From positions 43,487-107,486 of the forward strand of contig JAFUNC010000018.1 of NCBI GenBank assembly GCA_017473115.1: a stretch of DNA of 64,000 bases, read 5' to 3'. A program made the translations under genes and the position numbers. The DNA comes from Lachnospiraceae bacterium (GTDB lineage: Bacteria; Bacillota; Clostridia; Lachnospirales; Lachnospiraceae). The notes below the pieces were generated by a model, which saw only the letters and a program-made list of their open reading frames with translations, searched no databases and was not told the origin of the DNA. Shown here in pieces: positions 1 through 64,000 of the stretch (its first letter is position 1; each line of letters starts with the position of its first letter).

Positions 1-846
1 CTTCTGTACACCCTTGTTTCTGTAAGCGGTACCGCAGCATACAGGGATTGCCTGACATTCACAGGTAGCCTTACGTAAAACTTTCTTCATTTCTTCCACT
101 GAAGGTTCTTCACCTTCCAAATACATCATCATAAGGTCGTCGTCTAATTCGCAAATCTTTTCAACGAGCTCTGAACGATATAATTCAGCTTCATCAGCCA
201 TATCTTCGGGAATGTCAACAATTGAAATATCATCACCCTTATCATCGTTGTAGATGTAAGCTTTCATTTCAAATAAGTCAATGATTCCCTTGAATTCATC
301 TTCTTTACCGATAGGTAACTGGATGCAGATTGCATTCTTACCTAATCTGGTACGGATCTGATCTACAGCGCCGTAGAAGTTTGCACCAAGAATATCCATC
401 TTGTTGATGAATGCCATTCTGGGTACATTGTAAGTGTCAGCCTGACGCCAAACGTTTTCTGACTGAGGTTCAACACCACCCTTAGCACAGAATACACCAA
501 CAGCACCATCAAGTACACGCAATGAACGCTCTACTTCTACAGTAAAGTCAACGTGACCCGGAGTATCAATGATATTGATACGATGCTCTAATGCACCAGG
601 CTTGGGCTGGCAATTTTCCTGCAATGTCCAGTGACATGTTGTCGCAGCTGAAGTGATTGTGATACCTCTTTCCTGTTCCTGCTCCATCCAGTCCATGGTT
701 GCAGTACCTTCGTGAGTATCACCGATCTTATAATTAACACCAGTATAGTATAAGATACGCTCGGTTGTGGTAGTCTTACCTGCATCGATATGCGCCATAA
801 TACCAATATTTCTGGTTCTCTCTAACGGATATTGTCTTCCAGCCAA
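1..846 (-). CDS. fusA: Elongation factor G, N-terminal part (runs off left edge)
   Basis: Translocation GTPase of the ribosome. The visible 282 codons cover the start of the protein and the GTPase domain: the P-loop [12 protein letters not shown] near residue 19, DTPGHVDF near 93 and NKMD near 147. The start is a TTG at 844-846, about 7 bases after an AGGAGG site. It gives the family-typical beginning (M)[14 protein letters not shown], and no ATG fits better. The C-terminal part lies outside the window. It follows rpsG by 14 bases and is the third gene of the str operon rpsL-rpsG-fusA. A tuf gene may follow beyond the edge, but that is inference. Confidence 0.97.
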
Positions 847-860
847 GGTCGTTCCTCCTT

Positions 861-1385
<525 letters not shown>

Positions 1386-1486
1386 CTAATGTGTTCGTGC
1401 GGTATTTCATTTATCCTGCACATACGGCGTGAAAAGTGAATCCCAACACTAAATTAGTTCTGTTTGTGGTACATAGACAAGGCAAA

Positions 1487-1906
1487 TTACTTACCTGCCT
1501 TAGGTCTCTTGGCGCCGTATTTAGAACGAGCCTGACGTCTGTTTGCAACACCTGCTGTATCGAGTGTACCTCTGATGATGTGGTATCTGGTACCGGGTAA
1601 GTCCTTTACTCTACCACCACGAATCAGAACAACGCTATGCTCCTGAAGGTTGTGACCTTCACCGGGAATGTAGCTTGTTACTTCGATACCGTTTGAAAGA
1701 CGAACTCTGGCGATCTTTCTAAGAGCTGAGTTAGGCTTCTTCGGTGTAGCAGTCTTAACTGCTGTACACACACCTCTCTTCTGAGGAGAAGGAGCTTCAA
1801 CAGCTTTCTTGTGCAAAGAGTTGTAGCTTCTCTGCAAAGCAGGAGCTGTAGACTTCTTTACAGATGTCTGTCTTCCCTTACGTACTAACTGATTAATTGT
1901 GGGCAT
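1487..1906 (-). CDS. rpsL: 30S ribosomal protein S12
   Basis: Decoding-centre protein of the small subunit. It is 139 aa with the characteristic N-terminus [11 protein letters not shown] and the conserved loops [11 protein letters not shown] and [14 protein letters not shown]. The streptomycin-relevant lysines in PKKPNSA and GGRVKDLP look wild type. The ATG at 1904-1906 follows an AGGAGGTG site. It is the first gene of the str operon and lies about 100 bases behind a consensus promoter (2010-2038). Confidence 0.98.
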
Positions 1907-2009
1907 TCAATTTCACCTCCTATGATAATATTTTGCTTAATGCTTTGCTTTATACATTTTCTGTAAAAAGCGCCACAATAAAAACATGCATAAACATGCA
2001 CGCTAAATC

Positions 2010-2038
2010 ATTATACTTTTCCGTTTTTTCATTGTCAA
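2010..2038 (-). promoter_or_regulatory. Consensus sigma-A promoter of the str operon
   Basis: On the minus strand TTGACA (2033-2038) and TATAAT (2010-2015) are separated by exactly 17 bases, a perfect vegetative promoter. Transcription should start near 2003, leaving a leader of about 96 bases before rpsL. That leader contains a short TGCAT-GTTT-ATGCA hairpin followed by a T tract (about 1975-1995). It resembles a weak attenuator, but the stem is only 5 bp. Confidence 0.85.
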
Positions 2039-2094
2039 TGATTTTTTTCGTAAAAAATAAGGTTTTTCGGGCAAAAACAGAGTTTTCTTCGTTT

Positions 2095-2847
2095 TTAGTG
2101 AATTTCCGATATATTTTTCTTATAATAAGTGTTCCGATACTCTTTCGGCGTCATATTGCGATACTTTTTAAAAACACTGATAAAAGCACTTTGGGAAGAA
2201 TACCCCAACATCAGGGCAATATCCAAATAAGAATGCTCCGAATAAATCAGCATATCGGCTGCTGTGGCGATTTTAACCTCTGCCACGTAATCTTTCACGG
2301 ACACTCCCGTTTCCTTATAAAAGAGTTTCGCATAATAATCCGGTGACAACCCCACCTGTCCGGCAATCTCTTTTACGCTGAGTTTTTCCTGTAAATGTTC
2401 CTGGATATAATCAACACTTTTACGGATATGAATGGAATAAATCTTCTCTTTCTTTAACTCCCTCATACGCTTGGCAAAATCCACCTGCATCTCTTCCAGC
2501 AAATCCATCAGCCCCTCAATACTTGTAGTCTTATCACCTTTTCGGATGTAAATATCACTTAATGTATATGCCACGTCATGATTCATTCCGGATTCCACGC
2601 ATACACGGGAAACCATAGCCACGGAAACCACAAAATGATACATCACGTTTCGGACGGGATTGTCCGACAATTCGCCTTTACCTTCAAAGAAATTCTGACG
2701 GATTTTCTTTAGATTCTTTTTAACGCCTTCTACATCACCGTTACTGATTACCGCATAGCGCTCAAACTCGCTTTGAAAAGCCGTCCTTATAAAACCGTTT
2801 TCTTTCTGTGCATACAAACTATAATTCAAATCACGATTCGTACCCAT
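2095..2847 (-). CDS. AraC-family transcriptional regulator
   Basis: A 250-aa regulator with a C-terminal double helix-turn-helix. The signature is DYIQEHLQEKLSVKEIAGQVGLSPDYYAKLFYKETG near residue 145, then SSQSAFISVFKKYRNMTPKEYRN near 220. The N-terminal 140 residues resemble the sensor part of the YesN/AraC type, but no ligand can be inferred. It is divergent from the MATE transporter at 3035, so control of that pump is plausible. Two direct repeats in the shared intergenic region (2958-2988) have the spacing expected for AraC half-sites. The start has a GGAG site upstream. Confidence 0.9.
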   Translation of the reverse strand: MGTNRDLNYSLYAQKENGFIRTAFQSEFERYAVISNGDVEGVKKNLKKIRQNFFEGKGELSDNPVRNVMYHFVVSVAMVSRVCVESGMNHDVAYTLSDIYIRKGDKTTSIEGLMDLLEEMQVDFAKRMRELKKEKIYSIHIRKSVDYIQEHLQEKLSVKEIAGQVGLSPDYYAKLFYKETGVSVKDYVAEVKIATAADMLIYSEHSYLDIALMLGYSSQSAFISVFKKYRNMTPKEYRNTYYKKNISEIH

Positions 2848-2957
2848 ATAGAAATTCTTTCTCCTTTACATCTGCAAAATAAATTCCGTTCAGAAACAGT
2901 CTTGCATAAAGTATTTATTTGCTGTTTTTTTACAAACCGCCATTTATATAATATCGT

Positions 2958-2988
2958 TTTTTTGTTATGAAAACAAGTTTTTTGTTAT
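2958..2988. promoter_or_regulatory. Direct repeat, possible AraC-type operator
   Basis: The 11-mer TTTTTTGTTAT occurs at 2958-2968 and again at 2978-2988, a 20-bp period, about two helical turns. It lies between the divergent AraC regulator and MATE gene, just upstream of a TATAAT-like box near 3009. AraC proteins usually bind tandem half-sites with about this spacing. The role is inferred from position, and the T-rich sequence makes chance repetition possible. Confidence 0.4.
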
Positions 2989-3034
2989 ATTGTAAAAAAG
3001 CACTTCTTTTATAATATAAAAAGAGGAAAAATCA

Positions 3035-4363
3035 ATGGAAAAGACACAAGATTTGACACAAGGGAAAGTATTACCGCAAATTCTGCGGTTTTACTTCCCC
3101 ATGTTTTTTACAAATATGTTGCAACAGGTATACAACATTGCCGACACTGCCATCGTGGGAAAAGGATTAGGGGACGACCCCCTCGCCGCGGTAGGAAATA
3201 TGGCCTCGCTGAGTTTTTTGATTGTAGGATTCTCCGTAGGACTGGCCAATGGATTCTGTGTACCGATTGCTCACAATTTCGGTGCCAAAGACTATGGCGA
3301 ACTCCGAAGAAGTACAGCTTCTGCAATTAAACTATCCTTATTTTTGGCAATTATTTTAACTTTTGCAAGCATTCTCTATTTAGATGATATATTAATCCTT
3401 CTGCAGACGTCTCCTGACATTATCAAGGACAGTCTGACATACGGATACATCATCTTTGGTGGTTTAATCACCACCATTTCTTATAATTTGTGTGCAGGCA
3501 TATTGAGGTCGTTGGGCGACAGCACGACACCTTTTATTGCTATTGTAATATCTACCCTAACAAATATCGCTTTAAACTGTTTCTTCATCTTCGGATGCAA
3601 AACAGGCGTAGAAGGTGTGGCAATCGCTACGATTATTGCACAAATCTTATCGACTTTCATATGTCTGCACAAATTATCCCGCATTCACATACTCAAATTA
3701 AATCGTGCGGATTTTGCGACCGATTATGTTCTTTACGGGAAATTGCTCAAAAACGGTGTGCCTATGGCTTTGATGAATTCCATTACCGCCGTAGGATGTA
3801 TGGTGGTTCAGTATTTTGTAAACGGCCTCGGTGTAGCATACACCACTGCATACTCGGTATGCAGCCGCTATGTGAATATGTTTATCCAACCCTCCTGCAC
3901 AGCAGGATATGTAATGTCTTCTTTTACAGGTCAGAATCACGGCGCAAACCGTTTTGACCGTATCCAAAAAGGATTGCGGGTCTGTGTTGGCATTGCGATG
4001 GTGAATTATATTCTTTTAGGCACCGTATTGTACTTCTTCCCGGATTTTCTCGCAGGTCTTATGGTCAACGGAAGCCAACCGATTCAATTAATCAGTGAAT
4101 TTCTCCCTCCTTGCGGAATTATGATGCTTTTTATTAACCTTCTGTTCGTTTACAGAAGCGGCGTACAGGGACTTGGCAAACCGTTAATCCCAATGCTTTC
4201 CGGCATAATGGAAATGGTTATGCGCATTTCCGTGATATTCTTCGGTCTCGATTATTTCGGCTTTGTTACTACGGCATACGCGGATATTGCCGCATGGTTC
4301 GGAGCATTGGCCATGAATTTAATCGCTTACTATGTTTTTGTTCATCGGCTGTCCGGAAAATAA
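3035..4363 (+). CDS. MATE family multidrug efflux transporter
   Basis: A 442-aa integral membrane antiporter with about 12 hydrophobic segments. The N-terminus is KTQDLTQGKVLPQILRF, and the conserved NIADTAIVGKGLG and PFIAIVISTLTNIALN stretches mark the two MATE halves. It probably exports cationic or aromatic compounds by Na+ or H+ exchange, but the substrate cannot be read from sequence. The start follows an AGAGG site. It is divergent from an AraC regulator and ends before a short intrinsic terminator. Together with the downstream alcohol dehydrogenase it interrupts the ribosomal gene block. Confidence 0.92.
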   Translation: MEKTQDLTQGKVLPQILRFYFPMFFTNMLQQVYNIADTAIVGKGLGDDPLAAVGNMASLSFLIVGFSVGLANGFCVPIAHNFGAKDYGELRRSTASAIKLSLFLAIILTFASILYLDDILILLQTSPDIIKDSLTYGYIIFGGLITTISYNLCAGILRSLGDSTTPFIAIVISTLTNIALNCFFIFGCKTGVEGVAIATIIAQILSTFICLHKLSRIHILKLNRADFATDYVLYGKLLKNGVPMALMNSITAVGCMVVQYFVNGLGVAYTTAYSVCSRYVNMFIQPSCTAGYVMSSFTGQNHGANRFDRIQKGLRVCVGIAMVNYILLGTVLYFFPDFLAGLMVNGSQPIQLISEFLPPCGIMMLFINLLFVYRSGVQGLGKPLIPMLSGIMEMVMRISVIFFGLDYFGFVTTAYADIAAWFGALAMNLIAYYVFVHRLSGK

Positions 4364-4448
4364 TTTTGAACATCTTTTATGATAAAATCAACACATTTTA
4401 TTTTATACGGGCAACAACTGTGCTATGATTAACATATACAAGAAAAAT

Positions 4449-4471
4449 ATGCTGGCAATGCCGCATTTTTT
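4449..4471 (+). terminator. Intrinsic terminator after the MATE gene
   Basis: A short hairpin (ATGC, one bulged T, GGC / GCC, GCAT) is followed by six T residues on the plus strand. It separates the MATE transporter from the alcohol dehydrogenase, which should then have its own promoter in 4475-4515. Confidence 0.6.
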
Positions 4472-4527
4472 CACTGTTGTATTTTATCAACAAACTATTA
4501 TTTATATAAAAGGGGGTACTACTTTCA

Positions 4528-5709
4528 ATGGAAAATTTTAATTTTTACAGTCCGACAGAGTTTGTCTTCGGTAAGGATACCGAAAATGAATGCGGCAAAT
4601 ATGTGCGTAAGCACGGCGGAAGCAAAGTGCTGATTCACTACGGTTCAAACTCTGCCGAAAAATCAGGCCTTTTGGACCGCGTCAAAAAATCTCTGGATGC
4701 GGAAGGTATCGCTTACGTCGCATTAGGCGGTGTAAAACCCAATCCCAGGGACACATTAATTTATGAAGGCATTGAATTATGTCGAAAGGAAAATGTAGAC
4801 TTTATCCTTTCCGTAGGCGGCGGTTCCTGCATCGACTCCTCCAAAGGTATTGCTTTAGGTGTACCTTATGACGGTGATTTCTGGGACTTCTACGGCACAG
4901 GTAAGGTAGTAGAGAAAGCATTGCCCATCGGTACGGTTTTAACCATTGCGGCAGCCGGCAGCGAAGGTTCCCCGGGTTCCGTAGTTACCAAAGAAGACGG
5001 CATGTTAAAAAGAGATGTGGGCTCTGATCTTTTAAGACCGAAGTTCTCGATTTTAAATCCGGCCTTGACACAAACGCTTCCCGCTTACCAGACAGCCTGC
5101 GGTGCTACTGATATTATGGCTCACGTATTTGAACGCTATTTTACAAATACCTCAGAAGTGGAAATTACCGACAGACTTTGTGAAGCAGTTCTTTTAACCA
5201 TGATAAAAGAAACACCTCGTGTCATTGAAAATCCGGATAATTACGAAGCGCGTGCCAACATTATGTGGGCAGGTACTGTTGCTCACAACGATATTGTCGG
5301 CGTAGGAAGAAGCCAGGATTGGAACAGCCACGGCATTGAACACGAACTTTCCGGTTTATATGACTGTGCGCACGGAGCAGGTCTTGCGGTAATTATGCCC
5401 GCTTGGATGGAATTCGTTTATAAACACAATGTAATGCGTTTTGCCCAAATGGCAGTCCGCATCTGGGGTTGTGAGATGAATTTTGAAAATCCGGAATTTA
5501 CTGCACTTCGGGGAATTAAATGCTTCAGAACATTCCTTCACGACATCGGAATGCCCATCAACTTCGAAGAACTCGGAGCCAAAGCAGAAGATATTCCTAC
5601 TCTGGTTGATAAATTCGGTTTGGGCGACGGCAAAACCGGCGGCTTTGTCCCCTTAAGTTCTGATGATGTGGCAGAAATCTATACAATTGCATCCAAAGCA
5701 ACCTTGTAA
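4528..5709 (+). CDS. Iron-containing alcohol dehydrogenase (butanol dehydrogenase type)
   Basis: A 393-aa group III alcohol dehydrogenase that should reduce aldehydes to alcohols with NAD(P)H in the cytoplasm. Visible motifs are the nucleotide-binding SVGGGSCIDSSKGIA near residue 95, the metal ligands D and H in ATDIMAHVFERY near 195, and the two further histidines in EHELSGLYDCAHGAG near 270-285. The length and the N-terminal NFNFYSPTEFVFGKD match the YqhD/BdhA branch. A strong GGGGG ribosome site precedes the ATG. It is a single gene followed by a clear terminator and lies convergent with rpoC. Confidence 0.92.
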   Translation: MENFNFYSPTEFVFGKDTENECGKYVRKHGGSKVLIHYGSNSAEKSGLLDRVKKSLDAEGIAYVALGGVKPNPRDTLIYEGIELCRKENVDFILSVGGGSCIDSSKGIALGVPYDGDFWDFYGTGKVVEKALPIGTVLTIAAAGSEGSPGSVVTKEDGMLKRDVGSDLLRPKFSILNPALTQTLPAYQTACGATDIMAHVFERYFTNTSEVEITDRLCEAVLLTMIKETPRVIENPDNYEARANIMWAGTVAHNDIVGVGRSQDWNSHGIEHELSGLYDCAHGAGLAVIMPAWMEFVYKHNVMRFAQMAVRIWGCEMNFENPEFTALRGIKCFRTFLHDIGMPINFEELGAKAEDIPTLVDKFGLGDGKTGGFVPLSSDDVAEIYTIASKATL

Positions 5710-5774
5710 ATACTTCGATTAGATTTTATATTAGCATATTGGAAACAATTTTCTTAAATATAGGCTAATACAAT

Positions 5775-5810
5775 AAAAAGCAAACTCCGGAAATCAGAGT
5801 TTGCTTTTTT
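5775..5810 (+). terminator. Intrinsic terminator after the alcohol dehydrogenase
   Basis: A 13-bp stem AAAAAGCAAACTC / GAGTTTGCTTTTT with loop CGGAAATCA ends in a T run on the plus strand. The A-rich 5' side means it could also work on the minus strand. Confidence 0.93.
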
Positions 5811-5828
5811 CATGTAGCAATTCGGTTA

Positions 5829-6020
5829 TTTGCACTTGAAGTGTAAAGGATTGTGAGGATATTTTCATTCCATAAAGAACCGTTTTCGACTGTGTCAGCA
5901 CTTAACGAGCAGAAATGAAATGCACTGCGAGTTTAGTACTGCTACATCAGTCGAACGAGCGAGAGCGTGTTCTGTTGGAATGAAAATATCCCCACAATTC
6001 TACACCAAACTCCAAATGTA
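5829..6020 (-). ncRNA. Structured intergenic element, copy A (unrecognised family)
   Basis: This is one of three copies in the window (others at 18975 and 39171). The ~100-nt core at 5873-5975, read on the minus strand, is almost identical to copy C and clearly related to copy B. It is enclosed by a copy-specific stem: 5850-5872 pairs with 5976-5998, 22 of 23 positions, and weaker pairing extends outward to about 5829/6020. Inner helices are GAAC/GTTC, TTCGACTG/CAGTCGAA, CAGTACT/AGTGCTG and GCAG/CTGC. The minus strand is preferred as sense because the one mismatch becomes G-U there. It lies between two terminators, in the convergent gap between the dehydrogenase and rpoC. The function is unknown, and an untranscribed DNA repeat is the alternative. 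Confidence 0.7.
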
Positions 6021-6041
6021 AAAAAACGAATGTAACCACAT

Positions 6042-6075
6042 AAAAAACCCGGAAACCTAAAAGTTTCCGGGTTTT
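6042..6075 (-). terminator. Intrinsic terminator after rpoC
   Basis: The stem AACCCGGAAAC / GTTTCCGGGTT with loop CTAAAA has a T run on the minus strand and lies just after the rpoC stop. The flanking A and T runs make it potentially bidirectional. Confidence 0.93.
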
Positions 6076-6081
6076 ATCATT

Positions 6082-9000
6082 TTATTCTTCGTCTGAAACG
6101 GTTTCTTCCACTGCATCAAGATTATCAAGTTCTTCTACATCAACTTCTGTTTCAGTTGCGTCTATAAACTCTTCATCCAAAACAGTATCGGAAATTTCAC
6201 GCATGGTATCGATTTTAACGTCACGATAACGTTTCATACCTGTACCTGCAGGAATCAACTTACCGATGATAACGTTTTCTTTTAAGCCGTACAGAGGGTC
6301 AACCTTACCCTTAATTGCAGCTTCTGTAAGAACCTTCGTTGTTTCCTGGAAGGATGCTGCTGACATAAAGGAGTTGGTCGCAAGGGAAGCCTTGGTAATA
6401 CCCAAAATGATGTCCTTTGCTACTGCAGGAGCAGCATCAGGATTCTCAGCCAAAAGTTTTTCGTTTACTTCTTCCAAAACAAGTCTGTCAACAAGACTGC
6501 CGGGAAGCAAATCGGTATCTCCGCTTTCTTCTACACGCTGTTTCTTTAACATCTGGCGAACGATAACTTCAATGTGCTTGTCGTTCAAGTCTACACCCTG
6601 AAGGCTGTAAACCTTCTGAACTTCACGGATGATGTAGTTTTCAACCGCTTCAATCTTCTTAATTTCAAGTAAATCATGAGGATTGATGCTACCTTCGGTC
6701 AATTCATTACCGGCTTCAATGGTCATACCATCAAGCACTTTAATACGTGAGCCATAAGGAATCAAATAACTCTTTTCCTGCTCGTTGTTTTTGATTACAA
6801 CTTCGCGCTTCTTGGAAGTTTCTTTGATTTCCACAGTACCGCCGAACTCTGCAATAATTGCAAGTCCCTTCGGTTTTCTTGCTTCGAATAATTCTTCCAC
6901 ACGAGGAAGACCCTGTGTGATATCGTTACCCGCAACACCACCGGTATGGAATGTACGCATGGTCAACTGTGTACCGGGTTCACCGATAGACTGTGCAGCG
7001 ATAATACCAACTGCTTCACCAACCTGTACCGCTTCACCGGTAGCCATGTTGGCACCGTAACATTTCGCACAAATACCATTCTGTGATTTACAGGTTAAAA
7101 TACTTCTGATTTTAACAGTATCAATAGGGTTACCATTTTCATCCACACCAACGGAAACAATCTTTGCAGCTCTGCTGGGAGTAATCATATGGTTTCTCTT
7201 AACGATAACATTTCCGTCTTTATCAAAGATGGTATTAACAGAATATCTGCCCTTAATTCTGGTTTCAAGGCTTTCAATGTTAGCATCGCCTTCTGTAAAT
7301 GCAGATACGTTCATACCTACAATTTCATCTCTGTTTGCACAGCAATCCACATCACGTACAATCAATTCCTGACAAACGTCAACCATACGACGTGTCAAGT
7401 AACCGGAGTCCGCTGTACGAAGCGCTGTATCGGAAAGACCTTTACGCGCACCATGTGCAGACATAAAATATTCCAAAACGTCAAGACCTTCACGGAAGTT
7501 TGACTTAATAGGCAATTCAATGGTACGACCGGTTGTATCGGCCATCAAACCACGCATACCTGCAAGCTGCTTCATCTGCTGCTTAGAACCACGGGCACCG
7601 GAGTCAGCCATCATCTTAATATTATTGTAAGCATCAAGACCTGTCATCAACTCTTCTGTCAAACGATCATCGGTTGCGTTCCATACACGCTTAACGCTTT
7701 CGTATCTTTCTTCTTCGGTACACATACCACGACGATAATTCATAGCAATCTGGTCTACCTTAGCCTGAGCTTCTTCCAACAACTGTTTCTTGATAGGAGG
7801 CACTGTCATATCCGATACGGATACTGTCATTGCCGCACGGGTTGAGTACTTATAACCTGTTGCTTTTACAAGGTCAAGTACTTCTGCAGTCTTGGTAGCA
7901 CCATGCTTATTGATTACTTTGTCAAGGATCGGCTTTAACTGCTTCTTGCCAACCAAGAAATCAATTTCAAGTTTAATTGCATTCTCAGGAATGCTTCTGT
8001 CTACATATTCAAGGTCCTGAGGAAGGATTTCATTGAAGAGGAAACGTCCAAGAGTGGATTCTACAATACCCTTTACAACCGTTCCGTCTGCCAATGTTTT
8101 GGTTACACCAACCTTGATACGTGCATGTAAAGTAATTACTTCATTCTCGTATGCGAGAATTGCTTCATTCAAATCCTTAAAGAACTTACCTTCACCCTTT
8201 GCACCGGGTCTCTCCTGTGTGAGGTAGTAAATACCAAGTACCATATCCTGTGAAGGAACGGCTACGGGAGCACCGTCAGAAGGCTTCAATAAGTTGTTGG
8301 GTGAGAGCAGGAGGAAACGACATTCTGCCTGAGCCTCTACGGACAAAGGAAGATGTACCGCCATCTGGTCACCGTCAAAGTCAGCGTTGAACGCTGTACA
8401 TACCAAAGGATGGAGTTTGATTGCCTTACCTTCTACAAGGATAGGCTCAAACGCCTGAATACCAAGCCTGTGAAGTGTCGGAGCACGGTTCAACATAACC
8501 GGATGTTCACGAATTACTTCTTCCAAAACATCCCATACGGTATCATCAAGTTTTTCAACGAGTTTCTTTGCATGCTTAATGTTCTGGCTGATTCCCTTTC
8601 CAACCAATTCTTTCATAACGAAGGGTTTGAAAAGTTCGATAGCCATTTCTTTAGGAAGACCACACTGGTAAATCTTTAACTCAGGTCCAACTACGATTAC
8701 GGAACGTCCTGAATAGTCAACACGCTTACCTAACAGGTTCTGACGGAAACGTCCGGACTTACCTTTTAACATATCGGAAAGTGACTTTAATGCACGGTTT
8801 CCGGGTCCTGTTACCGCTCTTCCTCTTCTACCGTTATCAATCAAAGCATCCACTGCTTCCTGAAGCATTCTCTTTTCGTTACGCACGATAATATCGGGTG
8901 CACCCAAATCAAGAAGTCTTGCAAGACGATTGTTACGGTTGATAATTCTTCTGTATAAATCGTTCAAGTCAGAAGTAGCAAAACGTCCGCCATCCAACTG

Positions 9001-9753
9001 AACCATAGGTCTTAAATCGGGGGGAATTACCGGAATGGCATCCATAATCATCCATTCAGGTCTGTTTCCGGATTCACGGAATGCTTCCACCACTTCGAGA
9101 CGCTTCACAATCTTCGCTCTCTTCTGGCCTTTGGTGCTTTCGTTCTCTAATTCTGCTTTTAATTCTGCATTTTCTTTTTCAAGATCAATCGCAGATAAAA
9201 GTTCTTTGATTGCTTCTGCACCCATGCCAACGCGGAACTCATTGCCCCAGATTTCTCTCTGTTTCTGATATTCTACTTCAGATAAAATATCTTTTACTTT
9301 TAAATCTGTATTTCCTGCATCCAAAACGATGTAAGATGCAAAATACAATACCTTTTCAAGTACTCTCGGTGTAAGGTCAAGAATAAGACCCATACGGCTG
9401 GGAATACCCTTAAAATACCAAATGTGTGAAACGGGTGCTGCAAGTTTAATGTGACCCATTCTTTCACGACGAACATTTGCCTTGGTTACTTCTACACCAC
9501 AACGGTCACAAATAATACCTTTGTAACGTACTTTTTTGTACTTACCGCAGTGGCACTCCCAGTCCTTGCTGGGTCCGAAAATCTTTTCACAATATAAACC
9601 TTCGCGTTCCGGTTTTAAAGTTCTGTAGTTGATGGTCTCGGGCTTGGTAACCTCGCCTTTAGACCATTCTAAAATCTTTTCCGGTGACGCCAAACCGATT
9701 TTGATGGAGTCAAAACTAATCGGTTCATATATCTCTTTTTTTACATCAGACAT
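6082..9753 (-). CDS. rpoC: DNA-directed RNA polymerase subunit beta'
   Basis: Largest subunit of RNA polymerase, 1223 aa. The N-terminal zinc site [13 protein letters not shown]...CDRCG lies near residues 64-82, the catalytic magnesium loop [12 protein letters not shown] near 455, and the second zinc cluster [13 protein letters not shown] near 885. The C-terminus is acidic. I take the ATG at 9751-9753 because GGAAGGAG lies 8 bases upstream. The in-frame TTG six codons earlier overlaps that ribosome site. It is cotranscribed with rpoB, which ends 36 bases upstream, and is closed by a strong terminator. Confidence 0.98.
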
Positions 9754-9789
9754 TATTGGCACTCCTTCCAAAATTAGGCTGTCGCCTTA

Positions 9790-12700
9790 TTAGTTTTCTT
9801 CGTCATCATCAAATGCTTCGCCGAAATCCACATCTTCATCTGCGTAATCGTCTGCATACTCTTCCTCTTCGGGTTCGTCATATGCATCTGTTAATTCGCC
9901 GTCTTCGTTGAATTCCTGTTTCTGATAGCCGTAACTTGCCATATCATCACGTTCATAGTCGTATTCTCTGGCTTCGCCTTCCATCTCGAAACGATAGTTA
10001 TTGGTGGGCGGTTCAACATTTTCTCTGATTTCAACCTCTTCACCGTTTTCATCAAGTACTTTGACATCCAGACACAGGGACTGTAATTCCTTCAACAATA
10101 CCTTGAAGGATTCAGGAATACCCGGTGTAGGAATATTTTCACCCTTGATAATCGCTTCGTAGGTCTTTACACGTCCAACCACGTCGTCTGACTTAACGGT
10201 CAGGATTTCCTGTAAGGTGTATGATGCTCCGTATGCTTCCAGAGCCCAAACTTCCATTTCACCGAAACGCTGTCCACCGAACTGCGCTTTACCACCCAGA
10301 GGCTGCTGTGTAACCAATGAGTACGGTCCTGTAGAACGGGCATGAATCTTATCGTCTACAAGGTGGTGGAGTTTCAGGTAATGCATGTGACCGATGGTTA
10401 CGGGACTGTCAAAGTATTCACCCGTTCTACCGTCACGAAGTCTAACCTTACCGTCTCTTGAAATTTCAACACCCTTCCAGAGTTCTCTGTGTGCTCTGTT
10501 TTCATATAAGTATTCCAATACTTCAGGACGAAGGGTATCTTTGTGTTTTGCTTCAAACTCTTCCCATGTTGTATTAACATAGTCGTTTGCAAGGTCCAAA
10601 GTATCCATAATATCCGCTTCGTTTGCACCATCAAATACCGGAGTGGCAATGTTAAAGCCGAGGGCCTTAGCCGCCAATGACAAGTGAATTTCGAGCACCT
10701 GTCCGATATTCATACGGGAAGGTACACCCAAAGGATTCAATACGATATCCAAAGGACGTCCGTTGGGTAAGTAAGGCATATCTTCAACAGGTAATACGCG
10801 GGAAACAACACCCTTGTTACCGTGACGACCGGCCATCTTGTCACCTACGGAAATCTTTCTCTTCTGTGCAATATAGATACGTACCTTCTGGTTTACGCCG
10901 GGAGATAATTCGGAATCGCCTGCTGCTCTGGAGAATACCTTCGCATCCACAACAACACCATACTCACCGTGAGGAACCTTTAAGGATGTATCACGCACTT
11001 CTCTTGCTTTTTCACCGAAAATTGCACGGAGGAGTCTTTCTTCCGCGGTAAGTTCTGTTTCACCCTTCGGTGTAACCTTACCAACCAAAATGTCACCGGC
11101 ACGTACTTCCGCACCGATACGGATGATACCTCTGTCATCCAAATCCTTCAATGCATCTTCGCCAACGCCCGGAACATCTCTGGTAATTTCTTCCGCACCA
11201 AGTTTGGTATCACGGGCTTCTGTTTCATATTCTTCAATGTGAACAGATGTATAAACATCTTCACGTACCAATCTTTCACTTAAAAGAACAGCATCTTCGT
11301 AGTTGTAACCTTCCCATGTCATAAAACCAATCAAAGGGTTTTTACCAAGACCGAGTTCACCTTCTGCGGTAGAAGGACCGTCAGCGATTACCTGACCTTC
11401 TGCCACATGATCACCCTTAAATACGATGGGTTTCTGGTTGTAGCAGTTACTCTGGTTACTTCTTACAAACTTAGACAACTGATATTCCATTGCTTCGCCG
11501 TCATCTGCTGTAATTTTAATCAATTCGGAAGATACATAAGTTACGGTACCTGCCTTCTTGGCAACCACACACACACCGGAGTCAACCGCTGTTTTTACTT
11601 CCATACCTGTACCGATTACAGGTGCCTCTGTGAAAAGAAGGGGCACTGCCTGACGCTGCATGTTGGAACCCATCAGCGCACGGTTCGCATCGTCGTTCTG
11701 CAAGAAAGGAATCAACGCTGTAGCCACAGAGAATACCATTTTAGGAGACACGTCCATAAAATCAAACATAGCCTTCGGATATTCCTGTGTTTCCTCTCTG
11801 TAACGACCGGATACCATGTTCTTTACAAAGTGTCCGTCTGCATCTAATTTTTCGTTTGCCTGTGCTACATGATAGTTATCTTCTTCATCTGCTGTCATAT
11901 AGATAACTTCATCCGTCACACGGGGATTCTCGGGATCTGACTTATCAATACGGCGATAAGGAGCCTCTACAAATCCGTATTCATTAATTCTTGCATAAGA
12001 TGCAAGTGAGTTAATCAAACCGATGTTGGGACCTTCCGGTGTTTCAATCGGACACATTCTTCCATAGTGAGTATAGTGAACGTCTCGAACCTCGAAACCT
12101 GCACGGTCTCTGGAGAGACCACCGGGTCCTAATGCAGAAAGACGTCTCTTATGTGTCAATTCACCAAGAGGGTTATTCTGATCCATAAACTGTGACAACT
12201 GTGAAGAACCAAAGAATTCTTTGATTGCAGCCTGCACAGGTTTAATATTGATTAATTTATCGGGAGTGATGCTTTCTGAATCATGTGTTGTCATTCTTTC
12301 ACGTACAACACGTTCCATTCTGGAAAGACCGATTCTGTACTGATTCTGTAACAACTCACCAACCGCACGAATACGTCTGTTACCCAAATGGTCGATATCG
12401 TCATCATGACCGATACCATATTCCAAATGAATGTTATAGTTGATGGATGCAAGCATATCTTCCTTGGTAATGTGCTTCGGAATCAACTCCTGCGCATTAC
12501 GCATAATTGCTTCAGCCAATTCTTCCGGCTTCTCTGCATATTCGCCTAAAATTTTCTGAAGAGCAGGGAAGTAAACCAACTCTGTAATACCTAATTCTTT
12601 GGCATCACAATCAACCCATTCATTGATGTCTACCATCATATTGGAAAGAACTTTTACATTCTTTTCTTCTACCTGAATTAACACAGAAGCAACCGCTGCA

Positions 12701-13674
12701 TTCTGAATAGCATCAGCTAATTCTGCAGTCACGGTATCGCCTGCTTTCGCAATTAATTCTCCTGTGTACTCATTTACAACATCTGCTGCAAGAACATGAT
12801 TGCGGATTCTGTTCTTAAGCATAAGTTTTTTATTGAATTTATAACGTCCTACTTTTGCCAAATCATATCTTCTGGCATCAAAGAACATGGAACTCAAGAA
12901 ACTTTCAGCACTTTCCACGGTAAAAGGCTCACCGGGATGTACTTTTGCATACAATTCCTTCAAACCGTCTACATAGTTCTTAGAAGGATCCTTTGCAAAA
13001 CTTGCACGAATCTTGGGTTCATCACCAAACACCTCAAGAATCTCTTCGTCTGTTCCCAGACCAAGAGCACGAATAAATACAGTGATGGGGAATTTTCTGG
13101 TTCTGTCAACACGAACATATGCCACATCATTAGAGTCTGTTTCATACTCTAACCATGCACCACGATTCGGGATAACGGTAGACGAGAACAATTCTTTACC
13201 AATTTTATCATGTCCGATTGCATAATAAATACCGGGCGAACGCACCAACTGGCTAACGATTACTCGCTCTGCACCATTGATAACGAATGTACCTGTTTCA
13301 GTCATTAAAGGGAAATTACCCATAAAAATAGTACGTTCTATGAGATTTTCCTTCTCATTTTCATTGAAAAAGCGGACCTTTACATTCAAAGGTGCTTCAT
13401 AAGTAAGGTCTCTTTCTTTACATTCCGCAATTGTATGCTTGATTTTGTCTTCCGCAAGTTCAAAATCAACAAATTCCATGCGCAAATCACCGCCGAAATT
13501 GGTAATGGGCGAAATATCATCAAACGCTTCCTTCAAACCTTCTTCCAAGAACCACTTGTAAGAATTCTTCTGCACTTCGATGAGATTCGGCATCTCCAGA
13601 ACTTCTTTCTGACGTGAATAGCTCATACGCATACTGTTGCCGTTAACAATAGGACGTATTCTGTTCTTTTCCAT
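9790..13674 (-). CDS. rpoB: DNA-directed RNA polymerase subunit beta
   Basis: Second catalytic subunit of RNA polymerase, about 1294 aa. The rifampicin-binding cluster [18 protein letters not shown] followed by [12 protein letters not shown] looks like the susceptible type. The [12 protein letters not shown] and [11 protein letters not shown] motifs are intact. The last 70 or so residues are very acidic ([16 protein letters not shown] and on), a common extension in this group. The ATG at 13672-13674 has GGAG at a good distance, while the GTG two codons earlier is too close to it. A hairpin terminator lies between rplL and rpoB, so part of rpoB transcription may depend on read-through. Confidence 0.98.
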
Positions 13675-13879
13675 TGACACTTCACTCCGTTCTTATTATG
13701 TTATATAGCCTTTTTTGCCTATTTCTGATAACCTGTCTGATTTTTGTCCGCAAAGAATCAACCTCTTGTGTCAAAAGACAAAAAGAGACAGTAAACCACA
13801 ATAGTGCATCATCCATATTAGCAGAAAACAAGATGGAAGTCAAACATTATTTTCCATTTTTATAAAATATTTTACAACA

Positions 13880-13913
13880 TAAAAAAACCGCGAAAGAAAA
13901 CTCTTTCGCGGTT
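13880..13913 (-). terminator. Hairpin terminator/attenuator between rplL and rpoB
   Basis: AACCGCGAAAGA pairs with CTTTCGCGGTT across a short loop and is followed by a run of seven T on the minus strand. It should partly terminate rplJL transcripts and lower RNA polymerase subunit synthesis relative to L7/L12. The 200 bases between it and rpoB may hold a further promoter, but I see no convincing one. Confidence 0.88.
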
Positions 13914-13934
13914 CATATTCACTCCGGGTAAAAA

Positions 13935-14315
13935 TTACTTTAATGTAACCTTTGCGCCTTCAGCTTCTAACTTAGCCTTGATATCATCAGCTTCTTCCTT
14001 AGAAGCGCCTTCCTTAAGCATCTTAGGAGCAGCATCTACTAAGTCTTTTGCTTCCTTTAAGCCAAGGCCTGTAGCTTCACGTACAACCTTAATAACCTTA
14101 ACCTTGTTAGGTCCAACGTCTGTTAATTCAACGTCGAATTCAGTCTTTTCTTCAGCTGCTTCAGCTGCACCACCTACAGCACCTGCTGCTACAACAACAC
14201 CTGCTGCTGCAGATACACCAAATTCTTCTTCACATGCTTTTACTAATTCGTTTAATTCAAGTACGCTTAACTCTTTGATAGCGTCGATAAATTCCTGAGT
14301 TGTTAACTTTGCCAT
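13935..14315 (-). CDS. rplL: 50S ribosomal protein L7/L12
   Basis: Stalk protein that recruits translation GTPases, 126 aa. It has the N-terminal dimerisation part [23 protein letters not shown], an Ala/Gly-rich hinge near residues 35-55, and the C-terminal factor-binding domain ending [10 protein letters not shown]. The ATG at 14313-14315 lies 7 bases after GGAGG. The five extra residues of a longer reading cover that ribosome site. It follows rplJ by 55 bases. Confidence 0.98.
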
Positions 14316-14370
14316 TTTATTTTCCTCCATTTTAAAATATTGTTTGTTCTAAAAGTTTCAAATGCAACAA

Positions 14371-14871
14371 TTACTCTGCTGCGGGAGCACCCTGCTGTTC
14401 TGCAATCTGATTGAGAACGCGTGCAAGGTTTGTAATAGGTGACTGGATGCTTCCAAGTAATTTGCCAAGTAATTCTTCTCTTGAAGGTACGTTGGAAATT
14501 GCTTCGATGCCCTTGCTGTCATATACAGTTCCTTCAACAACACCGCCCTTGATTTCAAGTGCTTTTGCGTTCTTAGCAAACTTGCAAAGAATTCTTGCAG
14601 GAGCTGTAGCGTCATCCTTGGAAATTGCAATTGCGCTGGGTCCCTCTAAATAAGGAGCAAGTCCTTCGCAATCTGTTCCCTTGAATGCAAAATTCATCAT
14701 GGTGTTTTTGTATACCTTGTAAGTAATGCCTGCTTCACGAAGCTGCTTACGAAGTTCGGTATCTTCAGCTACGGTAAGTCCGCGGTGGTCAACGATAACA
14801 ACTGACTGCGCATCCTTAATATTTGCTGAAATCTCTTCCACGATGGGTTTCTTCAATTCAACTTTTGCCAT
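14371..14871 (-). CDS. rplJ: 50S ribosomal protein L10
   Basis: L10 anchors L7/L12 dimers to 23S rRNA. The 166-aa product starts AKVELKKPIVEEI and has the conserved VVIVDHRGLTVAEDTELR and YKNTMMNFAFKGT segments. The C-terminal helix ending LNQIAEQQGAPAAE is where L7/L12 binds. AAGGAGG precedes the ATG. It is first in the operon rplJ-rplL-(rpoB-rpoC), behind an L10 autoregulatory leader. Confidence 0.98.
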   Translation of the reverse strand: MAKVELKKPIVEEISANIKDAQSVVIVDHRGLTVAEDTELRKQLREAGITYKVYKNTMMNFAFKGTDCEGLAPYLEGPSAIAISKDDATAPARILCKFAKNAKALEIKGGVVEGTVYDSKGIEAISNVPSREELLGKLLGSIQSPITNLARVLNQIAEQQGAPAAE

Positions 14872-14922
14872 TTTGTTTTACCTCCTTCTTTATTTCGTGC
14901 CGAAAGAGTTTTTATAAAGAAT

Positions 14923-15050
14923 AAAAAACCTCTCATCTTCGCAGAAGACGAGAGGGTAAAAATTCATTCAAAATCTACTCATCCTCGGTAGGCGTTGTCT
15001 CCTTACGTCGCTTAGCGACACCTACTGTCTTCGGCGCGGTTGCTTTTACA
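14923..15050 (-). promoter_or_regulatory. L10 leader with attenuator hairpin
   Basis: The RNA upstream of rplJ carries the conserved L10-leader elements CCGAAGACAGTAGGTG and GCCTACCGAGG (about 14985-15030). They form the L10(L12)4 binding fold also found in 23S rRNA. A strong hairpin with arms CCTCTCGTCTTC / GAAGATGAGAGG and a TTTTTT tail follows at 14923-14955. The arrangement fits excess L10 stabilising the terminator conformation, as known for this leader family. The attenuation mechanism is inferred from that knowledge. Confidence 0.85.
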
Positions 15051-15059
15051 ACCTCAATA

Positions 15060-15088
15060 AACTTATCATATGTATTCCACATTGTCAA
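15060..15088 (-). promoter_or_regulatory. Promoter of rplJ-rplL
   Basis: TTGACA (15083-15088) and TAAGTT (15060-15065) are separated by 17 bases, with a TGA just before the -10 that suggests an extended -10. The predicted start near 15052 coincides with the first base of the L10 leader. Confidence 0.7.
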
Positions 15089-15174
15089 GCATTTTTATTA
15101 TTTTATTCTGCCGGCATTTCACTGTCAATCTGCCGTTGGCTTTTCACGGGTTCTCCGTCCCGCCGACAAACAGG

Positions 15175-16452
15175 TTATTGCGGTGTTACATATCCGTCCG
15201 CATCAATACTTACACCTTCCGATAATCCGCGCATATAATCCAGAATTCGGGTTGCTTCTTCTCCCGTCGCCAAATATGTTCTGCTGCTTTCGGTCCGGCA
15301 GGGAATGAATTTCGCCGAAACCAATCCTTCCTCACCAATTTCCAAGGTTACAAGACAACTGTCCTGACTCTTGGAATTAAACCAGTAATTTCCCAAACTG
15401 TAAAATACCGGTACATCATTCACGTAAGCAATTTCCTGCAATACATGAGGATGTGCACCAATCACCACATCGGCTCCCGCCGCCGTAAAATCCGCCGCCT
15501 GGCCGGGCTGACTCCAATCCGGTTCATCCGTACTCTCCGTTCCCCAATGCACATATACAATCAGGAAATCACATTCCTTCTTCGCCTCACGGATTACTTC
15601 TTCCAAAGCATCATTTTGGAAACAACGGAAGGTTCCCGGCGAATCTGCCGTTGCACCTTTGGTATCCGGCGTAGCAAGACGCTCCACTTCCGTCGCGGAC
15701 ACGATACCGATTTTCACATCTCCGTTTTGATAAAAAACCACTTTGGATGCCTCGTCCAAATCACGCCCCGCGCCTACATACGGAATCCCTGCGCCTTCCA
15801 ACGTATCCAGCGTGTCCAGCAGTGATATCTCTCCGTAATCCGAAGCATGATTATTGGCAAGGGACACAATATCCACACCCATATCCTTCAGAACCTGCAC
15901 ATTAGCCGGATCCGCACAAAAGGTAAAAGCCTTATTTGCCAAAGGGGTCCCGCGATTCGTATAGGGAAATTCATTATTAATCATAAAAATATCCGACCCG
16001 CGCATAATATCCAGCAGTTCCGGGTCAATACATTCTTCCAGAACGCTTCCGTTTGCGCGATAAGTACTCATCACCGCATATTCTTCATCCAAAAGCACAT
16101 CTCCCGCAAAGGTAAACGTCACCGTATCTTTATCCGGCAAAGCATATGTATTCTCCGGCAGATTTTGAACCGATTCTTCATTTTCCTGCAGTTGTTCACC
16201 ATTTCCCGAAACACTTACATCACTTTCACCCAAAATCGCCCCGTCTTCGTACAATTCCGGAAATAATTCTTCTCCCGAAATTTGCGGAATCGGTTGCGCG
16301 TTCTGGTTCGTAGCCAATTCTGCCTCCCTTATATTGTTTTTACGTACAATAAGAAACGCAAGAAATGCCGCAAACAGCAATACGCTGATTACGGTTGCCG
16401 CAATACCCGCTATTCTGTTTTTACCCGCATTTACATCTAATGTATCTCTCAT
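15175..16452 (-). CDS. CapA-family membrane-anchored metallophosphatase-like protein
   Basis: A 425-aa protein of the poly-gamma-glutamate CapA/PgsA family. It has one N-terminal membrane segment (about residues 14-36), a low-complexity linker to about 110, then the CapA domain. Family motifs are FTFAGDVLLDEEY near 115, SLANNHASDYG near 195, VYVHWGTE near 300 and DVVIGAHPHVLQ near 330, in the calcineurin-like fold. The substrate is unknown, and no other capsule genes are nearby. It lies between rplA (after its terminator) and the rplJ promoter, an unusual insertion in a conserved block. The ribosome site is weak, so the exact start is uncertain. Confidence 0.85.
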   Translation of the reverse strand: MRDTLDVNAGKNRIAGIAATVISVLLFAAFLAFLIVRKNNIREAELATNQNAQPIPQISGEELFPELYEDGAILGESDVSVSGNGEQLQENEESVQNLPENTYALPDKDTVTFTFAGDVLLDEEYAVMSTYRANGSVLEECIDPELLDIMRGSDIFMINNEFPYTNRGTPLANKAFTFCADPANVQVLKDMGVDIVSLANNHASDYGEISLLDTLDTLEGAGIPYVGAGRDLDEASKVVFYQNGDVKIGIVSATEVERLATPDTKGATADSPGTFRCFQNDALEEVIREAKKECDFLIVYVHWGTESTDEPDWSQPGQAADFTAAGADVVIGAHPHVLQEIAYVNDVPVFYSLGNYWFNSKSQDSCLVTLEIGEEGLVSAKFIPCRTESSRTYLATGEEATRILDYMRGLSEGVSIDADGYVTPQ

Positions 16453-16469
16453 AATTTCATTTTACCATT

Positions 16470-16485
16470 TTCAAATTCATTTGAA
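16470..16485. promoter_or_regulatory. Perfect palindrome upstream of the capA-like gene
   Basis: TTCAAAT-TC-ATTTGAA is a perfect 7-bp inverted repeat, 18 bases upstream of the start codon and next to a TAAAAT-like -10. It has the size and place of a repressor operator. No regulator gene adjoins it. Confidence 0.35.
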
Positions 16486-16495
16486 CAGACCAAAT

Positions 16496-16527
16496 AAAAA
16501 GACAGCGGATTGCTCCACTGTCTTTTG
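16496..16527 (-). terminator. Intrinsic terminator after rplA
   Basis: AAAAGACAGTGG pairs with CCGCTGTCTTTT around AGCAAT, with a T run on the minus strand. It ends the rpmG-secE-nusG-rplK-rplA unit and separates it from the capA-like gene. Confidence 0.88.
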
Positions 16528-16537
16528 AAAATGCTGA

Positions 16538-17227
16538 TTACAGCTTCATTACATTAACTTTTACACCAGGTCCCATTGTACTTGAAAGGGTTACGCTTCT
16601 TAAGTACTGACCCTTTAATGAGCTGGGTTTTGCCTTCTTGATTGCTTCCATTAAAGCATCGAAGTTTTCATTCAACTTTTCTTCTGAGAAAGATACCTTT
16701 CCGATAGGGCAGTGAATGATGTTCTGCTTGTCAAGTCTGTATTCAATCTTACCAGCCTTGATATCAGCGATAGCCTTGGTAACGTCCATTGTTACGGTAC
16801 CTGCCTTGGGGTTAGGCATTAAGCCCTTAGGTCCTAAAACCTTACCAAGACGACCAACAACACCCATCATGTCGGGAGTTGCTACAACTACGTCGAAATC
16901 TAACCAACCATCGTTCTGAATCTTGGGAATAAGTTCTTCGCCGCCTACATAATCAGCACCAGCTGCTTCAGCTTCGTTTACCTTATCGCCCTTAGCGAAT
17001 ACGAGAACCTTAACGGTCTTACCTGTACCGTTGGGTAATACTACCGCACCACGGATCTGTTCTTCAGCGTGACGTCCGTCACAACCTGTTCTGATGTGAA
17101 TTTCTACTGTTTCATCAAATTTAGCACCAGCAGTCTTCTTTACCAAAGCAACTGCGTCAGCAGGATCATAGAGTGTTGCTCTATCAACAAGCTTAGCTGC
17201 TTCGTTATATTTCTTACCATGTTTCAT
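16538..17227 (-). CDS. rplA: 50S ribosomal protein L1
   Basis: Protein of the mobile L1 stalk and translational repressor of its own operon, 229 aa. It begins [15 protein letters not shown]. The conserved [29 protein letters not shown]-type block appears near residues 120-148. AAGGAGG precedes the ATG. A small RNA fold resembling the 23S L1-binding site lies just upstream (17245-17273), and another lies before rplK. Confidence 0.98.
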
Positions 17228-17244
17228 AACTTATTTACCTCCTT

Positions 17245-17273
17245 GTGGTTCAATGCACACACGTGCTCCCACC
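17245..17273 (-). promoter_or_regulatory. Putative L1 translational operator before rplA
   Basis: On the minus strand GTGG pairs with CCAC. An asymmetric internal loop (GA opposite ATTGAA) and a GCAC/GTGC hairpin sit above it. The GGTGGGAG and GAA-CCAC parts match the L1-binding helix of 23S rRNA. The fold ends right at the AAGGAGG of rplA, where bound L1 could block initiation. Confidence 0.68.
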
Positions 17274-17281
17274 TTCTAAAA

Positions 17282-17707
17282 TTAATCTTCTACTACGATA
17301 CCCATACTGCGAGCTGTACCCGCGATCATGCTCATAGCTGCTTCGATACTTGCTGCGTTTAAGTCCGGCATCTTCATTTCTGCGATTTCACGAACCTTAT
17401 CCTTAGAAATTGTTGCAACCTTCTGCTTGTTAGGCTTAGCAGATGCTGTCTTAAGGTTACAAGCCTTCTTTAAAAGAACTGCAGCGGGAGGAGTCTTAGT
17501 AATGAAACTAAAGCTTCTGTCTGCATAAACTGTGATAACAACAGGGATGATTAAGTCACCCTTATCTGCTGTCTTAGCGTTGAACTGCTTTGTGAATTCA
17601 ACGATGTTAACGCCGTGCTGTCCAAGTGCAGGACCTACAGGCGGTGCCGGTGTTGCTTTGCCGGCAGGAATCTGTAATTTGATATAACCTGTTACTTTCT
17701 TTGCCAT
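17282..17707 (-). CDS. rplK: 50S ribosomal protein L11
   Basis: L11 forms the GTPase-associated centre with 23S rRNA, 141 aa. The sequence [19 protein letters not shown] followed by [14 protein letters not shown] is diagnostic, and the C-terminal rRNA-binding domain ends [18 protein letters not shown] precedes the ATG. It lies between nusG and rplA. Confidence 0.98.
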
Positions 17708-17729
17708 TTTGGCTACCTCCTAATAAATT

Positions 17730-17765
17730 GTGGTTCGGCGCCGTGCCCTATGCAACGGCTCCCAC
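17730..17765 (-). promoter_or_regulatory. Putative L1 translational operator before rplK
   Basis: This repeats the architecture of the site before rplA. GTGG/CCAC closes an internal loop (GA opposite GCCGAA), topped by GCCGT/ACGGC with a 10-base loop. The upper stem has a different sequence from the other site but the same shape. It ends shortly before the AGGAGG of rplK. Confidence 0.65.
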
Positions 17766-17824
17766 TGTTCATATAACAACATTACTGTTGCTAAAATAGG
17801 ATACAATCCTATGAACAAGCATTT

Positions 17825-18391
17825 TTACATTTTCTTGATATCTGAGAAACTAATTTCAACCGGAGTCTCGCGACCGAACATTTCAACATTGATGGTAACG
17901 GACTGCTTACCTTCATCCACACGTTTTACAATACCTGCAGTATCTTTCCAAACGCCTGCGATAACGGTAATGGCATCGCCTTCTTTTACATCGATGTGTG
18001 ATGTTTCTCCACCAACATTGAGCATCTTCATTTCTGCTTCCGTTAAAGGAACGGGCTTACTTCCGGGACCTACGAAACCTGTAACACCTCTGGTATTTCT
18101 TACTACATACCATGCATCATTGTTGTCTGCATCCATATGAAGTAAAACATAACCGGGGAATAACTTCTTCTGCACAACTTTCTTGGTGTTGTTCTTCATT
18201 TCAACAACTTCCTGCATCGGAACACGTACTTCCAAGATTTCATTCTCAAGATGACGGTTCTCAATTGCTTTCTCGATGTTGGCTTTTACCTTATTCTCAT
18301 ATCCGGAATAGGTGTGAACAACATACCATCCCATACCCTTGCCGCTCTTATTATCACTCTGGCCAATGTCAAATTCTTTATTTTCTTCCAT
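17825..18391 (-). CDS. nusG: Transcription termination/antitermination protein NusG
   Basis: NusG binds RNA polymerase and modulates pausing and termination. The 188-aa product has the NGN domain (GWYVVHTYSGYENKVKANIEK near residue 21 and FPGYVLLHMD near 78). A C-terminal KOW domain has VKEGDAITVIAGVWKDTAGIV near 138. About 20 extra acidic residues precede the NGN domain. It is followed by rplK and preceded by secE, the standard order. Confidence 0.97.
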   Translation of the reverse strand: MEENKEFDIGQSDNKSGKGMGWYVVHTYSGYENKVKANIEKAIENRHLENEILEVRVPMQEVVEMKNNTKKVVQKKLFPGYVLLHMDADNNDAWYVVRNTRGVTGFVGPGSKPVPLTEAEMKMLNVGGETSHIDVKEGDAITVIAGVWKDTAGIVKRVDEGKQSVTINVEMFGRETPVEISFSDIKKM

Positions 18392-18406
18392 ACGTCCACC
18401 CTCACC

Positions 18407-18622
18407 TTAAAAACTTAAATTTGTTAACCATTCCATGCCGAGTTTTACCAGTGCATCCACACCGAAAATCAAAGCTCCGACAAAAATAATTGCCACCAGG
18501 ACAACTGCTGTCTGTTTTACAACATCGTTTTTAGAGGGCCAGGTAATCTTCTTCCATTCCTGTTTTACGCCACGAAAGAAACTTGTTTTCTTAGGTTTCT
18601 CTGTGTTTGACGCATTTGCCAT
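18407..18622 (-). CDS. secE: Preprotein translocase subunit SecE
   Basis: A 71-aa single-span subunit of the SecYEG channel. The amphipathic FRGVKQEWKKITWPSKNDV motif near residue 17 and one membrane segment (about 36-58) are typical of the short bacterial form. It lies between rpmG and nusG, 15 bases before nusG. Confidence 0.96.
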   Translation of the reverse strand: MANASNTEKPKKTSFFRGVKQEWKKITWPSKNDVVKQTAVVLVAIIFVGALIFGVDALVKLGMEWLTNLSF

Positions 18623-18655
18623 AATCCTAATTTCCTTTCAAATAAAAAAGACAAA

Positions 18656-18805
18656 TTATTTAGTTTCTTTGTGCAAAGTATGAGCCTTGCAGAATCTACA
18701 ATACTTCTTTGTTTCCATTCTGTCAGGATGTGTCTTCTTATCCTTAGTTGTGTTGTAATTACGCTGCTTGCATTCTGTACATGCTAAAGTAATTCTTGTA
18801 CGCAT
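18656..18805 (-). CDS. rpmG: 50S ribosomal protein L33 (zinc-binding form)
   Basis: A 49-aa ribosomal protein with two CxxC pairs (CTEC near residue 9, CRFC near 36), the zinc-ribbon C+ type. The start at 18803-18805 follows GGAGGTGGG. A longer reading from 18943 has no family match and runs through the promoter. First gene of the rpmG-secE-nusG-rplK-rplA unit. Confidence 0.97.
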
Positions 18806-18914
18806 TTTCCCACCTCCACGCGTATTTATTTCTATTTTCTTGTTGAATCTTTTGCTTGATTTAATGAAATTTAAGCGCATAAAAAAAAGGCCTAAAAACC
18901 AATCTTGCCATAGT

Positions 18915-18943
18915 AGAATACCACACGGGTGGTCGTTCGTCAA
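18915..18943 (-). promoter_or_regulatory. Promoter of the rpmG-secE-nusG-rplK-rplA operon
   Basis: TTGACG (18938-18943) and TATTCT (18915-18920) have a 17-base spacer on the minus strand, giving a start near 18908 and a leader of about 100 bases. The structured element copy B lies just upstream. Confidence 0.7.
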
Positions 18944-18974
18944 TGAGTTTTTTTAAATTTCTTTTTTATAAGTC

Positions 18975-19118
18975 GCAGGGCGTAGGATTTCTTTGCAGGA
19001 CACGCTCCCGCTCGCTTCTGCCGCGTAACGGTACTAAACTCGAAGTCTTGTATACAAGCCTTCTCATTAAGTACCGACGGGCAGAAAAACGGTCCTCAAA
19101 GAAATTCCTACGCCCTGC
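18975..19118 (+). ncRNA. Structured intergenic element, copy B (unrecognised family)
   Basis: This is the most diverged of the three copies. The enclosing stem is 18975-18995 with 19097-19118, about 21 bp with a single one-base bulge. Its sequence is unlike the stems of A and C. Core motifs shared with A and C are ACACGCTC-Y-CGCTCG, GTACTAAACTCG, TTAAGT and AAAACGG. The helices are kept by paired changes: GGAC/GTCC (GAAC/GTTC in C), TTCTGCC/GGCAGAA (TTCGACTG/CAGTCGAA in C), CGGTACT/AGTACCG and GAAG/CTTC. A 4-bp extension CTTG-TATA-CAAG caps the last helix. It lies between the hydrolase 3' end and the rpmG promoter. Confidence 0.72.
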
Positions 19119-19223
19119 TCGGTGTTGAGAAAAAATAAATAATGATATTTCCGTATAATATTTTCTGTATTTTTATCGATATATCTCTATAGGGGAAATG
19201 ATTAGAAATCCGTTACCGCTTTG

Positions 19224-20165
19224 TTATAAAGATAATATAAAATACTTCATCTCTTCGGCTATCAATTCATACTCATGATCATGCACGTAATGCGAACAAT
19301 TCAGTTCAACAAGCCTTCCGTCCGAAACTTCCTGAATGTAATCTTTCTGATAATTACGCCAGGCCTCTTCCTCCCAGCCGGTGCCGCTTCCGTTTGATAC
19401 GAACAAAAGCATAGGCACCTGCGGAACACCTGCATCATCTACCACCTTTGCGCTCTCTTTGATACTGCCCACTTCATTCATCATAGTAGTGGTTGCCGTA
19501 CGGCTGAAAAACACCGCCTTGTAAATCTCTTTTTCCGCTTCTGTTAGGGTGTCGTACTTCATCGCCTCGCTTTCCGCAACGCCCGGAAGAAGTCTTATGA
19601 TCCCCATGCGCGCAGCAAACTGCGATAATTTTAACATAGGCACATTGATTTGATAATCTTCATACGCTCCGGGAACTGCCATATCCAAACCGACAATCGC
19701 CAATACTTCCTCGGGATACTGCTGCGCCCAATACAAGGCCTCAATGCCCGACATAGAATGCGGACATAAAATATACGGTCCTTCCACGCCTGCTGCCGCA
19801 AGTGCCGCTCTCGTATCCGCAAGCACGGACGCAACGTCTCTGTCTTTATCCACCACATCACTGAACCCATAGCCGAACTTTTCCACTACGACCACCTTAT
19901 AGTCGTCACTCAATAAAGAGTACAACGATTTAAAATCCAAGACGGGCGAACAGGTTCCGCCGCCGGAAAGGAATACAATGGTCTGTTCTCCTTCACCTTC
20001 TATATATATGTTCATTTTATGGCCGTCCACTTCCACAAGTTGTCCGATAGGTGTTAAAAGTTTCGCTTCCCTTTTCAATTGAATTTTATGATTGATAAAA
20101 ATTGCAAGACATAAAAAGATTACGATTCCTAAAATAATCAGCGTCATTTTTATTCCCTTCTTCAT
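19224..20165 (-). CDS. Alpha/beta hydrolase, membrane-anchored
   Basis: A 313-aa hydrolase with one N-terminal membrane segment (about residues 7-24) that should place the catalytic domain outside the membrane. The oxyanion region VFLSGGGTCSP is near 70 and the nucleophile elbow PHSMSGIEAL near 136. The acid is probably the D in the SDGR/VSNGSG region, and the C-terminal His is in LNCSHYVHDHEYE near 290. It resembles proline iminopeptidase/haloperoxidase-like hydrolases, but the substrate is unknown. AGGAGG precedes the ATG. It is 24 bases downstream of the GNAT gene and probably cotranscribed. Confidence 0.86.
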   Translation of the reverse strand: MKKGIKMTLIILGIVIFLCLAIFINHKIQLKREAKLLTPIGQLVEVDGHKMNIYIEGEGEQTIVFLSGGGTCSPVLDFKSLYSLLSDDYKVVVVEKFGYGFSDVVDKDRDVASVLADTRAALAAAGVEGPYILCPHSMSGIEALYWAQQYPEEVLAIVGLDMAVPGAYEDYQINVPMLKLSQFAARMGIIRLLPGVAESEAMKYDTLTEAEKEIYKAVFFSRTATTTMMNEVGSIKESAKVVDDAGVPQVPMLLFVSNGSGTGWEEEAWRNYQKDYIQEVSDGRLVELNCSHYVHDHEYELIAEEMKYFILSL

Positions 20166-20189
20166 AAACAGCCTCCTGTTTTTTTACTC

Positions 20190-20681
20190 CTACAATTCTC
20201 TGTAATACGGGCAGATATCTTCATACCGTCCATCCTCCATGCGGAATCCGCCGGGAATCGTGCCCAGCCGGACAAACCCTAATCTCTCATACAAATGTCT
20301 TGCATGAATGTTGGTTGCCACAACGGCGTTGAATTGCAATACCTTAAAGCCGTGCATTTTACCTTGGGCCATACAATCTTTTACCAGTTTCTCACCAATA
20401 TGCAACCCGCGGCTGTCTGCTGCCACCGCATAACTTGCGTTACAGATGTGTCCGCATCTTCCTATATTATTAGGATGTAAAATATACAGTCCATGGATTC
20501 GGTCCGTTTCGGAATCCACCGCTACGCCCGTATAAGTCTGAGATGCAAAAAATTCTCTTCCTGACTCAATTGTTAAAAGTTCTTCCTGCGGGAAGGCGAT
20601 GCCTTCCTCCACGATTTCGTTCCAGATCTGAATCATCCGGGGAAGGTCGTCTTCGGTGTGTTTACGTATTATAATGTTCAT
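20190..20681 (-). CDS. GNAT family N-acetyltransferase
   Basis: A 163-aa acyl-CoA-dependent acetyltransferase. The core shows the YAVAADSRGLHIGEKLV acetyl-CoA loop near residue 85 (a variant of the R/Q-x-x-G-x-G/A motif) and HARHLYERLGFVRLGTIP near 128. The closest recognisable kin are PhnO/YjdJ-type or L-amino acid acetyltransferases. The substrate cannot be assigned. It lies 15 bases after the DUF4097 gene stop, so it may be read with the padR operon. Confidence 0.88.
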   Translation of the reverse strand: MNIIIRKHTEDDLPRMIQIWNEIVEEGIAFPQEELLTIESGREFFASQTYTGVAVDSETDRIHGLYILHPNNIGRCGHICNASYAVAADSRGLHIGEKLVKDCMAQGKMHGFKVLQFNAVVATNIHARHLYERLGFVRLGTIPGGFRMEDGRYEDICPYYREL

Positions 20682-20696
20682 ATTCTCCTACTACCT

Positions 20697-21779
20697 CTAC
20701 TCCACCAAACTAAAGTTTATACTACCGCTCGTCGTTGTCACTTCACACACACCACCGCTTGTTGTCTCCGGCACCTTCACACTTCCGCTGGTTGCATTCG
20801 CTTGGAAAATCTTCTCCGTAAGCAAGGTTCCTCTGATGCTTCCGCTGGTTGCTTCAAGTTTTAAATTTGTCGCATCGCAGGCTTCCAGTGCAATTCCGCC
20901 GCTACTGTTGTCCAAGTTGATATCACCGGTGGCAATTACCTCGGCACACTCTATTCTTCCGCTGGAATTACTTCCTGTTAAATTTGCACATTCTACTTCA
21001 TCAAGATGCAAACCTCCACTGGTTCCTTTTACATTAACATCGCCGGTCGCAACGATTTCAGACAGATGCATAACACCACTGGAATTTTCCACAGATAAGT
21101 TGACACACTCCACTTTGGAAACGCCGATGCCGCCACTGCTTCCGTTCACTTCTATAGTTCCGGCAGCGCACACAGAAGTCACATCTATGATTCCGCTGGT
21201 TCCTTTTACCCAAAGGTCACCAACGCTATTATCGCCCACATAAATTCCGCCGCTGGTATTCTCCACCTTTAAGGTACCTTCCACATCTGCCATAAAATTC
21301 GTTTTGCCGCTGGTGTTTGAAACCTCAGCCCCCGCAAAAGTAAAATCGCCCTGCACATCAATTCTTCCGCTGCTGTTATCAATAAAAAGTGTCTCATACT
21401 CGCTTTCAGGAAGATATACCGTAATTTTAATCTCACCAAAATGTAAACCAATGTTGTGATACCATTTACTCTCATCCACGCGCTCAATCATTAAGGTATT
21501 GTCAACAACCGCCACTTTATCGTAAATGACATCATTCTCCGTACATACCACTTTACAATTACCGTCCGTTGCAGGCACAATACCTACCGTCGCATCTCCA
21601 CCCAGAACCGATATATTGGTAAAAGGTTCTTCCACCGCATAGGTTTTGGTTTCCCATTCCATTGTATTTAATTTTGTCGCATCAAACCGAACAAAAGCCA
21701 GACTTCCCACGATAGAGATTACTCCCACCGCTATCATGGATACAGCCACTATAATCGCAATCTTTTTTGCTTTCTTCAT
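20697..21779 (-). CDS. DUF4097-family beta-repeat protein
   Basis: A 360-aa protein with an N-terminal membrane anchor (about residues 7-30). A repetitive beta-solenoid follows, built from units of about 20 residues with the recurring SSG-G/TSG-G turn (SNTSGKTN, VENTSGGIY, VKGTSGIID and so on). This is the DUF4097 putative adhesin/envelope-stress family, whose exact role is not known. It is the third gene of padR-DUF1700-DUF4097, a recurrent Firmicutes arrangement. The DUF1700 gene ends 78 bases upstream. Confidence 0.85.
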   Translation of the reverse strand: MKKAKKIAIIVAVSMIAVGVISIVGSLAFVRFDATKLNTMEWETKTYAVEEPFTNISVLGGDATVGIVPATDGNCKVVCTENDVIYDKVAVVDNTLMIERVDESKWYHNIGLHFGEIKITVYLPESEYETLFIDNSSGRIDVQGDFTFAGAEVSNTSGKTNFMADVEGTLKVENTSGGIYVGDNSVGDLWVKGTSGIIDVTSVCAAGTIEVNGSSGGIGVSKVECVNLSVENSSGVMHLSEIVATGDVNVKGTSGGLHLDEVECANLTGSNSSGRIECAEVIATGDINLDNSSGGIALEACDATNLKLEATSGSIRGTLLTEKIFQANATSGSVKVPETTSGGVCEVTTTSGSINFSLVE

Positions 21780-21857
21780 TTTTACATACTCCTTTATATT
21801 GTCGTATCTGTTTTCACAAAAACAGATTAAATTAACACTGTCGCTACCGAAATTATT

Positions 21858-22448
21858 TTATTTCCCGATAAACAAGCCCTTAATGCCAATCAACACCTTC
21901 TTGCTCACCCAAAGAATACCCTTTGTCACTAGGTTAAAAGCAAAGAACAGCAAGATTGCAAGACCCATACACACAAGCCCCGCCCCAAAAACTACTCCAC
22001 AAGGTACGAACTGTCCGCCAAATAAAAGTGCCACTGCCACTCCCACAAACGCAAGCCCACATATTGCCACCGATAAATCCACTGCATACAGGGATATAAT
22101 CACACTCCAGATTGAAAGATAAATTGCCAGTGCAGTTAAAATCACGGTTGCCAGTAAAGGTATCCAAAGCGGCGCCCCAAGAATCAGTAATACAATCTCC
22201 CATGCTTTTAATGCACGTTTCGGTTTTACCTTTTCTTTTACCAACTTAGGTAACGATACCGCCGATAAAATCTGTGAAATAATTTCCTCTATATTACCCA
22301 AATCCGAAACTGCTTCCACTTCACTCATACCGTCTTCCATGCGGTCATCCAACATCTCACCGTAAAAATCTATGGATTTTATAATATCTTCTTCCGGCAA
22401 ACCGTTTAAGCGTTCGCGAAGTGTTGCCAAAAATTCATTCTTATTCAT
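21858..22448 (-). CDS. DUF1700 membrane protein
   Basis: A 196-aa protein beginning MNKNEFLATLRERLNGLPEE, the cytoplasmic DUF1700 segment usual in PadR-linked membrane proteins. About four hydrophobic helices follow, from about residue 80 to 190. The ATG at 22446-22448 lies inside the end of padR (8-base overlap) with GGAGG 9 bases upstream, suggesting translational coupling. The function is not established. It probably acts with the DUF4097 protein at the membrane. Confidence 0.85.
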   Translation of the reverse strand: MNKNEFLATLRERLNGLPEEDIIKSIDFYGEMLDDRMEDGMSEVEAVSDLGNIEEIISQILSAVSLPKLVKEKVKPKRALKAWEIVLLILGAPLWIPLLATVILTALAIYLSIWSVIISLYAVDLSVAICGLAFVGVAVALLFGGQFVPCGVVFGAGLVCMGLAILLFFAFNLVTKGILWVSKKVLIGIKGLFIGK

Positions 22449-22761
22449 TGTCATTCTCCTCCCTTGCCACAAAACTGTAAATGGACATAATCTCTTTCCA
22501 CTCTTCCTTGAAATCTTCGATACGTTTCAAACCCGCTTCTTCAATATGGTAATATTTCCGAAGTCTTCCGTTATGTTCCGCCGAACGCACCGTCAGCATA
22601 TCCGCCGCCTCCAGTCTTCGAAGTATCGGATACAGCGTAGACTCCGAAATATCTATGTATGGCTTAATATCTTTGATAATCTGATAGCCATAAGAATCTT
22701 CATTTTTAATTGCTGCAAGGACGCAAACATCCAAGAGCCCTCTTTTCATCTGAATATCCAT
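22441..22761 (-). CDS. PadR-family transcriptional regulator
   Basis: A 106-aa winged-helix repressor, the short PadR type. It begins MDIQMKRGLLDVCVLAAI and has the signature SYGYQIIKDI near residue 26, STLYPILRRLEAADML near 43 and RKYYHIEEAG near 70. The ATG at 22759-22761 follows AGAGG. A longer reading lacks the family N-terminus. It leads the operon with DUF1700 and DUF4097 genes. A perfect palindrome over its own promoter (22810-22836) indicates autoregulation. Confidence 0.92.
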   Translation of the reverse strand: MDIQMKRGLLDVCVLAAIKNEDSYGYQIIKDIKPYIDISESTLYPILRRLEAADMLTVRSAEHNGRLRKYYHIEEAGLKRIEDFKEEWKEIMSIYSFVAREENDNE

Positions 22762-22809
22762 ATTAATCCTCTTTTCTGAGCGATTTTTCACTCCAATACC
22801 ATTCCTTGC

Positions 22810-22843
22810 ATAATACTATATGTCGCATAGTATTATATGTCAA
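22810..22843 (-). promoter_or_regulatory. padR promoter with overlapping operator palindrome
   Basis: TTGACA (22838-22843) and TATAGT (22815-22820) are 17 bases apart on the minus strand. A perfect 10-bp inverted repeat, ATAATACTAT / ATAGTATTAT with a 7-base centre (22810-22836), covers the spacer and the -10. Binding there would directly block RNA polymerase. Confidence 0.78.
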
Positions 22844-22862
22844 GGGGTATTTTGCAAAAAAT

Positions 22863-22892
22863 AAAAAAGTCCCTCTTTAAAAGAGAGACTTT
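22863..22892 (-). terminator. Terminator overlapping the end of the ClpP-like gene
   Basis: AAAGTCTCTCTTT pairs with AAAGAGGGACTTT and is followed by a T run on the minus strand. The stem includes the stop codon of the protease gene. Confidence 0.8.
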
Positions 22893-23512
22893 ATTTCATC
22901 GCATAAACCAAAAGCAATGGCTTCTTCCGCATTCATAAAATTGTCAAAGGAAGTTGCTTCATCCACTTCTTCGATGGTTTTTCCGGTGTGCTTGGAAATA
23001 ATACCATTAATAATTTCTTTTGTCTCCAAAATGGATTCTGCAGTCTTTTTAATGGTAGAGGCAGAACCACCCATACCATCGGCAATCAGGGGTTCGTGAA
23101 TCATCACCTTACTGTGAGGCAGGATATAGCGGCGCCCCTTCTGCCCACCTGCAAGAATCACCGCACCCATGGAAGAAGCGGAACCAATGCAATACATATT
23201 AATAGGAATTTTACCTTCGCAAGACTGAATCACATCATAGATTACCAGACCGGCATTTACCGAACCGCCGGGGCTGTTAATATAGATGTCAATCGGCTCA
23301 TCGGTCTGGGAAAGATATAAAAGTTCCGATACAAATGTATTGGCCATCTTAGGACTTACAGTACCTGTCAAAAACAACTTACGATTGCTAAAATGTCTGG
23401 TCTCAAGCGAAAGTTCCCGGACGCCGCCATAGGATTCCACCTCAATCCCGTGGTCGCCGCACACCATTTCCGGTACCTTCTGTTTCATACTATCAAAATA
23501 TACATCATACAT
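22877..23512 (-). CDS. ClpP-family serine protease
   Basis: A 211-aa Clp-type peptidase. The catalytic Ser is in CIGSASSMGA near residue 107 and the His in LPHSKVMIHEPL near 132, with the acid further on. The INSPGGSVNAG loop is intact. I take the ATG at 23510-23512, 9 bases after AAAGGAG. It is not next to clpX or tig, where housekeeping clpP normally lies. Its N-terminus (YDVYFDSMKQKVPEMVCGDHG) is unlike the classic ClpP axial loop. It is the second gene after an orphan VirD4-like ATPase. A variant or dedicated ClpP is likely, and the target is unknown. Confidence 0.85.
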   Translation of the reverse strand: MYDVYFDSMKQKVPEMVCGDHGIEVESYGGVRELSLETRHFSNRKLFLTGTVSPKMANTFVSELLYLSQTDEPIDIYINSPGGSVNAGLVIYDVIQSCEGKIPINMYCIGSASSMGAVILAGGQKGRRYILPHSKVMIHEPLIADGMGGSASTIKKTAESILETKEIINGIISKHTGKTIEEVDEATSFDNFMNAEEAIAFGLCDEIKSLF

Positions 23513-23582
23513 AACAATATTCTCCTTTCCATTGCCACCCCTTTTATGAGATGGCATTTTACTGTGCTTAAAAGTTACATGC

Positions 23583-24872
23583 CTAAACGGCTTCCGCATA
23601 CTTGCCCGGTTCCTGTTTATCTCGCATCATTTCCAGATAAATAGGATCTTCCATTACCTGATAACGACGGCTCACCATAGGAATCGCTCCTCTGCGGAAT
23701 ACAATCACCTGCTCCAATGGCATATTAAGTACGTGTCCCAGCGGTTTATTTAATTTTTTGGCAATGCGTTCGCAAGTCTCCAAATCTGCACCGCCCATAT
23801 AAACATAGGTATCACAATTGTTGATAATGGTCGTTGCTGCTACAGGACCGTACATACCAGACAACTGGGACTCGCTTTGCAAAAGGAGTGTGACGCTGAT
23901 GCCGGCGGCCCTAAAAATACTAATGTATTCTTCAAAGTCGTTAATCGTACTTCCGCAGGCGAAATCATCGCAAATAATATGCACCGGAACCTTCAGGCAA
24001 TTATCCGCGTTTCCTTCTGCCGTCTCAAAAAGTGTGCGGAACATATCAGCATACATTAAATTAACGTAATTTCTTAAGGTTGTATTAACCGGTGAAGTGG
24101 TAACAAAAATCACCATCTTCTTTTCACCAAGTTCCTTAAAAGAAATTCTGTTACGCTTCCGTGCCATCATTACGATTTTATCGGAGAAAATTTTATCCAA
24201 AGCATTATTTAAGATGGAAAGAATACAACTTGCCGTCTTCATGGACAAACCGGAGATGGTTTTCCAAAGTTCAACCGCTTGACAGCCCGGACATTCATAT
24301 TCCGCTTCTATGAATTCCTCATCCATACTGGAAGAAAAGTGACCGTTTTTTTCCCTTACAATCATTCCGCGATACTTGTCTAACACATCAGCAAAACTGG
24401 GTTTGCGTTTTGACCATTTAGCCTGCAATCTTACCAATGCAATGAATGCCGCCAATACGCTGGTCGCACTGTCGTTCCAATACGGATCCGGATTTCCGGA
24501 ACGGTTCTTGGTACCGGCCATATCAATCAGGTTTCTGGCTGTTTGTACGACATCCATATCGTTTTGGATATAATCCATAGGGTCATAACCCACTTCACAT
24601 TTTTCCGGATGTGTAAAATCCAAATTAATTACTTTATAGCCGCGTGCCTCTAACAAAGAAGCGCATTTCTCGCGAACTGCTTTTTTAGCAATCGGTACCA
24701 CAAGACTGCTGTTATATGTATGTAAAATACGCGGAATGGTAACTGAGTAGGTTTTACCGCACCCTGTAGGACCTACAACCAATTCATTAATGTTAATACC
24801 CACCTCTTCAAAATTGGCAGGAAACACCTGTCCTTCCGCTAAACAGGTCATATCTTTCATTGTCTGATTCAT
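23583..24872 (-). CDS. Orphan VirD4/TraG-like ATPase (type IV coupling protein family)
   Basis: A 429-aa P-loop ATPase. Walker A is GPTGCGKTYS near residue 33, DPYWNDSATSVLAAFIALV near 128 is typical of TraG/VirD4, the Walker B-like HIICDDFACGS is near 298, and LLLQSESQLSGMYG is near 330. It lacks the N-terminal membrane helices of true coupling proteins and looks soluble. No relaxase, other secretion genes or integrase lie nearby. It has its own promoter and is followed after 70 bases by a ClpP-like gene, which suggests a joint function. Whether it still handles DNA is unknown. Confidence 0.85.
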   Translation of the reverse strand: MNQTMKDMTCLAEGQVFPANFEEVGININELVVGPTGCGKTYSVTIPRILHTYNSSLVVPIAKKAVREKCASLLEARGYKVINLDFTHPEKCEVGYDPMDYIQNDMDVVQTARNLIDMAGTKNRSGNPDPYWNDSATSVLAAFIALVRLQAKWSKRKPSFADVLDKYRGMIVREKNGHFSSSMDEEFIEAEYECPGCQAVELWKTISGLSMKTASCILSILNNALDKIFSDKIVMMARKRNRISFKELGEKKMVIFVTTSPVNTTLRNYVNLMYADMFRTLFETAEGNADNCLKVPVHIICDDFACGSTINDFEEYISIFRAAGISVTLLLQSESQLSGMYGPVAATTIINNCDTYVYMGGADLETCERIAKKLNKPLGHVLNMPLEQVIVFRRGAIPMVSRRYQVMEDPIYLEMMRDKQEPGKYAEAV

Positions 24873-24901
24873 AGCATCGCCCCTTTCTTTGTCATGCTTT
24901 T

Positions 24902-24930
24902 ATCATAGCAATCGCCCCGGTTTTCCACAA
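24902..24930 (-). promoter_or_regulatory. Promoter of the VirD4-like/ClpP-like pair
   Basis: TTGTGG (24925-24930) and TATGAT (24902-24907) are separated by 17 bases on the minus strand. The predicted start is about 25 bases before the ATPase start codon. Confidence 0.6.
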
Positions 24931-25034
24931 TCAACCCGTAGTTTAAAACGCATTGTTATTTTTTTAACATTTTTACAAAAATAGTATTGCATCTTGTAAA
25001 AAAATGTGTTACGTTTACTATAAGAAAGTATCAT

Positions 25035-25104
25035 AAAATTGCTATGTCCCTGCCCGGGAACAAGAAGTTTCCCAGCCGGAACGGTATCCGGCCAAAGCAG
25101 TTTT
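25035..25104 (+). ncRNA. Folded 5' leader of the FliD-like gene (three-way junction)
   Basis: AAAATTGCT (25035-25043) pairs with AGCAGTTTT (25096-25104) with one G-U. Inside are two hairpins: GGGAAC / GTTTCCC (25056-25073) and GCCGGA / TCCGGC with loop ACGGTA (25075-25092). A TATAAG -10-like box at about 25019 would start transcription just upstream. The ribosome site of the gene follows directly. It does not match the c-di-GMP riboswitch consensus I know. A riboswitch or protein-binding leader is possible. Confidence 0.45.
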
Positions 25105-25127
25105 CATGGAAGAAAGGAGGGGACGGG

Positions 25128-26432
25128 ATGGCACATCAGTATGCTTTAAGTAATATCTATAATCACTATCTCTCTACTTATGCGCCCAAAAGCACTACGC
25201 GCTACGATGCCCATAAGAAGAGTGAACTTCGTAATGTATACAATTCCATCATCAAATTAAATAAAGAAGCCCCTCTGTCTATTGTGGACACCAGCGAAGC
25301 CGCGCAGAAATACGTGGTGAGCATTAAGGAAAATGCCCGCGGACTGCGTAATACCATTACTTCATTAAGCGGTTCCGACGAAACGGAACTTCTCAATCGT
25401 AAAATCGCTTACAGTTCCAACAGTGCGGTTGTAGATGCCAAATACATCGGTGATATATCAAAGCAAAATGAAGACGAAAGCATGGAAATCAGTGTAGAGC
25501 AATTGGCTCAGACACAGGTCAATACCGGTAATTATTTAAGGAAGGATGCAATGGCATTGTCTTCCGGCACCTATTCTTTCGATATAGCCATAAATAATAC
25601 CGGATATGAATTTCAGTTTAATATTAATCCAGGAGATACTAATTTCGATTTGCAAAATAAACTGGCCCGACTGATTAACAATTCCAATATTGGTTTATCA
25701 GCAAGTATCAAGGAATACGATACCGACCATACTGCCCTTTCTTTGGAATCCGTTTCCACCGGTATCGATTTAGGACGCGTGACCTTATTTGATATTTCAG
25801 AAGACGATTCCAGTAAATCCGGCGGAGTTGCAGAATATTTGGGAATCAATAACGTCAGTCGTTATCCGCAAAATGCAATTTTCTCTTTAAATGATGAACG
25901 ACGGGTATCATACACCAATCATTTTACGGTGCAGGGCAAGTATGACATCACCTTAAAAGGTCTTCCTGCTTCAAACGAAGAAACCGTAACGATAGGTCTA
26001 AAGCCGGATATGGAATCCATCGCCGAAAATATTAACCATTTTATCGGCGGATACAATGACTTCATTCGGGCAGCAGCCGAGTATCAAAATTCACAACCTA
26101 AGAGCAGTCAGTTAATTCGCGAAATGTCACGCATTTCAGGATTGTACAACAATGAACTCGCACCATTGGGAATTTCACTTACCGAAGATGGTACCATTAA
26201 CGTAAACAATACTATTTTAAAAGCAGGTCTGGAAGAAAACGGTGCCAAAGAATCCTTGGACGGTATCAAACGTTATGCCAACGCTGTTTTAAATAAGAGC
26301 AATGCGATTTCATTGAATCCTATGGACTATGTAAATAAAACCATTGTTGCTTATAAAAACCCCGGCAAAAATCTTGCACCGGCCTATATCACCAGCCAAT
26401 ATAGCGGTATGATGTTTAACAGTTATGTATAA
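25128..26432 (+). CDS. FliD-like flagellar filament-cap protein
   Basis: A 434-aa protein resembling FliD. The N-terminal half has SVEQLAQTQVNTG near residue 125 and a flagellin-type FQFNINPGDTNFDLQNKLARLIN segment near 165. The C-terminal half has AENINHFIGGYNDFIRA near 300 and LGISLTEDGTINVNNTILK near 345, both typical of FliD domains. The ATG at 25128 follows AAAGGAGGGG. An upstream-extended frame runs through the structured leader. It stands alone on the plus strand, far from the other flagellar genes, so it may be a divergent cap or an adhesin-like relative rather than the main FliD. Confidence 0.7.
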   Translation: MAHQYALSNIYNHYLSTYAPKSTTRYDAHKKSELRNVYNSIIKLNKEAPLSIVDTSEAAQKYVVSIKENARGLRNTITSLSGSDETELLNRKIAYSSNSAVVDAKYIGDISKQNEDESMEISVEQLAQTQVNTGNYLRKDAMALSSGTYSFDIAINNTGYEFQFNINPGDTNFDLQNKLARLINNSNIGLSASIKEYDTDHTALSLESVSTGIDLGRVTLFDISEDDSSKSGGVAEYLGINNVSRYPQNAIFSLNDERRVSYTNHFTVQGKYDITLKGLPASNEETVTIGLKPDMESIAENINHFIGGYNDFIRAAAEYQNSQPKSSQLIREMSRISGLYNNELAPLGISLTEDGTINVNNTILKAGLEENGAKESLDGIKRYANAVLNKSNAISLNPMDYVNKTIVAYKNPGKNLAPAYITSQYSGMMFNSYV

Positions 26433-26460
26433 AATATCAAACTATGATGAACAACATAAA

Positions 26461-26491
26461 AGAGTAGTTGCATTCGCAACTACTCTTTTTT
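26461..26491. terminator. Bidirectional terminator between FliD-like gene and HPr
   Basis: AGAGTAGTTGC / GCAACTACTCT with a 4-base loop ends in a T run on the plus strand, and A residues precede it. It serves the FliD-like gene and probably also HPr from the other side. Confidence 0.92.
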
Positions 26492-26523
26492 ATTTACCTG
26501 TTCGGTAAACATCTTATATTCAT

Positions 26524-26787
26524 TTATTCACCTAATCCGGCTTCAATCACTTCCACCAAACGATTTAACGCTTCCTGTTCGTCTTCGCCTTCACAACATA
26601 AGGTAATTTCATCACCGCTTTTTACACAAGCCCCTAATACACTAAGAACGCTTTTGGCATTCGCTGTGGTATCACGGAACGAAAATGTAATGTGCGCCTT
26701 AAACTGAATCGCCTCTTTGCAGAGGATGCCAGCCGGACGCAAATGCAATCCTGTAGGATTTTTCACTACTACTTTCTGACTTACCAT
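26524..26787 (-). CDS. ptsH: HPr phosphocarrier protein of the sugar PTS
   Basis: An 87-aa HPr. Both phosphorylation sites are present: His15 in TGLHLRPAG and Ser46 in NAKSVLSVLG, counted from the ATG at 26785-26787. That ATG has GGGGG at a proper distance, whereas the ATG two codons earlier touches it. HPr carries phosphate from enzyme I to sugar permeases, and Ser46 is the target of HPr kinase (hprK at 57354). It has its own promoter and is not beside ptsI. Confidence 0.93.
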   Translation of the reverse strand: MVSQKVVVKNPTGLHLRPAGILCKEAIQFKAHITFSFRDTTANAKSVLSVLGACVKSGDEITLCCEGEDEQEALNRLVEVIEAGLGE

Positions 26788-26835
26788 ATACATTCCCCCA
26801 TTCTATTCAATTATACATTATTTAACCCCATAAAA

Positions 26836-26864
26836 ATTATATCACATAACCACATTTTACACAA
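26836..26864 (-). promoter_or_regulatory. Promoter of ptsH
   Basis: TTGTGT (26859-26864) and TATAAT (26836-26841) are separated by 17 bases on the minus strand. The start would lie about 40 bases before the coding region. Confidence 0.72.
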
Positions 26865-26952
26865 GTCTGACCCCCATCAGAAACCTGTGCGAGTATACGA
26901 TACCGATTAAATAGTTTCTATCTCTGCAATTATATTGATATATGCAATACTA

Positions 26953-28302
26953 TTATAACATCGTATTCTGAATCAAACTTGCAAGTTTCTTCGCTTCTGC
27001 TTCTATCATTGCCTGATCCTTACCTTCAATCATAACGCGAACCTTCGGTTCCGTTCCGGAAGGACGAATCAATACTCTTCCCTCACCTGCAAACTTTGCA
27101 TTTAATTCTTCAATAGCCGCTGCAATTTCAGGATATTCCATATAACGTTCTTTTTTATGGTTTGGCACTTTAGCATTTACCAATGCCTGAGGCAATACTT
27201 CCATAACAGATGCCAGTTCAGACAACGGCTTACCGGTTTTTACCAAAACTTCTAATAGAAGCAATGCACTTAACAAACCATCTCCTGTAGTATTACGATC
27301 CAACATAATAATATGTCCGGACTGTTCTCCACCTAAATTAGCTCCGACTTCCTGCATACGCTCCAATACATAACGGTCACCCACTTTGGTCTGTTCCAAA
27401 GTAATACCTTCCCGTTGTGCCATCAGAGTCATACCCAGATTACTCATAACAGTAACAACAATCATATCCTTTTTCAAGGTTCCCTGCTGCTTCATAAAAT
27501 TACCGATGATTGACATGATTTGGTCACCGTCTACCAGTTTACCATTCTCATCTACCGCCAACATTCTGTCAGCATCACCATCAAAAGCAATACCCAAATT
27601 TGCTTTTTCGTAAACTACTCTTGCACAAAGTTCCTGCATATGGGTGGAACCGCAATTTGCATTGATGTTTGTTCCATCCGGCATATTATGAATGGCAACA
27701 ACATTTGCACCAAGTTCTTTCAGCGCTTCTACGGAAGTATAATAGGATGCACCCTCTGCACAATCCACTACAATTTTCATTCCGCTTAAATCTACATTTA
27801 CAGACCTGATAGAATGGTTGATATATTCCTCACAGGCGTCAGTACGATATTTAATCTTACCAACCCCGGAGCCCGTCGGGAATTGTACACCATCCATATC
27901 ACTATTAATCAATGCCTCAATTTCATCTTCCATTGCATCCGGAAGTTTATATCCGTTTCCGTCAAAAAACTTAATTCCGTTAAATTCTACGGGATTATGT
28001 GATGCTGAAATAACAACACCTGCATCCACCTTATACTTTCTTGTAAGGTATGCAACCGCCGGTGTAGGAACAACTCCTACATACACGGCATTGGCTCCCA
28101 CGGAACAAACTCCTGCCATTAGAGCATTCGCTAACATATCTCCTGAAATTCGGGTATCACACCCCACCATAATGGTTGGCTTATGATTGGTTTCTTTGGT
28201 TAAAACGTAAGCGCCGGCCTGCCCTAACTGCATTGCCAAAAGCGGTGTTAATTCTTCATTTGCCACTCCTCTTACGCCATCTGTTCCAAATAATCTTGCC
28301 AT
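26953..28302 (-). CDS. glmM: Phosphoglucosamine mutase
   Basis: Converts glucosamine-6-phosphate to glucosamine-1-phosphate for UDP-GlcNAc and cell-wall synthesis. The 449-aa protein begins MARLFGTDGVRGVAN. The phosphoserine loop GVVISASHNPVEFNG is near residue 95, the metal loop AFDGDADRMLAVD near 240, and the phosphate-binding RPSGTEPKVRVMIEG near 410. It follows cdaA-cdaR, the conserved Firmicutes arrangement in which GlmM also restrains the diadenylate cyclase. Confidence 0.97.
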   Translation of the reverse strand: MARLFGTDGVRGVANEELTPLLAMQLGQAGAYVLTKETNHKPTIMVGCDTRISGDMLANALMAGVCSVGANAVYVGVVPTPAVAYLTRKYKVDAGVVISASHNPVEFNGIKFFDGNGYKLPDAMEDEIEALINSDMDGVQFPTGSGVGKIKYRTDACEEYINHSIRSVNVDLSGMKIVVDCAEGASYYTSVEALKELGANVVAIHNMPDGTNINANCGSTHMQELCARVVYEKANLGIAFDGDADRMLAVDENGKLVDGDQIMSIIGNFMKQQGTLKKDMIVVTVMSNLGMTLMAQREGITLEQTKVGDRYVLERMQEVGANLGGEQSGHIIMLDRNTTGDGLLSALLLLEVLVKTGKPLSELASVMEVLPQALVNAKVPNHKKERYMEYPEIAAAIEELNAKFAGEGRVLIRPSGTEPKVRVMIEGKDQAMIEAEAKKLASLIQNTML

Positions 28303-28346
28303 TTGATTTTACCGTTCCTTCCCGTCTGATTTTGTTTCACTTTATG

Positions 28347-29630
28347 CTATTCGGAAATTCTGATTTGAATTTTGAAGTTATCCTTAATGTATGCGCCTTC
28401 CGGCAAACCAAAATCCGGTGTTATGTTATAAACTCCGGGTGACAGTTCAGTCAAACTGTTCTGAAGCATATATGCCGCCATATCCACACGGGGTTTTGCG
28501 TTATCCGCATCAAACTCTTCCAATACACTGGCCAGACCATATACTTTCAAAATCGTTTCCTGATTCGTCAGATAATTACCATCTGCCAAAACATCTGCAT
28601 AATAACCCTCCGGCAGATTTTCTACCGTAACCTCACTTTTGCTAAAGGAAATCGTTACAAAGGTTTCCTTTTGTACTTCAACATTAATCTTTGTAAAACC
28701 ATTCATATTATCTTCTACAAAAATAACATTACCCGGAAGATAATCCTGCAGTTTGATACGTACTTCTAAACTGTTCTGCAATCCTTCTACGTTTAAAGCG
28801 CTCTCAGGAATAACAATACTGTTGACTTCATCCAAAACTGTCTTTCGACCTGCAATCAATACTGTCTGCACATCAGATTCAACCACACCGGTTAATGCAT
28901 AACCTTCCGCAGGCTTGCCACCGATACGGTATTCCACCGGTACTTCCTTGGTCATAAGAATCTCCTGATTAACACTTACCGTATCAATATTCATGGAAAT
29001 ACGTTCATCATTGATTTCTTTTCCCAAAGCATCATACAACTTGATGGGTACACTGGAACTGACATTTGCTTTTACACCATCCACATTAATCTGTGCCTGG
29101 GCATAACTGATTTTATTAATCAGAGATTCCGGACCCTCCAAATAAATCTGATTCATGGTTGTCGTCAAAGCACCTGTAATATATCCGTCATCCGGCTCAC
29201 CGGTAACCTTAACTTCAATTACCTTTTGAACTTTCTTCAGATCCTCAATGCTTAAACGTACGTTTTCTTTATCGCTCTTAATATCATCCAGTTCATTAGC
29301 ATATTTGTTGGAAGTAACTTCAATACTTAACGTATCCATAGACGTCAAGTCTTTCATATCTGCCACTGCAGTAATATTTTCTTTTGCAATGTCCTCTACG
29401 ATAGACCGGCGTCCTTTTACCGTTACCGTAATTTCTCCGGTATTATCCAATATATCGTAGACCTTACCCTGCGCTTCGAGTTCCTCCGCGTTCATAATCT
29501 GTACTTCAACGCCTGAAAACTGTACTGTTTTCACGGGATCATCAATATTTACAACAATCAGCCATAAAATTACAGAAAACAGGAGCGCCAGAATTTTCAG
29601 GTCAAGATTGTTCATTATTTTCTTTTTCAT
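28347..29630 (-). CDS. cdaR: CdaR, YbbR-domain regulator of diadenylate cyclase
   Basis: A 427-aa extracytoplasmic protein with one N-terminal membrane helix (about residues 10-27, NLDLKILALLFSVILWLIV). About four YbbR repeats follow, each with the PV.Y.G.P..GY-type core (VEYRIGGKPAEGYALTG near 230). In other Firmicutes it binds CdaA and tunes c-di-AMP synthesis. Its start lies inside the end of cdaA (29-base overlap), and glmM follows after 44 bases. Confidence 0.93.
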   Translation of the reverse strand: MKKKIMNNLDLKILALLFSVILWLIVVNIDDPVKTVQFSGVEVQIMNAEELEAQGKVYDILDNTGEITVTVKGRRSIVEDIAKENITAVADMKDLTSMDTLSIEVTSNKYANELDDIKSDKENVRLSIEDLKKVQKVIEVKVTGEPDDGYITGALTTTMNQIYLEGPESLINKISYAQAQINVDGVKANVSSSVPIKLYDALGKEINDERISMNIDTVSVNQEILMTKEVPVEYRIGGKPAEGYALTGVVESDVQTVLIAGRKTVLDEVNSIVIPESALNVEGLQNSLEVRIKLQDYLPGNVIFVEDNMNGFTKINVEVQKETFVTISFSKSEVTVENLPEGYYADVLADGNYLTNQETILKVYGLASVLEEFDADNAKPRVDMAAYMLQNSLTELSPGVYNITPDFGLPEGAYIKDNFKIQIRISE

Positions 29631-30513
29631 CTTTATTCTTCTTGCTCCGTCCTTTCTGCCAAAATCTGGCTTTTTTCTCTGTCTGCGGCTTATTTTGGAT
29701 AATGGCTAACTGTTCACGTAATCCATCCGCATTTAAGTTGCGATATAACTGTCCCTTATACGCCACACTTACCTTACCGGTTTCTTCCGATACGATAATT
29801 GTCATGGAATCGGTAAGTTCCGAAATACCCACACCAGCACGATGTCTGGTTCCCAAATCCTTGCTCAATGTTCTGGTATCTGTTAACGGAAGATAGCAGG
29901 TTGCCGAAACAATACGATCCTTGCGAATAATCACCGCTCCGTCATGCAACGGAGTGTTATGCTCAAAAATATTGATAAGCAACTGGCTGCTCACAATACC
30001 ATCTACTGCAATACCGGTTCTTTCATACTCGCCCAACGGAGTATTCTGCTCTACCACAATAAGGGCACCGGTACGCACCTTGCCCATTTCAAAACTTGCA
30101 TTTACAATTTCATTTAACGTTTTATCCGAAAAAGCACCTTCATTCTCTTTCACATCAAAAGGATTTAACGTAGTAAAAAAATTCTTCTGTCCGATTGTTT
30201 CAATCACACGACGAATCTCCGGCTGCAACGCAACGATAACCGCCATTGCCACAATGTATAACAGATTTTTGGCAATCCAAATAATGGTAGTCATATTAAG
30301 CATAACTGCCACGGCCAAAAAAATCAGCACTACTGCAATACCTTTTAAGAATGTCCATGCTCTGGTATTTTTAATCATAATCATGGCTTCATAAATCAAG
30401 AATGCCAAGATAAAAATTTCCAGAATATCCAAAATACCTACATGCGGAATTCGAAAAGCTGACAAATATTCACTTGTAAAATCGCCGATACGCTCCAGCA
30501 TACTACTTCCCAT
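29602..30513 (-). CDS. cdaA: Diadenylate cyclase CdaA
   Basis: A 303-aa membrane enzyme that makes c-di-AMP from two ATP. Three N-terminal membrane helices (about residues 20-90) precede the DAC domain, which has the catalytic LHDGAVIIRKDRI near 195 and the GTRHRAGVGISE motif near 225. The C-terminal tail is basic (KKARFWQKGRSKKN). First of the cdaA-cdaR-glmM trio. It begins 24 bases after a gene of unknown membrane function, so the operon may start further upstream. Confidence 0.95.
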   Translation of the reverse strand: MGSSMLERIGDFTSEYLSAFRIPHVGILDILEIFILAFLIYEAMIMIKNTRAWTFLKGIAVVLIFLAVAVMLNMTTIIWIAKNLLYIVAMAVIVALQPEIRRVIETIGQKNFFTTLNPFDVKENEGAFSDKTLNEIVNASFEMGKVRTGALIVVEQNTPLGEYERTGIAVDGIVSSQLLINIFEHNTPLHDGAVIIRKDRIVSATCYLPLTDTRTLSKDLGTRHRAGVGISELTDSMTIIVSEETGKVSVAYKGQLYRNLNADGLREQLAIIQNKPQTEKKARFWQKGRSKKNKDEKENNEQS

Positions 30514-30537
30514 CCCGCGAATTATATATCACGTTTA

Positions 30538-31866
30538 TTATTTGTTATCAATATGATAAGTTCTCTTAATTCCTTCTGTAGGATTTGCTCCTACAGTATT
30601 TCTTGTGGCTCCGGCCGCTCCCGATGCCTTATTGACCTGCGACACTGTTCTTGTCGCCGCACTTCCTACCGAACGGGTTCCCACACTGCTAGCGGTACTT
30701 CTTGTACCTGTATTCACCGAACTTCTGACAGCAGCCCCCGGCACACCTTTGACGCCGCTTCCCGTTGCACTTACTCCGGTTCTTGCTGTCGAACTCACTG
30801 TTCTTCCGGTTCTGGCAGCGGTTCTTTCGCCGGAATCACCGGTCGTTTTGGCAGTTCTTTCTCTTGCCGCTTCATTCTGTTCGCTCACAGTCCGCGCGAT
30901 TTTCTCCCGGCTCTGCTCGCGTTTTTCTGCCGTACTTGAACTTTTACCGGATACTTTCTTTACCTTTATTTCCGGAGTTGAAATGGTAATTTTAGGTACT
31001 GCTTTTACATAATAATAATATTCATCATCTTCAAACTGCACACGCTCTGTACGGGCATAATCCACGTTGAACACAAAAAACTGCAAAACTTTTACGACGC
31101 CGAAAGCAAGTGCACTGCCCAAAATCACACCGAGAATGGAAATATTGGTGGTATACATCAAATCACCGATAAGCAGAATTAAAATATCCGCAAGACCGCC
31201 CACAATAATTGCTATGGTCCACGCATAATCAATATTCATTCTGCGAACAACATATACCAATATAACAGTAACCGCAAATGCAATGACCATTACGAACATC
31301 TCTTTATTGCCGATGATACCGTCAATCAAATACTTGAATTTTGCCATCATACCATCCGCATCCAATGCAGAAAGGGCATTTGCCGACTCTTTGATATATC
31401 GCAAAATATGATATACCACTACACCGCATCCCACCGAAACCACAGATGCAGGTGTACCTACCAATCCAAGCGATAAAGGAATCGCATAGGGAATCTGAAG
31501 TACACAACAAATCGGCGTTAAAATTACCACAAATGTATCCTTCGGCGAAAAACGAAAATATAAAAGGAACATCAAAAGATAAATTACACCTACAATAATT
31601 GCGCATTCCATCGACAATGCATATACATGCAACAGAGATAAAAGTGCTCCGCAAATTATAATAAAATTAACGGGAAGAAACGAACAAAGTAACGCCAGAA
31701 TTAAAGCAATCGGAAACTTTGCCACTTTCTCCATATAACCTAAGTTTGCGTTGATAATCAAAAAAGTAATCAAAGACGCAAGGAATTTACCAATCGGTAC
31801 CAAATACACTTCGTATTTGCCGCATAGTTTTTTCAGTTGTTCTCGTATTACCAACAATTGTGTCAT
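30538..31866 (-). CDS. Unknown polytopic membrane protein with Ser/Thr/Arg-rich tail
   Basis: A 442-aa protein I do not recognise. Roughly eight hydrophobic helices lie between residues 24 and 275. A 160-residue charged, low-complexity tail follows, rich in Ser, Thr, Arg, Gly and Ala (for example RTAARTGRTVSSTARTG). The tail probably faces the cytoplasm because of its basic charge. It overlaps the preceding gene as TAATG, so the two are translationally coupled, and cdaA follows 24 bases later. A link to envelope or c-di-AMP biology is suggested only by position. Confidence 0.75.
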   Translation of the reverse strand: MTQLLVIREQLKKLCGKYEVYLVPIGKFLASLITFLIINANLGYMEKVAKFPIALILALLCSFLPVNFIIICGALLSLLHVYALSMECAIIVGVIYLLMFLLYFRFSPKDTFVVILTPICCVLQIPYAIPLSLGLVGTPASVVSVGCGVVVYHILRYIKESANALSALDADGMMAKFKYLIDGIIGNKEMFVMVIAFAVTVILVYVVRRMNIDYAWTIAIIVGGLADILILLIGDLMYTTNISILGVILGSALAFGVVKVLQFFVFNVDYARTERVQFEDDEYYYYVKAVPKITISTPEIKVKKVSGKSSSTAEKREQSREKIARTVSEQNEAARERTAKTTGDSGERTAARTGRTVSSTARTGVSATGSGVKGVPGAAVRSSVNTGTRSTASSVGTRSVGSAATRTVSQVNKASGAAGATRNTVGANPTEGIKRTYHIDNK

Positions 31867-32273
31867 TATTGCGTTTTATCCTTTCTTTCTCTTTGGTAGA
31901 GAATCTGGAGTCTCTTTAAATTATTAAAGTATACCTTCAAACGACGTTTCGCCTTCCGGTAACGAATTGCATAGATGATATAAGAAATTAATACATACAC
32001 ACCCGTAAAAATAAAATAGTACAGAATCAATTTCTTCAAATATTCCAGAATATCAATTTTATAAATATCCGATAAAAACAATTCGGAATCATACAATACG
32101 AAAAGACCTACTATCAATAAGAATGCAAGGGTTGCACTGATTACCGACTTCAGAATCTGGAGACTGATATAATCTCCCCGGAAATAAGAACCGATTTCTT
32201 CATTCTTTTTTCCTTCCTTCTGTTCGTAAGCAGCAAGTCTTGTCATTAATTTCACACGCTGTTCACTAATCAT
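31866..32273 (-). CDS. Unknown small membrane protein with two helices
   Basis: A 135-aa protein I do not recognise. A charged N-terminus (about 40 residues) is followed by two hydrophobic segments (about 45-63 and 82-106) and a very basic tail (RYRKAKRRLKVYFNNLKRL). The stop codon overlaps the start of the next membrane protein (TAATG), suggesting the pair form a complex. AGAGG precedes the ATG. It comes 38 bases after the flagellar-operon zinc protein. Confidence 0.75.
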   Translation of the reverse strand: MISEQRVKLMTRLAAYEQKEGKKNEEIGSYFRGDYISLQILKSVISATLAFLLIVGLFVLYDSELFLSDIYKIDILEYLKKLILYYFIFTGVYVLISYIIYAIRYRKAKRRLKVYFNNLKRLQILYQRERKDKTQ

Positions 32274-32311
32274 AATAACCTCTGTCTCAATTTGACTTTA
32301 TCAACCGTTTC

Positions 32312-32719
32312 CTAATCCAGATAACGCATTCTGGGATTATCCTTCGGATCCTTACGCGCAGGCGCAGGTGCTTCCAATTTCGGCTTGGTAATATTGGTAA
32401 TACCTCTTGCCAAATCAATCTTACACTTATCGCAAAAACGTCCGGTTTTAATCATGGCACCACAGCCCTCACAATTAATACCAATAGGAGAATCCTCAGC
32501 AAAAACCAAACGCTCCTGGCGAATCCACTGATTCACCTGGGTGTGGCTGACATCACACTGCTCCACAATTTCATTAATACCTGCCGTTTTGCAATCCTGT
32601 ACGAACTTCTTAACTTCTTGGAACTTTTCCTCTTCCAATTCACGACAAGCCTGACAAATAGGCACACCTGATATATAGTTAAATACCTTACCACATTTTC
32701 TGCAATTTCGTACGTCCAT
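32312..32719 (-). CDS. Flagellar operon protein, YvyF type
   Basis: A 135-aa protein of the flagellar-operon family TIGR03826. It has an N-terminal zinc knuckle (CRKCGKVF and CQAC, residues 6-22), a helix-turn-helix-like middle (IVEQCDVSHTQVNQWIRQER near 52) and a second cysteine set (CEGCGAMIKTGRFCDKCK near 83). Its job is not established. In bacilli it sits between comF and flgM. Here it directly follows comF with 33 bases between, and no flgM is next to it. Confidence 0.85.
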   Translation of the reverse strand: MDVRNCRKCGKVFNYISGVPICQACRELEEEKFQEVKKFVQDCKTAGINEIVEQCDVSHTQVNQWIRQERLVFAEDSPIGINCEGCGAMIKTGRFCDKCKIDLARGITNITKPKLEAPAPARKDPKDNPRMRYLD

Positions 32720-32752
32720 TTTTACCCTCCCAATGAATGCTTTTAAACAGCA

Positions 32753-33559
32753 CTACAAGCCCTTTCCGATTGCCAGGGCTATAAAAAATACTTTCTCTGC
32801 ACCTCCGCGCTTTAATTCTAAAGCCGCGGACTCAATGGTGTTTCCTGTAGTGAATACATCATCCACCAGTATAATCGTCTTTAATTTTACATCATTTTTG
32901 ACCATATGAAAAGCCTTTTTCATATTATTTTGTCGCGTTATGTGGTCCATTTTTTTCTGAGATGCGGTTTTTCGTACTCTGATAAGGATATCCTCCCTTA
33001 CCGGGATACCTGTCGCTCTTGAAATCTCCTTTGCCAAAAGTGCAGCCTGATTATATCCCCGGCTTCTTAATTTGGATGAATGCAAGGGAATTGGTACCAA
33101 TGCATCCCCTCCCATCCGTTTGATTGCGGGCAATAAAAACTGCCGCATCCGGCTTCCGTAAAAGGTTGCATACTCAGCCCGTCCTAAATTTTTAAAGGCA
33201 TGAATGGAATCATGGACCGATGCATATTCATATAGGGCAACACCCCATTCGAAATTTCTTCTTTTCCCGCCGCAGTCTCTGCATCTGACCTGCTCCTGCT
33301 GCTCCAAATGTTTGCTGCAGCAGACACATCGCGGTGCTTTTACCAAGCGGGGAATATCACTGCAATCTTTACAAATTAATACTTCTCTTCCCGCCAACAC
33401 CGTATCGCAAACAGGACAATGTCTGGGAAAAAAGAAATCTTTTATCGCTTCCGAATATTTATCTTTTGCAGAACGTAACTTATATTCTTTCTCTTTCGTG
33501 CAACTTCTCTTAACCGTTTTATCTTCGGTTGCTACGTTCTTACCAAAATTAATTTTCAC
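32753..33559 (-). CDS. comF: ComF family phosphoribosyltransferase-like protein
   Basis: A 268-aa ComF protein linked to late steps of DNA uptake in transformable bacteria. It has an N-terminal double zinc ribbon (CPVCDTVLAGREVLICKDC, then CVCCSKHLEQQEQVRCRDC, residues 50-100). A phosphoribosyltransferase domain follows, with the PRPP loop TIILVDDVFTTGNTIE near 230. The start is a GTG overlapping the end of recD2 by 11 bases. Competence itself cannot be inferred from this gene alone. Confidence 0.92.
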   Translation of the reverse strand: MKINFGKNVATEDKTVKRSCTKEKEYKLRSAKDKYSEAIKDFFFPRHCPVCDTVLAGREVLICKDCSDIPRLVKAPRCVCCSKHLEQQEQVRCRDCGGKRRNFEWGVALYEYASVHDSIHAFKNLGRAEYATFYGSRMRQFLLPAIKRMGGDALVPIPLHSSKLRSRGYNQAALLAKEISRATGIPVREDILIRVRKTASQKKMDHITRQNNMKKAFHMVKNDVKLKTIILVDDVFTTGNTIESAALELKRGGAEKVFFIALAIGKGL

Positions 33560-35795
33560 TCACCTCTTTGATTCTGTTCTTGAAATCCGTATATCGTTTC
33601 TGTTCATCACCTCTTGCAATCATTTGTCGCACGGTTTCCTTACTGCCGAGGATTACAACACTTTTTGACGCTCTGGTCACCGCCGTATACAAAAGATTAC
33701 GGTTAAAAAGCATCCTGGGGCCATCCAACAAAGGTAAAACCACCGCCGGATATTCACCGCCTTGGGATTTATGAATGGTAATGGCATAAGCCAGTTCCAG
33801 TTCTTCCAACTGTCCGTTTGGATATTCTACCTGCCGGTTGTCATCAAACATAACGGTAAGGCTTTTATTGTATTCATCAATTCGTTTTATTACCCCTACG
33901 TCACCGTTAAAAACACCCTTGCCCTCGTCAACCTTGATTTCATTATAGCCCCTTATAACCCATACCGCTTCATAATTGTTCTTAATCTGCATCACCTTAT
34001 CGCCCACACGGAAAATCCGTTCTCCCCTGCAGATTTCCTTTTTATTTCCGTCCGGCGGGTTTAATTTTTGCTGTAAAATAATATTCAGATTTTCCACCCC
34101 GAGATTGCCCTTGCGCATAGGCGTAAGCACCTGTATCTCATAGGGTTTTACCCCTAAAAAGCGTGGTAATTTTTCTTCGGTCAGGGATACAATTTCATTG
34201 TGGATTACCGACACATCATTTCGCTCCACACAACAGAATTCCCTGCTCTCATTGCCGAGCACCACATCCTCGCCGCGATTGATTTTATGCGCATTGATTA
34301 CGATGTCGCTTTCCAGACTTTGCCGGTATATCTTTTCTAATTTTACAACCGGATAAGCCTTGCTGTTCAATAAATCTTTTAATACATTTCCGGGGCCTAC
34401 CGAAGGAAGTTGGTCTACATCGCCGGCCATAATCAGCCTTGTTCCCGTTGCGATTGCCTTCACAAGCGCATAAAACAGTGAAATATCTACCATAGACATC
34501 TCATCAATAATGATAACGTCTGCCTCCAATGGATTATATTCATTTCGACCAAATTCCGCACGTTCTTCACCGCCTTCATCGTGTACCCCGCTTACCTCCA
34601 GCAAACGATGAATGGTTTTCGCCATATATCCCGTCGTTTCTTCCATACGCTTCGCTGCCCGTCCCGTAGGTGCCGCCAAAACGACATTGTGCTTGGTACG
34701 AACATAATACTCGATAATGGTACGCATTGTTGTGGTTTTTCCCGTACCCGGACCGCCGGTCAAAATAAAAACGCCGTTGCGGATGGCTTCCATAACCGCT
34801 TCCTTCTGCAAATCATCCAGTTCTGCCTGTCCCTCCCGCAAAATATCCTCAACACAACTGTTCACATCCTGCCGCGCTTCTTCCGACAATTCATATCCGT
34901 CGTACGCCTCCTGTAAACGTTTCATTTCTCTGGCACAGGTAAGTTCTGCATAATAAAAGTAACTCAGAAAAACCTTAACCTCTTCTTCTGTGCTTTTCAT
35001 TACAATTTTTCTATCAAACAGTAAATCCGTCAGCGCCGGCTCCAATGCATCTTTGCTTACCTCAAGAATATCAGCCGAACGCTCTAACAACTCTTTTTGC
35101 GGTAAAAAAGTATGTCCCTCCGCTGCCGCCAATTGTAAACAATATAAAATGCCGCCTTTCATGCGGTCCTCCGAATCCGCAGACATTCCCAACTTCATGG
35201 CAATTTCGTCTGCCGTCTTAAAACCGATGCCTTTCACATCTTCCGCCAATTTATACGGATTTTCCTTTAAAATGCTGTACATTGCAATTCCGTACTTCTC
35301 ATATATACGTACTGCCAGTGTATTTCCCACACCATATTCCTGCAAATAAAGCATTGCATCCCGGAGTTCTTTCTTATCAGCCATTTGTCCGGCAATTTCC
35401 CGGGCTTTATTTTCACTGATACCTTTTACCTCGGCCAACCGTTCCGGTTCTTCCTCCATAATGCGAAACGTATCCTCGCCGAATTTCTTTACAATGCGCA
35501 TGGCCAATGCCGGGCCAATGCCTTTGATAGCTCCGGAAGCGAGATACTTTTCCACGGAAATCGTATCCGGCGGCGGAAGAATTTTATAAGTCTTATACTT
35601 AATCTGAGGGCCGTAATTCGGATGCTCTACCATATCGCCATCCAATTCCACATAATCCCCTTTTTCAATTCCTTTACTCAATCCTGCACAGGTTACTTCT
35701 CCTTCATCCAGGTCTTCCGTTACAAGCACAAAAACACCATAGCCGTTTTCCTGACTTCGAAATTTGAAATTGTCAACATAGCCTTTTATAATCAT
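33549..35795 (-). CDS. recD2: RecD2-type ATP-dependent DNA helicase
   Basis: A 748-aa superfamily 1 5'-3' helicase of the RecD2/TraA type that works without RecBC. An N-terminal OB-like part (GYVDNFKFRSQENGYGVFV) and helix-hairpin-helix repeats come first. Walker A is TGGPGTGKTTTMRT near residue 345, Walker B is VIIIDEMSMVD near 430, and the C-terminal motif ELAYAITIHKSQGGEYP is near 680. I prefer the ATG at 35793-35795 after GGGAG. The longer reading runs into the upstream terminator. ComF overlaps its end. Confidence 0.94.
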   Translation of the reverse strand: MIIKGYVDNFKFRSQENGYGVFVLVTEDLDEGEVTCAGLSKGIEKGDYVELDGDMVEHPNYGPQIKYKTYKILPPPDTISVEKYLASGAIKGIGPALAMRIVKKFGEDTFRIMEEEPERLAEVKGISENKAREIAGQMADKKELRDAMLYLQEYGVGNTLAVRIYEKYGIAMYSILKENPYKLAEDVKGIGFKTADEIAMKLGMSADSEDRMKGGILYCLQLAAAEGHTFLPQKELLERSADILEVSKDALEPALTDLLFDRKIVMKSTEEEVKVFLSYFYYAELTCAREMKRLQEAYDGYELSEEARQDVNSCVEDILREGQAELDDLQKEAVMEAIRNGVFILTGGPGTGKTTTMRTIIEYYVRTKHNVVLAAPTGRAAKRMEETTGYMAKTIHRLLEVSGVHDEGGEERAEFGRNEYNPLEADVIIIDEMSMVDISLFYALVKAIATGTRLIMAGDVDQLPSVGPGNVLKDLLNSKAYPVVKLEKIYRQSLESDIVINAHKINRGEDVVLGNESREFCCVERNDVSVIHNEIVSLTEEKLPRFLGVKPYEIQVLTPMRKGNLGVENLNIILQQKLNPPDGNKKEICRGERIFRVGDKVMQIKNNYEAVWVIRGYNEIKVDEGKGVFNGDVGVIKRIDEYNKSLTVMFDDNRQVEYPNGQLEELELAYAITIHKSQGGEYPAVVLPLLDGPRMLFNRNLLYTAVTRASKSVVILGSKETVRQMIARGDEQKRYTDFKNRIKEVSEN

Positions 35796-35813
35796 CAAAA
35801 ACTCCCACAATAA

Positions 35814-35847
35814 GAAAAACAGACCTGACACCATCGGACAGGTCTGT
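35814..35847 (-). terminator. Terminator after the FlgJ-like gene
   Basis: ACAGACCTGTCC pairs imperfectly with TGTCAGGTCTGT and is followed by TTTTTC on the minus strand, 18 bases after the rod-protein stop. It closes the mreB-flgF-flgG-flgJ unit before recD2. Confidence 0.85.
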
Positions 35848-35864
35848 AAGAACTTTGTCAAAAA

Positions 35865-36218
35865 TTATACTTCGTAATTTCGTTTCATCTGTTCATACAA
35901 AGTCTGCGCAAGACCCATATTACTCTGTTCAGCAGTCTGTGCTGACACTTTCTTAATCATTTCATCTTTGTAGTAATCTACCAAGGTGGAATTAGCACTT
36001 GAGGTCAATTCCGACTCCGGTATGGTCTTCATCATTTCTTTGTACATCTGTTCCAGAAAATATGCTTCAAACTCCTTGCACACTTCCATCAATTCTTCAT
36101 CGGTTGCTTTGGAATAATCCGCACCTGACACCTTCTTGGTCAGAGCGTCCGTCTTCGCATTACCCGAAATACTTTCGGCATACTGGCTGTATGCTGATGT
36201 CAAACCGCTGATATCCAT
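35865..36218 (-). CDS. Rod-binding protein, FlgJ N-terminal type
   Basis: A 117-aa protein with the rod-binding domain of FlgJ only: EEL...CKEFEAYFLEQMYKEMMKTIPES near residues 40-70 and SNSTLVDYYKDEMIKKVSAQTAEQ. It lacks the muramidase half of proteobacterial FlgJ, as usual in Firmicutes. It probably caps or chaperones rod assembly. It comes 28 bases after flgG. Confidence 0.88.
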   Translation of the reverse strand: MDISGLTSAYSQYAESISGNAKTDALTKKVSGADYSKATDEELMEVCKEFEAYFLEQMYKEMMKTIPESELTSSANSTLVDYYKDEMIKKVSAQTAEQSNMGLAQTLYEQMKRNYEV

Positions 36219-36246
36219 TTAGCCACACACCCTTTCTAATGCACTA

Positions 36247-37062
36247 CTATCTTCTTAAATTGTTTGCCTGCTGCATCATTTCATCGGAAGCCTGAATCGC
36301 CTTGGAATTCAATTCATAGGCTCTCTGGGCAACAATCATATTTACCATTTCGTCTGCGACCTGTACGTTGGAACCTTCCAAATATCCCTGTCTTAATTCA
36401 CTACGTACAAGACTGTCATTGGTATACTCATTCATTGCTCCGCCGCTGGCTGCTGATTCCGAGAACAAACCGCTGTCTTTTTTCTCCAGGCCGGAAGGAT
36501 TGTTAAACTGCCAAAGACCGATTTCAATGCCCAAAGGCTGGGGATTGTTTGCCTCGTCCGGGTAACAAATCTGACCGTCTGCAGTTACGGTAATCTGACT
36601 GGCTACAAAACTTTCATCAAAAGTAATCGGCTTACCGTCTGCATCCAAAACCTTTAATCCGTCTGTGGTTGTTAACGCCAGTCCCTTGGTATCCGTAGCC
36701 AAAACAAAGTTACCGTTTCTTGTATAATATGTATTACCATCCTGTCCTTTTACCCCAAAGAATCCGTCTCCGTTGATGGCAAATGCCAAATCATTGCTGG
36801 AATCCAAAAATGCACCCTGGGTAAAAACGGATGTAATTGCCGAATTTCGTACACCCAATCCAACCTGCGAAGGAATAGGTTTTTGTTCTGAATTTGCCGA
36901 AGTGGATTTTGAATTAATATCCTGATATAAAAGGGACTTAAACTCTGCCACTTCTGTTTTATAACCGCTTGTATTTACATTTGCAAGATTATTTGCAATC
37001 GTATCCACATTATTCTGCTGGGCAATCATACCGGATGCCGCTGTCCAAAGTGATCTTACCAT
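36247..37062 (-). CDS. flgG: Flagellar basal-body rod protein, FlgG/FlhP type
   Basis: A 271-aa distal rod-type protein. The N-terminus VRSLWTAASGMIAQQNNVDTIANNLAN and the C-terminus VNMIVAQRAYELNSKAIQASDEMMQ are the signature helical ends of axial flagellar proteins. It has the FINGDGFFGV core near residue 100. It is placed after the flgF-like gene and mreB, equivalent to flhP of bacilli. Exported by the flagellar type III system, so there is no signal peptide. Confidence 0.92.
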   Translation of the reverse strand: MVRSLWTAASGMIAQQNNVDTIANNLANVNTSGYKTEVAEFKSLLYQDINSKSTSANSEQKPIPSQVGLGVRNSAITSVFTQGAFLDSSNDLAFAINGDGFFGVKGQDGNTYYTRNGNFVLATDTKGLALTTTDGLKVLDADGKPITFDESFVASQITVTADGQICYPDEANNPQPLGIEIGLWQFNNPSGLEKKDSGLFSESAASGGAMNEYTNDSLVRSELRQGYLEGSNVQVADEMVNMIVAQRAYELNSKAIQASDEMMQQANNLRR

Positions 37063-37074
37063 CTGCTATCCCTC

Positions 37075-37866
37075 CTATTGTAATTTACCAAGCTGATTGA
37101 CTGAAATCTGTAACGTTTCATCGTACGCCTGCAATATCTTCTGATTGGATTCATACTGTCTTGTAACGCTAATCAATTCTACCATTTCACGTACTACCTG
37201 AACATTAGACGCTTCCAAATATCCGGATTGTACTTTGGCGGAAGATTCCGTAATTTCCGCACCTTCTACCGGCTGATAAAAGTTTTCGCCGTAGTGCTCC
37301 AAATAATTATAATCCTCAAAATCCGTAATCTGTAAGGTTGCAAGGACCTGATCATTTTGAATTACGCGTCCTTCCGTATCAATGGCAGCCGCATGCGTCG
37401 GGTCAATCTTAATATGTCCTACTTCGCCGTTGGCGCCCTTACCAAGAACATAATCGCCGTCTTTGGTTACCAGATAACCTTCTTTGGTCAAAGTAAAGGA
37501 ACCGTCTCTGGTGTACATAGTGGAAGTCTCTCCGGCACGATTTGTATACTCAATGGTAAAAAATCCTTCTCCCGATAATGCCAAATCGTATGTATTTCCG
37601 GTCTCACGGAACGAACCCTGGGAATAATCGGTATAGGTTTCACCTATTTTTACACCGGGATTGTTATTACCTAAATACACACCGCCGGCATACCCATCCT
37701 GTTCATCCTTGATTCGATATGCCAACATGGCATCAAACGTCTGGCTGGTTGCTCCCTCTGCCTTGTAACCCGTCGTTGCCGAATTTGCAAGGTTATTGGT
37801 AAGTACATCCATTCTATTCTGTTCGTTTACCATACCGCTGTATGCAGTGTACAATCCTTTTAACAT
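37075..37866 (-). CDS. flgF: Flagellar basal-body rod protein, FlgF/FlhO type
   Basis: A 263-aa axial flagellar protein with N-terminus LKGLYTAYSGMVNEQNRMDVLTNNLAN and C-terminus VREMVELISVTRQYESNQKILQAYDE. The LALSGEGFFTIEY core is near residue 87. It corresponds in position to flhO of bacilli, downstream of mbl/mreB. It is followed by the flgG-like gene after 12 bases. Confidence 0.92.
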   Translation of the reverse strand: MLKGLYTAYSGMVNEQNRMDVLTNNLANSATTGYKAEGATSQTFDAMLAYRIKDEQDGYAGGVYLGNNNPGVKIGETYTDYSQGSFRETGNTYDLALSGEGFFTIEYTNRAGETSTMYTRDGSFTLTKEGYLVTKDGDYVLGKGANGEVGHIKIDPTHAAAIDTEGRVIQNDQVLATLQITDFEDYNYLEHYGENFYQPVEGAEITESSAKVQSGYLEASNVQVVREMVELISVTRQYESNQKILQAYDETLQISVNQLGKLQ

Positions 37867-37938
37867 ACGTTTTTGACCTTTCTTTCGGTTCCTGCAACAA
37901 CGGTTAGGTTACGATAGCATGTCCGTTAAAACAACTGC

Positions 37939-38934
37939 TTACGGTTCTTCACGATTGTCTGCAAGGAACTCAACATATTTACCTGTTCCGATTGCAACAC
38001 ATGTCATAGGTTCTTCTGCGGTCATTGTGTTAATGCCGGTTCTGGATTCAATCAAATCTTCCAAACCTCTCAACATACTTCCGCCACCGGTTAAAACAAT
38101 ACCTCTGTCAGCAATATCCGCTGCCAACTCAGGAGGTGTTTTCTCCAATACGCTATGAATTGCTTCTACAATCTGGGATGTGGTTTCCTTTAATGCTTCT
38201 TCCGTTTCTTCCGAAGAAACTTTTACGGTGTTGGGAAGACCTGTTACCAGGTTACGTCCTCTTACATCCATATAATCAACCTCGGCACGCTTGTATGCGG
38301 AACCGATTTTAATTTTAATATCTTCTGCAGTTCTTTCACCAATCATAAGATTGTGTTTCTTTCTCATATAACGAATCAACGCTTCGTCAAAATCGTCGCC
38401 GGCAATCTTAATGGATTCGCTGACAACGGTTCCGCCTAATGAAATAACCGCAATGTCTGAAGTACCGCCACCAATATCTACGATCATATTACCGCAAGGT
38501 TTGCCGATATCAATCCCTGCACCGATCGCTGCTGCAATAGGTTCTTCAATGATTGCCACTTCTCTTGCACCTGCCTGATAAGTAGCATCTTCTACTGCCT
38601 TACGCTCAACTTCGGTTACACCACTGGGCACACATACCGCAATACGGGGTTTACGGAAGGTCTTCTTTCCAAGAGCCTTCTGAATAAAATACTTCATCAT
38701 CTTTTCGGTAACGGTATAGTTAGAAATAACACCCTGACGTAACGGTCTTACCGCTACAATGTTTCCGGGGGTTCTACCAAGCATAAGACGCGCATCCTCA
38801 CCGATAGCCTTAATCTTATTGGTATCGCGATCAAAAGCAACCACTGAGGGTTCTTTTAACACTACACCTTTACCTCTTATATAAACCAGAATACTGGCTG
38901 TTCCCAAGTCAATTCCTATATCTGTATATTGCAT
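37939..38934 (-). CDS. mreB: Rod shape-determining protein MreB/Mbl
   Basis: A 331-aa actin-like protein that guides cell-wall synthesis along the side wall. The phosphate-1 loop IGIDLGTASILVYIRGKG is at residues 6-23, phosphate-2 MIVDIGGGTSDIAVISLGG near 157, and the adenosine motif GIVLTGGGSMLRGLEDL near 283. It leads the unit mreB-flgF-flgG-flgJ, the same order as mbl-flhO-flhP in Bacillus, so by context it is the Mbl paralogue. No mreC or mreD lies beside it. Confidence 0.95.
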   Translation of the reverse strand: MQYTDIGIDLGTASILVYIRGKGVVLKEPSVVAFDRDTNKIKAIGEDARLMLGRTPGNIVAVRPLRQGVISNYTVTEKMMKYFIQKALGKKTFRKPRIAVCVPSGVTEVERKAVEDATYQAGAREVAIIEEPIAAAIGAGIDIGKPCGNMIVDIGGGTSDIAVISLGGTVVSESIKIAGDDFDEALIRYMRKKHNLMIGERTAEDIKIKIGSAYKRAEVDYMDVRGRNLVTGLPNTVKVSSEETEEALKETTSQIVEAIHSVLEKTPPELAADIADRGIVLTGGGSMLRGLEDLIESRTGINTMTAEEPMTCVAIGTGKYVEFLADNREEP

Positions 38935-38985
38935 ATCTCTTCTCCTTCCTAAGGATTCTGTTTACATTTTTACCCAATCTAAGTA

Positions 38986-39014
38986 ATTATAACCCAATCG
39001 CAAGGAAAATCAAA
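38986..39014 (-). promoter_or_regulatory. Vegetative promoter of mreB
   Basis: TATAAT (38986-38991) is preceded by TTTGAT (39009-39014) at 17 bases, or TTGATT at 16, on the minus strand. The leader would be about 45 bases. Confidence 0.65.
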
Positions 39015-39044
39015 GAGTTTTACACTAAAAAATATAAGAAAAAC

Positions 39045-39100
39045 GCAAAAAGAACGCAGTAATCACAAGTGTCGGCTCCGTCCGACCTTTTACTACGTCC
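39045..39100 (-). terminator. Long hairpin terminator between uvrA and mreB
   Basis: GGACGTAGTA pairs with TACTGCGTTC using two G-U pairs, with an inner GTCGG/CCGAC stem, and the hairpin ends in TTTTT on the minus strand. It lies after element copy C and before the mreB promoter, so it probably ends uvrA transcripts. Confidence 0.65.
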
Positions 39101-39115
39101 TTGTTTCTGCCATTT

Positions 39116-39143
39116 ATATCGGCAAAAAATCTTTGATTCTTAA
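39116..39143 (-). promoter_or_regulatory. Possible sigma-D (flagellar) promoter
   Basis: An exact GCCGATAT (39116-39123) is preceded at 16 bases by TTAA (39140-39143) on the minus strand, close to the sigma-D/FliA pattern TAAA-N14-16-GCCGATAT. It points toward mreB and the rod genes, but a terminator-like hairpin lies between. Confidence 0.35.
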
Positions 39144-39170
39144 CCTTTAGGGATAGTTTTTTATAATGAC

Positions 39171-39320
39171 GGTGCGGATTATTTTATATTCCGTAACGAA
39201 CACGCTCTCGCTCGTTCGACTGATGTAGCAGTACTAAACTCGCAGCGCATTCCATTTCTGCTCGTTAAGTGCTGACACAGTCGAAAACGGTTCTTTGCGA
39301 AATATAAAATAATCCGCACC
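39171..39320 (+). ncRNA. Structured intergenic element, copy C (unrecognised family)
   Basis: The enclosing stem 39171-39196 / 39295-39320 matches at 24 of 26 positions, with a sequence (GGTGCGGATTATTTTATATT) unrelated to the stems of copies A and B. The core is nearly identical to copy A, differing mainly inside the GCAG/CTGC-capped hairpin. On the plus strand one helix has a U-G pair (CAGTACT/AGTGCTG) that would be a C-A mismatch on the other strand, which favours plus as sense. It lies 34 bases after the uvrA stop. No ORF or T-tail is associated with it. Confidence 0.73.
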
Positions 39321-39353
39321 AGTCTAACATTCGACTAATTCAAATCAAAAGAA

Positions 39354-42224
39354 TCAATTGGCACCTTCTTTGAGTTTCCGATCGCGGTCAAGCATCTTCT
39401 TGATGTAATGACCGGTGTATGATTTTTTGTCCGCCGCCACTTCCTCAGGAGTTCCCTTGGATAAAAGAGTACCGCCTTTGTCACCGCCTTCCGGACCCAT
39501 ATCAATAATATAGTCTGCAGTCTTAATGACATCTAAATTATGCTCAATCACAACCACCGTATTACCGCCGTCGGCCAATCGTTGTAAAATGGTTACCAAT
39601 TTATGCACGTCCGCAAAGTGCAGACCTGTAGTAGGTTCATCTAAAATGTATATCGTCTTTCCTGTACTCTTGCGGCTTAATTCGGTAGCAAGTTTAATAC
39701 GCTGTGCTTCACCACCGGAAAGTGTCGTGGAAGGTTGTCCCAATTTCACATAGGAAAGACCTACATCATAAAGTGTCTGAATTTTTCGCTGGATGGAAGG
39801 TACGTTCTCAAAGAATGTCAACGCCTCCTCTACCGTCATATCCAGCACATCATAAATATTTTTACCCTTATAATGTACATCCAGAGTTTCACGATTATAA
39901 CGTTTACCGCCGCACACTTCACACGGCACATAAACATCCGGCAAAAAGTGCATCTCAATTTTAATAATACCGTCTCCGCTACATGCCTCACAACGCCCGC
40001 CTTTTACATTAAAACTAAAACGTCCTTTACTGTAGCCCTTTGCCTTTGCATCCACCGTAGACGCAAACAAGTCGCGAATCTGATCAAACACACCGGTATA
40101 GGTTGCCGGATTCGAGCGGGGTGTTCTTCCGATGGGGGACTGATCAATATCGATGACCTTATCTAACTGCTCCACACCTTTTATACTCTTATGTTTGCCG
40201 GGAATAGTTCTAGCACGGTTCAATTTCTTTGCGAGCGATTTGTACAAAATCTCATTGATGAGAGAACTCTTTCCCGAACCGGACACGCCGGTTACACAGG
40301 TCATTACTCCCAAAGGTATATCCACATCAATCTTCTTAAGATTATTCTCTTCCGCCCCCCTAATGGTAAGCCATCCTGTAGGCATCTTCCGTTTGTCGGG
40401 CACCGGAATAAATTTTTTGCCGCATAAATACTGACCGGTAACGGATTCTTTTACCTTCATAATATCTTCTGCCGTTCCGGCAGCGATTACTTCTCCGCCG
40501 TGTTCACCGGCACCCGGGCCGATATCCACAATGTAATCCGCCGCATACATGGTATCCTCATCATGTTCTACCACAATTAAGGTATTTCCCAAATCCTTCA
40601 GATTCTTTAACGCACCGATTAACTTATCATTATCTCTCTGATGCAAACCGATGCTTGGTTCATCCAAAATATAACACACACCAACCAGACCGGAACCAAT
40701 CTGGGTTGCAAGTCGGATACGCTGTGCTTCTCCGCCCGAAAGTGACGACGTTGCCCTTCCCAAAGATAAATATTCCAATCCTACTTCCGCAAGAAAACCG
40801 ACTCTGGCCCGAATCTCTTTTAAAACCTGTTTACCGATTATCTCCTGTTGCCTGGTCAGTGTCATTTTATTTAAAAATTCCTGCAAGTCCACTACGGAAA
40901 GGTTCGTAACTTCGTAAATGTTTTTATCGCATACGGTCACTGCCAGTGAAGACTTTTTAAGGCGCATTCCTTTACAACATTCACAAGGCATAATACTCAT
41001 AAACGTTTCATATTCCTGCTTCATGGTATCAGATGATGTTTCCCGGTATCTGCGCTGTGAATTCTTAATAATGCCTTCAAATGCAATGGGATACACGCCG
41101 CGTCCGCGTTGCCCTTCATAATACACATCCACTTCCACATCCGTACCGTGTACCAAAATGTGTCTGACCTCATCCGACAATTCTTCGTATGGTGTGTCCA
41201 AACTAAATTGAAAGCGTTCCGCCAGGGCCCTCAATAATGCATTCGAAAAACTTCCCTTATCCTTACTGGACTGCCAGCCCATTACTGCGATAGCCCCCTG
41301 ATTAATACTGAGACTTTTATCCGGAATAATCAACTCCTCTACAAACTCCATGGTATAACCAATTCCAAAACATTCCGGGCAGGCACCAAACGGATTGTTA
41401 AAAGAAAAACTTCTCGGTTCAATTTCTTCAATACTAACACCACAATCGGGGCATGAAAAACTTTGACTGAAGTGCAGTTCTTCGCCTCCGATTACATCAA
41501 CCGTCAACAATCCTTCCGCAAGGCTCAAAACAGTTTCCACCGAACTTGTCAAACGGCTCAAAATCTCCGATTTTATCACAAGACGATCTACCACTATATC
41601 AATACTGTGCTTGATATTTTTATCCAGTTTAATCTCTTCATTCAGTTCATACAGATTGCCGTCAATGCGTACACGAACATAACCGCTTTTTCTGGCACGG
41701 TCAAGAATTTTAACATGTTCACCTTTTCGCCCCCGAACCATAGGCGCAAGCAACTGAATCTTGCTTCCTTCCGGCAATTCCATAATCTGATTGGCCATTT
41801 CATCCACACTCTGTCTGCGGATTTCCCTTCCGCACTCCGGACAATGCGGTGTACCGATTCTGGCATATAAAAGTCGGAAATAATCATAGATTTCCGTTAC
41901 GGTACCTACCGTAGAGCGCGGATTACGATTGGTAGACTTTTGGTCAATACTAATCGCCGGTGACAATCCTTCTATGCTCTCCACATTGGGCTTTTCCATC
42001 TGTCCGAGAAACTGTCTTGCATAAGAAGATAGGGACTCCATATATCTTCTTTGCCCCTCCGCATAAATGGTATCAAACGCAAGGGATGATTTACCGGAAC
42101 CGGACAAACCCGTCAAGACCACAAATTGATTTCTGGGTATCTCTAAATCAATATTTTTTAAGTTATGCTCGCAGGCTCCTTTAATACGGATACTTTCACT
42201 GCGGGACAACATTTTCTGTGCCAT
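39354..42224 (-). CDS. uvrA: Excinuclease ABC subunit A
   Basis: Damage-recognition ATPase of nucleotide excision repair, 956 aa. It has two ABC modules (Walker [15 protein letters not shown] near residue 38 and [14 protein letters not shown] near 650; [12 protein letters not shown] signatures near 495 and 835). The zinc modules CPECGREI near 120, CPDCG...CPECFG near 255-285 and CEACSGDG...CEVCGG near 745-770 are also visible. It follows uvrB by about 80 bases in one operon under an SOS box. Element copy C follows the gene. Confidence 0.97.
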
Positions 42225-42305
42225 TTGTTCACCATCTGCTTCACTCTGAAGCAGAATTTCCTTTCTTTACTCAACTCCTGTCGACACGTCAATCATCATA
42301 TCAGT

Positions 42306-44291
42306 TTATTCTCTGTCATGCCGAATTTTCTTTAATTCTGTCATCTTATCACGAAGTTCTGCTGCCGCTTCAAAATTCAGTTCCATAGCAGCCTTCTTCA
42401 TATTCTTTTCAATCTTGGCAATCAAATCATCCAGTTCTTTATCGCTCATGGATTCAGGATCTTTTTCAAGACGCAATTCTTCCTTGGCAATTGCCTTGCT
42501 TACGCTGATCAAATCCCTGACTGCCTTTTTGATTGTCTGCGGTGTAATACCATGTTCCTCATTATAGGCCTGCTGAATACTGCGACGACGGTTGGTCTCT
42601 TCAATCGCCGCCTTCATGGAATCCGTCATATTGTCCGCATACATCACCACATGACCTTCTGCATTTCTGGCAGCACGACCTATGGTCTGAATCAGCGATG
42701 TCGTAGAACGAAGGAATCCTTCCTTGTCCGCATCTAAAATAGCCACCAAGGAAATTTCAGGAATATCCAATCCTTCTCGCAACAAGTTAATTCCAACCAG
42801 AACATCAAAAACATCCAGACGCATATCACGGATAATTTCCGCACGTTCCAACGTATCAATATCCGAATGCAAATATTTTACACGGATGCCTACTTCTTTT
42901 AGATAGTCGGTTAAATCTTCCGCCATTCTCTTGGTAAGTGTAGTGACCAAAACTTTGTTTTTGGCAGCAATGGTTTTATTGATTTCCGCTACCAAATCAT
43001 CAATCTGGCCTTCTACAGGCCGCACATCAATTTCCGGATCCAAAAGTCCCGTAGGGCGGATAATCTGCTCTGCACGTAAAATCTCATGCGTCCTCTCATA
43101 TTCGGAAGGCGTCGCCGACACACACAGAATCTGATCTATCCTACTCTCAAACTCCTCAAAACACAAGGGTCTGTTATCCAATGCCGAAGGCAGACGAAAA
43201 CCATAGTCCACCAATGTATTCTTACGCGAACGGTCTCCCGCAAACATACCTCCCACCTGTGGAACGGTGATATGCGACTCGTCCACAATCATCAAAAAAT
43301 CATCTTTAAAATAATCTAAAAGACAATGGGGCGGTTCTCCCGGCGCAGCACCGCTTAAATGTCTGGAGTAATTCTCAATCCCCGAACAGAACCCGGTCTC
43401 ACGCAACATTTCAATGTCAAAGTTCGTGCGCTCCGAAATACGCTGTGCCTCCAATAATTTATCTTCGCTCTTAAAAAAGGCAACTCTCTCTTTCAACTCA
43501 GCCTCAATGCTTTCACAAGCCTTCTGCATTTTCTCCGGTGCCACCACATAATGAGAGGCCGGAAAAATTACAATATGTTCCAAAGTCGCATGAGGTTTTC
43601 CTGTCAACTGGTCTACTTCTGATATTCTATCAATTTCATCTCCAAAAAATTCTATACGGATAATATACTGCCCGCCCTGCGCAGGTGCCACTTCCAGAAC
43701 ATCCCCCCGAACGCGGAAACAACCACGGTTCAAATCCATATCATTACGTTCATACTGTATCTGAATCAGTTCGTGAATAACCTCATCCCTATCCTTTTGC
43801 TGTCCGGGGCGCAACGATACCATCATATCCATATAGTCGTCAGGACTTCCCAAACCATAGATACATGACACGGAGGCAATCACAATAACATCTTTACGCT
43901 CCACCAAAGATGCAGTTGCTGACAAACGCAATTTATCAATTTCCTCATTGATGGAAGAATCTTTGGCAATATAAGTATCACTGGAAGGTACATACGCTTC
44001 CGGCTGATAATAATCGTAATAGGATACAAAATATTCCACCGCATTCTCCGGAAAGAACTCCTTAAATTCACCATAAAGTTGCGCCGCCAATGTTTTATTA
44101 TGCGCAATTACCAGCGTCGGTTTGTTTAACGCCGCAATTACGTTTGCCATTGTAAAAGTTTTACCGGAACCGGTAACGCCAAGAAGCGTCTGGAATTGGT
44201 TACCTTTTTGAAACCCTTCCACCAGTGCTTTTATTGCTTGCGGTTGGTCGCCGGTAGGTTGATATTCGGAATGTAGTTTAAAGTGTTCCAT
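42306..44291 (-). CDS. uvrB: Excinuclease ABC subunit B
   Basis: Helicase-like subunit that verifies damage and loads UvrC, 661 aa. Walker [17 protein letters not shown] is near residue 39, the beta-hairpin [21 protein letters not shown] near 92-113, and DESHITVPQ near 340. The C-terminal UvrC-interacting UVR motif [22 protein letters not shown] is near 622. GAGG precedes the ATG. An SOS box covers the presumed transcription start (44373-44386). Confidence 0.97.
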
Positions 44292-44372
44292 AAAACCTCT
44301 TTTCCTAACTTCTTAAACTATATAATTCTTCGAAAAATGATTACGACATAGTACTGTACTTGCTTATATTAT

Positions 44373-44397
44373 CGAACATACATTCTAATATAGTATA
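44373..44397 (-). promoter_or_regulatory. SOS (LexA/DinR) box and -10 of uvrBA
   Basis: CGAACATACATTCT (44373-44386) matches the Gram-positive SOS box CGAAC-N4-GTTCG at 12 of 14 positions of the degenerate consensus. A TATACT -10 (44392-44397) on the minus strand would start transcription inside the box. The -35 is weak. LexA binding here would repress uvrBA until DNA damage. Confidence 0.7.
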
Positions 44398-44444
44398 ACA
44401 CATTTTTTTAAAATGTATAGTGGGAAGTAAAGGATTTTTCTCAC

Positions 44445-44483
44445 AAAAACAGCATTTTGATTCCTCCGAGTCAAAATGCTGTT
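44445..44483 (-). terminator. Intrinsic terminator after the processing protease gene
   Basis: AACAGCATTTTGA / TCAAAATGCTGTT is a perfect 13-bp stem with a 10-base loop and a TTTTT tail on the minus strand. Confidence 0.92.
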
Positions 44484-44507
44484 ATATTTATCTTTTATGT
44501 TAAAAGT

Positions 44508-45710
44508 CTACTTCTCAATTTCTTCCGTTATAATCTCTATCGCCTTTTCCAACTGATTATCAATTTCTTCTTCCAAATATAAATCAGCATCAAAAGGAAC
44601 TTCCACATCCGGTTCAATGCCTACGCCATGGATATTATATCCGTTCGGCGTATAATATTTACTTACGGTAATCTTGGCTGCAGAGCCGTCCTCGTAAGAG
44701 AATATTTTCTGTACAATACCCTTGCCATAGGTCGTGGTTCCGACCAAAGTACCTATTTTATAATCCTTAACGGCACCTGCAAGAATTTCCGATGCACTGG
44801 CCGAACTTCCGTCAATCAGTAATACAAGGGGCAATTTAAATTCATGTGCACCGTCGCATTTATATTCATTACGCTGCCCGTACTTATCTTCGGTATATAC
44901 AATCATACCTTCCGGCAACATCAACTGACACATTTCAACAACCGTCGAAAGATTTCCTCCGGGATTACCACGTACATCCAGAATCAATCCTTTCGCCTGG
45001 TCCGCCTCCAGTTGATCTAATGCTTCCTTAAATTGCGAAGTAGTCACATCATCAAATTCCGTCACGGTAATATATGCAATATCATTTTCCAGCAATTCAT
45101 ATTTTACCGTAGGGGTTTCAATATTTTGGCGGGTAACCGTAACCTCCAGTTCAGAACCGTTACGATTTAAAGTAAGAGTTACCTGAGTCCCTGCATCGCC
45201 GCGAATCATAGCTACAACATCCGTTAAGGTCATTTCATAAGTGTCCACGCCATCTACTTCAACAACATAATCGCCAACTTTAATATCCGATTGGCTTGCC
45301 GGAGTTCCATCAATAATTCCGCTGATTTTGGCATATCCTTTATCGTAATCCATCTCTAAGTATGCGCCAATGCCATGGAAAATTCCTTCGATATCCGCTG
45401 TCAATTCTTCCATTTCTTCCACGGAATAGTAACAGGTGTATGGATCTCCCACTGTCTCCATTAATCCGTATAAAACACCATCTGCCAATTCTTCTCTGGA
45501 AACGTCCTCATAATAATAGGTTTCCAATAATCTCTGAAAATGTTCTATCTTCTCCACGTTCGCGTCGGTAACCGCACCACTGTCTTTATCACCCTTCGGT
45601 CCCAGGATTCCGCAACTGATTAACAGGCAAATACCTCCAATCACCAGAAACCAAAGTGAGGCCACCAAAAGGCCCAATGTAAAATATTTGATTTTACCCT
45701 TATTTGTCAT
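44508..45710 (-). CDS. ctpA: S41 family C-terminal processing protease
   Basis: A 400-aa protease with an N-terminal membrane anchor (about residues 9-33). The PDZ domain is near 105-185 (GIGAYLEM...GDYVVEVDGVD), and the S41 catalytic domain has Ser in DGSSASASEILAGA near 310 and Lys in TTYGKGIVQ near 340. The ATG at 45708-45710 is preferred over an upstream in-frame TTG. It lies downstream of the M23 protein and ftsEX, so a role in envelope turnover fits. Confidence 0.93.
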   Translation of the reverse strand: MTNKGKIKYFTLGLLVASLWFLVIGGICLLISCGILGPKGDKDSGAVTDANVEKIEHFQRLLETYYYEDVSREELADGVLYGLMETVGDPYTCYYSVEEMEELTADIEGIFHGIGAYLEMDYDKGYAKISGIIDGTPASQSDIKVGDYVVEVDGVDTYEMTLTDVVAMIRGDAGTQVTLTLNRNGSELEVTVTRQNIETPTVKYELLENDIAYITVTEFDDVTTSQFKEALDQLEADQAKGLILDVRGNPGGNLSTVVEMCQLMLPEGMIVYTEDKYGQRNEYKCDGAHEFKLPLVLLIDGSSASASEILAGAVKDYKIGTLVGTTTYGKGIVQKIFSYEDGSAAKITVSKYYTPNGYNIHGVGIEPDVEVPFDADLYLEEEIDNQLEKAIEIITEEIEK

Positions 45711-45840
45711 GGTTTTCTTCTTTCCCAAGATAATGCATTTTATAAAATTACTTTTATAAAATACTTTTCTTAAATTAAATTTATTACTTTAGTTTTAACA
45801 ATATTACCATCGCATAAACAATAGAATTCTTTTTTCAACC

Positions 45841-47070
45841 TTACGGCTTGCTGATATAACCCCAGGGACTCACATAACTTCCGTTCAAACGAACGCTGAA
45901 GTGCAAATGGTTACCGGTACTTCTTCCGGTAGTTCCTACCGTTGCAATCTGTTCGCCTCTGCTTACTTCCTCACCCGAACTTACCATCAGTTTTTGGGCA
46001 TGCATGTAAATAGTATACAGTCCGCTTCCGTGGTCAATCATAACGTAATTACCCATAGACGCATTATAAGACGCCTGCACAACCATACCATCGTATGCCG
46101 CAAGAATGGGTGTTCCGCCCGGTGCCGCCATATCTACACCTGTATGGAACTGCTGCACATTCAAAATGGGGTGTTGTCTGTATCCGTAATCATCAGAAAT
46201 ACGGGTATAAGAAGGCGCCGGCCAACAAAACATGCCGCCATTGTATACACGCTCTCCCCACAGACTTTGTCGGTCTGCCTCAACCGCTGCCTCCAACGCT
46301 TCAATAACAGAGGTTTGTTCTGCTATTTCAGCCTCATAAGCCGCAATCAATTCTTCTTTCTTTGAAATATCTTCTTCATATGCTTTAATCTCTGCTTCTT
46401 TTTCCGCAATCAGTTCTTCCATAGCGCGCTGTTCTGCTTCCGCAGCCACCTTGGTTTCATTCAAAACTTCCTGCTCGACTTCCAGTTTCTCTTTGCAAAG
46501 ACTTACATACTCAACCACACCACGATATTCTATCAATAAATTGTTATCATATTGTGATAACTGCTCAATATAATCCAGACGATTTAAAAAATCTGCCAAA
46601 CTTCCGGACTCTGCCAGCAGTTCAAGATAATACATGTCACCCTGCTCATAGATGCTCTGCATACGATTCTGCATCGCCTCATATTGATCTGCTTCCGTCT
46701 GTTCCGCTTCTGCCAGTTCCTGTTTTGTTTTCTGAATTTCAGCCTCTTTCTCCGCAATCTGTTCGGTTAATGTATCAATTTTCTCCTGGATGTTTGCCAC
46801 GGAAGCATCCAGTTCTTTTACATATGATGTCAGATTTGCTTTGCTTTTTTCCAATTCCTTTTTGACATTTTCCACATTTGTCAAACCGGCTGTCAATTCT
46901 TTCTTTTCCTTCTCCGCTGCATTAATCTCCGCTTCTTTTTCCTGTATACTGGCTTCCAGTTCCGCAATACGATTGGCGGATACTTCGCTGTCAGAAATCA
47001 AAAGCACGGCAAGAAATACGAAACAAACCAGAATTCCCTTGATTAAATACCTTTTCACACTTTTCTTCAT
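45841..47070 (-). CDS. EnvC-like murein hydrolase activator (coiled coil plus M23 domain)
   Basis: A 409-aa exported protein. The signal peptide/membrane segment is at residues 9-30, a long coiled coil rich in Glu/Lys spans about 32-270, and a C-terminal M23 (LytM) domain has HTGVDMAAPGG near 320 and HLHFSVRLNG near 390. The metal ligands H...D and HxH appear present, so it may be an active hydrolase rather than a degenerate activator. It directly follows ftsX by 21 bases. FtsEX controls such proteins (CwlO, PcsB), so it is the likely extracellular effector. Confidence 0.92.
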   Translation of the reverse strand: MKKSVKRYLIKGILVCFVFLAVLLISDSEVSANRIAELEASIQEKEAEINAAEKEKKELTAGLTNVENVKKELEKSKANLTSYVKELDASVANIQEKIDTLTEQIAEKEAEIQKTKQELAEAEQTEADQYEAMQNRMQSIYEQGDMYYLELLAESGSLADFLNRLDYIEQLSQYDNNLLIEYRGVVEYVSLCKEKLEVEQEVLNETKVAAEAEQRAMEELIAEKEAEIKAYEEDISKKEELIAAYEAEIAEQTSVIEALEAAVEADRQSLWGERVYNGGMFCWPAPSYTRISDDYGYRQHPILNVQQFHTGVDMAAPGGTPILAAYDGMVVQASYNASMGNYVMIDHGSGLYTIYMHAQKLMVSSGEEVSRGEQIATVGTTGRSTGNHLHFSVRLNGSYVSPWGYISKP

Positions 47071-47091
47071 TCTATCGTTTTTACCCTAATT

Positions 47092-47985
47092 TTAAACTTT
47101 TAAATGTTTTCTGACCGTAAAGAAACTTCCAAAGAAACCGATACCCACACCAATTGCCAAAGAAACCGGAATCAATACCGTAAAAACATCCCATACCGGT
47201 AATGTTACCAACAGGTTGGAAAGGAATGCAAATTTATCGGCAAGGAACTTTAATGCCACTTCGTAGATATAGTAAAGCAAAACCAACGGCAATGCAGAAC
47301 CAATCAGTCCGATAATAATACCTTCAAATACGAAAGGCGCACGTACAAAAAAGTCTGTTGCACCGATGTATTTCATAACCGTAATTTCTTCCTTACGTAC
47401 AGAAATACCAATGGTTACGGTATTGCTGATTAAGAATACGGATACGGATAAAAGAATGGCAATCATACCGATGGATACATAGGTTACCAATGAGTTCACA
47501 CCCGTAAAAAGGTTGGCCGTAAATTCCGACTGATTTACCTTACGCACACCTTCAATTTGTTCAATATATTTTACCAACTGTGTCTGCGCAGATACGTCAC
47601 TCAAATAAATTTCATGGTTTGCGGAATTAACCAACGGATTCTCTGTAATACCTTCCGCCGCTTCCCCAAGTTCCGCAGAAAACTCTGCCCATGCTTCATC
47701 CGCAGATACAAATACCACACGGGATACTTCCGTTCTTGCTCCAATCTGGGCACCAATCAAATCAATTTCTTCCTGAGGCAGTCCTTCATCATAAAAAACG
47801 GTGATGGACACACCCTCTTCCGCGGTTTTAATCATATGTTGAAAATTGACCAAAAGAGAATATGCAAGGCCGAAAATAAATAAACAGGCACTAATGGTCG
47901 CCAAAGATGCCAACGTAAACCATTTATTCCGGAATACATTTATAATTCCCTGTCTTAATGTATAAAAAAATGTACTAATCTTCAT
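47092..47985 (-). CDS. ftsX: Cell division ABC transporter permease FtsX
   Basis: A 297-aa membrane subunit with four helices (near residues 20-45, 165-190, 215-240, 265-290). An extracellular loop between the first two carries the regulatory region. It transmits FtsE ATP hydrolysis to a peptidoglycan hydrolase outside. The ATG at 47983-47985 fits the ribosome site better than the GTG four codons upstream. It overlaps the end of ftsE by 11 bases. Confidence 0.94.
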   Translation of the reverse strand: MKISTFFYTLRQGIINVFRNKWFTLASLATISACLFIFGLAYSLLVNFQHMIKTAEEGVSITVFYDEGLPQEEIDLIGAQIGARTEVSRVVFVSADEAWAEFSAELGEAAEGITENPLVNSANHEIYLSDVSAQTQLVKYIEQIEGVRKVNQSEFTANLFTGVNSLVTYVSIGMIAILLSVSVFLISNTVTIGISVRKEEITVMKYIGATDFFVRAPFVFEGIIIGLIGSALPLVLLYYIYEVALKFLADKFAFLSNLLVTLPVWDVFTVLIPVSLAIGVGIGFFGSFFTVRKHLKV

Positions 47986-48721
47986 CAATATATCCACCCT
48001 TTTCCTCGTCGCTTACAATAACACCTTTTCTGAGGGTAATAACACGTCTCTGCATCAGGTTTACAATTTCACGGTTATGGGTTACCACCACTACCGTAGT
48101 ACCGTTCTCATTGATTTTCTCCAAAAGATGCATGATTTCAGTAGTATTCTTCGGGTCCAGATTACCGGTAGGCTCATCCGCCAACAAAATTGACGGCTTA
48201 TTTACCAAGGCTCTCGCCAAGGCTACACGCTGTTGCTCTCCACCCGATAACTGCTTCGGTTTTGCCTTATATTTACCTGCAAGACCTACCGCAGATAAAA
48301 TGCTGGGCACATTCTTACGGATTTCACGTTCGGACTTCTGGATAATTCTCTGCGCAAATGCTACGTTGTCGTATACATTACGCTCTTTTAAAAGTCGGAA
48401 GTTCTGGAATACCACACCCAAGTTTCGGCGGAACTTCGGAACATTTCTTCTTTTAATCCGCATCAAATCGTAACCGCATACATTGATGTTTCCGCTGTCT
48501 GCTTTAATTTCTCTCAAAAGCAGTTTGATCAATGTTGATTTACCGGAACCGGTCTCACCTGCAATAAAGACAAATTCTCCGGGCGTAATTTTTAAATTAA
48601 CATCTGTTAAGGCAGGCACTCCGTCCTCATAAGACTTATTGATATTTTCAAGACAAATTGCGTATTTTTCCACATTGGAATTCGCTTTTACCTTACGCTT
48701 CTTTTTTGTGTCTTTTGCCAT
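47975..48721 (-). CDS. ftsE: Cell division ATP-binding protein FtsE
   Basis: A 248-aa ABC ATPase with a 20-residue Lys-rich N-terminal extension. Walker A AGETGSGKSTLIKLL is near residue 54, the signature LSGGEQQRVALARALVNKP near 158, and Walker B ILLADEPTGNLD near 178. It partners FtsX. First gene of ftsE-ftsX-M23, with the protease gene further down. Confidence 0.95.
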   Translation of the reverse strand: MAKDTKKKRKVKANSNVEKYAICLENINKSYEDGVPALTDVNLKITPGEFVFIAGETGSGKSTLIKLLLREIKADSGNINVCGYDLMRIKRRNVPKFRRNLGVVFQNFRLLKERNVYDNVAFAQRIIQKSEREIRKNVPSILSAVGLAGKYKAKPKQLSGGEQQRVALARALVNKPSILLADEPTGNLDPKNTTEIMHLLEKINENGTTVVVVTHNREIVNLMQRRVITLRKGVIVSDEEKGGYIDED

Positions 48722-48780
48722 TTTGTTCTCCTCTTTAATTACTCATTCTTTTGAGCGCATCATCTTCCCGGTCAAAAGAA

Positions 48781-49869
48781 TTAATACTCAAAACTTTCCA
48801 TATACTTCATGTATTTTACAACCATCAATGCAATCTTAAAGGTAATTGCATCTTCAAACACGCGCAAATCAAGCCCTGTGCTCTTCTGCAATTTATCCAA
48901 ACGATATACCAAAGTATTTCTGTGGATAAAAAGTTGTCGTGAAGTCTCGGATACGTTCAAACTGTTTTCGAAGAACTTATGGATGGTAACCAAAGTTTCT
49001 TCATCAAAATCATCCGGACTCTTACCGTCAAAAATTTCTTTGATAAACATTTTACACAGCGGAATCGGTAACTGATAAATCAAACGACCGATACCAAGTT
49101 CACTGTACGCAATCACACTTCTCTCATTAAAGAAAATTTTACCTACATCCAGCGCCATCTTCGCTTCTTTGTAAGAACGGCTCACATCCTTAATTTCATT
49201 TACGTTCGTTCCGTATGCAATATGTACGTCTTTCAAGCCTTCCTTCTGCAGGAATGCGACAATTCCTTTGGCAGTTTTATCAATCTCTTTGTTGTTCTGT
49301 TCGTCGGTCAAATCCTTAACAATAACAACATTGTTTTCGTCTACCGCCGTGACAAATTCTTTACTGCTGTTTCCAAGCGCATGCTTTACCAATTCCAGTG
49401 CATTGTTGTCTCTTCCGCTTTCGGTTTCCACAATCATAACCACACGTTTGGCATCCGTTTGAATATGTAATCTCTTTGCACGACCGTAAATATCCACCAA
49501 CAACAAATTATCCAGCAAAAGATTCTTAATAAAGTTATCTTTGTCAAAACGTTCTTTATAAGCCACCAGCAACGTCTGGATTTGGAACGCTGCCATTTTA
49601 CCCACGGTATAAGAATTCTCACCGGCACCTGCAGAAATTAAAACATACTCTAACTGCTGTTCATCATAAATCTTAAAAAACTGACTTCCCTGAATCTCCT
49701 GGCTGTCTGCAGGCGACTTGGCAAACTCCACGATTGCCATTGTCAAATTATTCGGTGAAAGTTGCGTTGTCGCTATAACCTTGCCATCCACATCCGCAAC
49801 CGTCAAATCTACCCTGCTAATCCCCTTAATACCATCAATGGTGCTCTGTAAAATCTGATTCGATATCAT
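48781..49869 (-). CDS. PucR/CdaR-type helix-turn-helix regulator
   Basis: A 362-aa regulator. The N-terminal sugar-diacid-recognition-like domain (SNQILQSTIDGIKGISRVDLT) occupies about 130 residues. A GGDEF-like middle follows, then the C-terminal PucR helix-turn-helix LVTIHKFFENSLNVSETSRQLFIHRNTLVYRLDKLQ near 300. The start at 49867-49869 has GGAGG 8 bases upstream. It lies upstream of ftsE with a 60-base gap. The ligand and targets are unknown. Confidence 0.85.
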   Translation of the reverse strand: MISNQILQSTIDGIKGISRVDLTVADVDGKVIATTQLSPNNLTMAIVEFAKSPADSQEIQGSQFFKIYDEQQLEYVLISAGAGENSYTVGKMAAFQIQTLLVAYKERFDKDNFIKNLLLDNLLLVDIYGRAKRLHIQTDAKRVVMIVETESGRDNNALELVKHALGNSSKEFVTAVDENNVVIVKDLTDEQNNKEIDKTAKGIVAFLQKEGLKDVHIAYGTNVNEIKDVSRSYKEAKMALDVGKIFFNERSVIAYSELGIGRLIYQLPIPLCKMFIKEIFDGKSPDDFDEETLVTIHKFFENSLNVSETSRQLFIHRNTLVYRLDKLQKSTGLDLRVFEDAITFKIALMVVKYMKYMESFEY

Positions 49870-50067
49870 AAAAGTAACCTCCAATAATACAACACGAAAA
49901 ATCTTTCGCTGTTTTCCCCAAATTCTAATCTACATTTTAATACATTTTCACAGTAAAATCCACATAAACTTACAAGTTTTTTATGCAAATTTGTCATTTT
50001 CAGTTAAAGATTTTGGTTATTGTTTCCATAACTACGTTGTGAAAATGTGACAAGAGTATTTATGCAA

Positions 50068-50116
50068 ATAAAAAACACTGCATAACATCCTGTTATTAGA
50101 ATAATATGCAGTGTTC
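50068..50116 (-). terminator. Terminator after the lipoprotein gene
   Basis: GAACACTGCAT pairs with ATGCAGTGTT around a 22-base, partly paired loop, followed by TTTTTT on the minus strand. It separates the lipoprotein from the PucR gene. The 200 bases from here to 49870 are AT-rich, with no gene seen. Confidence 0.82.
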
Positions 50117-50126
50117 TTTACCTTAA

Positions 50127-51719
50127 TTAATTTTGTATACTTTCAGAGAAATAATATGTAATATCGTACACATCCTCTTCCTTACGTTTATCGTTTATAT
50201 CCATAAAAAAGGAATTATCCAGCTTCTGCGTCGCAGTAAAAACATAATCCCTTACACGAGCAGCCATTCCGTCTTCCGAATATACCACATAGGAGTATGT
50301 AATATTCTGCATAGGATTTCCGTCTTTATCAAAAGTAGTGGTAATATAATATTCATTTTCCCCCCAGGCATTAATGGAATATTCTTCAATATAAATAATA
50401 TTCCCCTGTGCATCATAATATGTTTTTTCATAAATACCGGGAATCCGATTACTCATATAATGCAAAACCTGAACATCTGCAGCCTCCGTTGCCGTATAAT
50501 GCAACGTCATTGCAGCAGTACCCGAAGGCACGTCTGCCAGCCATCCCCAATGCACTTCTTCATACCCTTCATAAAATTGATATGTATACTGATATCTCCC
50601 CGTAGCACTATCATAATTTTCCGTACTGTCACAAAAAACAGTTCCCGCAAAATCCGTAGTCTCTTTTATTATACCGTTATGATAATAGTATGTAATTTCT
50701 TCACCGGCAGATGACTCTGCCACTAATTTACCTTCAGCAGAATAACGTTTTAAATCGTATCCGGTAATTTCTCCGTTTTCAGTTTCATCATCATAACTTC
50801 GTTCTTCCCAACCGCCGTCTTCCAATGCAATTCTTGCAGTACACGTACCCATATATCCTCCGGCTCCGTAATTGTAACATTCCATAGGCACATTTGCATC
50901 AACAACATAAATACGTTCCTCTTCACCAACCACTTCACCCATAAAATCATCATACTCCTGCAATTTTACTTTTACTTTAGCAGAACCTGCATCATATGTA
51001 ACAGACCACGGCGTATATTGGGAAACCGACGAATAATCATAACTTTGGAAATATTCTTTTCTCTGGGTTAACTGTCCGTTTCCGTTATAAGTATATTGTT
51101 CCTTTAAATTACCATCAATCATCTTCTTCTGCATTTGTCCGTTCTCATAAAAAATTTCGAGTTTTCTATCCGTACCCCAAATATCTGCAGTAGCAGTAAT
51201 TTTAGACAATAAACCATTTTCATCATACTCAAATATAATATCTTTACAATCATATCCCGCAACAGATGCAAAAGATGCAGATACAATTCTGCCCTGTTCA
51301 TCCGCCTGTGCTACATAATTCTCCAGTTGCGACCATTCACAATCAATGCCATAATCCGGACCTGTTATATACGGCTGTTCATTCTGATATACCTGTACAT
51401 ATGACAATTCCTTATCCACCAATACATTCTGCATAATTGACAGTTTTGTACTATCCACCACAACAGAATCCGCATACCCTTTCGCATCAATATACGCCCT
51501 TATTGCCTCCATATCCTTCGGATTCACTTTTAACCATTCCAGCAGTTCTTCCGCACTTGCTGTCGCATAATTAATCTGCACTTCTTCCACAACTTCCGAA
51601 CTTACCACTTCATCGGAAGACGGCTGTTCAACAGAACTATCGCTATTTTGGCATCCCAACATTATAGTCATTGTCAAAACAATACTTAAGGCTACCAGTT
51701 TTTTACATTTCTTTTTCAT
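50127..51719 (-). CDS. Unknown lipoprotein with YD/RHS-like repeats
   Basis: A 530-aa protein I do not recognise as a named family. A lipoprotein signal peptide ends in MLGC (Cys near residue 23), followed by a Ser/Glu-rich linker. The body contains repeated Y.YNGNGQL.., FEYDENGLLSKI, IFYENGQMQKK and YYDAQGNIIY units, like the YD repeats of RHS-type proteins but irregular. It is anchored to the outer face of the membrane. The ATG at 51717-51719 follows GGGAGG. Divergent from a Cro/CI regulator, with paired operators between them. Confidence 0.8.
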   Translation of the reverse strand: MKKKCKKLVALSIVLTMTIMLGCQNSDSSVEQPSSDEVVSSEVVEEVQINYATASAEELLEWLKVNPKDMEAIRAYIDAKGYADSVVVDSTKLSIMQNVLVDKELSYVQVYQNEQPYITGPDYGIDCEWSQLENYVAQADEQGRIVSASFASVAGYDCKDIIFEYDENGLLSKITATADIWGTDRKLEIFYENGQMQKKMIDGNLKEQYTYNGNGQLTQRKEYFQSYDYSSVSQYTPWSVTYDAGSAKVKVKLQEYDDFMGEVVGEEERIYVVDANVPMECYNYGAGGYMGTCTARIALEDGGWEERSYDDETENGEITGYDLKRYSAEGKLVAESSAGEEITYYYHNGIIKETTDFAGTVFCDSTENYDSATGRYQYTYQFYEGYEEVHWGWLADVPSGTAAMTLHYTATEAADVQVLHYMSNRIPGIYEKTYYDAQGNIIYIEEYSINAWGENEYYITTTFDKDGNPMQNITYSYVVYSEDGMAARVRDYVFTATQKLDNSFFMDINDKRKEEDVYDITYYFSESIQN

Positions 51720-51735
51720 TTGTTCCTCCCAGAAT

Positions 51736-51789
51736 ATATTAACCATTTTTGGTTAATATGATTATATACCGCTTTCGGTTAATATTCAA
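51736..51789 (-). promoter_or_regulatory. Lipoprotein promoter with two operator palindromes
   Basis: TTGAAT (51784-51789) and TATAAT (51761-51766) are 17 bases apart on the minus strand. One palindrome, ATATTAACC / GGTTAATAT with 6-base centre, lies at 51736-51759. A second, TTAACC / GGTATA, lies at 51765-51782 inside the promoter. The two are 26 bp apart and likely bind the divergent Cro/CI regulator. Confidence 0.7.
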
Positions 51790-51848
51790 GAGAAAGATGA
51801 CACAATAAAATTTTATTCAACTTATAATAATTCATTGGGAGACAACCT

Positions 51849-52061
51849 ATGATTGTATATGACAAACTTTGGGATACAATGAAAGAAAAAGGAATTTCAC
51901 AATACACATTAATCAAAAAATACCATGTCAGCCCTGCACAAATTACGCGACTGAAAAGAAATGAAAGCGTAAGTACTCATACGATTGATGTTTTTTGTAA
52001 AATATTGGATTGTTCCGTTTCAGATATTATGGAGTATAAAAAAGACGAAAGCGAGGCTTAA
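51849..52061 (+). CDS. Small Cro/CI-family (XRE) regulator
   Basis: A 70-aa helix-turn-helix protein: YDKLWDTMKEKGISQYTLIKKYHVSPAQITRLKRNESVS, then a DVFCKILDCSVSDIMEY tail, the compact one-domain XRE type found in many Firmicutes. GGGAG precedes the ATG. It is transcribed away from the lipoprotein gene, and the repeated TTAACC operators between them suggest joint control. Confidence 0.9.
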   Translation: MIVYDKLWDTMKEKGISQYTLIKKYHVSPAQITRLKRNESVSTHTIDVFCKILDCSVSDIMEYKKDESEA

Positions 52062-52076
52062 AACCTCGCTTTTATT
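52048..52076. terminator. Convergent terminator between XRE and lipid kinase genes
   Basis: AAAGCGAGG / CCTCGCTTT with an 8-base loop that holds the XRE stop codon. A T-rich tail follows on the plus strand and a weaker one on the minus strand. Confidence 0.85.
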
Positions 52077-52971
52077 TCCTCTCCGGTACACAAATTTGAA
52101 ATGCTTTTCCGATATTGTTTATTTCTACATCCTTATGCACACCACCGTTTTCTCCGTCTAACGTCCAAGCTACCGGTTCCTCGGAATGAATCTCCAGATG
52201 AGATGTTTTAAAATAATACATATAGTCCGGATCCGGTTCTTGCGCCAGAAGGGAAGAAACCATCATATTAATTTCTTCGATACTTCTTGGGTACTTAATC
52301 AAAAGCACCTCAAACTCACCATCATCCAACGCAATTTCATTGACCGGTAAAATTTTCATTCCGCCGATGGAAGCCGAATTAGACACCATACCATAAATAA
52401 AATCATCCTTAATCATCCGGTCATCCGTAATCACACTTAAATTATAAGGCTTTAATGTTGCGGGATTAAAACTGCGGATTGCTTCGCCCACATATGCCAT
52501 ATGTCCGAGCACATTTTTGACCTTTTGATCCGTTTCATAAGAGACTTCCGTCAGTATGCCGAAAGCCGACACATATACGAAGTAATCGTCATTAAATTTA
52601 CCGATATCACACGCAAAGGGTTCTCCGTACACCGCTACTTTTGCTGCTTTTAATGGAGAAGAGGGAATTCCCAAACTTGTCGCAAAATCATTGGTACTCC
52701 CCGCCGGAATATAACCAATCGGAATATCGCATCCTGATTCCAACAACCCTTTTACCACTTCATCCAATGTACCGTCGCCGCCGCTGCAAATAATTTTATC
52801 AAACCGTTGTCCGTTCTCTGACACGTATTCCATCGCATCCAATGCAGCCTGGGTCGGACGTATGGTTACCTCATATCCTTCTTTGACACACATGTCTATT
52901 ACATCAGATAATTTGCCTTTGATTCTTCCCGTTCCGGACTTAGGATTATATATAAATAAAAGTTTCTTCAT
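52072..52971 (-). CDS. Diacylglycerol kinase family lipid kinase
   Basis: A 299-aa cytosolic lipid kinase of the DgkB/YegS family. It has FIYNPKSGTGR near residue 6, the GGDGTLDEVVKGLLES motif near 64 and GYIPAGSTNDFA near 88. It probably phosphorylates diacylglycerol for lipid recycling. The start is taken as the ATG at 52969-52971. A GTG two codons earlier is closer to the GGAGG site and cannot be excluded. A terminator after crh separates it from the upstream operon. Confidence 0.92.
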   Translation of the reverse strand: MKKLLFIYNPKSGTGRIKGKLSDVIDMCVKEGYEVTIRPTQAALDAMEYVSENGQRFDKIICSGGDGTLDEVVKGLLESGCDIPIGYIPAGSTNDFATSLGIPSSPLKAAKVAVYGEPFACDIGKFNDDYFVYVSAFGILTEVSYETDQKVKNVLGHMAYVGEAIRSFNPATLKPYNLSVITDDRMIKDDFIYGMVSNSASIGGMKILPVNEIALDDGEFEVLLIKYPRSIEEINMMVSSLLAQEPDPDYMYYFKTSHLEIHSEEPVAWTLDGENGGVHKDVEINNIGKAFQICVPERK

Positions 52972-53029
52972 TCCCACAATTTTCCTCCTGCACAAAGGTA
53001 TCCTATCAACCATTTATGCCTAAAACGTG

Positions 53030-53057
53030 AAAAAAGAACACTTTTTTTGTGTTCTCT
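53030..53057 (-). terminator. Terminator after crh
   Basis: AGAACAC / GTGTTCT around an A-rich loop with a TTTTTT tail on the minus strand, 14 bases after the crh stop. Confidence 0.75.
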
Positions 53058-53070
53058 TTTCATGTGTGTT

Positions 53071-53328
53071 TTATTCTTCACCGCTTAAGTACTTTTCAAT
53101 GCTCTCTAATGCTTCCTTCTCATCGGCACCATCAACTAAAACAGTTACTTCTTCGCCGGAATTTAAGCCAAGGCTCATCATACCCATAATACTTTTAGCA
53201 TTTACCTTCTTGTTATCAATCTGAAGATAAACTGTGCTGTCGTACTGACTTGCTACCTGAACCAGCACTGCTATCGGTCTCGCTTCCAGACCGCCGGACA
53301 ATTTGATCTTAATATCCTTCTGAATCAT
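53071..53328 (-). CDS. crh: Crh-like HPr paralogue with Glu at position 15
   Basis: An 85-aa HPr-like protein, the exact length of Bacillus Crh. Counted from the ATG at 53326-53328 (after AAGGAGG), position 15 is Glu in GGLEARPIA. HPr has His there and Bacillus Crh has Gln, so it cannot carry PTS phosphate. Ser46 is kept in NAKSIMGMMSLG, the HPr kinase target. It follows whiA after 66 bases, the same order as rapZ-yvcK-whiA-crh in Bacillus but without yvcK. It probably acts in catabolite control as a Ser46-phosphorylated cofactor. Confidence 0.88.
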   Translation of the reverse strand: MIQKDIKIKLSGGLEARPIAVLVQVASQYDSTVYLQIDNKKVNAKSIMGMMSLGLNSGEEVTVLVDGADEKEALESIEKYLSGEE

Positions 53329-53394
53329 GTCCAATCCTCCTTATCTTTACACATGACCATCACTTTGTCCCCCAACAAAGCACTTGCCTTTTCA

Positions 53395-54333
53395 CTAAAG
53401 TTTATCTGCTATCTCCCCTAATTTTCTCAATCTGTGGTTTACTCCCGACTTACCAATCGGCGGGGACAGATAATTCCCCAATTCTCCCAACGTAGCATCC
53501 GGATACTGTAATCTTACTTCTGCCATTTCCCGCAAAGGTGCCGGCAGACTGTCAAGACCCTTTACATCGCGAATTCGCTCAATCCCTTCAATCTGCTTAT
53601 TTGCTGCATTTACCGCTTTAATCAGATTGGCTGTTTCACAATTTACCTTGCGATTGGTATGATTCCCGATTTCTTTTAAAATACGGGTATTCTCCAAATT
53701 CATCAGACTGATATGTGCCTCCATAACATTCAAAAGTTCTACAATGGATGCACCTTCCTTGATATAAACCACATAATATTTCTTACGGCGTACCGTTTTG
53801 GCCTCTACCCCAAAATCTGCAATCACTTTCAGCAATTGTCCTGCCATTTCCTCGTTGTTGCAAAGATATTCCAGGTGATAACCTTTCTGCGGATCACTCA
53901 TGGAACCTGCGCACAGGAAACATCCCCGCAAAAAAGCCCTTTTACAGCAGGCCGACTTCAGCAACACATCCGAAACATCACTTTGTTTCCGCATGGTCTG
54001 CTTCTCATCATTCCACATTTTTACGGCTTTTAGAACAGTTTCCATAAGGGCTTCGTCTTCTAAAACCCCTTCAAACATATGCCCTGCATTTTCTGTCGAA
54101 ATGACGGGATTTAACACGCCATTTTCTATATTAAATGTTTTTTTCAACAATGTAAAGTATTTTCTTACAATTGTTTCATGTTCAGACGACACAATTAGTT
54201 GTTTTTGTCCGGTTTGCGCCGTTTCAACCCGTCCGTAAGATAACAAAATCACTGCCAGTTCCGCAATACGACAATGTCTTGCCTGACCGATTTGTTTTTC
54301 TAATTCATCTTTTACTTCCTGTGAAAATGACAT
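53395..54333 (-). CDS. whiA: DNA-binding protein WhiA
   Basis: A 312-aa protein with an N-terminal LAGLIDADG-like fold (CRIAELAVILLSYGRVE near residue 20, CCKRAFLRGCFLCAGSMSDP near 130). The C-terminal helix-turn-helix has YPDATLGELGNYLSPPIGKSGVNHRLRKL near 280. It affects division and chromosome segregation in Gram-positives. The ATG at 54331-54333 follows GGGAG. It begins 13 bases after rapZ. Confidence 0.95.
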   Translation of the reverse strand: MSFSQEVKDELEKQIGQARHCRIAELAVILLSYGRVETAQTGQKQLIVSSEHETIVRKYFTLLKKTFNIENGVLNPVISTENAGHMFEGVLEDEALMETVLKAVKMWNDEKQTMRKQSDVSDVLLKSACCKRAFLRGCFLCAGSMSDPQKGYHLEYLCNNEEMAGQLLKVIADFGVEAKTVRRKKYYVVYIKEGASIVELLNVMEAHISLMNLENTRILKEIGNHTNRKVNCETANLIKAVNAANKQIEGIERIRDVKGLDSLPAPLREMAEVRLQYPDATLGELGNYLSPPIGKSGVNHRLRKLGEIADKL

Positions 54334-54346
54334 TTTTCCACTCCCG

Positions 54347-55198
54347 TTATGCATCTCGATGGGATACTGTCAATCCATAGTTCCCCTTATCTTTTAACTG
54401 CTCATATAACTTATTTGCCAAAGTTACACTTCTGTGTTTTCCGCCGGTACAACCAATACCTACAATCAACTGATTCTTTCCTTCCTTGATATAATTTGGA
54501 ATTAAGAAAGAAATCATATCTGTTAATTTCTGTAAAAAATCTCCCGCCTCCGGAAAACTCATGACATAATCCCTTACTTCCTGATCATTTCCGGTTTTCG
54601 GTTTTAACTCATCAATATAAAACGGATTCGGAAGGAATCGTACATCAAATAATAAATCAACATCCGCCGGAATACCGTGTTTAAAGCCAAAGGAAACAAT
54701 ATTTACCATCAGGCTGTTATAATCCTTGTTACTGATAAAAATACGGTCTAATTCCTCTTTTAATTCTCTTGTTAAAAGATGTGATGTATCAATAATATAA
54801 TCCGCATCCGACTTCATCTTTTCAAGAATTTGACGTTCCCGTGCAATACCGTCTGCCACACGGCCGCCCATAGCCAAAGGATGCATTCTTCTGGTTTCCT
54901 TATACCGTTTCATAAGGGTTGCATCGCTGGCCTCCATAAAAAGAATCTCATAAGAAAATCCTTTCGCTTTCAAATTATCCAGCGCTGTCATAACATCATC
55001 AAAAGACTGATCCGCCCGGACATCAATGCCTAATACTACCTTAGTAATCTCCTGACTGGGCTCCAGAATCAGTTCCACAAATTTGTCAATCAAAGGGACA
55101 GGAAGATTATCAACGCAATAATAGCCCATATCTTCCATCATTTTCTGCGCTGTCAGTTTTCCTGCGCCGCTCATACCCGTAACGATTACAAATCTCAT
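54347..55198 (-). CDS. rapZ: RapZ-type nucleotide-binding protein (YvcJ)
   Basis: A 283-aa P-loop protein. The N-terminus RFVIVTGMSGAGKLTA holds Walker A, with Leu then Thr after the Lys instead of the more usual Ser, a form common in Clostridia. DYIIDTSHLL is near residue 145, and the C-terminal GIGCTGGKHRSVTLAN is near 245. In enterobacteria it adapts RNase E, while in Firmicutes it has a nucleotide-dependent role still poorly known. GGAG lies 7 bases before the ATG. Confidence 0.93.
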   Translation of the reverse strand: MRFVIVTGMSGAGKLTAQKMMEDMGYYCVDNLPVPLIDKFVELILEPSQEITKVVLGIDVRADQSFDDVMTALDNLKAKGFSYEILFMEASDATLMKRYKETRRMHPLAMGGRVADGIARERQILEKMKSDADYIIDTSHLLTRELKEELDRIFISNKDYNSLMVNIVSFGFKHGIPADVDLLFDVRFLPNPFYIDELKPKTGNDQEVRDYVMSFPEAGDFLQKLTDMISFLIPNYIKEGKNQLIVGIGCTGGKHRSVTLANKLYEQLKDKGNYGLTVSHRDA

Positions 55199-55281
55199 TC
55201 GAATTCTCCTTCTTCTTATGCTTCCAAATTCACACGTTTCATAACATGACCGCTATCCATCCTCTAAATCGGTAATACACT

Positions 55282-56199
55282 CTACATAAAATCACCGAGA
55301 TAAATTACTTCCCGCTCCAATTCTACACCAAACTGTTCATATACTTTACATTGTATGATTTCGATTAATGTCTGCACATCTTGGGCCGATGCCTTTCCCC
55401 GGTTAATAACGAATCCGTTATGTTTCTCAGAAACACAGGCATCTCCTACTGCATAACCTCCAAGGCCTGCATCACCGATTAATTTCCCGGCAAAATATCC
55501 CTCCGGTCTTTTGAACGTACTGCCCGCACTGGGATACTCCAAAGGTTGCTTTTCACGTCTACACACTGCCAGTTCCTGCATTTTCTTAAGAATTTCTTCT
55601 TTATCTCCCGGCTGTAATAGCATCTCTATTTCCAGCACAATATATTCAGGCTTATTTTTTAATGCACTGGTACGATAACCGAAACACATTTCCTCACCGG
55701 TATACTCTTTAACACTGCCGTCCCTGCACAAAAACCGTACTTTAGAAATCACATCTTTCATTTCTCCGCCATATGCGCCGGCATTCATAATGACACCGCC
55801 GCCGACACTTCCGGGAATGCCTGCTGCAAATTCCAAACCTGTTAATCCGTTCTGTTGCGCTGCCTTGGCAATCATTGCCATACTCGCTCCTGCGCAGGCC
55901 GTAATTACATTAAGATTCACTTTTACGGTTTCAAACGTATCCGCCAACTGGAGAACTACGCCACGAAATCCTTTATCTCCCACCAGCAGATTACTTCCTT
56001 TTCCAATCACATAATAAGGAATGTGTTTCTCGGTAAGATACGGAATCAACGTCTTGAGTTGTTCTTCTTCGGATATTTTAATAAAAACATCTGCCGCACC
56101 GCCAATGCGAAACGTTGTATGTTTACTCATAGGTTCTTCATAAAAAATTTCCGCTGTAGGAAGCAGTTCTTTTAATTGGTTATAAAATACTGTATTCAC
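55282..56199 (-). CDS. murB: UDP-N-acetylenolpyruvoylglucosamine reductase
   Basis: FAD enzyme that makes UDP-MurNAc, 305 aa, the short type II MurB. It has SKHTTFRIGGAADVFI near residue 25, VIGKGSNLLVGDKGFRG near 65, AGIPGSVGGGVIMNAGAYGGEM near 130 and the catalytic Ser region PSAGSTFKRP near 225. I prefer the GTG at 56197-56199 because AGAGG lies 5 bases upstream. The ATG at 56226 has no visible ribosome site. Downstream is rapZ after 83 bases. Confidence 0.94.
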   Translation of the reverse strand: MNTVFYNQLKELLPTAEIFYEEPMSKHTTFRIGGAADVFIKISEEEQLKTLIPYLTEKHIPYYVIGKGSNLLVGDKGFRGVVLQLADTFETVKVNLNVITACAGASMAMIAKAAQQNGLTGLEFAAGIPGSVGGGVIMNAGAYGGEMKDVISKVRFLCRDGSVKEYTGEEMCFGYRTSALKNKPEYIVLEIEMLLQPGDKEEILKKMQELAVCRREKQPLEYPSAGSTFKRPEGYFAGKLIGDAGLGGYAVGDACVSEKHNGFVINRGKASAQDVQTLIEIIQCKVYEQFGVELEREVIYLGDFM

Positions 56200-56314
56200 G
56201 TTTACCTCTTCCCGTTTGAATTTCATAAAAACTCATTTTGGTTGATTGCGAACTTATCAACTTCTTTTTCATTCTACGCAGTTTACATACTCTTTATGAC
56301 AATTTGTCCTACTG

Positions 56315-56347
56315 CAAAAGGAAGGTGGAAATAATTTCCACCTTTCC
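56315..56347 (-). terminator. Terminator after glucokinase
   Basis: GGAAAGGTGGAAAT pairs with ATTTCCACCTTCC with a TTTTGC tail on the minus strand, 11 bases after the glucokinase stop. Confidence 0.82.
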
Positions 56348-56357
56348 GGTTTATCAC

Positions 56358-57293
56358 TTATTCTAAAACCAGTTTTGCTGCACCGTAAATTCCTGCATCG
56401 TTTCCGAGTGTTGCCAATGCAAATTTTGTATCTCTGCTGCCATGGAATACATTCGGTGTGTAATTTTTGACAATGTAATCCAAAAGTACGGGGCCTGCCT
56501 TACTTACACCACCGCCGATTACAAACACGTCAGGATTTACTACACACGCAATCATTGCACATGCCTTACCGAGACATTCACCAAATTCCTCTGCCACTTC
56601 GATTGCAAGCGCATCTCCTTCTTTTACCGCATCAAATACGGACTTTGCAGAGATTGCACAATCACGAAGAGTACTGGGCATATCATCTTTCGCAAGACGG
56701 ATATTGGCAAGTCTTGCAATACCGGTTGCTGATACGTACTGTTCCAGACAACCTTTCTTTCCGCAACCGCAAACCGCTTCTTCATTCTCATTTACACAAA
56801 TATGACCGATTTCACCGCCGGAACCCGTTGCTCCTGCAAGCACTTTCCCTTCAATAATAATACCGCCGCCAACGCCGGTTCCCAAAGTTACGGCTACCAT
56901 ATTGGAATATCCCTGACCGCCGCCTTTCCACATTTCGCCTAAAGCGGCAACGTTTGCATCATTACCGGACTTAACAGGAAGTCCAACCAATTCGCTTAAG
57001 GTTTCACTTACGTTGAATACACCCCAACCCAAGTTTGCTGCCTTATGTATAACACCCTGCGCATCCACAGGTCCGGGAACACCGATACCTACACCGATTA
57101 CATCAGCCTTATCCATATTACGTTCTGCCATTTTCGCAAGGATGCTGTCCGCGATATCCGGAAGAATTTTAGAACCGTTGTTTTCTGTTACCGTAACAAT
57201 TTCCCACTTATCAAGTACAGTACCTTCCGCATCGAAAAGACCCATTTTAACGGTAGTACCGCCCAAATCAACACCAAAAATAAATTTGCTCAT
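56358..57293 (-). CDS. glcK: Glucokinase (ROK family)
   Basis: A 311-aa ATP-dependent glucose kinase. The phosphate loop FGVDLGGTTVKMGLFD is at residues 5-20, the GTGVGGGIIIEG region near 135, and the ROK zinc/substrate signature GGEIGHICVNENEEAVCGCGKKGCLEQY lies near 153. It makes glucose-6-phosphate from free glucose. It lies directly after hprK, which fits carbon control. GGAG precedes the ATG. Confidence 0.93.
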   Translation of the reverse strand: MSKFIFGVDLGGTTVKMGLFDAEGTVLDKWEIVTVTENNGSKILPDIADSILAKMAERNMDKADVIGVGIGVPGPVDAQGVIHKAANLGWGVFNVSETLSELVGLPVKSGNDANVAALGEMWKGGGQGYSNMVAVTLGTGVGGGIIIEGKVLAGATGSGGEIGHICVNENEEAVCGCGKKGCLEQYVSATGIARLANIRLAKDDMPSTLRDCAISAKSVFDAVKEGDALAIEVAEEFGECLGKACAMIACVVNPDVFVIGGGVSKAGPVLLDYIVKNYTPNVFHGSRDTKFALATLGNDAGIYGAAKLVLE

Positions 57294-57353
57294 TTCGTTA
57301 TCTCCTATTTTTTCTTATATTACACTTTGTTTTTTATATCATTCTTTTGACTT

Positions 57354-58298
57354 CTACTCGTCGTCCTCATCTTCGCGTTTCTTTGCAAGAGAATTCTGTA
57401 CACGCTGATACAGTTCCTGTGCTGCGTTATATCCCATCTTCTTCTGACGATGGTTAACCGCTGCCGACTCACAAATTACCGCAAGGTTACGGCCGGGACG
57501 AATCGGAATGTTATGACAAACTACTTTTTTACCAAGATATTCGGTATACTCTTCTTCCAGACCGAGTCTGTCATATTCCGTATCCTTATTCCAGTCTGCC
57601 AACTTAATTACCAAGTCAATATTCTGGGTATCCCTTACGCTGGATACACCGTATAAAGTCTTAACATCGACAATACCTACACCACGGATTTCAATAAAAT
57701 GCTTGGTAATATCCGGCGCCGTACCGATAATGGTATCATCACTGACCTTACGAATCTCTACCACGTCATCGGTAACCAGACGATGACCACGTTTTACAAG
57801 TTCCAAGGCTGCCTCACTTTTACCGATACCGCTTTCACCTACAATCAATACACCCTCACCATAAACATCAACCAATACACCGTGTACCGAAATACAGGGA
57901 GCAAGTTTTACGTTGAGCCAACGGATAATTTCCGCCATAAAAGCAGAAGTCGTCTTCTTTGTTTTAAAAAGAGGAACATTATTTTCGATTGCTTTTTTCA
58001 AAAACAGTTCATCCGGCTCCAATTCTCTGCAGAATACAATACAAGGAATCGGATAACTTAAAAGTTTGGTATAGATTTCTTCTTTGCGTTCTTCCGTCAA
58101 AGACATCATATACTTATATTCCACGAAACCGATAATCTGTAATCGGGTCGCTTCATAATGTTCAAAGAAACCTGCAATCTGCAACGCAGGACGATTGATA
58201 TCCGGTTGTTTGATTTTAATTCCCTTAATATCGATTTCCGGAGTCAATGACTCCAACTTCATTTTTTCTACAATTTTCGCCAAACTTATACTGGGCAT
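57354..58298 (-). CDS. hprK: HPr kinase/phosphorylase
   Basis: A bifunctional 314-aa enzyme that phosphorylates HPr and Crh at Ser46 and reverses it. The P-loop GESGIGKSEAALELVKRGH is near residue 154, and the K3 loop and signature EIRGVGIVDVKTLYGVSSV are near 202. The C-terminus is acidic. Its two substrates, HPr (26524) and the Crh-like protein (53071), are both in this window. It is followed by glucokinase after 60 bases. Confidence 0.96.
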   Translation of the reverse strand: MPSISLAKIVEKMKLESLTPEIDIKGIKIKQPDINRPALQIAGFFEHYEATRLQIIGFVEYKYMMSLTEERKEEIYTKLLSYPIPCIVFCRELEPDELFLKKAIENNVPLFKTKKTTSAFMAEIIRWLNVKLAPCISVHGVLVDVYGEGVLIVGESGIGKSEAALELVKRGHRLVTDDVVEIRKVSDDTIIGTAPDITKHFIEIRGVGIVDVKTLYGVSSVRDTQNIDLVIKLADWNKDTEYDRLGLEEEYTEYLGKKVVCHNIPIRPGRNLAVICESAAVNHRQKKMGYNAAQELYQRVQNSLAKKREDEDDE

Positions 58299-58439
58299 AT
58301 TGATATGTCCTCCCCTACATTATTTTATCAAAAGCACATAATTGCATAAACTGATTTTAACATAGTTGTATTTTTAATTCAACTATGGGAGTATTGCATT
58401 TTTTATTGCTGCAAGTCTCCCGCAAACAGTTTTTTTCTT

Positions 58440-60302
58440 TTATTTTTTCCCTTTTCCCGAAAAGAAAGTTACGATTCCTTCTGCAATGTGAAGAGGTAAA
58501 CCGGCACGTTCTGAAATGGTGTTTGCATCTGCCTGCTTTAACTCATCAATGGACACAAAACTCTTCATCAGGGATTTTCGTCTTGCAGGACCCACCCCCG
58601 GTATTTCATCCAACACAGAATGTACCTGAGCCTGGGAGCGCAACGAACGATGATATTCAATGGCAAAACGATGCGCCTCATCCTGAATTCTGGTAATCAA
58701 ATGAAAACCTTCTGACCGGGTATCAATCGGTATTTCAATATTATTATAATATAAGCCTCTGGTTCTGTGATTGTCATCTTTTACCATACCGCATACCGGT
58801 ATGCAAAGTTTCAGTTCCTCCAAAACCTGTTTTGCAATATTTACCTGACCTTTACCGCCGTCCATAAGCAGCAAGTCCGGAAATCTTGTAAAACTGCCAT
58901 ATTCCCTGTCTGTATTTTCCCGCTCTTCCAGACCGTGCACAAATCGTCTGGTAAGCACTTCTTTCATACAGGCATAATCATCCGGTCCCGACACGGATTT
59001 AATACGGAACTTACGATAATCACTGCGCTTTGGTTTTCCCTTTTCATAAACCACCATGGAACCCACATTGGCAAAACCGCTGATATTGGAAATATCAAAC
59101 GCTTCCATTCGCTCAATATGCTGTAATCCCAAAAGCGTCTGAATTTCTTTTACGGCACCTATGGTACGCAATTCTTCACGCTTAATCCGTTCGGTGTCAC
59201 GGCTTAAAACAAGTTCTGCATTCTGTCGGGCCAGTTCCAACATTTTTTCTTTTTGACCTTTTTGGGGTATGCGGATATATACGCGGTTTTCACGTTTTTT
59301 AGTCAGCCATTCTTCAATCAGCGCGCCTTCTTCAATTTCTTCCTGCAGAAAAATCTCTTTCGGTATAAAAGGGGTTCCTGCATAAAATTGCTTTAAAAAA
59401 GTCTGTAATATCTCTGCATCCGTATCGTGCAGAGCCTGCTTCATATAGAAATGTTCCCTGCCGATTAATTTGCCTTCACGCACAAAAAAGACCTGAATGA
59501 TAACATCCCTCTCATTTCTTGCAAGTGCAATATAATCTTTGTTCTCTCCTTCACTATCCGTAATCTTCTGCTTCTGGGCGACACTTTTTACACTGTATAA
59601 AAGTTCCTTCAAACGCCCTGCTTCTTCAAATTCCAGGGCCTCGGAAGCAGCATACATCTTCTCTTCCAATTCTTTTAAAATCGGTCCGTAATTTCCGTTT
59701 AAGAACTCCAAGGCCTTACTGATCTGTTCACGATATTCTTCCTCGGAAATATATCCCTGACACGGTGCATGACACTGCTTAATATGATAATTTAAACACG
59801 GACGTCCTTTCTTTATATCCTGCGGCAAACTACGGTTACAGGTACGCAATTTATACAATTTATTCATTAACTCAATCGTGTCTTTTACTGCAGCCGCGCT
59901 GGTATATGGTCCGAAATATTTGCTTCGGTCCTTCTTCATCTGTCGTGCAAACAGAATACGCGGATACGGTTCCGAAATCGTCACTTTGATATAAGGATAG
60001 GTTTTATCATCCTTCAACATGGTATTATATTTCGGAGAGTGTTCCTTAATAAGATTATTCTCAAGTACAAGCGCTTCCAATTCCGAATCGGTAATGATGT
60101 ATTCAAATCTTGCAATCAAAGATACCATCTTTTGAATTTTGGGAGTTTTTTTAGTGCTTGCACGAAAATAAGACCGCACTCTGTTTTTCAGACTTACGGC
60201 CTTACCCACATAAATAATTGCATCCTTGGAATCATGCATAATGTACACTCCCGGTTTTCCCGGGAGTTTTTTTAATTCTTCTTCAAAATCAAATTGCTCC
60301 AT
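58440..60302 (-). CDS. uvrC: Excinuclease ABC subunit C
   Basis: Dual-incision nuclease of excision repair, 620 aa. The GIY-YIG domain has [20 protein letters not shown] near residue 14, the UVR motif [22 protein letters not shown] is near 205, and the C-terminal RNase H-like domain has [14 protein letters not shown] near 395. A helix-hairpin-helix lies near 560-610. The ATG at 60300-60302 has GAGG 5 bases upstream. No SOS box is evident here, unlike uvrBA. Confidence 0.96.
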
Positions 60303-60356
60303 GCATACCTCGTCAACTTTCCGATTACGGGACACAACAGTATCTTTTGTTTTATT

Positions 60357-62639
60357 TTATTTATAAAATCTGTTTTTTAACTCACTGGCAAAATCCATTT
60401 CTTTATCGCTCAAAACTACTTCGTCGGCAGTTTCGACCAAATCGGAGGAATCACTTTCACCGTCAGATTCATCATCAGATTCTTCAACATCACCGGCAAC
60501 GTTTTGCTCTGCTGCATTGGTTGCTTCATCCGTAGCAGAAGGTTCCGTCACTTCATCTTCTTTGGCAACTTCATTCTCCTCTGCATCCGCTAACGCTTTT
60601 TCTTCCGCTACTTCGCTCTTTTCCTTTGCGGCACGCTCTTTTCGCATCGTCTCCGCTTTCGGTTCCGGAACAGGAATTCCCTTTTCTTTACAGTAGATTT
60701 CCATAAATTCTTTTCCGGTAATGGTTTCCTTCTGAATCAGGTAATCCGCCAGTTTATCCATAATTTCACGGTTTTCTTTTAAAAGACTCATTGCTTCTTC
60801 ATAACTGTCTTTTAAAATTTTCATAACCTCTTCATCGACTGCCGCTGCGGTTTCATCCGCACAATTCATCACTACGCGACCGTCCAAATATCTGCTCTCC
60901 ACGGTTTCCAGACCAATCAAACCAAATTTTTTGCTCATACCATATTGAGTTACCATGGAACGGGCAATTGATGTGGCTTTTTCAATATCATTGGATGCAC
61001 CGGTTGTTACGGAATCGAATACCAACTCTTCCGCCGCACGACCGGCCAAAAGTCCAACCAACATATCCTTTAATTCCGCTTCCGAATTCAAGTACTTTTC
61101 TTCCTCGGGAACATGCATTACGTATCCCAATGCCCCCATCGTACGGGGAACAATGGTAATCTTCTGCACCGGTTCGGAATTTTTCTGTAAAGCACTTACC
61201 AAAGCATGCCCTACTTCATGATAAGATACAATCTTTCTTTCCTGTTCGCTTAAAATACGGTCTTTCTTCTCTTTACCCACCAATACAATTTCGACTGCAT
61301 TAAACAGATCTTTTTGACTGACAAATTCTCTTCCCTGCTTAACGGCATTGATTGCTGCCTCATTAATCATATTGGCCAAATCCGAACCAACCGCGCCGCT
61401 GGTTGCCAATGCAATTTCTTCCAAATCCACGGTTTCGTCCATTAATACATCTTTTGCATGTACTTTTAAAATTTCCACACGACCTTTTAAGTCCGGTTTC
61501 TCTACAATAATTCTTCTGTCAAAACGTCCGGGACGCAACAGCGCCTTATCCAAAATCTCGGGGCGATTGGTTGCGGCAAGGATAATAATACCCTTCTTCC
61601 CGTCAAATCCATCCATTTCCGCAAGCAACTGGTTCAATGTCTGCTCACGCTCTTCGTTACCGCCGCCGTATTTCGAATCACGACTACGACCGATTGCATC
61701 AATTTCATCAATAAAAATAATACAGGGGGCATTTTTCTCTGCTTCCTGAAACAAATCTCTTACTCTGGATGCACCGACACCAACGTATAATTCCACAAAA
61801 TCAGAACCAGTCAATGAAAAGAACGGTACCTTTGCTTCACCGGCCACAGCCTTGGCAAGCAATGTTTTACCTGTACCGGGAGGTCCCACCAATAAGGCAC
61901 CTTTGGGCAAGCGCGCACCGATTTTAACATAACGGTCCGGATTGTGTAGAAAATCTACCACTTCCTGCAAAGATTCAATCGCTTCATCCTCTCCTGCCAC
62001 ATCCTTAAACGTAATGCCGGTTTCTTTCTGAACGTATACTTTGGCATTGTTTTTGCCCACGTTCATAAAACCGCCCATACCGCCGCCCTTGGACATTTTA
62101 CGGAATAATATAATTGTCAAGAGAACCATTAAACCAATCGGCAGTACTGTTGTCAGCAGAAAATACCACACTTCTCCGGAATTATCAGGAATTTCACCGC
62201 TGACTTTAATATCATTTTCCAACAAACGCGCGGTCAGAGTTTCATCTTCTTCTACTTTACCGGTATATAAATAGTTGACTGCCGGCGCAAAAAAAGGATT
62301 GATTGCACCGCTATCCTCTTTCGCCGGTATGATTGTAATACGGTCGCTTCCGATTACAACCTCAGAAACCTCACCGTCTTCAATCATTCTTACAAACTCA
62401 CTGTATTCAATTACATTCATATCCTGGGGCATCATTGTCCGTACCATAATAAAAATAAAAAATGCAATGATACTTCCTATAAAAAGCAGACTCCATAAAC
62501 CACTCGGTCTTTGACCATTGTTATTTTGACCGTTATTGTTATTTCCGCGTCCATTGTTGTTGCGATTATCATTACGGTCATCCGGCTCTTCCGGCATACG
62601 GTTTCTTTGATTATTGTTTTCGTAGTTATTATTTTCCAT
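60357..62639 (-). CDS. ftsH: ATP-dependent zinc metalloprotease FtsH
   Basis: A membrane-bound 760-aa AAA+ protease that degrades membrane and regulatory proteins. An Asn-rich N-terminal tail (about 45 residues) precedes the first membrane helix, and a second helix is near 165-185. Walker [15 protein letters not shown] is near 255, Walker [13 protein letters not shown] near 312, and the zinc site [10 protein letters not shown] near 475. The C-terminal 100 residues are an acidic low-complexity tail. It is longer than the usual 600-680 aa because of both tails. Confidence 0.96.
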
Positions 62640-62753
62640 CTTTGTCGTTTTACACCTATTCTTCTTTTAAATCTAATAAATCATAATATATTATAGTGTT
62701 CCCCATTCGATAAATCAATATAATTAATTGCGAAAAAACTGTGATATAGAATT

Positions 62754-63377
62754 TTAAAGTTCAAAATCATATTCTTTATAAAATTCGTCATTCCCCCACA
62801 AACCACGGCGGTTCTGTCCGGCATCTTTCATTGCCTCGTCTAGATAATTATTAAACGCGGTATTCGGTTCAATTTTAATTGCCCAAGCATATCCATCCTT
62901 TACCATCTGATATTGATATAAATTATTGATATCATCATTATCCTCACATACCCACACATAAGCCAACATTCTGCCATATTGGTCATATTTTTCTTTATCA
63001 AATGATAAAAAAATATTTGTACCCGTTTTTAAATGCTCTTCTGTATATGCCGAAGCAATATCACCAAATACAGAATTTTCTTCTTCATCCGGATCTACAC
63101 TTTCCGGAGCATCAATTCCTATCATACGAATATTATGTTCCTTTCCGTTCATATTTACCACAATGGTATCACCATCTATAACTCGTACAACCTTTGCTAA
63201 ACATATACCGGAATGAGTACTCTCTTTAAAATCCAATACCCCTTTAAAAGAGAGAAATAATACAATAAAAATTGCCATTGCCGCAAAAAAACATTTTGAA
63301 CGCAAATAATATTTATTATTTCGGTTTGGTTTTATTTTTATATTATCAGGATATGGTGTCTTTTTATATTTTCTCAT
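62754..63377 (-). CDS. Membrane-anchored thermonuclease-family protein
   Basis: A 207-aa SNase-like nuclease with one N-terminal membrane helix (about residues 30-47), so the catalytic part lies outside. It has VVRVIDGDTIVVNMNG near 62, MIGIDAPESVDP near 85 and KYDQYGRMLAYVWV near 127. These carry the expected Asp, Glu and two Arg of staphylococcal nuclease. A role in degrading external nucleic acids is plausible. AAAGG precedes the ATG, and a TTTGTA-16-TATAAT promoter lies just upstream. Confidence 0.88.
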   Translation of the reverse strand: MRKYKKTPYPDNIKIKPNRNNKYYLRSKCFFAAMAIFIVLFLSFKGVLDFKESTHSGICLAKVVRVIDGDTIVVNMNGKEHNIRMIGIDAPESVDPDEEENSVFGDIASAYTEEHLKTGTNIFLSFDKEKYDQYGRMLAYVWVCEDNDDINNLYQYQMVKDGYAWAIKIEPNTAFNNYLDEAMKDAGQNRRGLWGNDEFYKEYDFEL

Positions 63378-63396
63378 ATATACCTTTATATTTAGA

Positions 63397-63424
63397 ATTA
63401 TATTTTAACATCTCCCACTACAAA
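63397..63424 (-). promoter_or_regulatory. Promoter of the thermonuclease-like gene
   Basis: TTTGTA (63419-63424) and TATAAT (63397-63402) have a 16-base spacer on the minus strand, leaving a very short leader of about 12 bases. Confidence 0.55.
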
Positions 63425-63498
63425 TGATACCGGGAAACAGCGACTGTTTACATAGAACATTATAAGATTATTGAATAACAATATAGAAGACCAAAACG

Positions 63499-63532
63499 AA
63501 AAAACGATTAAATGTATATCATTTAATCGTTT
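63499..63532 (-). terminator. Terminator of the rRNA-tRNA unit
   Basis: AACGATTAAATG / CATTTAATCGTT with a 5-base loop and a TTTTTT tail on the minus strand, just after tRNA-Cys. Confidence 0.9.
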
Positions 63533-63539
63533 TCGTAAG

Positions 63540-63610
63540 AGGCGCCAACCAGATTTGAACTGGTGATCAGGGTGTTGCAGACCCACGCCTTACCGCTTGG
63601 CTATGGCGCC
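63540..63610 (-). tRNA. tRNA-Cys (GCA)
   Basis: The acceptor GGCGCCA/TGGCGCC pairs fully. The anticodon loop GTCTGCAACAC gives GCA, the T arm has GTTCAAAT, and the discriminator is U. CCA is not encoded. Last of three tRNAs after the 23S gene. Confidence 0.95.
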
Positions 63611-63655
63611 ATATCATATTCACAAAACTATTATATGCAAAAATAATAGTTTTAA

Positions 63656-63727
63656 TGACTCCGACGGGAATCGAACCCGTGTTACCGCCGTGAAAGGGCG
63701 ATGTCTTAACCGCTTGACCACGGAGCC
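63656..63727 (-). tRNA. tRNA-Glu (UUC)
   Basis: The acceptor is GGCTCCG/CGGAGTC with one G-U, the anticodon stem-loop CGCCC-TTTCAC-GGCG gives TTC, and the T arm has GTTCGATT. The discriminator is A and CCA is not encoded. Confidence 0.95.
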
Positions 63728-63754
63728 AGTTTGCTAAACGGTTTCCCGCCTAAA

Positions 63755-63827
63755 CTCCCCAAGCAGGACTCGAACCTGCGACACTTCGGTTAACAGCCGA
63801 ATGCTCTACCGACTGAGCTATTGAGGA
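63755..63827 (-). tRNA. tRNA-Asn (GUU)
   Basis: The acceptor is TCCTCAA/TTGGGGA. The anticodon loop CTGTTAAC within TTCGG/CCGAA gives GTT, and the T arm has GTTCGAGT. The discriminator is G and CCA is not encoded. First tRNA after the 23S gene. Confidence 0.95.
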
Positions 63828-63928
63828 AAACTTCATTTTCATATCTCTTGAAAGTTCTCTCAAACCTTCAAAACCGAACACAGATACTTCTTACCACCAA
63901 GCGATTCCTTCCACACTACTCCTTACCT

Positions 63929-64000
63929 GGATAAGCTTTCGACCTATTAGTAACCATCAGCTGAATGCATTACTGCACTTACACCTTGGCCCTATCTACC
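63929..64000 (-). rRNA. 23S ribosomal RNA, 3' end (runs off right edge)
   Basis: The minus strand reads GTAAGTGCAGTAATGCATTC, then AGCTGATGGTTACTAATAGG and TCGAAAGCTTATCC, the conserved 3' terminal part of bacterial 23S rRNA. The end is placed at the CTTATCC that would pair with the 5' end and is good to a few bases. Only about 72 bases are inside the window. No 5S gene is found between it and tRNA-Asn. Confidence 0.92.

What the first reader, a model, noticed from the sequence alone, without database searches (positions are those of the whole stretch)
5829..39320. Three-copy structured intergenic element with compensatory base changes
Copies at 5829-6020 (minus), 18975-19118 (plus) and 39171-39320 (plus) share a ~100-nt core. 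Copies A and C are nearly identical, and copy B differs at many positions. In B the helices survive by paired changes: GAAC/GTTC becomes GGAC/GTCC, TTCGACTG/CAGTCGAA becomes TTCTGCC/GGCAGAA, CAGTACT/AGTGCTG becomes CGGTACT/AGTACCG and GCAG/CTGC becomes GAAG/CTTC. Unpaired stretches stay fixed (ACACGCTC-Y-CGCTCG, ACTAAACTCG, TTAAGT, AAAACGG). Conserved loops with covarying stems are what a functional RNA, or a DNA hairpin recognised by a protein, looks like. I do not recognise the family. Three copies in 64 kb implies many per genome if the density holds.
Basis: seen in the sequence. Interest (0 to 1): 0.8.

Follow-up and report, generated by a model that had tools for sequence, protein, structure and literature searches.

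The report
Widespread hairpin-shaped mobile DNA repeat
The three look-alike stretches are copies of a short, non-coding, hairpin-shaped piece of DNA that looks mobile and that many gut bacteria carry dozens of times per genome; its matched base changes look like RNA evolution but bear the marks of DNA, which makes it a new, common variant of a known kind of genomic repeat.

Summary
In detail: three copies of one structured element with real compensatory changes. The model finds 45 copies in this 2.23-Mb genome, matches in 24 of 25 genus genomes, own included, and in 106 of 240 genomes sampled from the family. No Rfam family matches.

It does not look like RNA. Paired changes are Watson-Crick: over three alignments 6011 WC, 116 G-U and 106 A-C cells, so neither strand is favoured. 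Copies lie mostly between genes in mixed orientation. At 14 orthologous sites in sister species the arms mostly stay while the core is exchanged for one like other copies in the same genome.

In one relative (G063) the roughly 186-bp unit has inverted ends; 7 of 14 units have 9-10-bp direct repeats with at most one mismatch, and 8 of 14 sit inside terminator-like inverted repeats. Best reading: a non-autonomous MITE/REP-like DNA hairpin that inserts into hairpin loops, kept palindromic by arm copying plus selection. No transposase was found, and direct repeats were not seen in the window's own genus. Conserved mismatches and a constant 13-15-nt loop suggest a protein recognises the folded DNA.

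The parts
5819..6031 (-). Copy A, whole palindrome by eye (outer arms plus core), between the rpoC gene's terminator and a convergent iron-containing alcohol dehydrogenase gene
   Evidence: Pfam; the same site has the element in G001 (L253) and no model match in G041 (L254)
5866..5984 (-). Copy A, core as modelled
   Evidence: G000:C18:49352-49470
5956..5970 (-). Copy A, conserved segment ACACGCTCTCGCTCG
18975..19118 (+). Copy B, whole palindrome
18986..19106 (+). Copy B, core as modelled
   Evidence: G000:C18:62472-62592
19000..19014 (+). Copy B, conserved segment ACACGCTCCCGCTCG
39133..39357 (+). Copy C, whole palindrome by eye including an outer TTGATTCTT/AAGAATCAA pair; the far end overlaps the stop codon of the uvrA ORF 39354-42224 (-)
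39185..39304 (+). Copy C, core as modelled
   Evidence: G000:C18:82671-82790
39200..39214 (+). Copy C, conserved segment ACACGCTCTCGCTCG
6041..6072 (-). Terminator-like hairpin and T run after rpoC, directly before copy A (by eye; context, not part of the element)

Best explanation
The element is a non-autonomous, hairpin-forming mobile DNA repeat (MITE/REP-like). Shown: a core of about 100 nt with a conserved 13-15-nt one-sided internal loop and conserved symmetric mismatches, in the middle of longer arms that differ between copies yet mostly stay complementary; many copies per genome; one site occupied in two species and empty in a third; cores that resemble other copies of the same genome more than the orthologue; and, in one relative, inverted ends, direct repeats of about 10 bp and insertion inside hairpins. 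Inferred: a transposase acting in trans inserts the unit into the loop of an existing hairpin, often an intrinsic terminator, so that host stem and element arms become one long palindrome. Template switching and gene conversion copy one arm or core from another, which keeps pairs Watson-Crick without wobble intermediates, while recognition of the folded core by a protein keeps the loop and mismatches fixed.
For: 45 copies in the own genome; 24 of 25 genus genomes, 0-58 matches each. WC 6011, G-U 116, A-C 106; 51 of the 116 G-U cells are at one pair; 14 tRNAs gave G-U 16, A-C 0. Fixed A.A and T.C/C.T mismatches. At the rpoC site model matches in G000 and G001 and none in G041. In 14 orthologous pairs at least one member's core is closer to a same-genome copy in 13 and both members' in 11, whereas arms are closest to the orthologue in 9. 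G063: 14 units, 7 with direct repeats of at least 9 bp and at most 1 mismatch; summed repeat score 70.5 against a permuted mean of 8.1 and maximum of 45.5; rebuilt empty sites fold at mean -14.4 against permuted -9.3, SD 0.74, 0 of 300 as low; 10 of 14 have flanking inverted repeats of 6 bp or more, 8 of 14 next to a T or A run. Passages stating that template switching homogenises inverted-repeat arms: PMC8604942.
Against: No autonomous element or transposase was found. Y1_Tnp is in 17 of 31 genus genomes, not in G000, and none of the 30 Y1 loci held contains an element. DDE_Tnp_1 gave 3 matches just above cut-off in 2 of 6 genomes, none with an element within the stretch held. Direct repeats at constant ends were seen only in G063: 3 of its 14 units have none and 3 have three mismatches, 4 of 14 lack a flanking inverted repeat. 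They were not evident in the own genus (by eye) nor consistent in G057 and G060. Ends differ between genera, so one transposase is unlikely to serve all. In tandem settings the element points with the genes in 32 and against in 15 rows, orthologues counted more than once, and in 7 of 71 rows an open frame of 80 or more codons crosses the element, not examined further. In Schwartzia some copies lie between a stop codon and a strong terminator, which leaves a role in 3' UTRs open.
Confidence: 0.62

Rival explanations
1. A structured RNA family (trans-acting or in 3' UTRs) that happens to be present in many copies.
For: Strong helix covariation and fixed loops; some orientation bias, 32 rows with against 15 opposed; in Schwartzia 13 of 21 copies have an open frame of 90 or more codons ending within 130 nt before the core and 6 of 21 a strong terminator after it.
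Against: G-U and A-C equally rare; arms differ so much between copies that no common promoter was seen (by eye; promoters were not scanned); mixed orientation; 0 to 58 copies within a genus; no Rfam match.
Confidence: 0.12
2. The core is a separately mobile hairpin cassette that a site-specific recombinase or HUH enzyme exchanges between palindromic docking sites as folded single-stranded DNA, somewhat as integrases use attC.
For: Same core in the middle of unrelated palindromes in different genera (by eye); cores exchanged while arms stay; a 4-nt hotspot in each arm in G660 (24 of 104 cells against 40 of 2028).
Against: No recombinase was searched for beyond Y1; in G063 and G660 arms and core were amplified together; core-less G063 unit L410 keeps part of one inner arm only, so looks like a deletion; plain gene conversion also explains the exchange.
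Confidence: 0.18
3. Pure mutational outcome: an old palindromic repeat kept complementary by quasipalindrome correction alone, with no selection on structure.
For: Watson-Crick paired changes; arm homogenisation by template switching is documented (passages of PMC8604942).
Against: Correction would erase the A.A mismatch (kept in 98 of 99 rows) and the T.C and C.T mismatches (85 of 99 each); the one-sided loop is kept in many genera of the family and in at least one other family.
Confidence: 0.08

Closest known systems
REP sequences (GTAG and CGTC super-families) and REPINs
   Same: Palindromes in many copies, mainly downstream of genes, often as oppositely oriented pairs; CGTC REPs also lack a dedicated transposase (PMC3733652, abstract and passages). 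The core has GTAR before and CGTC (complement of GACG) after its inner hairpin.
   Different: REPs are 20-40 bp with an unpaired tag at one end (same paper); this is a core of about 100 nt in palindromes of roughly 140-330 bp (by eye) with a large conserved internal loop; the tag-like bases are internal and vary (GTAA/GTAG, GACG/GACA).
MITEs of bacteria (for example RUP, BOX, ERIC/IRU)
   Same: Short, non-coding, hairpin-forming, intergenic; in G063 with inverted ends and direct repeats.
   Different: No parent insertion sequence found; a conserved structured core shared by units whose ends differ between genera; insertion inside terminator-like hairpins. What I say of ERIC, RUP and BOX is recalled or from passages of PMC10969869.
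Integron attC sites
   Same: Function through a folded single strand with structure conserved over sequence (recalled).
   Different: Copies are dispersed rather than in arrays; no integrase was searched for; the attC end boxes were not tested with a program.
Group IIC introns
   Same: Insertion next to intrinsic terminators (recalled).
   Different: A 186-bp unit is too short for an intron with its reverse transcriptase; intron domains were not tested beyond the Rfam scans.

Membership tests
Any described RNA family (Rfam 15) | Score above gathering threshold | tested here: not met
   Window and copies B and C at relaxed threshold (two chance-level matches for C, none for B); 14 relatives' loci: one match, unrelated to the element
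Structured RNA | G-U tolerated, A-C not, on one strand | tested here: not met
   116 G-U against 106 A-C over three alignments; tRNA control 16 against 0 (the tRNA finder itself favours pairing)
MITE | Non-coding, multicopy, intergenic | tested here: met
   7 of 71 rows have an open frame of 80 or more codons across the element, not examined
MITE | Terminal inverted repeats and target duplication | tested here: inconclusive
   met in G063 only (7 of 14 units with clean direct repeats); not evident in the own genus (by eye) nor in G057 and G060
MITE | Ends shared with an autonomous transposon | tested here: inconclusive
   35 end-motif matches in G063 gave paired units of 81, about 186 and 723 bp (pairs read by eye); 12 stretches fetched, 8 printed, only L411 checked for ORFs; many transposase families were not searched
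REP/REPIN (RAYT) | RAYT gene flanked by the repeat | tested here: not met
   0 of 30 Y1_Tnp loci contain the element (30 of 34 matches were held); of three RAYT-like loci looked at, two carry their own repeats around the gene and one has a nearby palindrome
REP/REPIN (RAYT) | 20-40 bp hairpin with terminal GTAG or CGTC tag | tested here: not met
   size and internal position of the tag-like bases
attC | Arrays with integrase and conserved end boxes | not tested
   no arrays seen in the loci read; integrase and end boxes not searched

The most novel reading that the evidence does not exclude
A new class of mobile DNA in which a conserved folded core, recognised as a DNA hairpin, spreads by entering the loops of other hairpins (terminators and its own copies), builds nested palindromes, and is exchanged between docking sites as a cassette.
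Probability: 0.2. Interest if true: 0.85.

Novelty: new variant of a known kind. Interest (0 to 1): 0.6.

Why it matters
It is in about 44% of the genomes sampled from its family (106 of 240), a family that record titles name Lachnospiraceae (the G001 contig has the length of a contig so titled). None of the listings and passages I saw in ten searches of an open-licence library names it; three of those searches returned nothing, and supplementary tables, such as the candidate list of PMC8040213, could not be opened. It also shows that significant helix covariation is not proof of RNA: the balance of G-U and A-C cells can separate RNA from DNA palindromes, which bears on automated RNA-family discovery. 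If it targets terminator loops, it gives a testable transposition mechanism.

Tried and rejected
Rfam at both thresholds: nothing at the element. Phages and plasmids by blastn with copy C alone: none. Viral contigs by one pattern: 2 matches, neither found by the model, so treated as chance. Y1/RAYT partner: no link. DDE_Tnp_1 partner: a 597-aa transposase-like protein in G063 whose stretch lacks the G063 end motif at its ends, and two hits in Oribacterium whose ends were not examined. Recurrent neighbour gene: the largest protein clusters (15, 13 and 11 loci) looked by eye like common families; none was annotated and none looked like a transposase. Transposase between facing copies: three of 19 stretches fetched were listed and held ordinary-looking genes. 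Two automatic definitions of ends were too lenient or partial; one search is not used. The literature gave REP and MITE work but not this element.

Corrections: my notebook says arms were closer to the orthologue in 11 of 14 pairs; a recount gives 9 of 14. A notebook entry speaks of about 20 facing pairs; 16 were listed, two of them at orthologous sites.
Full report
CHECK. The three copies exist where stated. The conserved segment ACACGCTCYCGCTCG with up to 2 mismatches has 40 matches in the own genome against 1 for the reversed control. Of 41 candidates listed from the fetched loci 3 that did not resemble the element were dropped; the other 38 were aligned, and a covariance model, R1, was built from 18 of them. 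R1 finds 45 copies in the own genome.

ANATOMY. From outside in: arms that differ between copies but mostly pair; a short helix (GAAC/GTTC in copies A and C); a one-sided internal loop with the near-constant ACRCGCTYNCGCTCG on the 5' side and AAACG on the 3' side; helix P2; a small loop (GTAR opposite A); helix P3 with a constant A.A mismatch; tandem T.C/C.T mismatches; and helix P4 with a variable end loop. Searches give per-pair counts: 28 of 32 pairs in the genus set and 27 of 32 in the wider set change on both sides.

RNA OR DNA. In A4, A3 and A5 (99, 78 and 39 distinct rows) there are 2873, 2083 and 1055 Watson-Crick cells, 49, 40 and 27 G-U, 52, 31 and 23 A-C, and 153, 159 and 71 other cells. 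Fifty-one of the 116 G-U cells are at one pair, where T.G is fixed in a subfamily. A-C on one strand is G-T on the other, so neither strand is preferred. Several pairs pass between A-T and G-C in dozens of rows with no wobble row. Cells count sequences, not events. Fourteen tRNAs from the fetched loci and the window gave 284 WC, 16 G-U and 0 A-C, though the tRNA finder itself favours pairing. This is what arms copied from, or selected against, each other as DNA would give. Template switching is reported to homogenise inverted-repeat arms (PMC8604942, abstract and passages). Selection still seems needed: the fixed mismatches (98, 85 and 85 of 99 rows) would be erased by arm copying alone.

DISTRIBUTION. 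Genus: 24 of 25 genomes including the own; other families of the order: 0 of 16 genomes. Phylum sample with model R2 (built from A3): 5 of 398, four in the own family including the own genome and one in another family. Family sample: 106 of 240 genomes, 105 of 239 genera. In some searches only 9 and 16 candidates per genome were scored, so these are lower bounds. R1 gives 79 matches (E up to 1) over 80 of them plus the two viral stretches and 39 (E up to 0.01) over the other 33; loci of unrelated groups such as Streptomyces, Haloarcula or Betaproteobacteria gave none and are taken as chance pattern matches. Loci with matches include Butyrivibrio, Oribacterium, Acetatifactor, Agathobacter, Eubacterium, Kineothrix, Mediterraneibacter, Robinsoniella, Schwartzia and a MAG labelled Gastranaerophilales, whose label may be wrong. 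Eighteen genomes behind such loci hold 3 to 147 matches, 150 candidates being scored in each.

CONTEXT AND MOBILITY. In G000, G001 and G019 the nearest open frames are tandem with the element in 32 rows, tandem against in 15, convergent in 9, divergent in 10, one side unknown in 5, of 71 rows (orthologues counted more than once; in 7 rows an open frame of 80 or more codons crosses the element, not examined). At copy A, between rpoC and an Fe-alcohol dehydrogenase (Pfam), R1 matches G000 and G001 and none of 12 other congeners' rpoC stretches; of those G041 alone keeps, by eye, the alcohol-dehydrogenase neighbour, so it is the clean empty site. Of 30 G000 loci, 14 matched an occupied site in G001 or G019 on both sides; one more matched on one side only. 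There the arms align but core helices are replaced by others, still paired (by eye). In the nearest-neighbour test (62 of 69 loci usable) the core of at least one partner is closer to a same-genome copy in 13 of 14 pairs, of both partners in 11, while arms are closest to the orthologue in 9 of 14. A maximum over many paralogues is favoured by chance; the arms, tested the same way, are the control.

ENDS AND TARGET. In G063 units begin CAATRTCATT and end with its complement. Of 14 units, 12 are 185-187 bp and hold the core (8 by motif, 4 by eye); L410 is an 81-bp core-less derivative and L411 a 723-bp palindrome with the same ends. Seven of 14 have direct repeats of 9 bp or more with at most 1 mismatch, 1 more has 2 mismatches, 3 have 3, and 3 have none. 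The summed score is 70.5 against a permuted mean of 8.1 and maximum of 45.5 in 2000. With one repeat removed, the joined flanks fold (RNA parameters) at a mean of -14.4 against -9.3 (SD 0.74, minimum -12.5, 300 permutations; the permuted sites used a fixed 10-base repeat). Ten of 14 have a perfect flanking inverted repeat of 6 bp or more, and in 8 of 14 it abuts a T or A run as in an intrinsic terminator, for example L413, L371 and L412; 4 of 14 have none (no permutation). One of these, L373, sits inside the core of another copy. In Schwartzia, of 21 copies listed, 13 have an open frame of 90 or more codons ending within 130 nt before the core, 6 a strong terminator after it, 6 a weak one and 9 none. 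In the own genus ends are old and no direct repeats are evident by eye, so extension to the window copies is inference.

UNEXPLAINED. In G660, 13 nearly identical units differ most at a 4-nt spot in each arm: 24 of 104 cells against 40 of 2028 elsewhere. The spot was chosen after seeing it. A similar 2-nt spot in 7 G511 units gives 5 of 28 against 27 of 1008. Sixteen close pairs of copies, less than about 600 bp apart, read by eye, all face each other (listed); two are orthologous, and one overlapping double hit (L162) was left out. A pair in the other order lies about 0.9 kb apart in G001:C38.

PLACE AMONG KNOWN THINGS. It works like a MITE or a large REP. It is not a REP by size and tag position, and no link to a RAYT was seen. 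MITE features are met in one relative except for the parent element. Papers seen: PMC3733652 (abstract, outline and passages), PMC8604942 (abstract and passages), PMC8040213 and PMC10969869 (passages); others as search listings only.

Noticed in passing
L445-L457 (G660): Near-identical copies with a 4-nt hypervariable, roughly complementary spot at the same place in both arms; cause unknown.
   Followed up: partly
L411 (G063:C73:976-1698): A 723-bp palindrome with the same ends and a 9-bp direct repeat with one mismatch, but no core and no ORF longer than 64 codons inside it.
   Followed up: partly
L410 and L414 (G063): Core-less derivatives that look like deletions across the hairpin.
   Followed up: partly
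L135, L143, L149, L100, L096, L082, L093, L158 and others: Close copies occur as facing pairs; in Schwartzia L352 the pair shares, by eye, one terminator between them.
   Followed up: partly
L393, L395-L397, L399, L400, L402 (G060): The element sits inside another repeated palindrome and the composite is present several times.
   Followed up: no
L278, L280 (congeners): RAYT-like genes flanked by their own GGGACGG repeats, unrelated to this element; in L282 a GGGACGG palindrome lies near the gene.
   Followed up: partly
window 14914-15052 (-): Ordinary ribosomal protein L10 leader (Rfam RF00557).
   Followed up: no
window 63540-63827 (-): Three tRNA genes.
   Followed up: no
L117 4081-4216 (-), Oribacterium parvum: Clostridiales-1 sRNA match, unrelated to the element.
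   Followed up: no
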